A stretch of DNA of 64,000 nt. Source: Siphonodentalium dalli (taxonomy: Eukaryota > Mollusca > Scaphopoda > Gadilida > Siphonodentaliidae). Shown piece after piece: positions 1-64,000 of the stretch; position 1 is the stretch's first letter; each line of letters opens with the position of its first letter. The position numbers and the translations under genes are program-made. The stretch spans positions 94,063,343 through 94,127,342 of the forward strand of contig CP136065.1 in the NCBI GenBank assembly GCA_032622095.1, in the 5' to 3' direction. The notes under the pieces were generated by a model, which was not told the DNA's origin, did no database searches, and was given only the letters and a program-made list of their open reading frames with translations.

Positions 1-4
1 CATG

Positions 5-869
5 TAGGGGTGGGAGGTACAACCAGTGTCGCGATACGATATGTATCGCGATATGCGGGTCACGATACAATACGTATCAGATACGATACCCTAGTATTTC
101 TGGATGCAGCCCTTCATATGGAATTCATGAATTGGTTGAAAAAAAACATATATTCAATCATAGTCATTATTTAATAGTTCATTAATTTGATTAATCCTTC
201 AATACCAGCTACTTTAGTTCATTGGAATGTTTTATTTAAGGCCAAGGTCGTATGGGATTACACGACTTTCAAGTACAAAAACATACCATGTTTGTTGTTT
301 AATTCATTTAAATACAGTCCAGGGCGAGTAATCCAAAAATACCACGTCGGAAGTTCGGAACGCTGTCTGTATTGACGTGGTTTACTACGAGTCTTGCGAT
401 GAGACACGTTTATGTCAATTGGGTATCGGTGACTGATAACGGGAATGATTTAATTCTCTAATATGCAGTTCAACTCCGATGAACGACAAATGATTAGCAT
501 GACGTACATTTTGAGCCTTTTGGCGACATAATTTCTATGAACGAAATCTTCTGTGTGCCAATGGTGACAATGGTATATCAAACTTTACACAAAACCAACA
601 ACACCCACGCGCATGACCGACGAACAGGTGGCTGACCTATTTAATCGGCGCTTTGAAGTAGAACAACTTGATCATGCTTCTTTGCATGCCGTTGTATTTA
701 ATTCTTATTCTCCGGCGTGAATATAGCTATTTTAAAGAACGAATAATGGATAATAGATAAACAAAATTGTGTATCGCGATATCCGATTTTTTGGCTATGG
801 AACCGATGCGTGTATCGTAGAACTCTGATTCGCGATACACCGGTGCACCGGTGATATCTCGCACCCCTA
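5..869. mobile_element. hAT-like non-autonomous element, cut at its left target duplication
   Basis: The left end reads TAGGGGTGGGAG and the right end reads CTCGCACCCCTA, an inverted pair of the hAT type. The eight bases after the right end are AACACATG, and the four bases left of the element (the first four of the window) are CATG. That fits an 8-bp target duplication whose first half lies outside the window. Both ends carry dense CGATAC/GTATCG iterations, such as GCGATACGATATGTATCGCG near position 31 and GTATCGCGATAT near 771. No transposase frame is visible. Class assignment is inferred from ends and duplication length. Confidence 0.72.
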
Positions 870-877
870 AACACATG

Positions 878-1754
878 AATACATATATGTATGGTACACA
901 TAATGTCAACTTTTGAATCTTGTACCGGTATCAGGTTTGCTCAAATGGGATTGGTTATTCAAGAAGGGGCAGACATTGCAGATTTAATACTCTGCACTAA
1001 AATTAATTGAATTAAGAGTCAGTGTGTATGTATGTCAGTATGAATACTTTAATTTCTAAGCTGTTCAAATGTATCTGCACCAACTACTCTTGAGTGCCTA
1101 ATAAACATACATGTACTATTATTAAAATCGAGGTAAAATTCCCACCTGTATGATTGTTATTTGGCCCTGTATGTTTATTAAATTAACCAAAAGAAATAAT
1201 TCACCAATCTTAAATTGTGTTATTCATAAAGGAATGAACTCTGATTGTTGACAAACAGTAACTGTTATCAGCACGCTGCAGATTCCCAGACCTGGCTATC
1301 CATCGAAACTATTTCTGTCACATATGGCATCAGTAAACCAGTCAGATGGTGTGTTTTGTGGGGATGTATGGTACGGTACTAATATTTCCAATCTGTATGT
1401 TTATTCCGCCCTGTACTATTATTCAGTTACGCGACATTTTCCAACCTGTACTATTATTCCACCCTGTACTTTTATTAGGCACTCAAGAGTACTTATTTGG
1501 AAGTAAATTTGACAAGTACTGACTCTTGTAGTCTTCAGAGTCCCAGTCTTCTCAGTCTTGACAGTCAGGTGAGCGACTCCGCAGCCATTGACTGTCTTGT
1601 TTTTAAAAAAGGGGGTATAATAATATAACATAATATTACTCTAAGTAGTATGTCAAAACCTACATTTGTAAGTTTATCAGATGATGAAATAAAAGACATG
1701 AATAAGTGAGATGTTTTAATCACTATGTCTGAATGCCAGTATAAATAGTATAGT
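878..1754. other. intergenic stretch, no gene seen
   Basis: No coding or RNA gene is recognisable. At about 1520-1604 lies a segment (GTCTTCAGAGTCCCAGTCTT and following) that recurs with changes at about 31725-31812, so at least part of it is dispersed repeat. Confidence 0.5.
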
Positions 1755-2190
1755 CACTTAAGGAGAAGATTCAAGTGACCAATTTTGAATGGGTATTTCC
1801 ATGCAAATATCTGCAGCAAAAGTTAGAGTTGCAAATATTTCTGGGTGTAATTTTGTGTGGTATTGTACAATACATATTTACCTGGCAGATCGGCTTTGAG
1901 TTTCTTCCATTAGAAAGTTGATGAATTTATTTTTGAATTTTATATTGATTTTTCAAAACTAGGTAAAGTGTTGTGATTCCAGAAAAAAATTCTCAAATAA
2001 ATTTATTGCAAAAATTGGCAATTTACCATCCAAGCCTGCGAAATGTTATTGCTGATTCAGTTCTAAGACAACAGCTTCTTATATATAACTTTTGCTGTGG
2101 TGATTTGCATGGAAAACCCATTCAAAATTGGCCACTTCACCTCCTCCTTACTAGTAATACACTGAAATGATGTTCGCCATCTCAGATATG
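1755..2190. repeat. fold-back (palindromic) element
   Basis: Bases around 1772-1824 reappear as reverse complement at about 2090-2141: CCAATTTTGAATGGG faces CCCATTCAAAATTGG, and TTTCCATGCAAAT faces ATTTGCATGGAAA. The arms are separated by a loop of roughly 270 bases. Boundaries are approximate. I see no coding capacity and cannot define a target duplication. Confidence 0.6.
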
Positions 2191-2548
2191 GCAATTCAAT
2201 TGTTGCAAACTCGTCTACCTATTGGTATTAAATAACAATACAATCAGTGATACACAATGCAAACTCCAAAATAGAGAACGGTGACACTGAATAGCTTGTT
2301 TCTTTTTGGCAAAATGTTTTCCGGTGTAGATATTTATCGTCAATTATGCCATGCCATTACTTTCAGATGTCACATATCCGGATAATCCCTGACCAGGTAA
2401 TTTGACTCCACTCAGTATTCAATGTGCACATGTTGTACACTGTCTGTGACTCCAGACAAACACTGGCAACAACTAGTCACCAGGTCACACTCGATCATGG
2501 TCATGGTCAAATTCAATGTCAGCTCCATCAAAAATAGAACCTCTGTCA

Positions 2549-2869
2549 TCATCTCTTCCACTTCATTAATGGAGGTTTAGCAGTTAATGATTCGTTAGAC
2601 ACGGCCACCTTACACTCCTCTGCAGAGTATCCAGAACACCCGTTGTTCTTGGTTCTCGAATATTTCTCCTTGAAATAATTTGTGTTTATTTTATGAAGCG
2701 CGTCGTACATCTCATCACATTCTTTGGCGTTGACAGCTGTCGTTTCCCCCTGTTTGAATGTGTCAAATACTTTCTTACGCACATATGCTCCAAGATCACG
2801 CCCCGATTTCGAAGGATCTAGAGGCCATTCTTCGCAAAGTTTCATGAATTTCCGATAACGTGCAGCCAT
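2549..2869 (-). CDS. UQCC2: UQCC2-like, mitochondrial complex III assembly factor 2
   Basis: The frame encodes 106 residues starting MAARYRKFMKLCEEWP, followed by GRDLGAYVRKKV, then a block with CDEMYDAL and NTNYFKEKY. By recall these match UQCC2 (also called MNF1), a small mitochondrial protein that, with UQCC1, supports cytochrome b synthesis and assembly of the bc1 complex. The match starts at residue 1 and runs to about residue 92. The family is usually near 125 residues, and the last 14 or so residues here (from about NESLTAKPP) do not follow it, so the C-terminus may be truncated, frameshifted or continued in another exon. The reading frame is uninterrupted although vertebrate UQCC2 is split by introns, so it could be a retrocopy, a lineage that lost introns, or a first long exon. 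Confidence 0.82.
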   Translation of the reverse strand: MAARYRKFMKLCEEWPLDPSKSGRDLGAYVRKKVFDTFKQGETTAVNAKECDEMYDALHKINTNYFKEKYSRTKNNGCSGYSAEECKVAVSNESLTAKPPLMKWKR

Positions 2870-4007
2870 CGTGAATTTCTTTATTTTTGGAAAATCCCAG
2901 GGGAAGTAACTCTAAAAGCTCAGCCATAAACCAGACAAATGAATGACGATCTGGAATACGGCCGCTCGTTTCGTTTCAAACTCAACATTTTTAATGATTA
3001 TTATTCCCCGCACATTACCGAAACCTTACTTGGTGGTTATACTGTCAAGATTGCATGTCAAGCCTTATGTCCGACCGAGAATATATCATATCTCAGCAAT
3101 AGATTTAATATATTTAATATCGGATCTCAATAAATTTGGTACATATGTTGACCATCACGGGGTCGGGGGGGGGGGGGGGTGTGGTCGGAGAACTATCCGG
3201 TGATGTTGCGTTTTCCGTTCTAGAGTATTTCCTCTTTGTTCATCTGGAAATTTATTTAAATGTTTCGCCCATCCGAGCAGATAGGCTTATCTCAGAAATA
3301 TGTTATCCGATCTCAATAATAGGCCTGTGTGGTAAGGGTGCCATCATCTGAAAGGGCTTTCTGAGATTTATCCGATTATGTTGCTTGCATCTTCCGTTGT
3401 TGAGTTATATATATATCTTTAATTCCTCCATATAAATGAAGATATGATATACACATGTAATACAAGAACATACAAAAACAATAGAACATAGGAACGAGAA
3501 CATAACATATATACATGTACACACTTTATGTATGTGCAAAGCAAAACGAATATAGATGGAAACAGATCGACCGGGCACACGAACAAGACAGAGAGGAGAT
3601 AGAGAGAGAGCGCCGGATACAGATAGAGACAGTATGGGAAAATAGAATGAAATGAGTTAAGTTAGAGAAAAGTGGGGAGAAACAGAGAGGGGTTAATTGA
3701 AGCTAGATAATCCTAAATTCATGGAGAACTGTAGCACCCAGCCGACCACACGACCATATGTTCACTCACATCACAGTTGTCAGACACCGTTGTTGGACAT
3801 TACAAACAAATAGTAGACCCAACACAACACCATTGTATATAAGAGGGCTACCAATTATGCAATGTCCAAAAGTTCAATAGGCAAATAGCCTAGAAAGAGG
3901 GCAATAAGTCTGTGCTGATCAAAAGAATCCACAAGTTGAAATGCCCCTAAAGGCAACATATCTATAAAGTGATACCAAAAATGATTACGCGACGCTGCAA
4001 GTTCTGG
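2870..4007. other. intergenic stretch with a poly-G tract, no gene seen
   Basis: This is the upstream side of UQCC2 and the downstream side of the LINE. It contains an uninterrupted G tract at about 3166-3178. The sequence TCTCAGAAATATGTTATCCG near 3292-3311 resembles text near 3080-3126, suggesting an old duplication. A purine-rich stretch with AGAGAGAGA lies near 3590-3612. No gene is recognised. Confidence 0.5.
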
Positions 4008-4493
4008 TCAAACCGCTATAATGTGTTGCGGTAGGTCTATATAACTTCGCGCACATAACAGGCACTGAGTTTCGCCAGCAAAATTTCGGTAACACAGTAG
4101 CTGTGTCGCGATGAAAAATGACTCCTTCTCATCTGGGTACTTTTGGCAGACTTTCCATAAAAACGATAATTCTGGACTGCTGTGAACCAAACGAAATCTA
4201 TCAAAGGTGGGTTCCGTGCGCACCCTGTGAGACCATTCAGATTTCCAAACATGACTGCCCTGTTTCGATAGGGTTTTCCAAACTGTTTTCTCTGGAAACA
4301 GAGCTGTTGATATGTATTGAGACATATAGGAGGACAAACTCCAGTTATCAAGAATACTGGATAGGTCCTGAAAAAACACATTCTTCGATGCAGTGTTGGA
4401 TTCATATGAAAAGCTCAGTAATCTGATAATAAATACATCTTTAACAGTTTTTTTTAGACTCGAGTAAACAAAATGACGAAAACAAGGACACAT
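4008..4493 (-). pseudogene. C-terminal segment of the LINE (frame 3)
   Basis: This continues the same element after a second frameshift. The end reads ETQCLLCARSY followed by LPQH, a C-x2-C...H arrangement similar to the C-terminal motif of LINE ORF2 proteins. Function is inferred only from position and this motif. Confidence 0.6.
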
Positions 4494-4926
4494 TTCTACA
4501 ATTAATGAATGTGATTAAAGGAGGAATACCAAGCAGACCCAAGACCATGTCTGTGCTAGTCCTAGTTTTGAGGCCTTGTATAAGTTTGAGGCACATACGA
4601 TGTGCTTTCTCTAGTTGAACAGTGTCCGATTGAGAGAGACCACACAAAAATTCACTACCGTATAAGCCTCGCGGTAAGACCACGGACTTGTAAATCTTGA
4701 GAGAGCTCGCTGGGGTAATACCACCTGCATGTAGGCCAGCATTAGCCAAAGAGAAGAAAGCATTCTTCGTTTTTGTACAAATATTGTCAACAAGTTTTGA
4801 GCGAAAATTATATTTCTCAAGCGGAATACCTAAATGAGTAACACTGTCGGTTTCTGTTAGGCCATGAGAAGACATGTGCCAGTTCTTATGACGTTTCACT
4901 AGCACTTTCATTAAAAACAATGACAT
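4441..4926 (-). pseudogene. post-RT segment of the LINE (frame 2)
   Basis: This frame overlaps the RT frame by about 40 bases and carries SVTHLGIPL (the thumb-like motif that follows the RT domain in LINEs) and YGSEFLCGLS...QLEKAHR. The offset relative to the preceding frame is one base. It stops after CLLESKKNC, where the third frame takes over. Confidence 0.75.
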
Positions 4927-5410
4927 GGGTTTTGTTTGGGTTGTATCTATAACGCCATTTCAAGCTATATTCGACACATATATCGACAAGAGACTGAAGT
5001 CCATATGCAGTTAAAGAGAAAAGTGCCATGTCATCGGCATGCGTTGGACACGTGCAATTTGCACCTTGCATCGAAATGCCATATCCCGATGACTTTAGAT
5101 TTGACAAAAGATCATTGATATATATAATATAAAAGAGGGGAGATAAGGTACCTCCATGCCTTGTTCCTTGCAGCATTGGGATCCACCTAGAGCAACCACC
5201 TTGGTATTTAATGCAGCAGCTAATATTGTTCAACAAGTGGTAAAATAGCCTCCAAATTTTCCCCTGTAATTGCCTCTTACGCAGTTTATACAATAAACCG
5301 TTTATCCAAACACTATCGAAAGCTTTCCATACATCCAAGAAATAGGGAAATGATGTTGACCATGTTGTTTTTGATATACCGTCAGTGTCTATTGATGTTG
5401 CTCTAATTTT
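4886..5410 (-). pseudogene. reverse transcriptase domain of the LINE (frame 1)
   Basis: The open frame extends upstream of the first possible start at 5338. It shows the RT motifs in order: FLDVWKAFDSVW (motif A, catalytic Asp), QGTRHGGTLSP followed by INDLL (motif B), THADDMALFS (motif C, with HADD in place of the common YADD), and NPNKTHVIVF (motif D). The HADD variant is known in several animal LINE lineages. The frame breaks between 4886 and 4926, and the element continues in another frame. Confidence 0.85.
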
Positions 5411-5745
5411 CTCTTCTAGAGTTAATTTTTTTGGAAACAGAATCTTCCTGTATAGTGTCGAACTAGGAAATCACGAAGTGAACTTACAGCCGGTTGATTT
5501 GTATACCAGAATGCCCTGTCCAGAGTTCTGGATAATCTTGGGGCATATATATTGTATAACGCAGCTTTGAAGTTGAGTCTTGAGTGTTCATACCGGTACT
5601 TAGTTGGGTCTCCGTTGGGTGTAGATGCCCGAGTAAGAATTTCCAATTGCACTTTGCACCCTCTTCCAAAGGTTATATTTTTGTCAACTGGTACCGGTAC
5701 CTTCCAACTGTTGGAAATTTCTAACTTTTGATCTAAAACAAACAA

Positions 5746-8060
5746 ACTTCACACTAAATAATGGTTGTAAAATCAAACTATCGGAACAGGTTCAATCTAT
5801 TTTCGATACGAAATTTCTAACTTTTACGCAGGCATGAAATTTCCAAGTGTTAAACAGTTTTCCCGAAGTTGTGGGTGAGACACCCAAACCCCCCACACAA
5901 GGTGCCACATCCTTGTTTGGTTGGCTTCAAATTTATAGAGTTTCTTGATGATAACTTGAGTTTAGGTTGTCTTCATGTGCATGGTATAATCGTTTATATC
6001 ACATGAAACCCCTATTACATGTATCATTAAAACGCAATTGCATATTTCCTTATCTGTCACGTGATGAATAGTCGTCTTGGCATTGCGCCAAGAAAATGAC
6101 CGTGCAGCGCGTTCACATTGATTCAAGCGGATTAGGCCTAACAGGCCTACTATTTCGAAAAGCCCCACGTGACACGAACGCCCAGACAATGCAAAATGAT
6201 TGCTTTGTTCATTAAAGTTATATTATTGTCCAACTTCGTTGCACTAACGAAAATAGACACAAAAACAAAGAGGCAAATTGGGGGACTATATTTTCCGTCG
6301 CCAGCCCGAGCGCGTATATATACTGTCGTATACGGTTGTGAAGCGTCTCAGCCAACAATGTAAATCATGGACGTATATCCATCGCTGTGTAAATGTATTA
6401 ATTTTTAAGGTTTTGATTTGTTAAAAAGGCATAATGCTCTGAAATTTTCATGTGATATGTGAATGTAAATGTAAATGTGATTCACAACTCGTCTTCGACT
6501 CTTTGTGAATCATATTTATCAAACTCGTTTCATAAAATCTTATATCCCAACATAACTGATTGGAGTAAAATTCCTTTATATCCTGATCGGAAGAAGATAT
6601 GTGTCTATTTCGAATTAAGGGTCTTTCCGATGAATTTACAAGAGTTGTGGCCCTTTTGAACTTAGAAAATCGCTATCTATTTTAGATCGGTCCTTTTAAA
6701 TTTATATACACTTTATATATTTTGATATATATATATGTGATAACATGTGATTTTACTGTGATTCCCTTCAAATGTGGCATGTGGTTTCATCAGAAGAAAA
6801 TACGGGCCCTGATCAAAACTGTTGTCGGGCCGAGGTATAATTTGTCCGGTTTAAAATAAATATGTTTCTTGAACTTTCTTATGTGCATGGACTACAGATA
6901 TACCTATTTTTTCGATTCCCTGATGATAACATTTGGTATGACTGTGGCACTGTGCCTTATAATCGCAATAAAAGTATTGCTATGATAGCATTTCATGTCG
7001 GTAAGACCCAATCGTTTTGCCTGTATGAATTCTGAAAAGCCTATGGACTTATATTCGATATTATTAGCCAATCAAGCTATTTATGTCACATGATTTATAA
7101 CCGGGTTATGATGGTGGGTGCAATTCGAGGGCAACACTGATATAACAGTTATAATTACGTATGAATTATTAGCATACCTCGGGGCAAAACAAACTGCATG
7201 CGCGAGACGGCATACACATCAAAACAAATGTCGAGATGCATTTACTAATGACAGTGTGATGATTAATGTGTTAAAACAGAAGGAGCGCTCAGCTGTGAAT
7301 GCATGGTCTATGGCAGACACAGTGTATAGGCAACAACAACACTGTTAATCCGACAGAAGTGGAATTAATATACCATCAGTTCCATAGGTACCGGAGCCAC
7401 TATACTAGCACTAAACGTTTGAGTGGCTGCTATAATCTCACGTATAGTACTCGAGCTATGAATCATGTATCAGCGGCCTGATGTTAATATTTCTGGGAGC
7501 CATGAGGAATTATATTCACAATACAAAGGCAAGTATATATACAAATTTGACCGCATTCTGAGCATGCATATATATATATACCACATATTTCATAGGATTT
7601 CGCACGCAGGCTTGGGCATACATGCACTGGCCATACAAGGTCTGCATGAAGGGTTAACATGATTGTTTATATATATAATGTTCAACTCTCAACTACCTGG
7701 TTTGTATGCCAACCGTTTTGTAGAAAGCAATACACATTTTTTATAGATTCATATATATATATGATAAGTTTTTATGTGCATTTGTAAAGCGAAACTGTTT
7801 TGTTTGTTATATATATGGATGTTATTCACAAACTCGGTCCTCAGATTTGGTATACTATATATATGCTAAAAGTGCAACACTCATACCGAGTCCGTGCCTT
7901 CATAACTCTGATATAATATATACGCCAGTCACAAATACAATTTCGGTGGAAGTGCATTGTGCTGTTCCAATATAATGGTATATCCTAGCTTTCTTTGTCA
8001 ATATCCGAACCCATGTGTTCCGACTGATACGCTTAGAACTCAGTGAAAAGGCTTCCATTT
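5746..8060. other. AT-rich intergenic stretch, no gene seen
   Basis: Near 5640-5840 the motif TTTCCAA/TTGGAAA recurs several times, together with GGTACCGGTACC at 5691-5702. This resembles the sub-terminal motif arrays of the hAT-like elements here, but I cannot find ends. TA-rich runs follow from 6700 to 8000. Short open frames are isolated and unrecognisable. Confidence 0.4.
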
Positions 8061-8067
8061 AAGGATA

Positions 8068-8152
8068 TCCCGTATAGCCGATGTGGTTAGGTCGTGCACG
8101 GATAAGATCATCGTAGTCCAGACTGTTGCGGGTTCTAACCCAGACATGGGCG
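8068..8152 (+). repeat. tRNA-derived (SINE-like) head
   Basis: The sequence holds an A-box-like TAGCCGATGTGGTTAGG at 8075-8091 and a B-box-like GGTTCTAACCC at 8131-8141, at the spacing of a tRNA gene. CCCGTAT at the 5' side can pair with ACATGGG at the 3' side as an acceptor-like stem. The anticodon arm is poor and the sequence continues into unrelated DNA, so a SINE head or tRNA pseudogene fits better than a functional tRNA. Confidence 0.5.
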
Positions 8153-8380
8153 ATAACCGGGACAGTGTTTGTTTTCAATCTTGATCTAAGTTCAGGGACA
8201 TCTCAAAATTCTCAATGTACCATGCATCATTGCCATTTCGACAAGAAATGAGAATTTGTTCACGCTCACTGAATTAAGTAAGCAAATTTGAAGCAATGAA
8301 CACTCATATATATAATCAGTGCCTCCATAAATCTGATATTATTTAAATGCCAATATGACAAAAACAATAATTCAAGTGAT

Positions 8381-8480
8381 TATTATCGATATCTGAGCTC
8401 TGATTGGTGGGATCCTCGACTCGAATAAAATATATTTTTTACCCCCGAGGCCAAGCAAATAGTAATTTGCGAGTATTAAT
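8381..8480. repeat. fragment of the TTAA element with AGGTACT ends (family F)
   Basis: It contains TCGATATCTGAGCTCTGATT, then CCTCGACTCGAATAAAATAT, and ends GGATTATGCATCTTTAA. The same text in the same order occurs at 11200-11338 and 48930-49102. Only one arm is visible here. Confidence 0.6.
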
Positions 8481-10339
8481 TCGGATTATGCATCTTTAAG
8501 CACAGTAGAATCCATGTCATATTGTCATATTAGTTTGTTACACTCCAAATTCCAGTAAAACTCTCCTGTTCTCTGAATATGAACAGTTGGTTACCAGAAC
8601 GACCGCTCTGGTAAAGCTACATGTGCGCATATATTATACCAAAACCTTTGTTGTTTTTGTATATAGAGGTTTATAAAGAGTAACGTTTTTGGTTGATTGA
8701 TGATCTAATTGTTTATTTGGCGATATATAATGCAATCATAAGTTTGTTTTCAACAATTACAAGAGAGTATAACCACCAGGGATGTCATAATCTCGAGGAC
8801 TGTCTTCCTGCGTATATGACAACCCCTGGTGCAAATGTGGTGACCAACGTCTGTACACAAACATGTGAATGATTTAATGTGCTTTCTCTGGTCCATAACT
8901 AATCAAGTTCATTGAGTTAGTAATTGGTGGTTACAGGAGATACGATGCTGAGAATCCTGAGATATAAAGGTGGGTCAATTAAGCTATGGGTCTTCTATAT
9001 ATAGCATATATATAATTCACGCGCGTGCACTGTTGTTTCTACAATCAGTACATCTGGGGTTTATCGCAATTTAAAAGCAGTTGATAATGGCAGGTTTTGA
9101 ATGCAGATTTTCTCCAGATATATTTCGCATCACAACTGACGTCTTACCAAATGTTGATGAAAGAAAAGACTGGTATAGATCCGAACTATAAATGCTGTTT
9201 TCGGAGTATGTGATATCAATTGACAATATTGTCTGTTTTGCATGCTTCTTGACGTTTCAAAATAATTAATAAATGAAGTTGGTAGCCTATATCATAGTGT
9301 CAATCGTGCGCAAAGATCGATACATGTAAAACGATATAGATCATCGAATTTCAAGTTTGTTTTCAGATATAAAGTTTTTTTCACTTGCTTTAATCTCGAA
9401 ATAATATTGTACATATATGGACCCAGATGCAGAAACGTTGGAAAATTGAAGCAAAAATATGAATATCATGCAGTTGGGTATTCGAAAGTTTAAACAACGA
9501 CATTTGGAATTTTCACACACGAAGGCGCTATAAATTGAATAGAAATTTTAAGGAAAATTATCCATATCCAAGTATCATATATATATATGAAAAAGTATAC
9601 ACTTTTCAATGTACAAATTTCTGACTCGTGTTGCGATATATATTACCGAACGATTGGATATAATAATATGGTCGGGACTCAGGAAGTGCATGTGCATATT
9701 GACGATATTGTGTTGGAGCTTACCAAAGTTGCAATTGCAGCTGGCACACAAGTGGAAGGGGGTGAACTTTTGAAATCCAGAGATACCCCCACTATACAGC
9801 TATATATACACCCCTGGTTGCAGGCTCGTAATAGTGGAAGGTTCACCATGTGGTGAATGTATATTGAAATCTGGTAGTATTATACTGGTTCTGTAATTAT
9901 TTCGACGTAAGTGCATGATCATGCATGTTTCATGAGCAATCTATATAATGTCAGTCATTGGTGGACAAATTAGAGAATACTTTCTCTTTGTGTCCCGCGT
10001 GTAATCTCCACAGAACGGTCGTTCGTGCTAATGTTCAGCCTGGAGCTCATTACAATAATAGCATAGCACGGTGATGCCTCGTACAGAATAGTAAAATCCC
10101 TATATATATTGCCTTTCCAAAATGTCAAGCGATTGGTGATATTTCTGGCCCTTACTACTACAACAAACGAGTTTACATGCTTGACATTCTGTATTGTTAC
10201 GTATATATGCCCTCTATAAATATAATCTAAGATATCCATAGAATGATAGAAACGGCTACGCGGCCTCTGTGTCATCTCCCCACAATTTCTGCATTTGGAT
10301 AATTGTAAAGCCGAGGGTCTTAATTATGTCCACTTTCGT
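8481..10339. other. AT-rich intergenic stretch, no gene seen
   Basis: Nothing recognisable was found on either strand. An open frame at 9587-9856 has no recognisable motif, no codon-bias support and no neighbour evidence. Confidence 0.4.
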
Positions 10340-10650
10340 CATATTTTACAAGTATTTCCGTAAATTCATCATTTATATATATAAAATAATAATAACATGT
10401 TAATTAACATTAATTTTGGGTGATAAATTATGTTTAAAACATGATATATCTCATGTTAAATCGTGTTATAATCATACTATATCATGACAAATCATTTTTA
10501 AAAACGTGGTTCTATGTCCTAAATTTTATATTAAAAAACTTAACATGTGAATTACAACATGTTGTTTTTGGTAATAAATCATGTTGCAGCATGATACATA
10601 CTATTACACCATCATCATTATATCATGATAAATCATGTTAAATTGACCCA
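10340..10650. repeat. AT-rich degenerate repeat of CATGTTAA/ATCATG motifs
   Basis: The motifs CATGTTAA, ATCATG and their complements recur about every 20-40 bases, for example near 10396, 10452, 10482, 10562, 10579 and 10623. It looks like a decayed tandem or fold-back array without clear period. Confidence 0.45.
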
Positions 10651-10717
10651 GGGCATTAAGCTCGCAGTGGGTGTGTAAAATATATACAAGCCTGCTAAAC
10701 ATCACTACTGAGAAGAA

Positions 10718-10938
10718 AATAGAGAAGAGATACACTTTGTTCTTATATTAATTACTGATTGTTCTCCAATAATTTCGCGCGTTAAAACCATTGTTATGTA
10801 ATCACAACTGTTATTGTGATTTGTCAACGAAAATCGCTAATCGTGTAGTAAGTTCAATTGTTTTAGTCTGCCTGTGTTTTTTTTTCAGAATATTTTTCAA
10901 TGCTTTGACCCCTTCCAATGTTTACCGTCAAGTTTTGA
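10718..10938. repeat. family I repeat, half copy
   Basis: The segment with TAATTACTGATTGTTCTCCAA, AACCATTGTTATGTAATCAC and, at its right end, TTTACCGTCAAGTTTTGATT also occurs at 45370-45535, 50380-50700 and 57040-57415. In the last two the arms form a large inverted repeat. It ends directly at the TTAA of the next element. Confidence 0.55.
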
Positions 10939-10942
10939 TTAA

Positions 10943-11334
10943 AGGTACTCAATCCGATCAGAGGGTCCCCATCTCAACAGATTCCAACAACAACAAAATT
11001 TTATCAAAGGTCACTTTAGTTATCAGAATCGATTAATTATCCAAAAATAATGCTAACGACTGTGAACTATCGTATATAATTGCCCAAAGTGTGTTGTATA
11101 TATATAGCAACATTTTGTTCAATGGAGTTCAGTATCGAGAGTATGTCGGTCGGCTTTTTCGGTAAACTTCTGGGACAGAAAGTATTCCCGATAATGAAAA
11201 ATAATAGATTTCTAAAATCGATATCTAATAAATCTGAGCTTTGATGAGTTGCTTCCTCGACTCGAATCAAATATTTTTGACACCCGACGCCATTGAAATA
11301 GTAATTGAGAGGAGTTTTATCGGATTAAGTACCT
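10943..11334. mobile_element. TTAA-bounded element, family F
   Basis: Both ends are inverted: TTAAAGGTACTCAATCCGAT at 10939 and ATCGGATTAAGTACCTTTAA ending 11338. A TTAA lies just outside each end (10939-10942 and 11335-11338). A second nearly full-length copy is at 48630-49098. There is no coding capacity. TTAA as target duplication is inferred by comparison with the proven cases in this window. Confidence 0.65.
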
Positions 11335-11338
11335 TTAA

Positions 11339-12618
11339 ACTTATTGAAATCTTATTGAGGTGATTGACTTTTACAGATAATTCCCTGCATGGAACAGTAA
11401 TGTTTATATTCATAACAATGGTTTTGATATGAAGAATCGATTTTGGGGAGTTATCATCTATAGTTTGAGCCACACGTACATGTAACGTGTAGCTATACAC
11501 GTAGCGTGTATTGTCATTGTCAACGGAGGTCGCCCGACTCGCGTGATCATTTTGGCCTACACGGGCAAACCGTTTAGAGTGTGTCCAACGAAAAGCAGAC
11601 GGTGTTTGTAGCGAAGTGGAAAAATCCAATTTTCTTATTACCGAATAAGCGATCAGTGCTGTGCATGTAGATTCTACGGCGCGAAGAGATCTTAATTTGA
11701 TTGAAACCATTTGAGCGCATCGATGGTCGCATTGTGGCCAATTGTTTTGGTTCCGTGAAAATATCTGACTGTTCCGGCCATGTGCATCTCCGTAGCAATA
11801 CCATATTAACACACATTACAAGTTACAAGTACGTGTAGCTGAACCTGGCTATTAATAAAGAAAATTAGAACAATGTCGATCTGTTTTCAAATGTATACTT
11901 GTTGATGACAGTTGTTTTACATACTTTTTTTGTTTGTTTAATTTATCTTATTTCGCATGAACCCACTTCAATTGCCTTGGAACCCTTTAAATACAACTCG
12001 ACGTTGCTAATTTACCTTAGAAGTTAGACTTCTTCGCCATGTAGACATTCTGCTAGTAGTGTGCATGCACGGGTATGGGGTCAGGGTGTTGGGGTTGATC
12101 CAATGTCCCTTAACCACAATATGGGAATTATTTCCCAGAAAATGGTTGAAATTAATCTCATATTTTACTATCCAACCTCCATTTAATGTAAAATTTGTCA
12201 AAGATAGTCGAATGTAAGAGTTGAATATTTTTCGACTTTCGATCAAACTTTAGACACAAATATACGTCTCAGTTCGAAAACTTCCGACCCGCACTAAAAG
12301 AATTGAAAAATTCCATGTTCAATTATCAGTCGGAAAAAAATTAATCTTAAGTCCGTCCCTTAGGCTTAGCGAGTCGCCAATAGAGATACGAATTTCAACC
12401 TGTGAGTTTATAATATGTGCCCGAGTCTTATTATGCTTTGTAAAAGTAAAATTTTAAATAATTAGTATATATCTTTTAATCCCTTGGTTGTCAATATCAT
12501 ACAAAAGATGATGGACAACTCGATTTTAACATATGTATAGAGTAGTGGTTCCTGAGCTGTCAACTTTCCCTGAGGGCTGTCATAATATTACTATGTAAAC
12601 ATCGCAAAGTTCCCATCA
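11339..12618. other. region upstream of the TMC first exon
   Basis: No repeat or gene is recognised. A 181-codon minus-strand frame covering 11267-11812 runs into the end of the family F element and is judged spurious. The promoter of the long TMC transcript should lie here, but I cannot point to a TATA box or initiator with confidence. An in-frame TAA about 11 codons upstream of the ATG at 12619 closes the frame. Confidence 0.4.
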
Positions 12619-12703
12619 ATGAGCGATAACGAAGAACAGTGGACAAGACAAGCACTGCTTCGTGATGATTCCGGAAGTTCTGATTCGCACAATGATGGAG
12701 AAA
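12619..12703 (+). CDS. TMC exon 1a, candidate first coding exon of the long form
   Basis: It encodes MSDNEEQWTRQALLRDDSGS and eight further acidic or Ser/Asp-rich residues, then a GT donor at 12704 (GAAA|GTAATA), leaving phase 1. The next exon begins with exactly the two bases needed. The joined protein reads on through NDGETAADDSDSRYSW, a continuous acidic Ser/Asp-rich region typical of a cytosolic TMC N-terminus. An in-frame stop lies upstream. If unspliced, the frame ends at a TAG seven codons after the donor. The donor matches consensus only moderately. The assignment rests on phase and composition. Confidence 0.6.
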
Positions 12704-14651
12704 GTAATACAGATTAGATATTTATTGGGGGAAAACTTCGAAAGTTTGTCACCGACTGCGTTGACAAATGCAACTACGGAACGCCGTTTCGTTAAATACT
12801 TTATACGATTACCTGTTAAGGCCTAACGTTTTTTCTAAAATACCTGATATTTTGAATGGATTTTCTCTATAGCTATGTAGTAAAAGCTCATTGATATCGG
12901 TATATGTTATGTATATGAGACATATGTTAACAAAATTCTTACTACTAAGTTAGAAATGATAAGACTGCATAGGGCATGTCATGACCTGAATCATGATCTA
13001 TATACTTTATTACTTACAAAGGCCTTATAATCAGGGGTGGTACCAGCGGGGGCTACAGTCCCCCTTTAGCAAAAATTGTGAAAATCACTTGCAATTCATG
13101 TCTGGATTTATGAAAAAGCTCCTCCTGCAGTTTGCATCACATATTAATGCAATATATTGTTATTGATACCTTTGAGATGTATCATGATGATGGATTTTTC
13201 AAAGTTTATTCCTTTCTCACTTTAGAATCTTGGGAAGACCATTCTGGTTTGGGCAACTTAACTCTGATCAACTCAATTAAGAGTCAATTTACAGTTTATA
13301 TCGTAGGGGCTTAGAACTCTATGATATTGATGTTGACACAAGCCCCTGCTGAAGATGTACACTACATACACTGATGTTAACAGAAAATAAAATATCCTGG
13401 TAGGATTGTTTCCCTTTTCTTGACTTAGAACATTGTTAGAGGATATTATAAAAAGGTGATATTAGGACTTTATAGAACTGTTACTCAGTTTAGTGTGTTT
13501 TTTTAATTATTGTTTCTAAATTTTTGCTGTTCCACATTCATCATCAATTAGCTGCCTCCAATAATTTTCACAAACAGTTCGTTATCTTTTATTATGCATT
13601 GTCACATCTTACTATGATCTTAGGTCTTTAGGATCACATTACTTGCCTCAGTGTCAGGTTATAATTCATAGGCTTAATTGTCATATTCATTTAATCAAAC
13701 TTATTAATTCTGTTGGTAGCTTTTAATTGTTTTGGGTCTTGGCTTATCTAGTTCGTTAATCTTAATTGCCGTATTCAATCAGTCAACACTTTCTATTTCC
13801 ATTAACATGTTTTACTTGACACCCTTTACTCATTGGTTAATTCAGCTTAGCATTTCTCACCTCCAATTGTATATAAAACCCTTCAACTCTAGACTTAATA
13901 AAGGACATTTGATCTAGAGTGGTCACTATATTGTTTCACATCAGTAGGATTAAAATTGGACATATCAAGTTGCAAGGAATTACCTGTTGCATATATATGT
14001 TATATTCATTTTGGAAAACCAGCTCATTGTAATTAAAAGTTATTCACCTACATCAGACTCATTCATTTAATGACATTGGACATCTCCAGATCCCGATTAT
14101 TACATCTACAATAATTCTACCCTGTTATAATAGGCACTCAATATCTTATTGGTGTATTCAACTGCTAGAGTTTGTATCAAGTGGGACCTGAAAAACTGGG
14201 ACAATTTTACCAACCTTCAGAAGATGTGAAACATATATTGTAATGAAGGAAACATTTTTTTGTGAGAGATTGAATATTTTAAGGTTCATCCAGATTTAGT
14301 CCGTGAACCAGAAGTATATAATCGGAGTCAAGCTCTATTAGTGACAGACCAGCTCTGTTAGAATAGTCGGTTGGATAACTAGGCAATGTGACAAACTCCA
14401 CATGCAACCTGTTTTCAGTGGATGCAAAATCCTAGAACATTTCACATTTACAAACCTGTATTGCATAAAAGGGGACAACAGAAGTTTAGATCTCGTAAGA
14501 GTAGTTGCCCCTTTTCTACACTTTTGAACATTTAGAAACATTGAATGGGCATGCATGTATGTGATTTGGGTACCTTTTACTCCTCTTAAAATTTCTAATG
14601 TAGAGGAGAGAAACATTACCAATATTTCATTTAATACTATTAATCTATTAA
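12704..14651. other. intron between TMC exons 1a and 2a, left part
   Basis: No clear repeat copy is seen until 14648. At 13034 the text CAGGGGTGGTACCAGCGGGGGC looks like a hAT-type end, but no matching opposite end with 8-bp duplication was found. The rest is AT-rich without features. Confidence 0.4.
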
Positions 14652-14975
14652 AAGGTACTGCACACTGAAACCGGCCATTATGGTACCATCTCCTTTTATA
14701 TTTAACAGAATATATGCAACAAATGAATGAATTTGAGCCATGGATTAGTGCAAAATACACTTGTATGCTCTATGAGCAATGCAAATAACATGGTAATTAT
14801 AATGAAAATGAATCTATTTTCATGGTAATTACCATGTTGTTTGCATCGTTCATAGAGCACATGAGTGTATTTTGCACTCATCCATGGCTCAAATTCATTC
14901 ATTTGTTGCTTATATTATGTTGAGTATAAAATCAAATGGTCTTATAAATGGCTGATTTTAGTGTACAGCACCCAT
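14652..14975. mobile_element. TTAA-bounded palindromic element, family H
   Basis: The two halves are near-perfect complements: AACAAATGAATGAATTTGAG near 14717 faces CTCAAATTCATTCATTTGTT near 14887. The outer ends are AAGGTACTGCACACTGAAAC and TAGTGTACAGCACCC, with TTAA outside at 14648-14651 and 14976-14979. A sister copy is at 39003-39326. The whole unit could fold into one long hairpin with a short loop. Confidence 0.7.
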
Positions 14976-14989
14976 TTAATTATTTATTT

Positions 14990-15115
14990 CATTATCTATT
15001 TGTTTTTATTTTTTTATTGATATATTTGTTTGTTTATTTTTTTAAATTTATTTATATATATTTTTTTTTATTATACATGTATTTTATTTATTTTATTTAT
15101 TTAATCTTTTATCAG
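14990..15115 (+). other. T-rich tract leading to the exon 2a acceptor
   Basis: The strand is almost purely T with scattered A over about 100 bases and ends TCTTTTATCAG at 15115. It works as a long polypyrimidine-like stretch before the exon 2a acceptor. The plus-strand frame through it (rich in Phe, Tyr, Ile) is an artefact. Confidence 0.6.
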
Positions 15116-15521
15116 CTGCTGCCGATGACAGTGACAGTAGATACAGTTGGGATCGACTGGATCCCTCAGACCACCATTCCACCATGACGAGAGCCGGGAG
15201 CTTGGATAGACAAGCAGATATCATTTCTCATCTGCCGAGTAGTAAGGCATTGTACTCCGATGCTGGAGTCACTCTCAGTAGGACCCTCCAGTGCCAAAAG
15301 AGGCATGGGTCACGTTCCAAGACATATCCGAGACATCAAAGAGGTGAGACTGAAGATGTGGAGGATGGTCTTTGTGAGAGACTAGCTACAAGTCAGCGAT
15401 TTACTTCTTTAAATGTGGACATTAATGACGGCATGGAACATGATAATGAACAAGAACGGTGGGATAGAAGACAGAGTGTTAAAGAAATGACGGCACAGAT
15501 CAGGAGGCGAAAGAAAATAAG
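15116..15521 (+). CDS. TMC exon 2a, cytosolic N-terminal region
   Basis: The acceptor is TTTTATCAG at 15115 and the donor AAG|GTATGT at 15521/15522. It enters in phase 1 and leaves in phase 2. Translated it gives ADDSDSRYSWDRLDPSDHHS, a basic/Ser-rich middle, and the ending QSVKEMTAQIRRRKKIR, charged like the segment before the TMC core. A Kozak-like CCACCATGA at 15184 could serve as a start if exon 1a is wrong. The hydrophilic content and lack of stops over 406 bases, with strong splice sites, support it. Confidence 0.8.
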
Positions 15522-15634
15522 GTATGTCCATTCCGGTAGACATTGGTGTATAGAACATGAGAACAAACTCTTTGCATACAGTTTCCGCCTGGAACAATTG
15601 AAAAACAATATTTTGTGAGACTAAAAACGACATA

Positions 15635-15841
15635 CAGTAATGTCCTAAATAACCCCTAAACCATAGCATAATTATGGGAAATTTTTCAGGATTTAGTTGG
15701 AAATATGGCTTGCTGTAATTCGTCAGAAAGCTCTCAGTGAGAGCTTTCCAATGAATGGCAACAAGCAATATTTCCGACTAAATTCGGAAAATAAATTCCC
15801 ATAATTCTGCTGTGGTTAAAGGGTCATATACTTCGGGCATT
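15635..15841. mobile_element. TA-type palindromic MITE, family B (diverged copy)
   Basis: The left end CAGTAATGTCCTAAATAA and right end GGGCATTAC enclose two complementary arms with the family text ATTATGGG...CAGGATTTAG and its complement. GAAAGCTCTCAGTGAGAGCTTTC marks the palindrome centre. It lies in the intron just after exon 2a. The right TA is mutated. Confidence 0.7.
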
Positions 15842-16047
15842 ACATTATTTTCATAACCACTATAGTCCACTACTAATACTGAACTCAGCAGTGCCAACAT
15901 CCAAGGCTTCCATAGGACCTAGAAAGCCATAAATAGCCTTCAATCTGACAAATCTCATGGATTGTGTTTAGGTTTAGTTAAGGAAGATTAGACTAGGTTT
16001 TTTGGCAGTATATGCATTGCTCCGTGCTCACTGACAGTACACTTTAA

Positions 16048-16380
16048 CCCTTTCCTGGTGCTGCATTAAAGATCCTGTGCAAGTGCATTCTCTTATATAT
16101 GCAAGTTTCCCAGGGAGCCTCGCTTACTAGTATATAAGAGAATGCGTGGTTTACAAGGTCAAGGACTCAAGGTAAATATTGACTGGAGCTTCTTGAAATT
16201 TTGTGAAAACCCTGTGCCATTCTCTTATATATGTGAGTCATCCATAGGGAGCCTTGTATATATAAGAGAATACATCGGCCTAACATTATTTATATTGACC
16301 TTGTAAGCCAATGCATTTTCTTATATATGCTAGGCTCCCTATGGGAGGCTCACATTTATATAAGAGAATGCCTTGGTACC
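16048..16380. mobile_element. TTAACCCTTT element with three TATATA palindromes
   Basis: The left end is TTAACCCTTTCCTGGTGCTG at 16044. Three hairpins follow, each with CTCTTATATATG and CATATATAAGAG-type arms, at about 16085-16147, 16219-16275 and 16310-16372. The left text CTGCATTAAAGATCCTGTGC matches the copy at 43865-44120. The right terminal AAAGGGTTAA is not found, so the unit is incomplete or composite. Confidence 0.6.
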
Positions 16381-17576
16381 CATGGATATGATGTCATATA
16401 TGACATACTCACCCGTCAAAGGTTTTAATATTGCATGGATATGCACATTCAGACTTGTGTCTGCACCATTTTAGTTTGATGACATTTGGATACAAGAACA
16501 GTCATATGATGATAATATATATTAAATATATCCCATATCACCAAAAGATACATGTTATTTGGGAGACATATGACATTGACAAAGTGCAATTTATTTGTCT
16601 GCCATTTTCAGAGTTAACCCTTTGGTATCAAACAGAGATTATTGGTTCATACAGAAACATATGGATACCAATACACTGACTTACATGTACATCTAAATAA
16701 AACATTCTTATTATATAAACTAGCTGTGTTGGCCAACAGATAAATTGTTGGAATTATAGTGTCTGTGAATTAATGAAAGGTACCTAGTCATCAAAGCTTT
16801 GAGTTGTTTGATTTGTTATTAGTTTGATTTATAAAACTGTCAATGGTCTATAATTCCATGTCTCAATAGAAGAGGGCGGAATGTTAAATGTTATGACCAT
16901 ATTGACAGTGTTTATGACAGGAAATAATTTTACTGACTTGTGCAATGTAACAACATAAATCAGGAGCATTGGCAAATGACACTATTGACTATTATGTGGT
17001 GTTTAAAATTACACAGACATTATGAATGGTTAAAGATGATTTTTCAATTCAACATGATGCATTTCGATGAAAGCACTGGGCTGAGAAATTTAACCACAGC
17101 AGGCAGTTAATGACTATATTATCTAAGAGTCCTTTGATGTGAGGAAGGGGCAATTGGTGTTGGAGTTAGGCTATGCCAAGAAAAACCCTTTGGTCCCAAT
17201 AGACTAGACTGTTGCGCATTCCATGATTTTGTTATGCCAAGAAGAAGCCGTGACCAGGAATTTTTCAGAATGTGCAATTCAAATAAGAGGCAGATCTGTA
17301 TGGCCATGCATGAATAATTCCCCCCCCCCCCCCACAAACAGAAGAAAATTAGTTCCATATGTATACTCAGTAGTTGAAATGTTTTAATGTTCTACATTCC
17401 CCCGTTTATAGTAAACAAAAATTAATAAAAGTTGAAAATTTGAGTGTGTCTATGAACCACGAAATATCTAAATTCCAGAGTATGAATATACAGTACCAAC
17501 TTGAAAATTGCTTCGTTATTTCATTATAACCAAAAAAAATTAAAAGTTTGAATTTCCTAGTCAAAATTTCTTGTGA
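16381..17576. other. intron of the long form, no feature except a poly-C tract
   Basis: The sequence is AT-rich with isolated frames. Fourteen C residues in a row occupy 17320-17333. No gene or repeat copy was recognised. Confidence 0.4.
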
Positions 17577-17580
17577 TTAA

Positions 17581-17964
17581 AGATGGTCTATCTTTCCTAT
17601 AACAAGTTTTATATAGTTTCCTGGGTATAAAATAATAAATATGAATGAAGACCCCTGTCCGGAAACACTTCTATCACTTAATATTTATTTTATTTCAAAT
17701 TTTCTGGTATAATATACATACAATAAAATTTGGGACATTTTATGACTCGCATTCTTTCGGAGAGTAGCTTATGCGGGATAACTTTATCTAAAATTTCTAA
17801 AAATACTATTATAATTATTGCATTGTATAAGAAAATATCTATATAAAATAAATTTTATCACAAACTGATAGAAGCTTTTCCAGACAAGTGTCTTTGACTC
17901 ATAATTATTATTTTATAACCTGGAAACTGTTTATAAAACATATTTAGGAAGAGATAGACCATCT
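17581..17964. mobile_element. TTAA-bounded inverted-repeat element, family J
   Basis: The left end AGATGGTCTATCTTTCCTAT and the right end GAGATAGACCATCT are inverted, each flanked outside by TTAA (17577-17580 and 17965-17968). The arms extend about 70 bases (GTATAAAATAATAAATATGA against TCATAATTATTATTTTATAA). Related copies are at 26272-26630 and near 57690-57720. Confidence 0.65.
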
Positions 17965-18316
17965 TTAACAGATGGTTATGATAGTTATTTTTAAATCCTA
18001 TCCATAGTAGTCACCTCAGCCATACATGAGCATACGTGCCAATTGGGGTGCAAATAATTGAATTTATTCTCAAAATACTGAAAATGTTGCATTTACAATA
18101 TAAGGTTTGGTGATGGGGGTGTAGTTAAAATTTGTTATGACACCCCCCTCTCAGTCTATGACCATGACACCCATGTGCCCAGTGCACTATGCCTATGTGC
18201 ACTATTCAACACATATAACGAAGAAGTCACAGACATACTCGCAAGATCGAAAGACCAAAAAAAACGTACTAGAGGACACAACTATAAATTATACATAGAT
18301 CAAGGAATCTAATTAC

Positions 18317-18648
18317 CAGGGGCGCCGGAAGCATCCAAGGGCAGGGGGGCAGAGCCTACAAAAAGGGCACTTTTCCGCAAAAAAGGGCATTTTCTCCGCA
18401 AACTCGGGAAAATAACCATAAATTCATTGTGGCAAAAATCCCTATTTTAATGTTATTTGTCGGTTTTTATGGCCGTTTTGTGATAAAATTGACAAAAACA
18501 AAAAATTAATATTCCTTGTGAAATTGGTGGTATTTTGACCAAAAAAGTCACATTTTGCTATAAAAACACGAGATTAAACACACAAAAAGCATTTTCTGTC
18601 TCCAGGGCAGGGGGGGGGGGTCAGCTGCCCCCTCATCCGGCGCCCCTG
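18317..18648. mobile_element. hAT-type MITE with perfect 8-bp target duplication
   Basis: The ends are CAGGGGCGCCGGAAG and ATCCGGCGCCCCTG. The flanks are CTAATTAC on both sides (18309-18316 and 18649-18656), a perfect 8-bp direct repeat as expected for hAT elements. Inside are CAAAAAGGGCACTTTTCC and a G tract. A second copy at 36476-36850 shares the ends and the interior. No transposase is present. Confidence 0.9.
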
Positions 18649-18845
18649 CTAATTACAGCACAACAAAATCCCATTCAGCCAGAGAGTAGTGGAATAACCT
18701 GCACAAGTTTGTTTACTCAGAATCATTGAACTTATAATTGAAGAACAGACTGATAAACATTGGTCTGACCTGGAGGTGAAGTTCAACTTCAAGGCTGAAT
18801 GAAAAACAATCTGACAATATCTAAAACATGTAATAAGTCTCAAGC

Positions 18846-18902
18846 AGATGTGTCTCTTAGCTGATGTGTCTCTTAGCTGATGTGTCTCTTAGCTGATGTG
18901 TC
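18846..18902. repeat. tandem repeat, 16-bp unit
   Basis: The unit GATGTGTCTCTTAGCT is repeated about three and a half times without visible mismatches. Such perfect copies suggest recent expansion. Confidence 0.85.
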
Positions 18903-20243
18903 TGGTATAAATGAACTATGTGGATACAGTGGCAGTTTAGGAGCCAATGTCCACAAATAGCAGAAGTAACCATAAGTAATATGATTGGCCATATTCTGAA
19001 AAAAATCCTACAGGCTACAAGTCACCCGCTACAAGCATAACCTCTCTATTGATTTGAGTACCTGTGTACAGAAGTCTATCTTTCCTTGTGTTACCTTCTC
19101 AAGGAGCCCACCTTATATTGATCTCACCTGTACAAAAATAATTGAACAATGGTACAAGAGTGTTGACCTGTGATAACAAGACATAGACCTTATAAGAACA
19201 CACACTGTATTGGTACTAAACAGGTGTGACCAAAAGTAATTGCATGTAGAATACAGGTAATAAATTACTCATGTTATTCAAGTAACAAGCAATTACTCTT
19301 TCACCAATACTCTATTGAATTAATCTTTAAGCCAAAATCCAACCATGTGTAAATTTCTGTGGTGCATATGGCTATTGTTCAGTATACTAAGTAGTGGGTG
19401 AAGGTCTGAGGATCAGATACCTCACCTATTTAATTTACAATGGTTGTTTCTTTTATGGCTTGAGTTATCATGTGGAACAATCTACACGCAAATATGATAG
19501 TTATCAATAGAGCTGGTGACTTCATCATGTCACGACGATTCAAAGCAAAAATGTTCACTAACCGTGTGAAGGTTTCTCGGAAATACATGTTTTCACTATT
19601 TGAGGTTTAACTTTGACTGTTCATCTGTGCTAGTGTTCAATTAATTCCATTGATTTTGTGACAGTTATCTTCATATCAGTTGATCGAGTTTGGATTATTA
19701 CGATTTATATCTGTGTCGTTAATTTTATATTTGAGAAGTTCGGAGTTTCCCCGACAAACCAGCTGCTGTTTGGAGTTTCATGTCACCATGCGCTTATCTT
19801 CTTAACTGTCCCGTGATATATTGTATAGGGATATAATATTCAATACAATTTACATTATCTGAATCAGGATGTGATATGAGACAACTGTTCAAATATTATG
19901 CTTGGATTTATTCATCACACTTGTGATATAACTATGCATGCAGACGTTCTCAGCGGAGTTATACTTTAAAACTTTGTTTTTCATGGAATAACGTGTCCCA
20001 GGTGTTAGAATTATTAGATCTTCGGATGGTTTTAGTTAATTTTCTGGAAAAAATATAATTTTTCATCTTGTTTATGTGAGAAATCTATTTTAAAGACTAC
20101 CTTCCCATTCATTTGTCAAATTTTGGAGAAGTTAGAAAAATAGATGAAAGAATGAAGGAGTCTCTGTTTTAAAGACCAGTTATCCATTCGTTTGTAAAAT
20201 TATAAAATATAAATGAAAGAATTTTAAGTTCTGAAGGACAATT
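18903..20243 (+). promoter_or_regulatory. region upstream of alternative first exon 1b
   Basis: It holds no recognised repeat or gene. If exon 1b is a true first exon, its promoter and 5' untranslated region are here. An in-frame TGA four codons before the ATG at 20244 closes the frame upstream. Two similar segments (around 20083-20160 and 20161-20230, each with CCATTC and AAATAGATGAAAGAAT-type text) look like an old local duplication. No core promoter element can be assigned with confidence. Confidence 0.35.
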
Positions 20244-20818
20244 ATGGATTCTCACTATTTGGGGAGACAGAGGGATTATTATCCTGATGAGGCATCATTC
20301 CATGTCCCCGATTATGGAGATGATGCAGACGAGGCCACGTCAGGCTATAATAACACCCGATATGGACAAGATGATCGTTATATGGGTAATGTTAATTATG
20401 GATATGCCACTAGTCCTCAGACACCAAATGACCCACACCAAGTGTTGATGCGGTATGATTCTTTAGAAGATTCCGATGCAGGAGCTGCTGCTGCTGCTGA
20501 AGCAACAAAGAGTTACCTTCGATACAGGCAGCATCGAAGGTCAAGAAAAACCAACGAGGAACGACCTAAGAGCATGCTGTCAATGACCGGTGAAAAGTAT
20601 GATAACGCACCAGAAGATAATTTTGAGAAGTATAAGACACTTAGACGACTTATACGAAAACGGAGTTCCAAACGGAAAAGTGAAAATTTAGAACCTGAGC
20701 CAGATTATGATGGGCTTCCAAGTCTTAATCGGCAGAAACCAAAGACTCTGAAAGAGAGGCTGGCCGAGAAATATGAGACTGTTACCGCGACAACGCATGA
20801 TATAGCTGAGACAATGAG
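20244..20818 (+). CDS. TMC exon 1b, alternative first coding exon
   Basis: It starts MDSHYLGRQRDYYPDEASFH after an in-frame upstream stop and stays open for 191 codons plus two bases. The donor ATGAG|GTACAT at 20819 leaves phase 2, exactly the phase of exon 2a, so both can join exon 3 through an AG+G arginine codon. The peptide is Tyr- and Asp-rich at first, has a short alanine run (GAAAAAEA) near residue 77, then a basic part (RRLIRKRSSKRKSE), and ends ERLAEKYETV...ETMR. Unspliced, the frame ends 10 codons later. It is not homologous to exon 2a. Together they imply two TMC isoforms with different cytosolic N-termini driven by different promoters. Confidence 0.78.
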
Positions 20819-20935
20819 GTACATCAACCAGAGTTATCTTCATACTTGACTTGCTTTTAGTCTGAATTCAAATTAATATTTTAATTTTCATTGGAATCGA
20901 GGAGGGGGTATCTATCTACCATATACAGTAATGCT

Positions 20936-21120
20936 CTAAATAATCGACTCCTTAACCACAGCAAAATTGTGGGTAACTTTTCAGGATTTTGTCAGAAATA
21001 TGGCTTGTTGCTATTCATCTGAAAGCTCTCACTGAGAACCTTCCGATGAATGGCAACAAGCCTGAAAAGTTACCCATAATTCTGCTGTGGTTAAGGAGTC
21101 GATTATTTAAGGTATTACTG
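20936..21120. mobile_element. TA-type palindromic MITE, family B
   Basis: The ends are CAGTAATGCTCTAAATAATC and GATTATTTAAGGTATTACTG with TA outside both (20934-20935, 21121-21122). The arms are long complements carrying CCTTAACCACAGCA and its reverse. It lies just downstream of exon 1b. Confidence 0.85.
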
Positions 21121-21212
21121 TATAATACCTGAAGCACTCTTATGACAATATAAGAGTATTATTTCAGGGAAGAGAGCTTGTCATTTGTAGGTATAGTACA
21201 TGTAACTTGATG

Positions 21213-21855
21213 TAGGGCTCTGTGAATCAGGGGTTTACAGTCGAATCAAATCTTGAATCGAATCAGGGGTTAGATTCATCTCAAATCTCGAATCAAATAT
21301 ATGCCTGATCTAAACGTGGGTAACTTGGTGTTGGATGGGTGACGGAGTGTGTTACAATGTACAAGACACATGGGCGAACTGGTTTTCAGTCGCAAAAACT
21401 TGCGATCCTTATCATCTTCAAAGTTATAAAAATTGGTAGGGCCTACAGTATGCTTTTCAAAAATCATGAGCATTATAAGTCTGCAGGTATATTTCAAGAA
21501 TGCCTAGAGGAACATTAATCAAGATTGTTCGCGTTTTTAAAATGTTTTCAATGTCTCCCTTGCATGATCGGGTGTGAAACATGTATATACACTGTATTTA
21601 CTGTCACGTTTTGGGAGGTATGTTAAAAACAGAACAGAAAGTTATGCTAAAATTTCAAGCATTATTCTAATAGACCTGTAGTTAGATTTGCAATTTAGAA
21701 AATGGCATCTTCAAACATGTGTTCTTTTTCACCCACAAGAATGCCAAGAAGGATGGTTCGAAAATATTTCAATCCTGTGATCGAATCGAAAATTAAATTA
21801 AATCGGCAGCTCAATTCACGAATCGGATGGAATCTCGAAGCTTTGCAGGACCCTA
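21213..21855. mobile_element. hAT-like element with 8-bp target duplication
   Basis: The left end is TAGGGCTCTG and the right end is CAGGACCCTA. The flanking octamers are both ACTTGATG (21205-21212 and 21856-21863). Both sub-terminal regions are dense in GAATC/GATTC motifs, such as TCTTGAATCGAATCAGGGG near 21251 and GTGATCGAATCGAAAAT near 21777. No transposase domain is recognised in the short internal frames. Confidence 0.82.
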
Positions 21856-21863
21856 ACTTGATG

Positions 21864-23500
21864 GATCTATCTGCTAATGAGGATCATAATATAAGAAAGT
21901 GGCCAACTTGTTTGGACCACATGACAGTTTTTTTTTTTTTAATTGTTATTTTGTATTTAAATGATATAGTTTGGTAAATATATAACCCCATTCAGAAAGA
22001 CATAGCTGTGATATATCATGAATATTTCAAGAGTATCCATAAGAAATAATTTGGGGTCCCCTGACCCTAAGTGGTCAAATATATTTATTTCATTTTGGAG
22101 GTCATATTATAAAAGTGTTTAACAATTATATTATGAAAGTACTAATGTATTACTATGAGAGTATAAATAAGAAGTACATTGAATCACATGTGGGTAAGTG
22201 TTAATTATTTGGATTTTTTTAAAATCTACCACCAATAATTCCTTCACAATTAAAGTAAAAAACATGCAGGTTGAATTTATGAATGGAATGCTTTGAAACA
22301 TTAATTTGAATATCATACATATCATCTAGATAAAAGCTATAATTTCTAATGTTTATAAAAATAACAGGAGGGGCCCATTGCCTTTTTCAATGTTGTCTCT
22401 TATGGTGACCCTTCAAGCCACAGAAAGATAAATGGAGATACATGTATATATGATTCCATGTGTCTGGTCCTACATCCATCTGCATGCTTCCATCTGCCCT
22501 TCCACCCATATATGTGGGAAGATAGTTCAGCCATATGTTATCAGCGATCTCCTACTACAGTTGTCATGGGGGACTCACTTGCATGCTAACTGAGTACCCA
22601 GTCGGGTGTCAACTGATGCCGTCAGTATGATAATCTTGTTGTGCTTTGCTGTGCAGATTGATTTCTCTTAAGAACATGGGTAATCAGTGCTCTATGGCTT
22701 TTTCAATAATCATGTAAAGTACAATAATGAAACAAATTTTCTGTGGAACACACTATATAATTGCATAAATTCTTATTTAAAAAAGGGTCCAATATTGTTG
22801 GTCACATTTTTTTCTGTTTTAGAGTTATCCTTCTTTGAAAAAGGGCCATAACTCATGTGACATTATTTGGGCAGAACCCATATTCTAACTTAATTTGGCC
22901 TGTATTTACACATACTAATTTTGGTTCTGATCAAATAATCCAAACTAGAGTTATCAGTCAGAAACCAAAAATGTTAGACTGATACACAATACAACAATAT
23001 TTTCTAACGGATGCAGACAGGCGTCTAATAAACTACACAAAAATGGTTCCCCACACATATTTTTGACAATAGAAGCTTGCTAAATATTTCTATAGAAGAA
23101 GTTTTTGTCAAGTCATTCTATTATTGTATTGAAGGCATACAAAGGTTATGGGTATAGACTCGATGCTACCTTCAATTTAATGGCCATATAAGCCATCAAT
23201 GATGTATGCCATGCCATAAATTCATGGAAAAATCAAGCTTTGTGGTCTAAAACCGCACTCTAAATGTCACATTGTAGAACCCTTTGTCATTGTTGCCTCA
23301 ACATGGAAGGTAAAAATTAGGTACACAATATTGCTATTGAAGTGTCTGCTAGGTCAGCTCTATAGGTCCATTGATCTGAGCCATTCCAACAATAAATATA
23401 ATTGCATTTTTCTCTGATCCAATAAAATTACATGAATGGGATTGAATGGATATTGACAAAACAGAATGGAGAAAATTATGTGCAAAATATACAGCATCCG
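21864..23500. other. intron stretch with fragments of dispersed repeats
   Basis: Around 22790-23000 the phrases AAAAAGGGCCATAACTC and following resemble the interior of the bivalve (CCGT)n repeats at 29 and 39 kb. Otherwise no gene or defined element is seen. Confidence 0.4.
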
Positions 23501-23504
23501 CCCG

Positions 23505-23650
23505 ATCTTCATCATCACCATCATCTTCTTCATTACCATATTCACCACTATCATTATCATGTCGTCATCACCATCATCATCAACGTCTGTCGTAATCATC
23601 ACATCTTCATTATCTTATCATTGTCATCACCATCATTATCATCCATTGTC
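23505..23650. repeat. imperfect CAT/ATC trinucleotide microsatellite
   Basis: The run is composed of CAT, CATCAC, CATTAT and similar triplets. It accounts for the His-rich frames on the plus strand and the Met/Asp-rich frame on the minus strand, which are not genes. Confidence 0.8.
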
Positions 23651-23827
23651 GTCCTGAACAACAACAGTAACCACAATCTGTCAGCACCTAATGAAAAGCC
23701 ATGTAATCCCGTTGCTCATAGCGGATAATTATCACCTGCAAATGAAGTTCGGTGGGGGGGGGGGGATATGAAATGGTTCCTTATGTCCGTCCATTTGTCT
23801 GTCTATTAGTAACAAATTTCTCCAAGC

Positions 23828-24268
23828 CTTGAAATAGTGTGTCTGTCATTTGCAGAACGATGTCCCCAGAGGGTGAATTAAGAGACGCTATCCCACACAG
23901 TTGGCAAGCATCACCAATTTCACCCTTTGGTGACCTCATTTGCTTTAGGCCTCAAATGTTATAGGAGACCTAGGATCAGATTGAAGATCCTCAGTTCAAG
24001 TTGGTGATGTTTACCCATTAATCTCCTCGATTAAGCAATTTATCTTCTGAAAATCAGGGGGATATAGAAACTGAACAGAAGAGAAAAAATTAACTAAAAC
24101 AATGTTAATTTGAGACTATAGATACTTTCCAGAAGATGCAGCCTAAGCAGAATGAGGTCCCCAGAGGGTGAATTTGGTTATGCTAGCCCACTGTGCGAGA
24201 TAGCATCACTAAATTCACCCTCTGGGGACCTCATTCTGCAAAGTCAGACACACTATTTCCAGACTTGA
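23828..24268. repeat. family C two-hairpin element
   Basis: The outer arms read AAGCCTTGAAATAGTGTGTC and, on the right, GACACACTATTTCCAGACTT. Two hairpins sit inside, each with GTCCCCAGAGGGTGAATT facing AATTCACCCTCTGGGGAC. Between them is a 200-base unique part with CTAGGATCAGATTGAAGAT and TTCTGAAAATCAGGGGGATA. At least ten related copies exist in the window, most in TMC introns. Confidence 0.75.
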
Positions 24269-24699
24269 TCATATTTGCCAAAAAATTTGAAATTTATAAC
24301 GGTTTTTACTTGGCAGTTTGGAGATGGGCGAGTGTGGTTTACAACTTCCACATATGGCGATTCCTATTCCCCAATTCAAAATGTAAACACATAGTACACA
24401 CACGTGTAACCATGGTGCCATATTGCATGTCTATTTGCATGATAAAAACACAATTTCCGATTTGTAAATGATTATATGTTTGTATCCACACATCAACTAT
24501 CACAACATACCGTATTCTTGTTGATGGTGATACTTTTTATCATCTTAATCCAAAATTAATGTGGGATCGCCGCTGATCATGCAGGGAGCCGTGACTTTGT
24601 GTGACCTCTCATAACGGTGTCTGCACATTTCTGTACTATCTCTGGAAGAAGTCAGTAGAATTTTTGCCAGGCCGCCAAATATTCCAGGTGGTGAAAAAT

Positions 24700-24840
24700 A
24701 ACAGATTTAAAAAATCAAAATCTGATAACTGTGAATTTTGATGGCTGGTTACACGGGGACTAAATTCAAATATATCTTTTCCCCCGTAGCCAAAGAAAAA
24801 GCAATTTAGGAGCATTAAATCTGATTAATCTTTAAATATG
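24700..24840. repeat. family F fragment
   Basis: AACAGATTTAAAAAATCAAA, then AAATTCAAATATATCTTTTC and GAGCATTAAATCTGATTAA match one arm of the TTAA element seen complete at 10943-11334. It ends immediately before exon 3. Confidence 0.5.
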
Positions 24841-24885
24841 ATGTGTTATACATTGCATTTTAAAATATCATTTTCTTTCTTCCAG

Positions 24886-24955
24886 GGATCGGATGATACA
24901 TGACCCGGTTAAGAAGCTCTCAGGATTTGAACTCTGGAAATACAAGCGTGGTGTG
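24886..24955 (+). CDS. TMC exon 3
   Basis: The acceptor is TTTCTTTCTTCCAG at 24885 and the donor GTG|GTAAGT at 24956. It encodes RDRMIHDPVKKLSGFELWKY and KRGV, entering in phase 2 and leaving in phase 0. In vertebrate TMC7 the matching position holds an amphipathic stretch with a W-x-x-W/Y-K pattern ahead of the first membrane segment. Both alternative 5' exons feed into this exon. Confidence 0.88.
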
Positions 24956-24998
24956 GTAAGTTCATTATTAGCATCACTACTGGCCTAGGGTAATTTAA

Positions 24999-25175
24999 CC
25001 CTTTATCTGAACAATTCCCATAAAAAAAAATGAATTCTTCGGCACTAGTGGTATTATATTTTTGCCTGTGTCGTCTGATAAAATATTTCCTGAACATCCC
25101 TCTAGATGAACGATAAATCATTCCAATGTATACTTTTTGTATATTGAATGGGAGAATCCATTTAGTAAAGAAAAA
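24999..25175. repeat. family G remnant (TTAACCCTTT end)
   Basis: It begins TTAACCCTTTATCTGAACAA at 24997 and ends with GGGAGAATCCATTTAGTA and AAGTTAAAG. The inner text CAATGTATACTTTTTGTATA matches other family G copies at 26630-26846 and 44939-45190. Confidence 0.5.
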
Positions 25176-25224
25176 GTTAAAGATGTATTCAGGGTTTCAA
25201 AAATGGTCCAGCAAATATGTTATA

Positions 25225-25866
25225 GTAAACGAAACCTACAGATACCAAGCAATACCAAACTAAACCTAAGATACCAAACTAAACCTAAGATACCAAACTA
25301 AACCTACAGATACCAAACTAAACCTAAATATACCTAACTAAACCTACAGATACCAAACAATACCAAACTAAACCTACAGATACCAAGCAATACCAAACTA
25401 AACCTACAGATACCAAACAATACCAAACTAAACCTACAGATACCAAACTAAACCTACATATACCAAACTAAACCTAAATATACCTAACTAAACCTACATA
25501 TACCAAACAATACCAAACTAAACCTACAGATACCAAGCAATACCAAACTAAACCTAAGATACCAAACTTACAGATACCAAACTAAACCTACAGATACCAA
25601 ACAATACTAAACTAAACCTACAGATACCAAGCAATACCAAACTAAACCTACAGATACCAAACAATACCAAACTAAACCTAAGATACCAAACTAAACCTAC
25701 AGATACCAAACAATACCGAACTAAAACTACAGATACCAAACAAAACTAAAACTACAGATACCAAACAAAACTAAACCTACAGATACCAAACAATACCAAA
25801 CTAAAACTATAGATACCAAACAAAACTAAACCTACATATGCCAAACTAGAACTGTAGATACCAAAT
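25225..25866. repeat. minisatellite of TACCAAACTAAACCTACAGA-type units
   Basis: About 640 bases are built of short modules, mainly ACAGATACCAAACTAAACCT, alternating with ACAGATACCAAACAATACC-type modules, with substitutions increasing toward the right end. It produces the artefactual repetitive minus-strand frame (GICRFSLVLF). It sits at the start of the giant intron, about 270 bases after exon 3. Confidence 0.92.
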
Positions 25867-25879
25867 TTAATGAAAAAAA

Positions 25880-26270
25880 ATTAATTATATATCAAACACA
25901 TTAATGTATTTTGGGTGGCGTTTCCCATTTCATATGTGGTAGATTCAAAGAATAAAATTAAAGATACCCTCTCTGATTTAACAGCCCTAATTGAGTCGAG
26001 GAAACCACTCTTCAAATCTCTATCGATTTTTTAAATCTGTTTATTTTATACACCTTGAATTGTTGTCAGCCTAGCAAAAATTCCACCAGAAATATTTGCT
26101 GATATTCGCAGATGCCGTAATGAGAGTTGGAAGAAGTGTAGAAAATAATTAAATAAAAATCTAATAGCTCTAAAAAATTTGAAGGGTGAGTTCCTTGAAT
26201 CAAATCAAACATTTCTTCCCCGAATCAAAAGAAATATAGTAATTTGTGGGTGTTAAATTGGTCGGGGAAT
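25880..26270. repeat. family F-like inverted repeat, diverged
   Basis: ATTGAGTCGAGGAAACCACT near 25991 and AGTTCCTTGAATCAAATCAA near 26190 correspond to the two arms of family F. AAATTAAAGATACCC and GGGAATCTTTAAAG lie at the outer ends. Divergence is high. Confidence 0.45.
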
Positions 26271-26271
26271 C

Positions 26272-26630
26272 TTTAAAGATGGTCTATCTCTTCCTATAAC
26301 AAGTTTTATTTAGTTTCCAGGGTATAAAATAATAAATATGACTCCTGTCCGGAAACGCTATCAATTAGTATTGATTATTTTCAGGTATAATACTTTCAAT
26401 CAATTTGGGATATATTACTGCTCGAGGAAAACTTTCAGAGCATAGCAAGCGGGAGAACTCTTATCTCTATGAACATTTGATGGCAGTCTTCTAAAAATAT
26501 TAATGAAAAATGTCTCAATTGATAATCGCATTATATAAGAAAATATTGATATAAAATCAATAATATTGATAGAAGCATTTACAGTCTTCGACTCATATCT
26601 ATTATTTTATGCCCCAGAAATTATATAAAA
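26272..26630. repeat. family J element, partial
   Basis: The left end TTAAAGATGGTCTATCTCTT and GTATAAAATAATAAATATGA match 17577-17646. The right arm (ATCTATTATTTTATGCCCC) is present, but the terminal AGACCATCTTTAA is lost where a family G segment begins. Confidence 0.55.
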
Positions 26631-26846
26631 GGCATCACGGATGAGTAGTTATTCATAGGAAATGTTCAGGTTGTTTGTTGAACTTAATATCTAAACATTT
26701 CCCTCAATAAATAGGGCTCCTTCTGCACTTTCATTTATCTGTTGTCTGCTTTTATCACCTTAATATCCCTCCAAATAAATAATAGACCTTTCCGATGTAC
26801 ACTTTTTAACTGACTGGGAGAATCCATTTAGTATAGAAAGGGTTAA
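26630..26846. repeat. family G element lacking its left end
   Basis: CATCACGGATGAGTAGTTAT opens it, and it closes GGGAGAATCCATTTAGTATA followed by GAAAGGGTTAA. The text parallels 44939-45190. The left TTAACCCTTT end is missing. Confidence 0.6.
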
Positions 26847-26999
26847 AATTGAATTAATTGTGGTGTCCCTTTAAATCATTAAAATTTAATGAATTTGAAT
26901 TTGATAATGAATTTGTAGAGAAAATATATATCTAACCAGATTTAACAGGAAGGTTTATTCTGAGTGGCACTACACAGTTCAAACATGTTATTTCGTAAA

Positions 27000-27585
27000 A
27001 TATAATCGGAATGCTAGCATCACTAAATTCACACTTTGGGGACCTCATTCGGCTTTGATCTCATCTTCTGGGAAGTATCTATAGTCTGAAATTCACATTT
27101 TTTTAGTTAATTTTTTCCCTTCTGTATCCCCTAATTTGCAGAAGATAAATTGCTTGATCAAGGTGATCAATATGTGAACATCACCAACTTCAACTGAGGA
27201 ACTTCAATCTAATCCTAGGTCTCCCATAACATTTGAGGCCTAAGCAGATGAGCTCCCCAGAGGGTGAATTTGGTAATGCTAGCCAGCTGTGTGGGATAGC
27301 GTCACTAAATTCACCCTCTGGGGACGTTACTTTTACCTTCTGTTCAGTTTCTATATCCCCTAATTTGCAGAAGATAAAATGCATAATCGACTAATGTGTG
27401 AAAACCACACTTCAACTGGGGAACTTCAATCTGACCATATGTCTCCCATAACAGTTGAGGCCTAAGCAGAATGAGGTCCCCAGATTGTGAACTTGGTGAT
27501 GCTAGACCACCGTGCGGGATAGCGTCGCTAAATTCACCCTCTGTGGGCCTCATTCTGCAAACAACAGACACATTATTTCAAGGCT
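27000..27585. repeat. family C elements, tandem or composite copies
   Basis: Two sets of the hairpin (GAGGGTGAATTTGG... facing TAAATTCACCCTCTGGGGAC) occur at about 27250-27330 and 27470-27560, joined by the family's unique part (AGGTCTCCCATAAC, TTTGCAGAAGATAAA). The right end CAGACACATTATTTCAAGGC matches other copies. Confidence 0.7.
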
Positions 27586-27589
27586 TGAC

Positions 27590-28790
27590 TATCCTGGTTT
27601 GTAAATATTATATCTTATTGCCTATACTGAGTCCAGCGCATTAGCAACATTACACCAAAGACATTTGCATATATTTCAAGTCATGCGTGCAATTATGTTG
27701 AGTAATATATATTCAGGGCATATGTATTGACATTCATTCAGTACATTTTGGGGGTGAATGTACAGCATACACGTGTGAATGATTTCACCAGATGTAAAGT
27801 TAGAACTCAAACAATGTAAGCCTTATTAAGTGTTTATATGTGCTACATAAAACAAACACATGACATATAAAGTGGGCCTATAAATACCTATTTTTGTCTC
27901 CCTTAAATTTATTTTCGTGGGTGGGGGGGGGGGGGGGGGGGGGGGGAGTTACAGAAATGACATCCGTCCATCCCTCTGACCGTTTGTGTGTCTGTCACAT
28001 ATTATAGGTGTCTTCATTGTCTAATCAACTCCTCCCACAGTTTCAAGTGAAGAGAATTGAAACTTTAGGATATATTATTAGCCAGACGACAGACACATTA
28101 TTTCAAGGCTTGACTACTTTACACCAAAGATGTTTGCATATATTTTAAGTCATTCTTGTAATTATGTTGAGTAATATATATTTAGGGCATATTTATTAGG
28201 GCATATTTATTGACATTCATTCAGTACATTTTGGATGAGTTCGCCTAATGTACTCCCCAGATCAAGTTACCCCTGTGTACCAATTTTCAGCCCCCCCCCC
28301 CCCCCCAGAGAACTACCGTTGTGTATTTGTAATTAATTAATTAATTTAATCAATTATTAGTGCCATTTTAAGACATCTGAGGTAACCGGCACCTATCTCA
28401 TGACACTCATGTGTACCGATTTTCAGCTCCCATAATCCAACAATTTGGTCGCTGTGATTAATTAATTAATTTAATTATTTATTAGTGTCCCTTTAAGAAT
28501 CTGATGTCAATGGCACCTGTCCCATGACAATCCCTGGGTCAAATTACCCCTGAGTACCAATTTTCAGCCCCAAGGGTCCAACGTTTAGTCACCTACAGAC
28601 AGACAGACAAAAAACTAAATTGAGTTTTATTAGTATAGATTGTCACATGACTGTCTATACTGAGTCAAGCACGTTTATAGTATGTTGCATATATCTCAAA
28701 TTATATTATGTAATATATATTCACGGTATTTATGAATTGACTTTCATTCAGGACATTTAGGGGGTGCATGTACAGTTATGCAAGCCAGCA
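27590..28790. repeat. intron region with internal direct repeats and homopolymers
   Basis: Text near 27640-27750 (CATTACACCAAAGACATTTG ... GTACATTTTGG) recurs near 28119-28235 and again, diverged, near 28660-28760. G residues run 24 in a row at 27923-27946, and a poly-C run lies near 28291-28305. Segments with TTAATTAATTAATTTAAT near 28332 and 28459 are repeated with about 125-base spacing. No gene is present. Confidence 0.6.
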
Positions 28791-28930
28791 AATAGTGTGT
28801 CTGTCATTTGCAGAATGAGGTCCCCAGAGGGTGAATTTAGTGACGCTATCCCACTAAGCGGGCTGGCATCACCAAATTTACCTCTGGGGACCTCATTCTA
28901 CTTAGGCCTCATTTTCTGGGAAGTATCTAT
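28790..28930. repeat. family C hairpin
   Basis: AAATAGTGTGTCTGTCATTT, then GAATGAGGTCCCCAGAGGGT, and the facing arm TTACCTCTGGGGACCTCATT are all present. It is directly followed by a (CCGT)n repeat. Confidence 0.75.
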
Positions 28931-28952
28931 AATCTCAAATTAACACTGTTTT

Positions 28953-29520
28953 TAGCTCACCTGAGACGAAGTCTCCGGTGGAGCTATAGTCATCACTCCT
29001 CGTCCGTCGTCCGTCCGTCCGTCTGACCGTCCGTCCGTCCGTCCGTCCGTCCGTCAACAATCATCTTCTTCTCCAGTATCATAAGGCCAAATGAGTTCAT
29101 ATTTGGTGTGGATGTTCCCTGCTTGACTCAGACTCAGATTTGTTAAAATAAGGTCACTGAGTCAAATAGTTGCGAAGCTAGGGCCATAACTCTTTCCCGC
29201 CATAGTAATTCTTAAAACAACTTCTTTTCAAGAACAATCAGGCCTATTTAGCTTATATTTGGTATGGAAGGTCCTTGAGTGACTGGGGGTCAGATTTGTT
29301 CAAATGGGGTCACTGGGTCAAATAGGGGCAGAATCAGGGACATAACTCTATTCTCCCTAGTAATTATTAGAATGACTTCTTCTCCAGAATCATCAGGCCG
29401 ATTTAGCTAATATTTTGTATGGTGGGTCCTTGTGTGACTGGGGATCAGATTTGTTCAAATGGGGTCAGTGTGTCAAATAGGGGCCGTGTCAGGAACATAA
29501 CTTAAAAAAAAAAAATTAAT
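28953..29520 (+). repeat. bivalve-type dispersed repeat with (CCGT)n
   Basis: It opens TTAGCTCACCTGAGACGAAG, whose CACCTGAG/CTCCGGTGGAGC part can fold, then (CCGT)n at about 29004-29054. The body holds four phrases of the form GGCC-TATTTAGCTTATATTTGG / GGGTCCTTG-TGACTGGGG / CAGATTTGTTCAAATGGGGTC. I know similar sequences as common dispersed repeats in bivalves. It ends in A-rich DNA near 29500. Confidence 0.75.
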
Positions 29521-29929
29521 TAAAAAAAAATATATTGTTAAATTTAAATCCTTGCTCAATTCAAAAAACAAATCACAATTCAAAATGAACCAATACAAAA
29601 ATATTTTTTTCATTTTAACCCCTGATTTTTTGTATTTTTTTTAGACACAAAACACCCCATTCCACCCCTTTCCCTTCTCACCCCTCTACACCCCTGTCCC
29701 CACTACCACCCCCCCCCCAATCTGCGCCGCCCTGCACCCACTGCAGTCAAGAAAAAATTAATTAGAAAAACTGACACCTTGTAACATCCATAAAGTATGG
29801 TATTAGCCCCAGACAGAAAGAGTTAATAACAGTCATCAATTCAGATGTTATCTAGCTGGCTGACAGCTAAGTGTAAACAGTCATGCTCTGTGTGTATCAT
29901 TAACATATCATATCAAAACAAAATGCTGT

Positions 29930-30358
29930 ATGTCTGACATTTGCAGAATGAGGTCCCCAGAGGGTGAATTTAGTGATGCTACTCTGCACAGTAGGCTAGT
30001 ATCACCAAATACACTATCCAGGGACCTCATTCTGCTTAGGCCTCATCTTCAGGGAAGTATACAGGTCTTAAATTGACATTTCTACTTACTTTTTCCCTTC
30101 TGTTCAGTTTCTATATTCCCTAATTTGCTGTCAGAAGATAAAATTGATAATTGAAGTGCCCAATGGGTGCACATCACCAATTAACTGGACAACTTCAATC
30201 TGTTCCTATGTCTCCCATGGCAGTTGAGGACTAAGCATAATGAGGTCCACAGAGGGTGAATTTGGTGATGCTAGCCCACCTTTATACAGGATAGCAGCAC
30301 TAAATTCACCCTTTAGTGACCTCATTCTGCAAAAGTCAGACACTATATTCAGGCTTGG
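29930..30358. repeat. family C two-hairpin element, near full length
   Basis: The hairpin at 29945-30040, the unique middle (CAGTTTCTATATTCCC, CAGAAGATAAAATTG, TTCCTATGTCTCCCATGG) and the second hairpin at 30238-30330 are in the canonical order. A further G tract (about 30432-30442) follows it. Confidence 0.78.
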
Positions 30359-30449
30359 CTGTTCCACTATTATATTCTTAACCACCACCTATCCAGTTGT
30401 ACTCATTATACCCTGATTTGCAAAGAAAACTTGGGGGGGGGGGTATATT

Positions 30450-31330
30450 GGATTGAATTTGTCTGTCAGTATGTCCTCCCGTCCATCCCTCTGTTGGGAT
30501 GTTTCCATCCGTCCATCAATTTTGTTCTTCTCCACATACATATTAAAGACCGAAATGGTTTATATATTTTGACTCGCATTCAGATTTGTTCAAATGAGTT
30601 CATCAGGTCATATAGGTGAGAAGCCAGGGCCATAACTCTTTCCCTCCATAGTAATTCTTCAGAAACCATCAGGCCTATTTAGCTTTTGGTATGGAGGGTC
30701 CTTTGGTGAGTGGGGTTCAGATTTGTACACGTGAGGTCATTTTTAGGAAACTTTTGAGGAAAATCAGTTTTTTTCAACTCTTAAAATCTACAGTTTGAAA
30801 TTTCTAAATGAATAGATCTCATAGATGGGGATTCACATTTGTTCAAATAAGGGCAGAGATAAGATATTTAACTCTCAACCACCCACCCTACCTGTATGTA
30901 TGCTGTTTGATACTGGTATAATAATATATAGATTCCTATTGATTTCTAAGCTGCCTGGGTGGAGGCAATGAGGCTGTAGATTTGATTTTTCAACCAGTAA
31001 CAGTCCACATTTTCCTACTTCGGGTTAAACTGTTTGACCGAAATCGCCACAAATGTTAACAGGTCTATTTTGCTGATATTTAGTATGAAGGGTTCTTTGG
31101 TGTCTGGTATTGAAATTTATTCAGATGTGGTCACCAGGTTAAATAGGGTGGGACCAGGGACATAACTGTATGTCTCTATAGTCATTCTTAAATTGTCTTC
31201 TCAAGAGAGGTTGGACTATTTAGCTTACATATAGTATGGATGATCCTTTAGTGACTGATATTCAGATTTGTTAACATCAGGTCAACCTGTTAAGAAATGA
31301 CGGGGGCTATGGGGAGTTAACAATTTTGTG
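30450..31330. repeat. decayed body of the bivalve (CCGT)n repeat
   Basis: Phrases such as GAAGCCAGGGCCATAACTC, CAGGCCTATTTAGCTTTTGG and GACTGATATTCAGATTTGTT recur from the 28953 copy, in the same order but more diverged. Confidence 0.55.
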
Positions 31331-31724
31331 TTTAAAAAATCATTGAAATACCAAATTCATTAAAACATCTTCCTTGGAACTACCTAACTGATTAATCTGA
31401 CATACATGTATGGTGTTTTGGGTCCATGGATAAATGGGCTTCAAACATGTCTAAATGGTTTTATAAAAAGGTGCTTGTGAGATTGGAAATTTCCAAAAAT
31501 TGAGAAAGTTTGAGATGTCGGTTGTGAAATTCCAACCCAAGACTTGGGAGTCTGGAGCCCGGTCTGGAGGGGACTTGTTGAGCTGGAGGAGGGGGGTGAT
31601 CAGTAGTGAACAGTGGGCAATTTCGTGGTGGATATTCACCTTGAAATTACCCACTGTACACTACTGAAGCCTCTCTAGCCACATATCGTGTTTAGATCTA
31701 CTTTTTTCAAAGTGCTTATGAAAA

Positions 31725-32085
31725 GTTCTGACTATTGTGGTCTCCAGAGTCCCAGTCTCATCAGTCTTTGCAGTCTGGTGAGCGACCCCACAGTCTTTGA
31801 CTGTCTTGTTTGTTACTTTTTCCCTTCTTCAGTTCCTATATATCTCCTAATTTGCAGAAGATAAAATGAATAATCAAGGTGACTATATAATGGGTGAACA
31901 TCACCAACTTCAACTGGGGTACTTCAATGTGATACTAGATCTCCGTTAGCAGTTGAGGCCTATGCAGAATGAGGTTCGCGAAGGGTGAAGTTTGTTACAC
32001 TAGCCCACCGTGTGCAATAGCGTCACTAAATTCATCCTCTGGGGAACTCATTCTGCAAATGACAGACCTACTATTTGCAGGATTG
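31725..32085. repeat. composite: repeated GAGTCCCAGTCT segment followed by family C half
   Basis: Bases 31725-31812 match 1520-1604 (GAGTCCCAGTCT, GGTGAGCGACCCC, TTGACTGTCTTGTTT). From 31815 the family C middle and second hairpin follow, to CAGACCTACTATTTGCAGG near 32065-32083. Confidence 0.6.
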
Positions 32086-32788
32086 TGTGTGTGAATTATT
32101 TCACCAGCATTGAAGCTAGAGCTCAAACAATGTGACTCTTATTCAGTGTTTATATCTGGTATATAAAATAAATACTGGGTGTTTGTGATAAGAAGCAGCC
32201 AAACACTTTACCAATATTTATTGACATTCTGCTAAAAATATTTAATGATTTCCTATGTCAATGTCAAAGTCATACTCCATGGTTATATATAACATAAATG
32301 AACCAAGGAGGAAGGCTGGGTGCCTGAGAAGTATCATTGTCCAAATGTGGAGATGATTAATTGCTATTGCTGGAGTAAATCTATTTTTATTGAAATTTGG
32401 TGTGGATGTTTGCTGTCATGACTGATTTCAAAAGAGACACACAAAAAAGTTGTATATGATATGAACCTTGAAGTAGAAAATTATATGAGCAGTGAAGTAG
32501 AAAATGTAAATGATCTTCAACACATTAGAACATGTGGGTTATATACAGGTAGTTGGTATGCATTCCTATAGTCATGCTTGATATTTTCTTTAGTAATGTA
32601 TTTGGATGTGGTACAGCATAATACAAAGTTACTATAATAATAGGTGGCATATATATAGGGAAAACACAGAATTGCTCTTTTGTGTTATATAGATGTCATG
32701 TATTTTTATACTAATGTGGTGTTGGAAGGATATCACATGCAACAATTGTTAACTATATCCGTCATTGCACCAGTGCCATCCATATATA
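32086..32788. other. giant-intron stretch, nothing recognised
   Basis: This AT-rich DNA has no matches to the families described here and no credible frame on either strand. Confidence 0.4.
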
Positions 32789-33016
32789 CAGCAATGCTCT
32801 AATTAATCGACCTCTTAACCACAGCAGAATTATGGGTAACTTTTCAGGATTTAGTCGGAAATATGGCTTGTTGTCATTGCACCAGTGCCATCCATATATA
32901 CAGCAATGCTCTAATTAATCGACCTCCATGGCAACAAGCCATATTTCCGACTAAATCCTGAAAAGTTACCCATAATTCTGCTGTGGTTAAGAGGTTGATT
33001 AATTAGAGCATTACTG
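32789..33016. mobile_element. TA-type MITE, family B, with internal copy of its own flank
   Basis: The right half is canonical (CCCATAATTCTGCTGTGG ... AGAGCATTACTG|TA). In the middle the text GTCATTGCACCAGTGCCATC through AATTAATCGACCTC reappears (32874-32926), duplicating the left flank plus left end (32761-32813). This indicates a rearrangement inside the palindrome. Confidence 0.8.
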
Positions 33017-33019
33017 TAG

Positions 33020-34000
33020 TTCTGGTTTTAAAGCCCCAGCTCCTTTGTTCCACCTCGACCTTCTATTTCTCTTAATGGGCACTTTACACTATGCTTTATA
33101 TCACAAGTTGACATAAGTAACCTAGAAAGTCCATGTTCCTAAATGTATGCACAATGACCTCCCCACTGAGAACTCTATAATCAAGCAATAGTTCTCTGCA
33201 ACATCTGCCCATAAGACAAAACATATATACAGTGCTTATAACCCCCACGTAATTCAATTACTTGTGTCGAGAGGCATGCTACTAATTTGCATACCAGGGG
33301 GTACATGTATTTATCACAGTGAAACCTAACATCAGCTGAAATGGAGTTACTGTTCTACTATGGACACAACAATATTGTGACAATAAGAAAATGGATTGTT
33401 GGAATCAAACATATATTTATATGCATACATGACCAAAATACAGATTCATTTGCATCGACAGTATATTACGTAATGTACATGTATATATATATGTTCAGCC
33501 CAAAACACGAGCCGTGTCAGGGGCGTGATTTTGTTGTCAGCCAAGGACTATTTTGTTTCCAGAAAAACACTCCTAAAAGTCACATTTATCAAAATTTATC
33601 AGAATTGTTCATCTGAATAAATGTAATTTCTCCTCATGACTGGACTTTTGTCAACTAAATGGTCTCGGCCTACAGCCTCGACCATCTAGTTTACAAAATT
33701 TCAGTAGCTCGTCCATTACCCTGACATATTCTCATTTGCAATGGACCTTTCAACAGCTGTCAATCAAATAATTATTAGCAGATATTTTCTACCATTCATG
33801 GACTGAGCTGGTCGCTTGCTGCTGCATTGCATCTTCTTTGTTCACCCTTTTGATTATCCGCACATAATTTCCAGTTTTAAATTGCCTATTTTCAAATAAC
33901 TTTTTTGTTGTCCAATCATAATGTACAGAAATGTCGTGAGCAATGACGTTGGAAATTTATCAATGATACACTGTTTCTCATTTTGCTTGACGCTCATCCT
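33020..34000. other. giant-intron stretch, nothing recognised
   Basis: No gene or known repeat was found. The 91-codon frame at 33341-33616 has no recognisable motif. Confidence 0.4.
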
Positions 34001-34002
34001 AT

Positions 34003-34460
34003 CTCATATATTTTGAAGACCTCTGTATGTTTGTATGTTTGTATGTCTGTCATTAATACAAATCTACGATTCTCGACTGATCGGGATGAAACTTGGTACG
34101 TGTGTGTAGTTTGACCAGGCGGTCGCATGCGCAGACGAGATCTCGGAAACGGGTGGAGCTATCAACTTGAAATTTGCTATGTGAATGTATCTTGCCCCGG
34201 ATACGAATTTTATCGGGTCGCCGAGCCCGTGCGATGCAAGCTTCGCACATGCGCAGACGAGATCTCGGAAACGGGTGGAGCTATCGACTTGAAATTTGGA
34301 ATGTGAATGTATCTTGCCCCGGATACGAATTTTATCGGGTCCCTGAGCCCGTGCGATGCCAGCTTCGCGCATGCGCAGACCAGATCTCGGAAACGGGTAG
34401 AGCTATCGACTTGAAATTTGGTTTTTGAATAGCCCGGACAACGTCGGGCTCATCGGCTAG
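34003..34460 (+). mobile_element. Helitron-like element with internal 122-bp tandem repeats
   Basis: It starts TCTCATATATTTTGAAGACC after an A and ends CTAG before a T. Just before the end is a hairpin, GCCCG-GACAACGT-CGGGC, then CATCGGCTAG. The pattern TC...hairpin...CTAG between A and T is the Helitron hallmark. Inside, GCAGACGAGATCTCGGAAAC recurs at 34131, 34253 and (as GCAGACCAGATC) 34375, a 122-base period. No Rep/helicase gene is present, so it is non-autonomous. Confidence 0.72.
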
Positions 34461-35041
34461 TCTACTATATCTTTGAGACTTCCGTATATATATTCTTTAC
34501 TTCCGTATATATATCCTTTATAGACTCGAAAACGGCTCGACCGATCGAGCCCAAACTTGCTATCTACGGGTAAAAAGCCATGAGAAGTGTCATCGCACCG
34601 CTTCTGAGCACTCCTTCACCCTTCGCCCTGCCACCGTCGTTGGAATTGATGGGTTAATGATTAAAGAGCGTTCTTATCTGTGGTGTCGTTGTTAAAGAAC
34701 GTTTATATACAATACGGCTCAATCGACCGTCTCGGAAACTGGGGGATATCGAGACGAAATTTCCTACTTATTATAGGGCTTCCAAGGGACGGGGGAGATT
34801 TTCGTCGGGTCAGTTTGTCCGCCTGAGGTGACTTGACCTTGAAACGGGTACCCACAAATGACCTTGGGCGATATCTCGGTCGTCAGCGGTGATATCGACG
34901 TGAAATTTCTTATGTATGGTCAACTCGGGACAGGGAATATTTTTGTCGGCGTGCCTGTGCGGGGTTACCTTGAAAAACAAACATTAATGGATCGACCAAA
35001 GCCATGGGACCAATCCCACCAGTGGCGGGCTAATCTGCTAG
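34461..35041 (+). mobile_element. second Helitron-like element, abutting the first
   Basis: Its start TCTACTATATCTTTGAGACT parallels that of the previous element and its end is TAATCTGCTAG followed by T. A weak hairpin (CCACCAGTGG) precedes the end. The interior repeats the theme 'GAAACTGGGGGATATC...GACGAAATTTCCTA', related to but not identical with its neighbour. The left border directly follows CTAG of the first element, so insertion at its 3' end or a tandem origin is likely. Confidence 0.6.
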
Positions 35042-35645
35042 TTATTTATAATTAAAGATGAAAAGATTGTATGTTTTTGGGTGAATTGAAGCATTTAGGC
35101 AGGTACTGTAAAACTAATTTAATTATTTCTGGAGATGCCTTGTCTCCTACAAACCGTAAGCTCTGCCCGCCAATGAATATGTGTAGAAGCCCCCATTCAA
35201 TATATTAAGCAAGACGATGCTGTAATGGGGAGGGGCGGGGTGCCTCGAAAGAGTGGAGAAATTGCAACTCATATTTTCTGATGCATGATCTTGTGGCATT
35301 AGAAACATGATGTGTTGGACAATATGTTGGAGCATGCGAGTGTGATAGCCCATTTGTGGAAATTATTTCTCAAAATATTAAGAAAATATTTGTACAAAAC
35401 ATCAAAAATAAATATACATATTTGCATGGTGCTGGAAATCACTTAATAGCAATTATTATATGCCTGATAACCCCTGGAGGTGTCTTGACTGCCTGATGAC
35501 CCATCGAGGTGTCTAGATGTGTAATATGACACCTTTGGTAAAATCACGTTGATGGGTAAAAATAGCATAAATTACACTAACCGTATTTTTTTCTAATTGT
35601 CCTTTTGCCACATAACAAACCAAAGTGACCTTTCCCTAGTATATT
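35042..35645. other. giant-intron stretch, nothing recognised
   Basis: No repeat copy or gene was identified. CCTGATAACCCCTGGAGGTG and CCTGATGACCCATCGAGGTG near 35462 and 35491 are a short local duplication. Confidence 0.4.
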
Positions 35646-35677
35646 GCTACTTCTAATTAGCTTTCCACTGGGTTGTA

Positions 35678-35890
35678 CAGTAATGCTCTAAATAATCGAC
35701 TCCTTAACCACAGCAGAATTCTAGGTAACTTTTCAGGATTTAGTCGCAAATATGGCTTGTTGCCATTCATTGGAAAGCTCTCGCCAAGAGCTTTCCGATG
35801 AATGGCAACAAGCCATATATCCGACTAAATCCTGAAAAGTTACCCATAATTCTGCTGTGGTTAAGGAGTGGATTATTTAGAGCATTACTG
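35678..35890. mobile_element. TA-type MITE, family B, complete palindrome
   Basis: CAGTAATGCTCTAAATAATC and GATTATTTAGAGCATTACTG are perfect inverted ends with TA outside each. The centre is AGCTCTCGCCAAGAGCT. Unusually, 29 bases of flank are directly repeated on both sides (35646-35674 and 35893-35921). Confidence 0.9.
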
Positions 35891-36072
35891 TAGCTACTTC
35901 TAATTAGCTTTCCACTGGGTTATATTTAAAAAGGTAATATGACGGATCATTCTTTGTGTACCCTGTGATATCTCTCCTCCTCACTATTACACAGTAGATT
36001 TCCCCTGAGGTACATGTATAATGCTAACATCACCAATCATGCCACAGGGATTAGCTTTCCACTGACCTGCAC

Positions 36073-36929
36073 AAGCTTGCAAATAGTGTGTCTGTCATTT
36101 GCAGAATGAGGTCTCCAGAGGTTGAATTTGGTGACGCTATCCTGCTAAGTGGTCTAGCATCACCAAATTCATCCTGAAACTGAGCAGAATGAATTCACCC
36201 TCTGGGGACCTCGTTCTGCTTAGGCCGCATCTTCTGGGAAGTGTCTATAGTCTCAAATTACCATTGTTTTTGTTACCTTTTCACTTCTGTCCAGTTTAAT
36301 ATATCCCATAATTTGTAGAAGATAAAATTCATAATCGAGGTGACTTATGGGTGAACATCACCAACATCAACTAGGAATAAACTTCAAACTGATCATCGGT
36401 CTCTCATAGCAGTTGAGGTCTAAGCAGAATGAGGTTCCAAGAGGGTGAATTTTGTGACGATAGCTCTATTAGCGACAGGGGCGCCGGAAGCATCAAAGGG
36501 CAGGGGGGGCAGAGCCTACAAAAAGGGCACTTTTCCACAAAAAAGGGCATTTTCTCCGCAAACTTGGGAAAATAACCATAAATTCATTGTGGCAAAAATC
36601 CCTATTTTAATGGTATTTGTCGGTTTATATGGCCGTTTTGTGATAAAATTGACAAAACATTAATATTCCTTGTGAAATTGGTGGTATTTGGACCAAAAAA
36701 GTCACATTTTGCTATAAAAACACGAGATTAAACACACAAAAAGCATTTTCTGTCTCCAAAAAAAGGGCAAGTCCTGCCCCCGCTCGCCCCCCTTGGTCAA
36801 GGGCAGGGGGGTCAGCTGCCCCCTCTGCCCCCCCTCTTCCGGCGCCCCTGATTAGCGAGATAGCATCACTAAATTTACCTTCGGGGACCTCATTCTGCAA
36901 ATGACAGACACACTATTTGCAGACTTGGC
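36073..36929. repeat. family C element interrupted by a hAT MITE
   Basis: The ends are AAGCTTGCAAATAGTGTGTC and GACACACTATTTGCAGACTT. Both hairpins are present, with the right one split at the loop by the hAT element at 36476-36850 plus its 8-bp duplication. Without that insertion the unit would be roughly 474 bases, similar to other full copies. Confidence 0.8.
36476..36850. mobile_element. hAT-type MITE with perfect 8-bp target duplication, second copy
   Basis: The ends are CAGGGGCGCCGGAAG and CTTCCGGCGCCCCTG, flanked by ATTAGCGA on both sides (36468-36475, 36851-36858). The interior matches the 18317 copy closely but keeps an extra segment with CCTGCCCCCGCTCGCCCCCC. It is nested in the loop of a family C hairpin. 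Confidence 0.92.
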
Positions 36930-37039
36930 AATACATAAGTTTCACTAATCCTGCTTCACTTGGTCCCAAGGTACTGCTTCTCACTATCACACAGGGATTA
37001 GGTTTCCCAATTCCAATTCCAATTAGTTTATTCTCTTAA

Positions 37040-37430
37040 CCCTTTACCCAACAGAAGGGCCCTGTGCCAATGCATTCTCTTATATATGCGAGTCGACCAT
37101 AGGTCGCCTCGCATATATAAGAGAATGCATTGGCTTAACACATTAAAAATTATAAAATTGTTAAAGAATGTAAGAAAAAATGGTAAAAAGTGTTAAAAAA
37201 AGATTTTTTTAGGCCAATGCATTCTCTTATATATGCGAGGCGACCTATGGTCGACTCGCATATATAAGAGAATGCATTGGCACAGGGCATAACTGTAACT
37301 ATCACAATGTGGTCAAGGAGCCGGTTCCAATGATATCCATATTTGTATGGTTCTATTGAGACAGACCGAAGATATTTTAGGCTGTTGAAGCTTTATTTGG
37401 CCGGGTTTGGCCGGTTTGTTGGGTAAAGGG
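37040..37430. mobile_element. TTAACCCTTT element with paired palindromes
   Basis: The ends are CCCTTTACCCAACAG and TTTGTTGGGTAAAGGG with TTAA outside both (37036-37039, 37431-37434). Two palindromes of about 65 bases lie inside (37069-37134 and 37214-37281) with arms such as GCATTCTCTTATATATGCGA and its complement. The right palindrome is also the reverse complement of the left (AGTCGACCATAGGTCGCCT against AGGCGACCTATGGTCGACT). Between them is A/T-rich sequence. The 150-base right part contains GTGGTCAAGGAGCCGGTTCC. Sister copies are 47594-48033 and 54926-55411. Confidence 0.85.
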
Positions 37431-37434
37431 TTAA

Positions 37435-38210
37435 AACTCATAGTGTACAATTTGAGTATTGACACAACATATTTACAAATGAGAATAGCAGAAGATTGTT
37501 TTTACAATATCTGCAATAGCAATTATGTAGATTATGCCATGAATCTCTACTTTGGCTAACGCCCGTAGAGATCATAATCCACCTTACAAAGCCTGGGAAC
37601 TTTTTCAAGTTTTGACAGCGAACCTTATAAAGTTGAAAAAATAATGTGGGGAATATATTTCTTAGTTATTACCTGTTCCTTAATAATGTACTTCAATGTA
37701 GGTGAAGGTCCCAACTCAAAATTATATGATTTAAGTGACTTTGCTATATTGCTTTGCATCGCTTACAGCCTTACAATTATGGAATTTCAGTATCCTGGGT
37801 AATTAATTCAATGTTTATTGCGATATCGGCTCACAAAAGTCACAGAAAAGCATTCAATCTCAAGCTGGGACCACCCTCTAATTTGAAGTAGATTATTGAG
37901 GAACACGTATTAACAAAGAAATATATTCTCTGCCTTGTTTGTTCAATGTTATAAAGTTCCTGTCATAATGGGTCAGAACATCAAATAGTTCCCAGGTTTT
38001 GTACTGGTGGAATATGATCTCTTCGGGCATTAGCTAGAGTAGAGATTCATGGCATGATCTAGCTATTACGTACACAGATCCGAGATAGTATATGATGAGT
38101 CATAAAGCTTGGTAAACAGGATAGATTTCATGTCAATGATTTCTTTAGCTATTTAAATTTAATTTATCATTGGACCAAGAATACTATAAATAACTATCAT
38201 CATAACTATA
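37435..38210. other. giant-intron stretch with an inverted repeat
   Basis: The text TATGCCATGAATCTCTACTT near 37532 faces AGTAGAGATTCATGGCATGA near 38038, and GGAATATATTTCTTAGTTAT-like text near 37651 faces AACAAAGAAATATATTCTCTG near 37912. This is a diverged fold-back unit of about 550 bases. No gene is present. Confidence 0.5.
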
Positions 38211-38309
38211 TACAGTAATGCCCTAAGTAATCGACTCCTTAACCACAGGGTATTACGGTAAGTAGTTAATAGTTTATCATTTGCTCGCTGTACATTTACA
38301 TTGGGATGG

Positions 38310-38767
38310 TCTTTATCCCCTTCTATACTAAATGGATTATCCCAGTCAGTTAAAAAATGTACATCGGAATAGTCTACTATTGATTTTGAGGGATGTTATT
38401 AAGGTGATAAAAGCAGACGACAGATTAATAAAAAAGCAGAATGAGCCCTATTTATTAAGGGAATTTTTTTAAGATAATAAGTTCAACATTATTAAACTTA
38501 TTATCCCCTGAACATTCCCTATGGGATAACTACAGTAATGCTCTAAGTAATCGACTCTCTATATAACGACAGCAGAATTATGGCTTGTTTCCATTCATCG
38601 GAAAGCTCTCAGGGAGAGCTTTCAGATGAATGGCAACAAGCCATATTTCTGACTAAATCCTGAAAAGTTACCCATAATTCTGCTGTCGTTAGGAAGTCGA
38701 TTAATTAGGGCATTACTGTACACATCAATGATGCTTTAGAATAGAAATGGTTAACTTACTGTAATCC
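38310..38767. mobile_element. family G element split by a TA-type MITE
   Basis: The left part (CCCCTTCTATACTAAATGGA ... CCCTATGGGATAAC) and the right part (CATCAATGATGCTTTAGAAT ... GGTTAAC) are halves of one family G unit. They are separated by the MITE at 38533-38718. A short family B fragment also lies just to the left at 38213-38272. Confidence 0.65.
38533..38718. mobile_element. TA-type MITE, family B, nested in family G
   Basis: CAGTAATGCTCTAAGTAATC and TAATTAGGGCATTACTG are the ends with TA at 38531-38532 and 38719-38720. The uninterrupted family G sequence at 44935-45010, read in complement, is GGGATAACTACTCATCAATG, with a single TA at this point. This supports TA target duplication. 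Confidence 0.85.
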
Positions 38768-39002
38768 CATAGGAATTGCTTAGATAATAAGTTCAATGGT
38801 CATTTTTAAAACTTATTATCTGACCATTTCAATGATACTTTAGTATAGAAATGGTTATAGTTACACTCAGGAATAATTAAGAACCGAAACTGTCATCGGA
38901 TACAAGTATTTTAATTATGGAAATACTTCTGTCAGTTTTGAATTCGTGCTCCAAGTTGTGTGAATTTAAAACTGAGCAAAAAATAATACTGCGCAAATTT
39001 AA

Positions 39003-39326
39003 AGGGGTACTGTACACTAAATCCAGGCATTTATGGAACCATCTCCTTTTATACTCAACATAATATATGCAACAAATTAATGAATTTGAGCCATGGATTA
39101 TTGCAAATTACACTCATGTGCTCTATGAACAATGCAAACAGCCAAACAACATGGTAATTATAATTAAATGATTTTATGGCTCCAGCCATTTATTCATCGT
39201 TTATTGAACACACAAGTGTATTTTGCACTAATCCATGGCTCAAATTCATTCATTTGTTGCATATATTCTGTTGAGTATAACAGGATATGGTTCCATAAAT
39301 GGCTGAATTTAGTGTACAGTCCTCCT
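39003..39326. mobile_element. TTAA-bounded palindromic element, family H
   Basis: The ends are AGGGGTACTGTACACTAAAT and TTTAGTGTACAGTCCTCCT, with TTAA outside (38999-39002, 39327-39330). The inner arms (AATTTGAGCCATGGATTA and TAATCCATGGCTCAAATT) match the 14652 copy. Confidence 0.72.
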
Positions 39327-39478
39327 TTAAATACGATTAAGGTATACCTCAGTAGCTATGTTGCCATTGAAGTACAGAATGGGCTAATTTCTCAGTCAAA
39401 GCTTTATACAAACATATAAATCAAAATTTATATTAGCTCTATATATCTTGCAAATAAACTATGACATGAAGAGCCATA

Positions 39479-39550
39479 CAGTAATGCCCTAGACTTCTTA
39501 ACCACAGCAGAATTATGGGTAATTTTTCTCACTGAGAGCTTTCCGAGAGC
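39479..39550. repeat. family B MITE fragment
   Basis: It shows the left end (CAGTAATGCCCTAGACTTCT, AACCACAGCAGAATTATGGG) then jumps to the centre (TCACTGAGAGCTTTCC). The right arm is missing. Confidence 0.6.
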
Positions 39551-39618
39551 TAACTGTCCCTGAAAAGAACTCAAATACAAAATGGTATTTATATGAAAAT
39601 CATTAAATCCTTTTTATG

Positions 39619-39690
39619 TTTACCCATACCATAGTATGGTAAACATAGTGTCGTTGCCCGGATTGACCACTCGTCGTTCGTCCGTCTGTC

Positions 39691-39721
<31 letters not shown>

Positions 39722-40090
39722 AGACACTTTACGAGTAATGCGATAACTCAAACATTTTCTATCCGATCGAAACCAAATTTTGTATATGGGTTTCTCAGCC
39801 CAAAATACAGATCGAGTTCGAATTTGGGTTTGATCCCAGATTTTGTTACAGAGTTATGGCCCTTTTTCAACTTAGAATTCACGCATTCTGCCATAACTCA
39901 AACATTTTTTGATTGGAACCAAATTTGGTATGTGAGTTTCACAGCCCAAAATACAGATCGAGTTCGAATATGGGTTTGATCCGATTAATTTGAAAGGAGT
40001 TATGACCCTTTTTCGAGAAAAAACATTTTTTTTTTTAAATTGGATTTTTTTAGATTTAGCTCCTTGCTAAATTTAGCATATACAAACAGA
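39619..40090 (+). repeat. dispersed repeat with (TCTG)n/(TCCG)n tract
   Basis: GTTTACCCATACCATAGTATGGTAAAC forms a short palindrome at 39620-39646, then GTCGTTGCCCGGATTGACCA and a TCTG/TCCG tract at about 39676-39722. The body repeats TTTGGTATGTGAGTTTCACAGCCCAAAATACAGATCGAGT-type text twice at about 180-base spacing. It belongs to the same broad class as the 28953 repeat. Confidence 0.65.
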
Positions 40091-40099
40091 TACAAATAT

Positions 40100-41735
40100 T
40101 AAATTTTGTTTGAACTTTAATAACAATAAAAAAAAAGTTTAATAATAACAAATATTGACACTTTCATTTATTTTAGTTTTATACGATTAATTAGGTGTGA
40201 TATCCTGTTTTGAAAATATGAAGATTTTATTGCAATAGTTTCATGTAATATAATGATATCAATAAATTACCATGTGAACATCCAGAGTATATGAGAGGAC
40301 ATTTTATAGATGTTGTCATTCCAAGTGAAATCTGTTATGAAATGAGTGATGACATATTATACAGAGCTCTGGTGGTCAAGATAAACAACACTGGTGGCTG
40401 GCTGTTTGTTTATTCTAACTGTCAAATTGATTTATGGCAGCATAAGACTGTTGTTTATCCTATTCTTGAAATTGCATTACAGGGTGAGATAAGAGCCCCC
40501 ACTCACCTATATAAGACTTAGTGTCTTCTAAATTCCATTAATTTGCTTCAAAAATAATTAACCCTTTCCAAGGTTTCCATAGACACATGCTATAATGTAC
40601 ATGGACTCTTCTTCATATCTCTTAATATCTGTTGGGTATCTTTGCACACTATTCACTTATATAAATTTTGGTTTTGACTGATTAATTGATTTTTGAAAAA
40701 TATATTAACCCTTCAGAAATGTGCTTTCAATTTGAAATTAAAATAACAGCTGATGGCCAATATGATTTATCTATGCAATGGGAATCAGGCAGATAAATAT
40801 ACAATGACTATTGTAAGTGATGACTTGTTTTGAAAATCAATATGGTAGATGTTAGTGTTTCCAGGAACCTTATTTTCCCATTTGTTCATATTTTCATGGT
40901 TGATTGAATTTTAGGGGCCACAGAGCACTTAGAAGATTAACATTGAAGGTTGTGGCTTTTAGTGTCGAAGCTACTTGTAAAACATTGTAATGTGTGAAAC
41001 CATTTAATTGAGGGCTAACTTACTTTCTTTTATATGAACGATTTAGTGGTCATAGGGGCAAGCATCCTCATCATATTATGTCTGTATAACATTATATAGA
41101 TAATACTTTTGAATTGTATAAACTACATATATTTTTGAAAACCATGCATACACCCCTGTTATGAAACACTTAATCTTATTTAATACACAGGTCAGATCTG
41201 ATCTTATATCTGTCCATGTTTGATAAAGAAATAACTGGGGAGAATGGGGGGGGGTAATTAAAGTACCATTTAAATATGAGATGGAATCCCCTACATGTAT
41301 GTCATTCTAAGCAGTCTGGCTTGTCAACAAATTATAATTTCTCTTTAGAAGTGAATAAATTTTGAATATCTGGCATGTCAAAAGTGTTAAAGATAGGGAT
41401 TTATCACTTTTGCTTCCAATGAGTTAACTTAAACTCCTAAACATGTCCTCCGAAATCACTAAACCATTGGATCTCACAGTGAGAGGTCCTTGGGTGAATA
41501 GGGACAGAGTTATGAGATTTAAAACTACTCCTCCCCACCCCAAATACTTTAACCCTTCCTTAAGACAAATTATTTGAGCTTTTGATTTCAAGTTGGGTAC
41601 TGATATATGGATTAATTCCTGTGATCATATCTTTGACAAATTATCAATTATGACTAGTCGCTATCGCCAAGGTATGGGTTAAACATCTGCCGATCGTGAT
41701 CGGCCTCTCGTTTATAAAGCGTTAGTTGAGAATTT
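40100..41735. other. giant-intron stretch, no gene supported
   Basis: A 76-codon plus-strand frame at 40291-40521 has a protein-like composition but no recognisable motif, and its hydrophobicity does not resemble a missing TMC segment. The flanking TMC exons already join without a gap. Otherwise nothing is recognised. Confidence 0.4.
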
Positions 41736-41739
41736 CAGA

Positions 41740-41990
41740 CTTCAAATCTATTTTACTTTCAACATACCCTTATAAAAATGTTCAGCGTTAACTAAAATTC
41801 ATATAAGCTTGTGAGCGAGATAGGAAGATATCATAAGCCAATAAAAATTATAACAAATGATATTGTCCCAATTGTGAAAAATATTTTTTAAATGAAGAAC
41901 ATTTTATACAAGAATGTACACTTTACAATAGCTTGAGGGAATCTATTTTAAATCCGACAACATATTGGGATACAAATCACATCTACAGTA
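41740..41990 (+). pseudogene. C-terminal fragment of a LINE ORF2
   Basis: In one frame the text gives CPNCEKYFLNEEHFIQECTL followed by YNSLRESILNP, a C-x2-C...H...C arrangement typical of the C-terminus of animal LINE ORF2 proteins. The part upstream (SEIGRYHKPIKI in a second frame) also fits such proteins, with a frame break and a stop between. The same fragment occurs on the minus strand at 46790-47300. A family B MITE follows at 41996. Confidence 0.65.
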
Positions 41991-41995
41991 ATGCC

Positions 41996-42090
41996 CTAAA
42001 TACTAAATGGTGCCATATTTCCGACTAAATCCTGAAAAGTTACCCATAATTCTGCTGTGGTTAAGGAGTCGATTATTTAGGGCATTACTG
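41996..42090. mobile_element. TA-type MITE, family B, internally deleted
   Basis: The ends CAGTAATGCCCTAAATA and TATTTAGGGCATTACTG have TA on both sides (41994-41995, 42091-42092). Most of the left arm is missing, so the unit is only 95 bases. Confidence 0.8.
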
Positions 42091-42092
42091 TA

Positions 42093-43860
42093 TAAAGAAT
42101 ATGTCAAAATATAAAACGAATTCATTAAAAAGTTATAACTTAGCCAAACCTACTGACCCTTATTTTTAATGACTTTTAACCCCAACACAATATATTTTGC
42201 CTCTGGTACCCCTGGGGTCGTATTCACCGAGTGGGTTTATTTTATAAACCAGGTAGTTTATTTGGTAGCGGCTGAACGCACAAGGTGTCTTCGGTATAGC
42301 GTTAATGACTCATGCTATCGATGATGTGATTGACCAAATCTAACAGATTTGCCATTTGTATTTGTCAATGTATTATGACTAAATCTCGGGCACTAACTGG
42401 CCACAATCTGCATGCATAGCGGTATACATTGTGCGTATAATTTTAAAGAGACTCAGACTGGCCGGTGTGTATATATATATGCAATCTGTCATATAAATCA
42501 TAATGTTCAATGTCTTGTTTCATGTATACATGTATTAATTGAGGTCTCCGGTGTGGGGGTGCATCCCCACCTTGATAATCTCAAATGCACCACCCTTCAA
42601 CCAGACCAAACGCGTTTGCGTAATTCATTTGCACCCTGTGGTCACTAGCCGGGGGTATCAAAATAATCTATACTGGGCGAACCACGGCGTTGTAAATTTC
42701 CAACCTGACGGTTGAAACTTTCGAATAATTAGCAGTTTTTGACTGGCCACAGAGGAGGAACAAGGACACATGCTTGCCAAGTTTTGGAAATTTCCGAGCT
42801 GACACCCAAATAGGGTCGGTAAATTTCCAACTGATGGCTTTCTCTGCAGTCAATCATTTTGACCAAAATTATGAGAATAATGGTAAAAAAAAACAACGAA
42901 TTCCTTAGTAAAAAAAAAACCCTGTCGCCACATGATGAGTGGAGTTTGTTGGATGCTATAGAATTTAAGCACAATCCAAATACTAGACATGATCTATATA
43001 TTCCTTAACATTTCGGAAGAAATTGCTTTCCGGCACTGCATGGTGGATGGTTTCGGTCTCTTTGTTTTCAAGGATGTTGATGTTTCAATATTGCACTATA
43101 TGCTCAAAAAGTGTTGCGTTCATCTGTTATGTACCCCATCTTTTCCATCGGTTACTCATAATTGAACTCAACCAAACATGTACTGTTACTCTGCTATGCG
43201 CAGCATGTTTTTTGTACACAACCTGTGGTCAATCCATGATTGTCCCCCAATCACCTTGATTGAATAATCCTATACTGCGCATCGATGTCTTCCCATCGAT
43301 GTCCACTGAGAAGTTCGCATTGAGCGTCGCCTGGTATAAACTACCTGGACTATATATAAACCCAGCTGGTGAATACCACACCAGATGTCTCAAAATACCA
43401 CAAAAATTAGCTTCCTATGAGATAAATGTATAACCCTAGTTTGACATTTCATGCTTCAAATGCCCCTGTTATATCTGCTTCTCACTGTACCTCAGGGATT
43501 ATCTGTTACTTATTACCTGTACTCCAGGTGGCCAGGTGTTTTTTATAATGTTTGTGTTTGCTCTGAGGGACTGTTCAGTGGCAGGGGGAATAAAGTAGTG
43601 ATTAATGTTAAATCAATTTATCAAATACAGGCACCTCATGGTTAGGATAGTGTTACATAGCACACAAGCTAGCCATGGTTTAATAGTAAATATACAGCAA
43701 TAAAAAGCCAATGTACTCAACAGATGAAATACAGTCTCATGCAGAACACAGCAGGTGACATTGCTTTGATAAGTATAAAAGTGCTGTGTTGGCATTTAGA
43801 ATATAACAGGGGGTAGTATCAAACTTTGGCATGCCAGGGTGCAGGAAATAGCAAAGAGAG
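42093..43860. other. giant-intron stretch, no gene supported
   Basis: Near 42690-42850 the motif GGAAATTT/AAATTTCC recurs (GTAAATTTCCAACCTGACGG and GTAAATTTCCAACTGATGG among them), again like sub-terminal transposon motifs but without definable ends. The remaining short frames are unrecognised. Confidence 0.4.
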
Positions 43861-43864
43861 TTAA

Positions 43865-44120
43865 CCCTTTCATGACGGGAGCTGCGCTGGTGCAGCATTA
43901 AAGATCCTGTGCCTGTGATTCTCTTATATATGCAAGTCTCCATAGGGAGCATCGCATATATAAGAGAATGCACTGGCTTAACAATGTCAAGGTAAATATT
44001 GTTAGGCCAATGTATTCTCTTATATATGCTAGGCTTCCAATAGGAGACTCGGATATATATAAGAGAATGCATTGGCACAGGGTTTTCACAAAATTTTAGA
44101 AATCACCAGTCACGGAAAGG
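43865..44120. mobile_element. TTAACCCTTT element with two palindromes, CATGACGGG subtype
   Basis: TTAACCCTTTCATGACGGGA opens it at 43861 and CACGGAAAGGTTAA closes it at 44124. The two TATATA palindromes are at 43917-43968 and 44014-44072. The left part holds GTGCAGCATTAAAGATCCTG. Relatives are at 16048 and 61356. Confidence 0.8.
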
Positions 44121-44471
44121 TTAAACTTTAGAAGGGCTATACCTGCATTGAAACATGGGGGCTGATCAAGCTCCACCACTCCTCCATGCCTATCGCATTG
44201 ACCAATGACGTATATAATAATAGTTTACATTCATGCATTGATCAAATGTGACAAAAACGAGGGTGCAGCACATCTGAACTCGCTCCCTAATCCAAGCAAA
44301 AATTTTGAATGGTTAGAAACTTCAACACCAACAGTTGAAATTTCAGGCTGGCAAGTAGGTTGAGATTGTTCCTATATTCAGCCAAACCAAATGTTGATAA
44401 TTTAATTTTAAGCCAATAGTAGAATATTTTCTAATTTGGGATGTAATGAAATATGTCTTTTCATTTTTCAG

Positions 44472-44553
44472 GCATGGCAGCAGTTTAAATATGCAGCTAA
44501 GAATGTATTGTACCAGTTTGAATTATGGGCTAGCTCCTTTAAACTTATAGAAG
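44472..44553 (+). CDS. TMC exon 4
   Basis: The acceptor is CATTTTTCAG|GCATGG and the donor GAAG|GTATGT. It encodes AWQQFKYAAKNVLYQFELWA and SSFKLIEG, phase 0 to phase 1. The ELW...IEG pattern matches the conserved segment just before the first membrane helix in TMC proteins. It follows an intron of 19,516 bases. Confidence 0.92.
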
Positions 44554-44938
44554 GTATGTTAATAATACATTGTATATCATTAATTTACACTTTATAGCTG
44601 CACCAGGCAGAGCCATGGAGCAGCATAGAGACCTGAGAAATTTCTTCTCCATAAAATGTGTCACTTTTCTCTCTGTTTCCCCCTATCTTATATCAAAACA
44701 ATAAATAAACAGAGTATGTAATATGAATAAAAGTTAAGTAGTTAAATAATACCATGACAATAATATAAAAATCTTTATAAATTTATATATCATATATACA
44801 GTGAGCAGTAATAGATGGCATACTGAATGTGGTTTGTTTTCACTCCAAGAAAAATTCCAAAATAGGTTTAGTGAAATTTTCACGATTTCTGTATCATGCT
44901 ATTTCCGAAATACAGATGTCATAACAATTTTACATTAA

Positions 44939-45190
44939 CCCTTTCTATATAGTCTTAATTAAGCATCATTGATGAGTAGTTATCCCATAGGATATATTCA
45001 GATAATAAGTTCAAAAGGTCGTTTGTTGAACTTATTATCTAAACATTTCCCTCAATAAAATAGGACCCCTTCTGTGTTTTTATTTATCTGTCATCTGCTT
45101 CTGTCACTTGTACATCCCTGTAAATCAAAATAGACCATTCAGATGTACACTTTATAACTGACTGGGAGAATCCATTCAGTATAGAAAGGG
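44939..45190. mobile_element. TTAACCCTTT element, family G, near full length
   Basis: TTAACCCTTTCTATATAGTC at 44935 faces TTCAGTATAGAAAGGG at 45190. The right TTAA is mutated to TTTT. An internal inverted pair reads GATAATAAGTTCAAAAGGTC against GTTGAACTTATTATC. It lies in the intron between exons 4 and 5. Confidence 0.72.
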
Positions 45191-45582
45191 TTTTTTGAGT
45201 ACTTATAAATTATTACTGAATTATCATTCCAAGTCTTTAAAAATCTGAAACTTGCATGAATATCAATTTTCAAAATAAATAGCTAAAGGACCTCAAGACA
45301 TTTCAAGAGGGTTCATGCAAAATAATATAAATTTTATAAAAGTCTGTAAATGACTGTCATTAGATCAACAAGTACCGGTACATGAAAAATAGATAGACTT
45401 CGTTCTTATTTTCATTATTAATAGATCTCAAATAAGAGATTTCACATATCAAAACCATTGTTATGCAAACAATACTGTTACAGTGGAATTACTGATAAAA
45501 CTCCAATTAGTCCAATAAGATATAAAATATAAGTAAAACTTGGTGTTTATGCAAATAAATTGTATTGTATCTTCTATTACAG

Positions 45583-45860
45583 GACGTTTCGGATCAGCCA
45601 CCCTGTCTTACTTTTACTTTATACGATGGTTGATGTTTCTTAACATCTTCATCATGGTGTTATCTATCGGCATCGTCACCATTCCCCACTTGGCGCTGAA
45701 GCCCCACAGCTTTGAGGACAGCATGCCAGTTGAAAATGAGACAATTTTCCAAAAAGAGTCTATGGAATGCAGCAATGGTTATAATATATATGTGGAAAAC
45801 TTCACACATTCCGACGAGCGTGTGTGGAGTGATAGTATAGTTGACTTCTTACAGGGAACT
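45583..45860 (+). CDS. TMC exon 5, first membrane segment and extracellular loop
   Basis: The acceptor is CTATTACAG and the donor AACT|GTAAGT. It encodes GRFGSATLSYFYFIRWLMFL, the rest of a hydrophobic helix (NIFIMVLSIGIVTIPHL), then a polar loop with possible N-glycosylation sites NET and NFT, ending IVDFLQGT. FG-x3-x-SYF-x-F-R is a strongly conserved TMC stretch. Phase is 1 in and 0 out. In vertebrate TMCs this loop is extracellular. Confidence 0.95.
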
Positions 45861-46789
45861 GTAAGTATAGATAAGGCCAATATAAACAAAAATGCTAGAT
45901 TACATCCCCTCCGGACCCTATTTTAGTCCCCTCCTCAATTTTTTTTTTTATTTGAATATCTTTTTACATGTATATGTAAATTTTATTCTTGCCTTAACCG
46001 TTAAATTAGATTTCAATGACCCATTAATCTATTATTCTATCTTGATCAAATTGGACAATCTAAATTGCCTTGTATCATGCTTCAATATCTAGAACTGTCC
46101 ATGACCATTTATGTTTGGAAGAATAAAATCTAAAAATAAAATTCGCCCTCCCACCCCATTTCTCTGAAAAAGTTAGATGTAAAAATCTAGTAAAATATTT
46201 ATATTGGCCTGACTGGAACTTAATTAACCATTTTCAGCTAAAAGTGGTTCATATATGTGAAAAAAAATGGTGAATCCAATATTCATATCTGATGTCATTA
46301 GGTGCATGGTCTGATCTGGTACAAAATGCTTGAAAGCAGGATGCAGCATTTTTATTTTTATCCCAATGTGTTGTCCGGATTAAAATAGATTCAGTTGATA
46401 TTTCCTCTGTGGTGTTAATAGAGATTATTACCACTTTAGAGGGTGTTCTCCAGTAGATTAACTGTATTTTACCAAAAAAATAAGATTCCATAAGTTTGAG
46501 GCCAAGTTGACTGGAAGCAGGCGTTAATGAAGCTTTGTTTTCATTAACTCCCCCTGCCCACTTCCGGTTAAGTCACTGATCATGTGATCACACAAGGACC
46601 GAGTGGTAATAATAGTACATTGTAATAACATGATTTTGTCTGGCACCATAGTTTATTAACAGTCCTCCAGGAATGATTAACAGCCCTCAGGCCTATTAGC
46701 GGCCCTCGACTGCATCTCAGGACTCTGATAGGCCCTCGTGCTGTTAATCATTCCTGTTGGGTCGTTAATAAACCATAATGCCCTAAAAA

Positions 46790-47300
46790 TCATCTTATTG
46801 GTATATTCATAATTTTCTCTCAAGCTATTGTAAAGTGTACATTCTTGTATAAAATGTTCTTCATTTTCAACTTTTTTTTCACAATTGGGATAATATCGTT
46901 CATCAAAATCTTTATTGGCTTATGATATCTTCCTACCTCGCTCACAAGCTTATATGAATTTTAGTTAACCCTTTGAGTGCCAGGGGCCGATCTCATCGGC
47001 CCTAAACCTACAAAATAAGTCTGTTAAAGAATATAAGAATAAATTATTAAAATTGTAAAAAAAAAAATTTAAATTTTTTTTTTTTTTTTTTTTTTTTTAG
47101 GCCAATGCATTCTCTTATATATGCGAGGCGACCTATGGTCGACTCGCATATATAAAGAATGCATTGGCACAGGGTATATGGGTTGATACAAAAATCGGAC
47201 CTGGCACTCAAAGGGTTAATGCTGAATGTATTTATAAGGGTATGTTGAAAGTAAAATAATTTTGAAGTCTGAAATCCTCAACTAACTCTTTATAAAACAG
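46790..47300 (-). pseudogene. LINE ORF2 C-terminal fragment, interrupted by a TTAA element
   Basis: The minus strand reads PNCEKKVENEEHFIQECTLY, the same fragment as at 41740-41990. It is split after GAATTTTAG by the element at 46969-47215, and the other half (GCTGAATGTATTTATAAGGG) resumes after it. Confidence 0.68.
46969..47215. mobile_element. TTAACCCTTT element, GAGTGCCAGG subtype, with proven TTAA duplication
   Basis: The ends CCCTTTGAGTGCCAGG and CCTGGCACTCAAAGGG are perfect inverted repeats with TTAA outside (46965-46968, 47216-47219). Inside are GGGGCCGATCTCATCGGCCC, an A/T run, and one TATATA palindrome at 47103-47165. The uninterrupted host sequence is present at 41780-41830 with a single TTAA, so the duplication is shown directly. 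Confidence 0.93.
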
Positions 47301-47350
47301 GATTTCATGGTTTTCGTATAAATACAATTTTGTATTTGATTTCTTTTCAG

Positions 47351-47517
47351 GGATGGTTAGAGAGAACTGTGTTATTCTATGGTGTCTATTATAATAAGAC
47401 ATACACAGTGCCAGATGATGAGGGGCTTGAACAGACAGAAATATATAACATGTCGCTTGCATATATCCTGTCAACTGGCATCTGCTTTATGATCAGTTTC
47501 CTCCTCATTGTTAAAAA
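47351..47517 (+). CDS. TMC exon 6, second membrane segment
   Basis: The acceptor is TTTCTTTTCAG and the donor AAAAA|GTAAGA. It encodes GWLERTVLFYGVYYNKTYTV, then DEGLEQTEIYNMSLAYILST and the helix GICFMISFLLIVKK. NKT and NMS are further possible glycosylation sites. GWLE-x-T-x-LFYG corresponds to a block conserved in TMC5/7. Phase is 0 in and 2 out. Confidence 0.95.
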
Positions 47518-47593
47518 GTAAGACAATTTTATATTCATTTAACTGTAACAGTGTTTCGTTAGAGGCCCAAATAATAATAGCATTCTCCATTAA

Positions 47594-48033
47594 CCCTTTA
47601 CCCAACAGAACGGCCCTGTGCCAATGCATTCTCTTATATATGCGAGTCGACCATAGGTCGCCTCGCATATATAAGAGAATGCATTGGCTTAACATATATT
47701 AAAAATGATAAAATTGTCAAAGAATGTGGAAATTATTATAAAAATTGTTAAAAAATGTAAGAAAAAATTATAAAATTGTTAAAGAATGTAAGAAAAAATG
47801 GTAAAAAGTGTTTAGGCCAATGCATTCTCTTATATATGCGAGGCGACCTATGGTCGACTCGCATATATAAGAGAATGCATTGGCACAGGGCATAACTGTA
47901 ACCATCACAATGTGGTCAATGAACCGGTTCCAATGATATCCATATTTGTATGGTGTTATTGAGACTGACCGAAAATATTTTAGGCTGTTGAAGCTTTATT
48001 TGGGCGTTTTTGGCCGTTTTGTTGGGTAAAGGG
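47594..48033. mobile_element. TTAACCCTTT element with paired palindromes, 29 bases inside the intron after exon 6 donor region
   Basis: The ends CCCTTTACCCAACAG and TTGTTGGGTAAAGGG have TTAA on both sides (47590-47593, 48034-48037). The palindromes are at 47622-47689 and 47816-47884. The spacer between them has three imperfect copies of AAAATTGTTAAAGAATGTAAGAA-like text. It is the longest of the three sister copies, by that internal amplification. Confidence 0.85.
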
Positions 48034-48059
48034 TTAATTCCATATCAATCATTAAGATT

Positions 48060-48115
48060 TGGGAGCTTGATGACTCAGTGGTTAGCGTGTTCGGTTTGTA
48101 ATGCTGTCAACAAGC
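48060..48115 (+). repeat. possible tRNA-like A box (SINE head)
   Basis: GGGAGCTTGATGACTCAGTGGTTAGCG resembles the 5' half of a tRNA-derived SINE, with an A-box-like TGACTCAGTGG. No B box follows before a family C fragment begins, so it is truncated. Confidence 0.35.
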
Positions 48116-48325
48116 CTTGAAATAGTGTGTCTGACATTTCAAGTTATCCTGCATGGAAGGCTAGCATCACTAAATTGACCCTATGGGGATCTTATCTTCT
48201 GCCTTGGCCTCAACTGCTATGGGAGACCTAGGATCAGATTTAAGTTCCCCAGTTGAAGTTGGTGATGTTCACCTCTATTATACAATTTATCTTATGCAAA
48301 TTATGCCCGCTATCCTCATTCTGCA
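48115..48325. repeat. family C fragment
   Basis: GAAATAGTGTGTCTGACATTTC, GGCTAGCATCACTAAATTGA, and CTAGGATCAGATTTAAGTTC with TTGAAGTTGGTGATGTTCACC identify a shortened family C copy. Confidence 0.65.
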
Positions 48326-48629
48326 AATGATAGGCACCATGTTGTATTATCAGGAACCAATTCTTTTCAAACTGAACAAACTTCACCTCGTTTGATGGGA
48401 GCCACAAAAACTGAAACCGGCAATGTATATCAACATAAATGAGTGCTGTTTCACCTACATGTCTCATCTTGAAACCACTATTAAAGCAGTAAAGTATTAT
48501 TCTTTGATTAACAGAGTACACCGTTCAAGCAGTATTCATCATTGTTTTGACAAGTAAGCATGTGTAACTTTTGACAAATTGTTATTCATACACAAACAAG
48601 ACACTGCTGTCTACCTGTTAAAGATTTAA

Positions 48630-49098
48630 AGGTACTCAATCCGATAAAACTCCTCTCAATTACTATTTCAATGGCTTCGGGGGTCAAAAATATTTGATTC
48701 GAGTCGAGGAAGTCACCCATCAAAGCTCAGATTTGTTAGATATCGATTTTAGAAATCTATTATTTTTCATTATCGGGAATACTATCTGGCCCAGAACTCA
48801 GTCAAAATTGCGTTAAAATTACCACTTGATTTTAGAGTTATCCATCCTTGTCTGTTTGAATAGATTTGGAGTACACATCCAGAGCAGATTACGGCAGTTA
48901 TTAGTACTCATCTCGAGAACATAACAAATTTCAAAAATCAATATCTAATAACTCTGAGCTTTGTTTGATGGGTTCCTCGACTCGAATCAAATATTTTTTA
49001 CCCCCAAAGCCAAAGAAATAGTAAAATAGGACCTTCTGATCGGATTGTTGTTGTTGGAATCTGTTGAGATGGGGACCCTCTTTACGGATTGAGTACCT
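48630..49098. mobile_element. TTAA-bounded inverted-repeat element, family F
   Basis: AGGTACTCAATCCGATAAAA and CGGATTGAGTACCT are inverted ends with TTAA outside (48626-48629, 49099-49102). The arms extend through GATTCGAGTCGAGGAAGTCA and its complement. The right part contains GTTGTTGTTGGAATCTGTTG, also present inverted in the 10943 copy. Confidence 0.75.
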
Positions 49099-49197
49099 TT
49101 AAGTGTTCCACAGAGATTATTTGAGAAGTGATTTCTGACTATAGCTTAAAATTTTCTTTGGCCTTTTTCGAAAAACAAATTGGCCACCAACAGCGTA

Positions 49198-49660
49198 CAG
49201 TAATGACCTAAATATTCAACTCCTTAACCACAGCAGAATTATGGGTAACTTATCAGGATTTAGTTGGAGATATATAAATTCTGAAAAGTTACCCATAATT
49301 CTGCTGTGGTTAACCCTTTGGAGAGTATTTGTAACTGACGTCAAGAGTAAATTTAACGTAATAGCAATAATTATTAACAAGTTTGGATCAAAAGGGTCCT
49401 ATAATTCGTTTTAATTTATGTGCATTTTCTGTTAACGTGTGTTATCATAATCGATTGCACTTATACATTTGGGACATTATATTATTCAAAATAACTCCTA
49501 TACAAATCATTTATAAATCAGATGATTTATTAAAGTTATGTCTACATAAAATGACACTTACTGAAACAACATAAATGTCGTTCCAGTCGCAACTGTACAG
49601 CGACATATATGTCATTCTACTCGCCAAAGGGTTAAGGAGTCGATTATTTGGGCATTACTG
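49198..49660. mobile_element. TA-type MITE, family B, split by a TTAA element
   Basis: CAGTAATGACCTAAATATTC and ATTATTTGGGCATTACTG are its ends with TA outside (49196-49197, 49661-49662). The right arm is interrupted at its own TTAA by the element at 49314-49631. Confidence 0.88.
49314..49631. mobile_element. TTAA element with CCCTTTGG ends, nested; target duplication proven
   Basis: The ends CCCTTTGG and CCAAAGGG are inverted, with TTAA at 49310-49313 and 49632-49635. The host MITE normally reads CTGCTGTGGTTAAGGAGTCG (for example at 21085-21104 and 42051-42070) with one TTAA. Here it reads CTGCTGTGGTTAA, insert, TTAAGGAGTCG. The interior is not shared with the other TTAA families and has no long frame (the best is 63 codons). 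Confidence 0.93.
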
Positions 49661-49853
49661 TACATCACTGAGTACATTTTGTGGATTTCTTAGAATTTGG
49701 TTGTTCTTTTAGCATAATTATTTTTGGTTTATTTTATTTATTATAGTATTTTTGTCTGCTGCATGTGTTGTTATTAGTGTATGCCATATTTTTATTGTCT
49801 GACATGCACATAGTATAACTTTTATACATCATACTTTTTATAATTTATTTCAG

Positions 49854-50001
49854 CTCAGCCAAAGGTGTCAAAGAGGGTCTCGTGGAGAGGGAGTCCTCAT
49901 TGACCAAATATTGTGATAAAGTGTTTAGTGGGTGGGACTGCTGCATAACAGATAACAGTGGTTCCAACCTCAAGCATGCCAACATTTATCAGGAAATAAC
50001 T
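49854..50001 (+). CDS. TMC exon 7, cytosolic loop
   Basis: The acceptor is TTTATTTCAG and the donor AACT|GTAAGT. It encodes SAKGVKEGLVERESSLTKYC and DKVFSGWDCCITDNSGSNLK, ending IYQEIT. The F-x-GWD-x-CIT stretch matches the cytosolic loop between the second and third helices of TMC proteins. Phase is 2 in and 0 out. Confidence 0.95.
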
Positions 50002-50019
50002 GTAAGTAACTTATTAGAG

Positions 50020-50270
50020 ATGTACAGTAATAATGCCCTAAATAATCATTACTGTAATCATGTCTTGAAATAGTGTATGTGACCAAAATGAGGTCCCCAT
50101 AGGGTGAATTTAATGAAGCTATCCCACATGGTGTGCTAGCATTGACAAATTCACCCTCTGGGGACCTCATTCTGCTTAGGCCTCAACTGTTATTGGAAAT
50201 GTAGGATCAGATTGAAGTTTCCCAGTTGAAGTTGGTGATGTTCACCCATTAGTAACCTCGATTATACTTT
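50020..50270. repeat. tiny family B palindrome followed by family C copy
   Basis: TACAGTAATAATGCCCTAAA...ATCATTACTGTA at 50024-50058 is a minimal 35-base family B palindrome. From 50066 a family C copy follows (GAAATAGTGTATGTGACC, GAGGTCCCCATAGGGTGAAT, facing AATTCACCCTCTGGGGACCT). Confidence 0.7.
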
Positions 50271-50329
50271 TATTATATTTTAGCCCCACCCTTTTAAAAA
50301 CATGCAGCTATTTTGCATCCCTGAAATTG

Positions 50330-50700
50330 AACATGGTCTGTAAAGTCTGTAAAACAACTATCGTCAACATGTTCATGTAAAAATGGACCAATGTCTTTCT
50401 TATTTTCATCACTAATAACTCTCCAATAATGAGATTTTGCATATTGAAACAATAGTTATGTAATTATTACTGTTACAGTGGCATTGCATATAAAATTTCC
50501 AATCAGATATCAAAGTTTAATAAAAAATTCGGAATATATTATTTAGAATAAAATATTTGAACTTACTACACACGATCAGCAATGTTTGATGACAAATCAC
50601 TGTAACAATTGTGTTGACATAACAATGATTTCAATCCGTGAAATTTCGTTTATTGGAGAACTATCAATAATGACTGTAAGAACAAAGTTTATCAATGCTC
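50330..50700. repeat. family I inverted repeat
   Basis: CTGTTACAGTGGCATTGC near 50470 and CACTGTAACAATTGTGTTG near 50600, with AACTCTCCAATAATGAGATT and its counterpart, form the arms. The same family appears at 10718, 45370 and 57015. Confidence 0.6.
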
Positions 50701-50904
50701 TTATTGGTGACTTTTATAGTTTTTGCATATTTACCAACTGTGAGTAACCTTGGGTTCCTTTCAGTAAACCCACTAAACTATAAACATAGTACTAGTATAC
50801 CAAATACTTATTACCTAAATTATCATAGTTAACCAGCAACTGATGAGAACTCATCCCGACAAATGCTATACTAAGATAGTTAGGCTTCCCTTACTAAACT
50901 TTAA

Positions 50905-51328
50905 CCCTTTGAGTGCCAGGTCCGATTTTTGTATCAACCCATATACCCTGTGCCAATGCATTCTCTTATATATGCGAGTCGACCATAGGTCGCCTCGCAC
51001 ATATAAGAGAATGCATTGGCCTAACAATTTTTCATCATTTTTTACAATTTTTTACAATTTTAATAATTTTTTCTTATATTCTTTAACAGACTTATTTTTG
51101 TGCCAGGGAATCTGGGGAATCTCATGTTTTTCATGGGCATCAAAATTATTACTATGAATACTTGGTGATAGTTTGGAGTTATAACATGCCCCTAAGATTT
51201 TATCCAGTTTGTTTTTAAATTCGCTGTAGCATGCTTAAGCATACCGAAAAAATTCAACCCCAAAAAAAGGGCCGATTTTACACACCGTACATTAGGGCCG
51301 ATGAGATCGGCCATTGGCACTCAAAGGG
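50905..51328. mobile_element. TTAACCCTTT element, GAGTGCCAGG subtype
   Basis: CCCTTTGAGTGCCAGG and TTGGCACTCAAAGGG are the ends with TTAA at 50901-50904 and 51329-51332. It holds one TATATA palindrome (50955-51020). A segment with GGCATCAAAATTATTACTAT near 51135 is unique to this copy. Confidence 0.82.
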
Positions 51329-51332
51329 TTAA

Positions 51333-51602
51333 CTGAGTGCCAGGTCCGATTTTTGTATCAACCCATATACCCTGTGCCAATGCACTCTCTTATATATGTG
51401 AGTCGACCATAGGTCGCCTCGCATATATAAGAGAATCCATTGGCCTAACAATTTTTCATCATTTGTTATTATTTTTTACAATTTTTTACAATTTTAATAA
51501 TTTTTTAAAAATCTAAACAAACAAATTTTTTTTAATTTTTTAGGGCCGATTTTACAGACCGTAAATTAGGGCCGATGAGATCGGCCCCCGGCACTGAAAG
51601 GG
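51333..51602. mobile_element. second GAGTGCCAGG element, sharing a TTAA with its neighbour
   Basis: It starts directly after the TTAA at 51329-51332 with CTGAGTGCCAGG, having lost part of the CCCTTT end, and closes GGCACTGAAAGG|TTAA at 51606. One palindrome lies at 51380-51443, and GGGCCGATGAGATCGGCCC is present near 51570. The two elements are head-to-tail neighbours on one TTAA. Confidence 0.78.
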
Positions 51603-51758
51603 TTAAATAAAACTTACATACCGTAGTGGTCACCAGTACCCTTTCAGGCACATTTTATAAGCAGCTGATCAAAACCTCACAGTATTTGTATTATATTGTT
51701 ATGATAAAATACCAACTTTCAAAGGAGATTAACCGGTTTAAACTTTTTTTCTTTTCAG

Positions 51759-51920
51759 TCTGAGTTGATGTATCAAAGAATTCGATGGAGGAAACAGAAT
51801 AGGAAAACTTTACAATGGTGTCGTTTATACATCATCAGATTCTTCGTTAATATGTTTGTTATCGGAATTCTAGGTGCCTCTCTCTATCTCATATACTGGA
51901 CCAATCAGACTCTATTGGAA
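51759..51920 (+). CDS. TMC exon 8, third membrane segment
   Basis: The acceptor is TTTCTTTTCAG and the donor GGAA|GTAAGT. It encodes SELMYQRIRWRKQNRKTLQW followed by CRLYIIRFFVNMFVIGILGA and SLYLIYW, then TNQTLLE. The basic start is the end of the cytosolic loop; the rest is a membrane helix. Phase is 0 on both sides. Confidence 0.95.
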
Positions 51921-51944
51921 GTAAGTCATTTTTGTTAAGAATCT

Positions 51945-52571
51945 TCGTAATTTTCAGAATATTAATCTATTTTGAAGATAATTCGCAAACGAAATGCATG
52001 CATACTATTATAGGTACTCAATCCGACCAGACGCTCCTAAATTACTATTTGTTTGGCTTCGGGGTGAACAATATTTGATTTGAGTTGAGGAACCCACCCA
52101 TCAAAGCTCAGAATGATCAGATATCAATTTTTGAAGTTTTTTATTTCTCGAGATGTGTAATAATATGTGGCCCAGAAATGCATGGTCAAACAGAGAGTCT
52201 CTGACCAAAATTGCAGATGAAGATGGATAACTCTAAAATCAAGTGGTAATACGGGTCAAATTTCGTGATACTTTAGTGATAATACGGCCATATTTTGTTG
52301 AACAAATTGTTGATAAATAACAAGTTTTGGGAAATTTGATAAATCGTATTTTGAAGAAATGTTGTTGTTGTATCTTGATGGTATGGGGGCCATCTGATCA
52401 GATTGGGTTTATTCTGTTTTTTTCTTTTTTTTCGTTTCTTCCATTCCAGCTAATACACTTTTTTGTGGTCTTTGTAATTTTCTGAATATTCATTTTGAAT
52501 AAAATTCACCAGTGAAATGCATGGAACAAACAATTAAGTTTATTCTGTATTTTTCTTTTCTTTCATTCCAG
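51945..52571. repeat. intron with tandemly duplicated acceptor region and a family F insertion
   Basis: Text near 51953-52010 (CGTAATTTTCAGAATATT ... GAAATGCATG) recurs at 52470-52523, and the polypyrimidine-plus-AG text TTTATTCTG...CATTCCAG at 52407-52449 recurs at 52539-52571. A family F copy (AGGTACTCAATCCGAC ... GATCAGATTGGG, about 52012-52406) lies between the left pieces. The first acceptor is therefore a decoy copy of the real exon 9 acceptor. Confidence 0.65.
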
Positions 52572-52732
52572 ATAAATACAGTAGAGTTAACTCCATTCGT
52601 CGCTTTAGTGGTGCAATATCTTCCGTCTATAACCATTAGCTTCCTGAACTTCATAGTTCCTGAAATATTTGCTAAAATAGTTCAGTTTGAGGATTATCTC
52701 CCTGGATACGAGATAAAACTCACACTCGTAAG
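52572..52732 (+). CDS. TMC exon 9, fourth membrane segment
   Basis: The acceptor is CTTTCATTCCAG and the donor AAG|GTAAGA. It encodes [20 protein letters not shown] then [20 protein letters not shown] and [18 protein letters not shown]-x3-x-LNF and P-x-IFAKI-x2-x-E-Y-P-G-EI are highly conserved in TMCs. Phase is 0 in and 2 out. Confidence 0.96.
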
Positions 52733-53571
52733 GTAAGAAATATAGAATATACGCATAGTGTTTCTGAATAACAAATTTAATCCACGAGTGGGATTGGCGA
52801 TTTACACCACGATCTTCAGCCACGATCTTTACAATGTGAAAATCGTTATTTCCAATTTAAATCGCCATCAAACTATTTTCAAACGACGAAAACATGATCC
52901 GTTTACGCTTTGCAACGGCACCCATTTTTCGATACCACAGGTGTGGATTAAACCTTTACCTTGCTGCGCATTGATATCAGAACACTGGAAAGTAAGTAAA
53001 CAACACAGACCTCTTTTAAGTGAACAAATTAAAAATAACTCACACCGGTGCACTTGTCCGGGTCACGAAAGGTCAACCTTATCGTAGTTTCTGTTCAAAT
53101 TGTATGGAGAAAGTTTAATCCACTCTGCGAAGTTTAATCAACAGTAGGTACTTTTAATCAACAGGTGTTGATTAAATTTAAAATTTAAACAGATTGCTTT
53201 ATTTATTTAGTAAGATAGCTAGGGGATCGTGGTATAAAACAAAATTATCATCACTAATCATAAAGTGATATATCATCTTGTGGTATCAGCTATTGTTGCA
53301 GGGAAAACCCATGCTAAATATAGAATGTGAAACTTTTCATTAAACTGGTACCCAGCCGGTTAGAGTCAGAAAGGATGAATGACTGATGCACTCTGGTAGT
53401 GATTGGTACAGAACCTTTCCAAACATACCTTTATACTTCAACAATAAAATATTTGAATTAAATTTGTTTTCATCCAAATAACTTTGATATGCATGTCTAT
53501 GTCTTTTGTATGAGATATACATCTAAATCTATCTCACTGTTTTCATACTCGCATGTCTTTCTCCTCCACAG

Positions 53572-53707
53572 ATCTGTATTACTGAGGCTGGCTTCAGTGT
53601 TTATATTGATGATCTCCTTATATGTACAACTAGTGTCACGGCCAGAACTGGCCGAGTGTGGAAACAAACTGTTTAGCAATGCAAATTCTTCCTCTGTTGT
53701 TGTCAAG
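53572..53707 (+). CDS. TMC exon 10, fifth membrane segment
   Basis: The acceptor is TCTCCTCCACAG and the donor AAG|GTAAAC. It encodes SVLLRLASVFILMISLYVQL then VSRPELAECGNKLFSNANSS and SVVVK. The first half is the helix and the rest a polar extracellular loop with one cysteine. An NSS glycosylation motif is present. Phase is 2 in and 0 out. Confidence 0.93.
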
Positions 53708-53755
53708 GTAAACTTTGTCTTATTTAAATATGGTTTGTCTCTTCCAAAACAAGCC

Positions 53756-53970
53756 TGCAAATAGTGTGTCTGTCATTTGCAAAATGAGGTTCCCAGAGGG
53801 TGAATTTATTGACGCTATCCCCCAAGGCGGTCTAGCATTACCAAATTCACCCTCTAGTAACTAATTCTGCTAAGGCATCAACTGCTATGGGAGACCTTGG
53901 ATCAGATAAAATTTTCCTGGTTTAAGTTGATGATGTTCACCGATTAGTCACCTCGATTATGCATTTTATC
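53756..53970. repeat. family C copy
   Basis: CAAATAGTGTGTCTGTCATTTG begins 50 bases after the exon 10 donor. Hairpin arms GAGGGTGAATTTATTGACGC and CCAAATTCACCCTC follow, then the unique part. Confidence 0.7.
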
Positions 53971-54222
53971 TTCTTTATTATCTTAAAATAATAAAAATGA
54001 TGTCGAGGACACCTATCCGGAAACTTTTCTATCAATTAATATTGATGCAAAATTTACAATAGAATCCTCAGTGAATTGTTTTTATGGCTGCTAATGATTA
54101 AAGCCACATGGCGGTTTGCCACACAAAATTCACCCAAGACCAAACAAAATTAATGTTCTGTTTCTCAAAATCAAAATGATAAATCATCCTGTCACTTGGT
54201 TTCACCACAAATTAATATTAAT

Positions 54223-54370
54223 TGATTAATTTGTTTGTTATATTTCAGTGCTGGGAGACGTATGTTGGACAACAGATATACAAATTAGAACTAATCGATT
54301 AATTTGTTTGTTATATTTCAGTGCTGGGAGACGTATGTTGGACAACAGATATACAAATTAGTACTAATTG
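54223..54370. repeat. 73-bp tandem duplication of the exon 11 acceptor and exon start
   Basis: The block from GATTAATTTGTTTGTTATAT through CAGATATACAAATTA is present twice with a 73-base period (acceptor AG at 54247-54248 and 54320-54321). The first copy, read as exon, gives CWETYVGQQIYKLELID then TAA. Only the second copy continues in frame. Confidence 0.92.
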
Positions 54371-54419
54371 ATTTCTTTGTTATCATCCTCATCACATTCT
54401 TTGTGGAGTTCCCACGAAA
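54322..54419 (+). CDS. TMC exon 11, TMC signature and sixth membrane segment
   Basis: It encodes CWETYVGQQIYKL, the family signature, then VLIDFFVIILITFFVEFPRK. CWET-x-VGQ-x-YKL matches the TMC domain motif. The acceptor used must be the second of two duplicated copies, because the first leads to a stop 17 codons in. The donor is CGAAA|GTGAGT. Phase is 0 in and 2 out. Confidence 0.96.
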
Positions 54420-54495
54420 GTGAGTATAAAAGCAAGTTGACAAAACAAAATATTAGTGATAATAATGATACCTATTGCATATGTAACCTAGAGCC

Positions 54496-54625
54496 CATAG
54501 TTGCTCAGTTGGGGAGGATTATATACTGTACCAGGGTTTGCGCTCTCGGCAAGCATTGAAATAGTGTGTCTCACATTTGCAGAATGAAATTTCCAGAGGG
54601 AGAATTTAGTGACGCTATCCCACCA
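54496..54625. repeat. short tRNA-like segment followed by family C start
   Basis: AGCCCATAGTTGCTCAGTTGG resembles the 5' part of a tRNA-derived SINE. It runs into GCATTGAAATAGTGTGTCTC and CAGAGGGAGAATTTAGTGACGC of family C, then stops. Confidence 0.4.
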
Positions 54626-54659
54626 TTATAATCAGTAAATATATTTTAAATATGCTGTT

Positions 54660-54905
54660 TTGCCCTTGCATGACTGGAGCTTCCTGAAATTTTGCAATAA
54701 CCTTGTGCCAATGCATTCCCTTATATATGGGAGCCTCGCAGATGTAAGAGAATCCATTGGCCTAATAAAATTTACCTTGACCTTTTAAGTCAGTGCATTC
54801 TCTTATATATGGAAGGCTCTCTATGGGAGACTTTCCTATATCAGAGAATGTACTGGCATGGGATCTTTAATACTGAACCAGCGCATTTCCCGTCATAAAA
54901 CTTTT
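54660..54905. repeat. CATGACTGG-type element with two TATATA palindromes, ends decayed
   Basis: TGCATGACTGGAGCTTCCTG, two palindromes (54706-54758 and 54792-54850), and ATCTTTAATACTGAACCAGC show it to be related to 43865 and 61356. Terminal TTAA sites are not intact. Confidence 0.6.
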
Positions 54906-54925
54906 AAAATGGCCAAACAAATTAA

Positions 54926-55411
54926 CCCTTTACCCAACAGAACGGCCCTGTGCCAATGCATTCTCTTATATATGATGAAACAATTGTTCAAATGTGGCAT
55001 CTTTATGTTCAAATAATTACTCAATAACTATGAATTATCTCCAAAAAATCCCGACTTACAAGTGGATTGATATGGCGGGTCACATATAGGCCTTGATGAC
55101 CGGGAGTATCGATGTATATTGTAAAGTTGTTTTAGGGCCACCTGTATTTTTAACACATTAGAAATTATAAAATTGTTAAAGAATGTAAGAATTTTTTTTT
55201 TCGGCCAATGCATTCTCTTATATATGCGAGGCGACCTATGGTCGACTCGCATATATAAGAGAATGCATTGGCACAGGGCATAACTGTAACTATCACAATG
55301 TGGTCAAGGAGCCGGTTCCAATGATATCCATATTTGTATGGTTCTATTGAGACAGACCGAAGATATTTTAGGCCTTTGAAGCTTTATTTGGCCGGTTTGT
55401 TGGGTAAAGGG
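54926..55411. mobile_element. TTAACCCTTT element with paired palindromes, left palindrome replaced
   Basis: CCCTTTACCCAACAG follows TTAA at 54922-54925 and GTTGGGTAAAGGG ends at 55411 (right TTAA now TTAC). The left palindrome breaks off after CTCTTATATATG at 54972 and is replaced by about 165 bases of unrelated DNA (54973-55140). The right palindrome (55204-55268) is intact. Confidence 0.75.
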
Positions 55412-55415
55412 TTAC

Positions 55416-55615
55416 AGTTATACCCTGTGCCAATGCATTCTCTTATATATGCGAGTCGACCATAGGTCGCCTCGCATATATAAGAGAATGCATTGGCCTA
55501 ACAATTTTTTTTTTTTTTTTTTTTTTTACAATTTTAATAATTTATTCTTATATTCTATAACATACTTATTTTGTAGGTTTAGGGCCGATGAGATCGGCCC
55601 CTGGCACTCAAAGGG
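55416..55615. mobile_element. GAGTGCCAGG-type element, left end truncated, abutting the previous one
   Basis: TATACCCTGTGCCAATGC, the palindrome at 55428-55494, a T run, GGGCCGATGAGATCGGCCCC and CTGGCACTCAAAGGG|TTAA at 55619 match the 46969 family. Its left end fuses with the previous element. Confidence 0.7.
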
Positions 55616-56002
55616 TTAATACTGAACCAGCGCATTTCCAGTCATAAAAATTTTAAAATGGCCAAACAAATTAAAAATTGGCCAAAGAATTTTCCAGCCT
55701 TCATGAATCCTGTTGGCAAAGTTAATCAACACAAGCTTACATGGACAGCTTTAAAAAAAACAATGATGTCATAGAGAATGGTCAAGCTTCAGTGATTTCT
55801 CTACTTAGGGCATATGACCACACAAGATGGTATGCCATGTGAGGGTATGCGCCAGGGACATCCTAGCTCTTGTTTGGAATTTGTGCAAGCAGATCTTGGC
55901 ATTTGGTATTCCATTGAGGTGTCTACAAATGCATGAATTCCTGTTTGTGAATTGCTTTTGGTGTGATGTGATCTTAACCGAATCATGTTTTCTATATTTC
56001 AG

Positions 56003-56116
56003 ACTTATTTATGTCCGATTTAACGTGAAATTTAAATTGGTGGAGCTGATTGGTCAACAGGAATTTGATCTGCAGAGGAATGTCCTTGACATTATATATT
56101 CACAGACACTTTGTTG
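56003..56116 (+). CDS. TMC exon 12
   Basis: The acceptor is TCTATATTTCAG and the donor TTG|GTAAGT. It encodes LIYVRFNVKFKLVELIGQQE, then FDLQRNVLDIIYSQTLC. GQQEF-x-ɸ-x2-NVLD-x-IY-Q-x-CW is conserved in TMC7-type proteins. It is the cytosolic part between two helices. Phase is 2 in and 2 out. Confidence 0.95.
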
Positions 56117-56165
56117 GTAAGTTCTTAAAATAAGAGCAGGTAAAACCGATTTCACTTTGTTGGTA

Positions 56166-56341
56166 CAGTAATGCTCTAAGTAATCGACTTCTTAACCACA
56201 GCAGAATTTTGGGTAACTTTTCAAGATTTAGTCGGAAATATGGCAACATTTAGTATTTAGGGCATTACTGTAGGACATTTAGTATTTAGGGCATTACTGC
56301 TTGTTGCCATTCATCAGAAAGCTCTACTTAGAGCATTACTG
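56166..56341. mobile_element. TA-type MITE, family B, rearranged
   Basis: CAGTAATGCTCTAAGTAATC opens it and AGAGCATTACTG closes it, with TA outside both ends. In the middle TATTTAGGGCATTACTG appears twice (56254-56270 and 56283-56299), so right ends are partly duplicated. Confidence 0.75.
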
Positions 56342-56557
56342 TAAGTTCTTAGAATGAAAGCAGGTAAAATCCACTTTCACAGACCTGTGGCATATGTGGT
56401 AAAAATGCCGCGCAGCTGTCCCTTTCACAGGACTGTAGGCAAAGTTGCATTTAACGCAGGCGGCTACATATATAATGTATATATATAAATGGTGTTTCAT
56501 GCACTAGAAAACTGGTTAGAAGATTGTCAGTTAACTGTTAATTCGTTCTATCTCCAG

Positions 56558-56975
56558 TCAAGTCAGAATATAGATCTTCATACACCACTGGCTAGATCCC
56601 ACATAAACGTTGCTCTCAGCTTTTGCTACTTTGCTGACTAGCCAGTGACTAGCTGTCATTTGTGGTAAGCAGAAGTTATAGAAGGACTCCGGATCGAACT
56701 CGTCTAATTTCTTCAACTTCACCCAGCCATCTTCATGCAGTTCTGATCTAAACTGGACCTTCCGCCATGCTTTTGACACAGTTAAACGCAACCAATTTCA
56801 AAACTTTTTGAAATCGGATTCGTTTAACTGCATCAGCTGCAACCCTGAAAGTGCCGGTGATATATGTATGGTTTGAAACATTTGGTCTAACCCAATAGCC
56901 ACATACGTTGGTCGCATGTGTCAGCCGCAGGTCTGTAATAGCAGCTATTGGGAGGAAGGGTTCCTGGCAGATCAA
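56558..56975 (-). pseudogene. unrecognised minus-strand coding-like segment with a frameshift
   Basis: Two overlapping minus-strand frames (56748-56975 and 56558-56791) have protein-like composition. The first contains NVSNHTYITGTFRVAADAV and the second AWRKVQFRSELHEDGW and DEFDPESFYNFCL. Read in order they look like one domain broken by a frameshift near 56780. ITGTFRV...RSELHEDGW is loosely reminiscent of a CBM21-type glycogen-targeting domain, but the resemblance is weak and I do not assign it. It lies antisense in a TMC intron. Confidence 0.3.
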
Positions 56976-57014
56976 TGGCGAAGCTGGCTCGGACTCATGG
57001 CACTTGCAGTAGGT

Positions 57015-57420
57015 AAATGTGCAAAGAACATAAGTCTGTAAAACATCACCACTAAGAAGAACGTTGAGAAATAGATAAACTTTGTTCTTATCTTCATTAT
57101 TATCTCCAATAAAACAATTAGTGTGTTGAAATCATGTAAACAACTTTTACAGTGACTTGTGAACACACATTACTAATCACATAGTAAGATCAAATATTTT
57201 AATCTAAATATGATTTTTAGAATATTTTTCCAATGCTTTAACATTTTCTGACATTTACCGTCAAGTTTTGATTAAACTTTGGTGTCTTATTGGCCATTGA
57301 TCTGTAATGCCACTGTAACAGTAATGATTACATAACAATGGTTATGATATGCAAAATCTCGTTATGGGAGAATTATTAATAATGAAAATAAAAACGATGT
57401 TTATCTAATTTTAGCTCAAC
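57015..57420. repeat. family I inverted repeat, fullest copy
   Basis: AAACATCACCACTAAGAAGA...ACTTTGTTCTTATC at the left faces GAAAATAAAAACGATGTTTA at the right. TTTACCGTCAAGTTTTGATT and CACTGTAACAGTAATGATTA lie inside. No coding frame is present. Confidence 0.6.
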
Positions 57421-57781
57421 TTGACAAAGCTTATCATATCAACTGTTCTAGATACTTGTTTCCATCGAAGAACTCTATTTTTGTTAGAGGCCTCAGTCAC
57501 CACAGAAAATAGCAGATCACCTAAGATACTTACTGTTAATTATGATGCAAATAAACCACTATGTTATGCTTTCATAGACAAATAATATACATCAGTCATC
57601 TTCAGTTTTATCTGTATTTTATTCACCTAATATCTATTTGTCGTCTTGCAATCAGGATTTATAAAATTTATGTTGTTGTTGCAATTGTGGCCTGGAAGAG
57701 ATAGATCATCTTTAATTTCTTCCATCATCATCTTGGGCTTATTATCGTCAATGCTAATAGATGTTTTTATTTCATTTTCAG

Positions 57782-57857
57782 GGTTGGTCTGTTTTTCAGT
57801 CCCCTGATACCAGTGATGTGTGTTCTAAAGTGCTTTATTTTCTTCTATGTCAAAAAG
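57782..57857 (+). CDS. TMC exon 13, seventh/eighth membrane segment
   Basis: The acceptor is TTTCATTTTCAG and the donor AAG|GTGAGA. It encodes VGLFFSPLIPVMCVLKCFIF and FYVKK, preceded by a split Trp codon. FFSPL-x-P is conserved across TMCs. Phase is 2 in and 0 out. Confidence 0.94.
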
Positions 57858-58032
57858 GTGAGATACTGCAAAGTTTGAAACATAGAGCCAAATACGGTGT
57901 TCAAGCTCCTAATATTATTATATATATTTCATAATCCAAATTACATCCCTCGGTCTGTATCAAGCAATGAAATTGCTGAAATAATATTTCTTGCATGAAC
58001 CTGTATTTACCGGCTTTCTATTTTGCGATGTA

Positions 58033-58209
58033 CAGTAATGCCCTTAATAATGAACTCCTTAACCACAGCATAATTATAGGTAACTGAAATAATCAACTCC
58101 TTAACCACAGCAGAATTATGGGTAACTTTTCAGGATTTAGTCGGAAATATGGCTTGTTGCCATTCATCGGAAAGCTCTCAGTGAGAGCCGATTATTTAGG
58201 TCATTAATG
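58033..58209. mobile_element. TA-type MITE, family B, left end duplicated
   Basis: CAGTAATGCCCTTAATAATG and the CCTTAACCACAGCA block occur once, then AATAATCAACTCCTTAACCA restarts the arm. The right arm is nearly absent apart from GATTATTTAGGTCATTAATG. Confidence 0.7.
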
Positions 58210-58425
58210 TAAGTGTGATAACTCCAACAATCGTTATCTGATTTCAACAAAATTTGCTTCATAGCTTCTACATGTGAATCTCTTGGATGAGTTCAAAAAC
58301 CAGTCTGCCAATTTGTTTTTCAGGAGTAATCCCTCTTTGTTTGTATTTATATTTTCTGTGTGTCCATTTTGTGATACAAGCTTCACTCATTTTGACCAAT
58401 TACAGCTTTGGGTTTTACTCAAGCA

Positions 58426-58886
58426 CAAGGCTGCAAATGGTGTGTTTTTAATTTGCAGAATGAAGTCCCCAGATGGTGAAATTAATGTTGCTACTCCGCA
58501 CAGCGTGTTAGCTAGCTTGCATTACCAATTTCACCATCTGGGGGCCTCATTCTGCATAGGCCTTATATTCTGGGAAGTATCTATAGTCTCAAATTAACAT
58601 GGTTTTTAGTTAATTTTCCCTTCTGTGAAGTTTCTATATCCCCCAATTTTCAGAAGATAAAATGCATATCGAAGGTGACTAATGGGTGAACATCACCAAC
58701 TTCTAATGGGGAACTTCAATCTGATCCTTATATAGGACTCCCATGGCAGTTGAGGCATAAGCAGAAGGGTTTCCAGAGGGTGAATTTGGTTATGATAGCA
58801 TGCCGTGCAGGATAGCATTACTAAATTCACCCTCTGGGGACCTCATTCTGCAAATGACAGCCACATAATTTGCAGATTTCTCAAGC
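58426..58886. repeat. family C two-hairpin element, full length
   Basis: AAGGCTGCAAATGGTGTGTT at the left faces CACATAATTTGCAG at the right. Both hairpins are present (58462-58555 and 58765-58850), and the middle part has the canonical order. Confidence 0.78.
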
Positions 58887-59019
58887 ACACATTTTCATAT
58901 GCTATAACTTGACCACAATGCTTGCCTCTGGTTTCTAGATGAATTGTTTGATTTATTCATCATGGCAAGCAATTCATTTTAGGCAACAGATATGCTTGGC
59001 TATGTATGCCAATATGAAA

Positions 59020-59270
59020 CCTTTCTATACTAAATTCTCATTGACGAGTAGTTCCCTTAGGAAATGTTCCAATATTAGGTCGTTTGTTGAACTTAATATC
59101 TAAAATTTCTGACCAATCAATATGAATTCTTGTGCACTTGTAAATTAACATTTTGTCTGACTGTTGTCTACTCATTTATCCTTAACACCCCTCCAGATGA
59201 ATTATATAGACCATTCCAATGTATTTTTTTATAAACTGTATGGGAGAATCTATTTAGTATGAACATTCTG
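59020..59270. repeat. family G remnant
   Basis: CCTTTCTATACTAAATTCTC, GTCGTTTGTTGAACTTAATATC and GGGAGAATCTATTTAGTATG are family G text. Terminal TTAA sites are lost. Confidence 0.55.
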
Positions 59271-59308
59271 CTTTCAATATCAACCTGACCACATTTTTAT
59301 ATCTACAG

Positions 59309-59439
59309 ATATCAGCTCTGAACAATTGCATTCCGCCGATTCGGCCATACAGGACGTCACGGTTGAATTCATTCTTCATGACAGTATTGCTGCTGAGCTT
59401 CATACTCACCTGTATTCCTATAGGTTATATTATTGGCAG
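59309..59439 (+). CDS. TMC exon 14, ninth membrane segment
   Basis: The acceptor is TATATCTACAG and the donor GGCAG|GTGAGC. It encodes ISALNNCIPPIRPYRTSRLN, then SFFMTVLLLSFILTCIPIGY and IIG. C-x-P-x2-RP-x-R-x-S-x2-N-x-FF is the conserved TMC block ahead of the ninth helix. The exon lies in a frame not obvious from the longest local reading frame. Phase is 0 in and 2 out. Confidence 0.95.
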
Positions 59440-59934
59440 GTGAGCACCATAAATGGACAGGCATTATTCTTGGTTACACCTAATATCCACCCCTTTCCCA
59501 ATGTTATTCTAATTTTAGCTAATGATTCCCGATTACATTGTTTTTAATTTCACTTTATGTCGGCATGGCCTCACGAATGAGTCATTAACCAAATTTTGAT
59601 GTTTTAAATCACGTTTTTAGATCTGCTTGCAGAGTTTATCAATGGGTCTCAATTTCGCCTGATAACACATTCTTGCATTAATTATGTCACACCTCCTTCA
59701 CTGATGTTTTTTTGTTTGTATCTCTGTCATTCCTGAACAGATCTGGCTGAAAATAATTACCTGTGGATAACTTGATCTCTTTAACGATAAGAGACATTTA
59801 AGCTAACACTGTCATTTCTGAACAGTCTGACTGAAAATAATTTTTTTGTGGATAACTTCATTACCTCAGTGATAAGAGATGGACATTGGTTCTGTCTGCT
59901 GTCACATGATATGGATGAAATCGCTTTTAAGCTA

Positions 59935-60052
59935 CAGTAATTCCCTAAATAATTGACTCCTTAACCACAGCAGAATTATGGGTCACTGAGAGCATTCCTA
60001 TGAATGGCAACAAGCCATATTTCCGACTGAATCCTTATTTAGGGTATTACTG
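59935..60052. mobile_element. TA-type MITE, family B, deleted copy
   Basis: CAGTAATTCCCTAAATAATT and TTATTTAGGGTATTACTG are the ends with TA at 59933-59934 and 60053-60054. The centre is shortened. Confidence 0.75.
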
Positions 60053-60112
60053 TAACTGTCTAATCCTGCTAATCCTTTCTCTGATATTTTATTTGTACAC
60101 TTCTCTTTTCAG

Positions 60113-60280
60113 TATTGCCCCATCACAGAGTTGTGGCCCCTTCAGAGTCTACAGCAAGCAAGGATTTGTTGCCTTCACAACTCTGACGGACGAGATTAGG
60201 ATGTGGCCGACTGTCGCACGAGATATCTTCCTCTTCTTTGGCACAGTTGGTTTCTTCATACCAACATTTATAATTCTAGG
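60113..60280 (+). CDS. TMC exon 15, extracellular loop and start of tenth segment
   Basis: The acceptor is TTCTCTTTTCAG and the donor TAGG|GTGAGT. It encodes IAPSQSCGPFRVYSKQGFVA, FTTLTDEIRMWPTVARDIFL and FFGTVGFFIPTFIIL. P-S-x2-CGPF is conserved in TMCs. Phase is 2 in and 2 out. Confidence 0.95.
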
Positions 60281-60555
60281 GTGAGTTGTATTTGTTTATC
60301 CCTTTCTTTTCTAATGGATTCTGGAATTGTCTATTATTCATTTGGAGGGGTGTTCAGGAACACAATGAGTTGACGAAAAGATAATACAATTGCAGATGAA
60401 TTCATATTCATTTGTGGGAAATATTTAGATAATTAGTTAAATAGAGAGCGTTTGTCTTGAAATCAGCTGGAAAATTACTTTGACCTATATCTTGTCTCTC
60501 GCTCCAAATTACGTAGACATAATTGGAAGGTTCAAATGAGGCATGCCCAATTTAA

Positions 60556-60801
60556 CCCTTTATATTCTAAATGGATTCTCCCACTGTTATGAAAAAATTC
60601 ATTAGAATGATATATTATTCATTTGGAGAGACGTCAAGGATATGAGCAGACGGCAGCCAAACGAAATGCAGAACCATTCATATTCATTCGTGGGAACTGT
60701 TTAGATTATTAACTTCAGGAAAACGACCTATGGTCATTTGTTAAACTTAAATTATTATCTGAACATTCCTACTCATCAATGAGTATTTAGTAAAGCATGG
60801 G
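60556..60801. mobile_element. TTAA-bounded family G element, inverted orientation
   Basis: TTAACCCTTTATATTCTAAA at 60552 and CATCAATGAGTATTTAGTAA with GCATGGGTTAA ending 60805 frame it. The inner pair TTATTAACTTCAGG/ACTTAAATTATTATC is weak. The text matches 44939-45190 in reverse complement. Confidence 0.6.
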
Positions 60802-61355
60802 TTAACGACACATTGTGGGTTCATTTCAAAGAATCAAACTAATAAGTTAATACCTGTACTTCATCTCCACTAAAATAATGTATCAATCAGAATCAGAATG
60901 TCTGATATTCGCACAAATGTAAATATTTACTTCTTCAGAAACCTGTAATTAAAAAAATGTGTATTCTTAAAATAGGCGCCTTATGTGTTGTATAGTCCCA
61001 GGCATGTTCAAAGAGCAAAGCTCGACATGTTTCAGACATATATTTAACATGCATCTGTGCCATATCTGCTATATTTACTTCTTCATGCAGGATGAATTAT
61101 TGTTAAGTAATTATGCGACAATGAATCGGCCAACGTGAGTCACTGTGTGTAATTCCTTTATAACAATTGACGCTGTTTCCACCTTTTTCTGTGTGAAATT
61201 TAATTAGTTAAAATAACCAATCTGAATAATCGATATTTTCTTCTGAAGACCCCAACCAGACATTTACTTCTGGAGTTCCGATTACGGGAGATTGATCTTC
61301 CAAATATCTCTAGTTTTATGCAAATTATTACCAACACTTTAACATATCAATTTAA

Positions 61356-61689
61356 CCCTTCCATGACTGGAGCCTCTTCAAGTTTTGCGAAAACCCTGTG
61401 CCAACGTATTCTCTTATATATGTGAGTCTCCCATAGTGAGCTTTGTATATATAAAAGAATGCATTGGCCCAACAATATTTACCATGACCTTGTAAACCAG
61501 TGTACTCTCTTATATATGTGAGTGTCCCATAGTGAGCCTTGTATATATAAGAGAATGCATTATTTTTGGCCTAACAATATTTACCATGACCCGTGTACTC
61601 TCTTATATATGTGAGACTCACATGTATAAGAGAATGCCCTGACACAGGATCTTTAATGCTGCACCAGTGCAGCTCCCATCATGAAAGGG
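61356..61689. mobile_element. TTAACCCTTC element with three TATATA palindromes
   Basis: TTAACCCTTCCATGACTGGA at 61352 faces CTCCCATCATGAAAGGG at 61689. The right TTAA is now TTAC. Three palindromes occur at about 61407-61460, 61502-61557 and 61596-61638, separated by near-identical GGCC-AACAATATTTACCATGACC spacers. The internal unit has clearly been amplified. Confidence 0.75.
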
Positions 61690-62505
61690 TTACACTGTCT
61701 TAAATATTAAAATAACTGCCATACATCAAGGAAGAAATTGTCTTTGACACCACCACATTCCTGATGAAAACATGTGGGGCAGTTAATCGCACCATGATGT
61801 CATCATCCAGCTGGATCGCTCTGCTATCACATAAGATATCGTCACTTCTTTTTATAATTTTGGGTAAACATAATGATTCTATTTCTTGTTGGATGAATAA
61901 TTAAGATGCTATGCACGTGGTCAGCAAAACCACCTGGTTTCTTTGTATCCACCGGTTGTGTCAATGCTAATTGAAGGGGAGGTATCATGAGTTAAGCTAT
62001 GGATAGTGGGGTGGAGATTTACTGCCCCAGGCTAATTATCTTCTTTCCATTTTGGTCGCCTTTTTGTGACTGCTCCTGTATAAATCGGTTAGCTGCATTT
62101 GTTGAGGATATATATTAGTCTTTCAATTTTTACTGAAATCGGGAAAGTAAGCAAGTCTGACCCCATCCGAGTGATCCACATCACTATTAGGTCGCCCTGA
62201 CAAAAAACAATTTCCCCGTAGAAATCTCTGCAGAAATTATGTAAAATGCCAGGGACATGTAAAATTGATCTGGAGGTTACATTAATTGTTTTATATACAG
62301 AGAACAGCCTGTTCCTGTATACAAGTACTCATCCTTTCCCATAAACTATGCACAGATTTTTTATGTACCAAATGAACGTTAATTTAGAGTTTATGGGCAA
62401 AAACGTTGCACTAAAAAGGATGATGTCATATCTGTCAAATAGTTTTATTTCAATAATATAATATTTAGGAGTAATTCTTAATTATTAGCTTATTTTCTTC
62501 TTCAG
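61690..62505. other. last visible TMC intron, left part
   Basis: No gene or repeat copy is recognised. Confidence 0.4.
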
Positions 62506-62584
62506 ATTGTTTATGTACTATTACTGGGCAGTTGCACATGGACACAAAAGGCTGGAGAGCTTACTGAAGAAACAGCTCATCCTG
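62506..62584 (+). CDS. TMC exon 16, last exon in the window
   Basis: The acceptor is TCTTCTTCAG and the donor CTG|GTTAGT. It encodes LFMYYYWAVAHGHKRLESLL and KKQLIL, finishing the tenth helix and entering the basic, helical cytosolic tail. The GAHKR-like AHGHKR matches other TMCs. The family continues with a charged tail, so the coding sequence must resume right of 64,000. Phase is 2 in and 0 out. Confidence 0.92.
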
Positions 62585-62696
62585 GTTAGTATAGCGTGAC
62601 ATGAAGCAAAGTACAGTAATGCCTTAAATAATTGGTTTGTGTCGAAGTATGGTTGCCTTACTCTTCTATAGCAGACATCAAGTGTAAAGTTCCCTC

Positions 62697-63660
62697 CAGG
62701 CTTGTCAACCAGTACCGGTACCGGTACCGGCGGTATTTGGCCGTTTCAACGGTACCGGTTCTGATACTCAGTACCGACGGTTCTCGGTACTCGCCAAAAA
62801 CAGTAAATAGATCAGTATAGATCGATTAAAATTGAAGGAACTTTGTTCTTTTAAGTGCCGCTTGCATTATGGTATGCACCGTATGCTACTATGTGTCAAC
62901 GGATCAAGCACGCTGCGGCGGATGCCGACATAAAAGGGAACACAGAGTTTTCCGGACAGCCGTCACCCGTGCGTGGGTGGGATACTCGTTACTAGTTACA
63001 AAATTACGACTCGGACAGTCTGACCCATGCCACAGCGGCCACACACAAAATCGGCGCATTTAGTTCAGGCAACGAGTGTGTTGAAGCAATGACGCTGTTA
63101 TCATTTTATTCAACAATGTATATATGTGTCATTGACTCAATGTATGTTACATTATAACTTACATAAGAGGATTGCAGGTACATAAAATTTATTTCAGTTT
63201 GAATTGTCATTCACCATATATATATATACCCATCTTTCCGATGTATGTATTTCAGCGCCTGAAGCCCTACACATAAAAGTTCTAACACCTCTCAGGCTGC
63301 CTAAATTATGGCACATTTTAGGTGATTGTTGCATGTGGCCTTGTGGTTGATAAATCCAACTATTTAAGACTATACTAATGCATGTATGTCACACATTTAT
63401 GTGTGGTTGCTGTGGCATACACGTACGTGCATTAGGATAGTTTGACATGGTTGTATTTGTCATCCACAACAATCACCAAAAACTGGCACAAAGTGCCATA
63501 CATTACCAGTAATTACCACATTAGAATATACTCTTTTAAATGTGTGATATTAAGTGGAATAAACAATACAACACCAGTACCGGTACCGGTACCGCGGTTC
63601 CAACGCAGTACCGGTACCGGTACCGACTACCTTGGTACCGGCGGTACTTTGACAAGCCTG
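62697..63660. mobile_element. hAT-like element with perfect 8-bp duplication and GGTACC arrays
   Basis: The ends CAGGCTTGTCAA and TTTGACAAGCCTG are inverted, and GTTCCCTC lies on both sides (62689-62696, 63661-63668). Both sub-terminal regions carry GGTACC tandem runs, such as AGTACCGGTACCGGTACCGG near 62711. The interior (about 62800-63550) has a 64-codon frame at 62869-63063 with CYYVSTDQARCGGC, which I cannot identify. No hAT dimerisation domain is visible. Confidence 0.88.
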
Positions 63661-63668
63661 GTTCCCTC

Positions 63669-64000
63669 ATATAAAATCACAAAATGACAATAATAAAATT
63701 GTGAAAGTAACCCGGTTTATTCCATTGAACACATTATATATGTTCTGAATTCCAGAAGAGTTGTTATCTAAAATTAGTAATATAATGTGAACAAGAGTTG
63801 GGCTTTAGCCCGGTTAATACCTACATGCGGCATATCACCTAATGTGCACATACCTATAACCCATGGCTGAGATACACAGGCAGATGGCCAAAAAGCAACA
63901 TTTTCAGATAAACAAAAATATGAACAACTCAAGAACGGAAAACCTGAACAAAACAATTGAACACTATTGAATGTCCTGATAGTGGTGAACATCCAAACCA
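63669..64000. other. right end of window, TMC intron or 3' part
   Basis: No exon with splice sites fitting phase 0 and a TMC-like tail can be found. The 72-codon minus-strand frame at 63774-63992 is unrecognised. Confidence 0.4.

Follow-up and report, generated by a model that had tools for sequence, protein, structure and literature searches.

Within 64,000 nucleotides of the scaphopod Siphonodentalium dalli (contig CP136065.1; this whole stretch is referred to below as the window), short elements with different ends share one and the same four-base flank, TTAA. How do so many end types come to be inserted at a single target? The initial annotation of the locus counted at least seven sequence-unrelated families and considered either that one or a few TTAA-specific transposases move many ends or that the ends were selected towards one recognition sequence. 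The data presented here make neither necessary: very probably, two TTAA-using superfamilies, each with several lineages, supply the set by way of non-coding passengers.

Results

TTAA-flanked elements in the window

Seventeen sites were listed, and they fall into eight families with two terminal classes, CCCTTT (families A-E) and AGG or AGA (families F-H). Their coordinates, given here without strand, are base-exact at most sites. TTAA stands on both flanks at 13 of the 17, so that the annotated pattern holds except at 54926, 61356, 44939 and 55416. Family A is found at 37040-37430 (ends CCCTTTACCCAAC; a hairpin core occurs twice inside) and at 47594-48033, both with two TTAA flanks, and at 54926-55411, with TTAA on the left and TTAC on the right. 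Family B has three copies with TTAA on both flanks, at 46969-47215 (ends CCCTTTGAGTGCC), 50905-51328 and 51333-51602, the second sharing its right TTAA with the third, whose left end is eroded (CTGAGTGCC); a remnant at 55416-55615 lacks the left end and keeps a right end with TTAA at 55603-55615. The family C copy at 43865-44120 (left end CCCTTTCATGACGG) has TTAA on both flanks, while that at 61356-61689 (left end CCCTTCCATGACTGG) has TTAA on the left and TTAC on the right. Family D occurs at 44939-45190 (ends CCCTTTCTATA; TTAA left, TTTT right) and, inverted relative to that copy, at 60556-60801 with TTAA on both flanks. The single family E element (49314-49631; ends CCCTTTGG) sits at a TTAA of a TA-flanked MITE. 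All elements of the second class have two TTAA flanks: F at 10943-11334 (ends AGGTACTCAATCC) and 48630-49098, G at 17581-17964 (ends AGATGGTCTATC), and H at 14652-14975 (left end AAGGTACTGCACAC) and 39003-39326 (ends AGGGGTACTGTACAC).

The window holds 33 TTAA-bounded pairs of 12-bp terminal inverted repeats (≤2 mismatches, spacing 60-6000 bp), many of them pairings across different copies, as compared with 0-6 in 20 third-order Markov sequences. A control with other 4-mers (≤1 mismatch, 60-700 bp) gave ATAT 24, TATA 22, TGCA 14 and TTAA 14, counts that are inflated because palindromic 4-mers sit within long hairpins. It was replaced by a filtered control, in which the inverted repeat must end at the flank, with the result TTAA 9, TGCA 2 and five other 4-mers 1 each; among the nine TTAA pairs, the 50905 element is counted with two ends and one pair (49228-49309) is the interior of a TA-flanked MITE and no TTAA element.

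Genomic copies and empty sites

Outside the window, 120 copies were taken from the 2.23 Gb genome, with 15 for each of families A-H. When a one-base shift is allowed at the ends, 86 are flanked by TTAA left and right (F 15, E 14, H 14, B 13, A 12, D 7, G 6 and C 5 of 15 each), and two-sided TTAA is thus the state of most young copies, kept in a minority of those of C, D and G. With no shift allowed the numbers are F 15, E 13, H 12, B 12, A 12, D 6, G 6 and C 1, the last reflecting a C query end that is one base too long. Each of the 12 non-TTAA flanks of family G is one base off TTAA. When the two flanks were joined, seven of the 86 pairs matched another repeat across the joint, five of them closely.

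Unoccupied copies of the host repeats carry a single TTAA, as seen for five genomic copies and one window element. An F element (locus L016) and an H element (L067) are inserted in a TA-MITE at CTCC-TTAA-CCAC; another H element (L077) lies in the same TA-MITE at GTGG-TTAA-GGAG, the site that the window E element at 49314 also occupies; and E elements at L050 and L054 are inserted inside C elements. Empty sites were obtained for E alone among A-E and for F and H, with none for G, among F-H. The TTAA flanks are genuine target duplications of real transposon insertions, and the annotated convergence of several end types on this target is borne out by the 86 of 120 genomic copies and the empty sites.

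A hairpin core common to families A, B and C

A 75-bp hairpin core, exemplified by the left copy at 47614-47688 within the 47594 copy of family A, is common to families A, B and C (9 of the 17 sites). The A and B consensus cores are identical over the 75 bases, and that of C agrees with them at 67/75 and 70/75. Among the first 20 bases of A, B and C, 11 agree in each pair, six of these being CCCTTT. Families D, E, F, G and H gave no cross-family match among the 17 window copies (BLAST, E 1e-3). To judge by the core sequence, A, B and C form a group of relatives, which rules out complete unrelatedness of all eight families. The statement that interiors do not align across families consequently survives for the window copies of D-H and fails for A, B and C, and the count of at least seven unrelated families falls with it, the ends moreover probably sorting into two superfamilies.

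Coding elements with TTAA ends

The genome contains 128 piggyBac matches, whose flanks were searched at 33 loci and at L001-L004 (two of these four being among the 33 already); a strict terminal-repeat search in L001-L004 gave no result. At 18 loci both ends were seen in 4, one in 6 and none in 8, and 15 further 5' sides showed an end in 4 and none in 11. The loci searched yield seven end types, five starting CCCTTT, one CCTCTT and one CCCTTA. L142 and L144 (3.4 kb, 99.2% identical) carry TTAA followed by CCCTTTATCTGCTATA at both ends, so that coding piggyBac elements with TTAA and CCCTTT on both sides are present. L142 contains a reading frame of 598 aa that matches PF13843 and zf-Tnp_2, whereas its plus strand, translated with stops masked, gave no match. 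The family A end matches that of L150/L174 at 17/20 bases, a level reached by any pair in 31/20,000 shuffles, in a test that omitted two 16-base ends. Families B-E agree with piggyBac ends at ≤12/20 bases. Within the sampled part of the 128 matches there is no exact coding partner for the A-E ends, A being nearest.

Elements coding for a THAP transposase have two end types. Eight copies, each in a different flank, have a 5' end at TTAA followed by AGG, beginning with TTAA and then AGGGGAA(G/C)GCAACCCACG. L177 and L178 have a common 5' boundary at RGGATT without TTAA, and L179/L180 show no TTAA boundary. Among the THAP elements examined only 5' ends were reached (L181 is without the 3' end sought), and these include no exact coding partner for the F-H ends, with which they agree at 4-10 of 18-20 bases. 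The DDE-like exon of the THAP elements (L125-L134, L157) gives a sub-threshold match to PF20700. The Kolobok label is putative and rests on THAP, this DDE-like exon, TTAA and AG. A THAP search as a route to Kolobok proved unproductive, four of the five longer loci opened carrying PF13359, which we take to be of Harbinger type.

Discussion

The units would be MITEs, short non-coding passengers moved in trans, with A-E probably of piggyBac type (ends CCCTTT) and F-H probably of Kolobok type (ends AGG or AGA). TTAA target duplication is found in both groups. The terminal CC[C/T]T motif described in PMC2872659 appears as CCCTTT in most A-E copies, and 5'-RR...YY-3' termini appear in F-H, nearly all copies having AG and a few beginning GG, TG or AA. 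PMC9587614 states that Kolobok ends are 5'-RR, unlike those of piggyBac; duplication of TTAA by both superfamilies is reported there and in PMC6004289. On this assignment, each transposase lineage would recognize its own terminal repeat, excise the element and insert it at TTAA, duplicating the four bases; since every lineage has ends of its own, the several piggyBac lineages of the genome and its two or more THAP-transposase lineages would then generate many end types at one target. These cut-and-paste steps are established for the piggyBac and Kolobok superfamilies, and we infer that such enzymes moved the present MITEs in this way. The families are best explained as additional members of two already known TTAA-using groups. 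That many elements of a region have a 4-bp target in common thus calls for no common enzyme, two superfamilies with several lineages each being enough; in one host MITE the identical TTAA has even taken both a piggyBac-type and a Kolobok-type element.

Diverse TTAA MITE sets have precedents, although the annotation knew of no description of so diverse a set in one short region: for Xenopus, PMC6004289 mentions T2-MITEs with TTAA that fall into 16 major subfamilies, and for corals PMC2872659 reports six terminal-repeat families of TTAA MITEs. The Xenopus T2-MITEs/Kolobok resemble F-H in TTAA, in terminal AGGRR or AG and in their many subfamilies, and THAP and DDE transposases share a genome with the MITEs, as THAP elements with a DDE-like exon do here; F-H start AGGTA, AGATG and AGGGG, however, so that H alone fits AGGRR (PMC6004289). 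The coral CMITEs resemble the present set in TTAA, piggyBac-like ends and tandem arrays, with CCCTTT starting five of the six left ends listed there, and in a likeness of arrangement they combine several terminal-repeat families with a single conserved interior, which in corals has 75 bases, although they measure about 100 bp as opposed to 250-490 here (PMC2872659). Beetle piggyBac elements (PMC12732532) also duplicate TTAA, and their terminal repeats diverge from clade to clade after an initial CCCT/CCCTTT that they share; they are autonomous elements, and the word MITE is absent from that text.

Could families of other superfamilies simply chance to adjoin TTAA? The tetranucleotide is frequent (550 in the window), and the TA-flanked MITE provides one such chance pair (49228-49309). 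Against this stand the 86 of 120 copies with two-sided TTAA, the G flanks, of which all 12 others are one base off, the empty sites with a single TTAA, and the filtered control of 9 versus 2 for the next 4-mer. Chance flanking is contradicted for F, E, H, B and A; as a general explanation it is rejected on genomic copies, empty sites and filtered control, and we consider it extremely improbable overall. The initial annotation had named different superfamilies with fortuitous flanks as evidence against its reading; two superfamilies are indeed present, but the flanks are not fortuitous. One of its own proposals was that one or a few TTAA-specific transposases mobilise many end types; in a form where end recognition is relaxed and all end types are covered, it draws on the TTAA common to all families and the first six bases, CCCTTT, common to five. 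Yet the CCCTTT and AGG/AGA ends have only the target in common, many coding lineages with different ends are present, and CCCTTT also starts five of the seven piggyBac end types, which makes it a superfamily mark. We therefore regard relaxed recognition as unlikely; with seven piggyBac and two THAP end types in the genome it is not needed, and nor is selection of ends towards one recognition sequence, given two TTAA-duplicating superfamilies with many end types.

The relation among A, B and C leads to a different proposal, namely that one hairpin core gained different piggyBac ends by end swapping; this would be compatible with supply by two superfamilies. The A and B cores are identical and that of C nearly so, while the ends agree at 11/20 bases, and the corals offer a parallel (PMC2872659). 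The same picture would arise, however, from strong constraint on the core and rapid change at the ends; no intermediate was found, and no target duplication around the core was seen by eye. End swapping is accordingly a tentative possibility, somewhat short of an even chance. It is more doubtful still that the core is a real evolutionary unit, a passenger re-clothed with successive piggyBac ends as it followed successive transposases, as in corals. Like the coral CMITEs before it, the core under different ends is a case in which the interior of MITEs is better conserved than the termini, and it can serve for studying how a MITE passes from one transposase to another.

TTAA flanks in the window and across the genome

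The initial annotation proposed that at least seven short, sequence-unrelated element families converge on TTAA. Of the eight MITE families listed, those with CCCTTT ends are A (37040, 47594, 54926), B (46969, 50905, 51333, 55416), C (43865, 61356), D (44939, 60556) and E (49314), and those with AGG or AGA ends are F (10943, 48630), G (17581) and H (14652, 39003). Flanks were inspected at all 17 sites. TTAA bounds both ends at 13 of them; the right flank is TTAC at 54926 and 61356 and TTTT at 44939, and the element at 55416 has no left end, so that the description does not hold for these four. When inverted repeats in the window were forced to end at the flank, TTAA gave nine pairs and the next 4-mer two; without this filter, ATAT (24) and TATA (22) both exceeded TTAA (14). 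One of the nine filtered pairs is the interior of a TA-flanked MITE, which shows that fortuitous TTAA pairs do occur.

The case for a shared target is carried by the flank counts. The best 40 candidates of a genome search were scored for each family (first-look candidates: F 661, A 581, B 3008, E 1993, H 5474, C 3727, G 3947, D 3808), and 15 non-window copies per family were picked by hand down the ranking. TTAA lies on both sides of 86 of these 120 copies (F 15, E 14, H 14, B 13, A 12, D 7, G 6 and C 5, each of 15), and the proposed common target is real. Identity to the window copy is 91-99% for F and 78-82% for G, whose 12 non-TTAA flanks are every one a single base off; the left flanks of D are uncertain because many D alignments stop short of the left end. 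TTAA plus the F end (TTAAAGGTACTCAAYCCG) occurs 41,600 times in the 2.23 Gb genome of nine contigs (20,764 forward, 20,836 reverse), and its reversed control 0 times. F ends also lie at corresponding positions in near-identical larger copies (L148 at 14 and L154 at 25; L179 at 5371 and L180 at 5366), inside which the F elements were thus carried along.

Empty and shared landing sites

For seven of the 86 joined flank pairs, another repeat aligns over the joint with no gap, five of the matches being close and two weaker. Three of the close sites fall in one TA-flanked MITE, at CTCC-TTAA-CCAC for F in L016 and H in L067 and at GTGG-TTAA-GGAG for H in L077; the other two are those of E in L050 and L054, hosted by C elements. 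The weaker counterpart of E in L056 has TTAG instead of TTAA, and that of F in L014 agrees at 16/20 bases of the joint, its best match having TTAA and others one-base changes. GTGG-TTAA-GGAG is filled by E at window 49314 and by H in L077, and CCCTTT and AGG elements have therefore used the same target; it is unoccupied in window copies at 21058, 35828 and 42028. The TA-flanked MITE (TACAGTAATGCCCTAAATAATC...; window 15629, 20924, 32787, 35676, 49195, 56163 and 58030) has two internal TTAA, at which elements of E, F and H have inserted.

Coding elements with TTAA ends

The piggyBac domain PF13843 has 128 genome matches, many inside long open frames. We sampled 18 loci with about 2.2 kb per side, and the 5' side of 15 more. 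Both ends with TTAA were found in four of the 18 (L141, L142, L144, L151), one end in six (L145, L148, L149, L150, L153, L154) and none in the remaining eight within the span searched; an end is visible in four of the further 5' sides (L167, L168, L174, L176) and was not seen in 11. These 33 loci yield seven end types: CCCTTTATCTGC, CCTCTTCGCTGC, CCCTTAAGGGTC, CCCTTTAGCGTT, CCCTTTAGCCCG, CCCTTTACCCAT and CCCTTTCGACGG. L142, encoding 598 aa with PF13843 and zf-Tnp_2, is 99.2% identical to L144, the homology ending at TTAA; L145 is a damaged copy of this type, with one end lacking TTAA. The family A end agrees with that of L150/L174 at 17/20 bases, a level reached by any pair in 31 of 20,000 shuffles (two 16-base ends excluded); the other families reach at most 12/20. 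A family B element at L174 282-683 abuts the piggyBac element, one TTAA being common to both.

For THAP (PF05485), the best 150 of 1013 candidates were scored and 14 loci fetched, 10 of which are related (L125-L132, L134, L136). Homology starts at TTAA followed by AGGGGAA(G/C)GCAACCCACG in eight of the 10, with eight different flanks; this start is missing from L128 and L136. In L157, a transposase exon beside the THAP exon scores 21.7 bits for PF20700, under the cut-off of 26.5. As a genome query it gave 75 matches. Four of these lie about 5-13 kb downstream of THAP exons, in L127, L128, L130 and L131, and share their strand; one is in a 632-aa open frame. The L157 and L181 proteins presumably resemble Kolobok. 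TTAA-AGGATT lies upstream in L133/L157 and L138. Two further loci with THAP and transposase exons, L177 and L178 (G000:C4:52049800-52058300 and C4:265913600-265922100), begin at RGGATT; they are 99.6% identical over at least 6.9 kb each, with a 5' boundary lacking TTAA. No 3' end was reached in the THAP loci examined, and THAP-element ends agree with F-H ends at 4-10 of 18-20 bases. We call these elements putatively Kolobok-type, since THAP, a DDE-like exon, TTAA and AG are features given in PMC6004289 and PMC9587614.

The best explanation of the common target is a pair of known superfamilies, each comprising several lineages. Kolobok is reported to duplicate TTAA and, unlike piggyBac, to have 5'-RR and YY-3' termini (PMC9587614), T2-MITEs comprise 16 major subfamilies with TTAA and AGGRR (PMC6004289), and beetle piggyBac elements show TIR divergence behind CCCT or CCCTTT (PMC12732532). 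Coral CMITEs have TTAA, six TIR families, tandem arrays, and TIRs less conserved than the interior (PMC2872659).

A core common to A, B and C

The families had also been described as having interiors that do not align with one another. This agrees with D, E, F, G and H, for which no cross-family match was found among the 17 window copies at BLAST E 1e-3, and fails for A, B and C, which have a common core beginning CCCTGTGCCAATGCATTC... In majority consensus sequences (16 per family, the window copy plus 15), the 75-base core is identical in A and B, with C at 67/75 and 70/75; within the first 20 bases, 11 agree in every pair, six of these being CCCTTT. Within-family conservation is somewhat higher in the core than in the rest for A and B (0.99 vs 0.96-0.98) and not for C (0.93-0.95 vs 0.93-0.94). 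Folded as hairpins, one core per family gave z of -14.5 (A), -13.2 (B) and -7.9 (C). This core under differing ends deserves a further look.

Genomic setting

The window spans C5:94063343-94127342. Exon-like frames of a probable TMC-like gene lie at 45537-50070; the first of them, open over 45537-45923, matches transmembrane channel-like protein 1 (PDB 7usw, E 6.6e-5), and Pfam names no TMC domain in three such frames. We infer that the window holds introns and exons of an animal TMC-like gene. Tandem arrays lie at 25227-25831, 29065-29502 and 34124-34430 (units of 30/60, 155 and 122 bp, respectively), and repeats around GAGGTCCCCAGAGGGTGAATTTAGTGACGC are dispersed in both orientations over 23822-32059, 36071-36468 and 50053-58870. 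At 41792 and 46964, about 5.2 kb apart, a sequence of roughly 150 bp (CTAAAATTCATATAAGCTTGTGAGCG...) occurs as two inverted copies, the pair adjoining a family B element.
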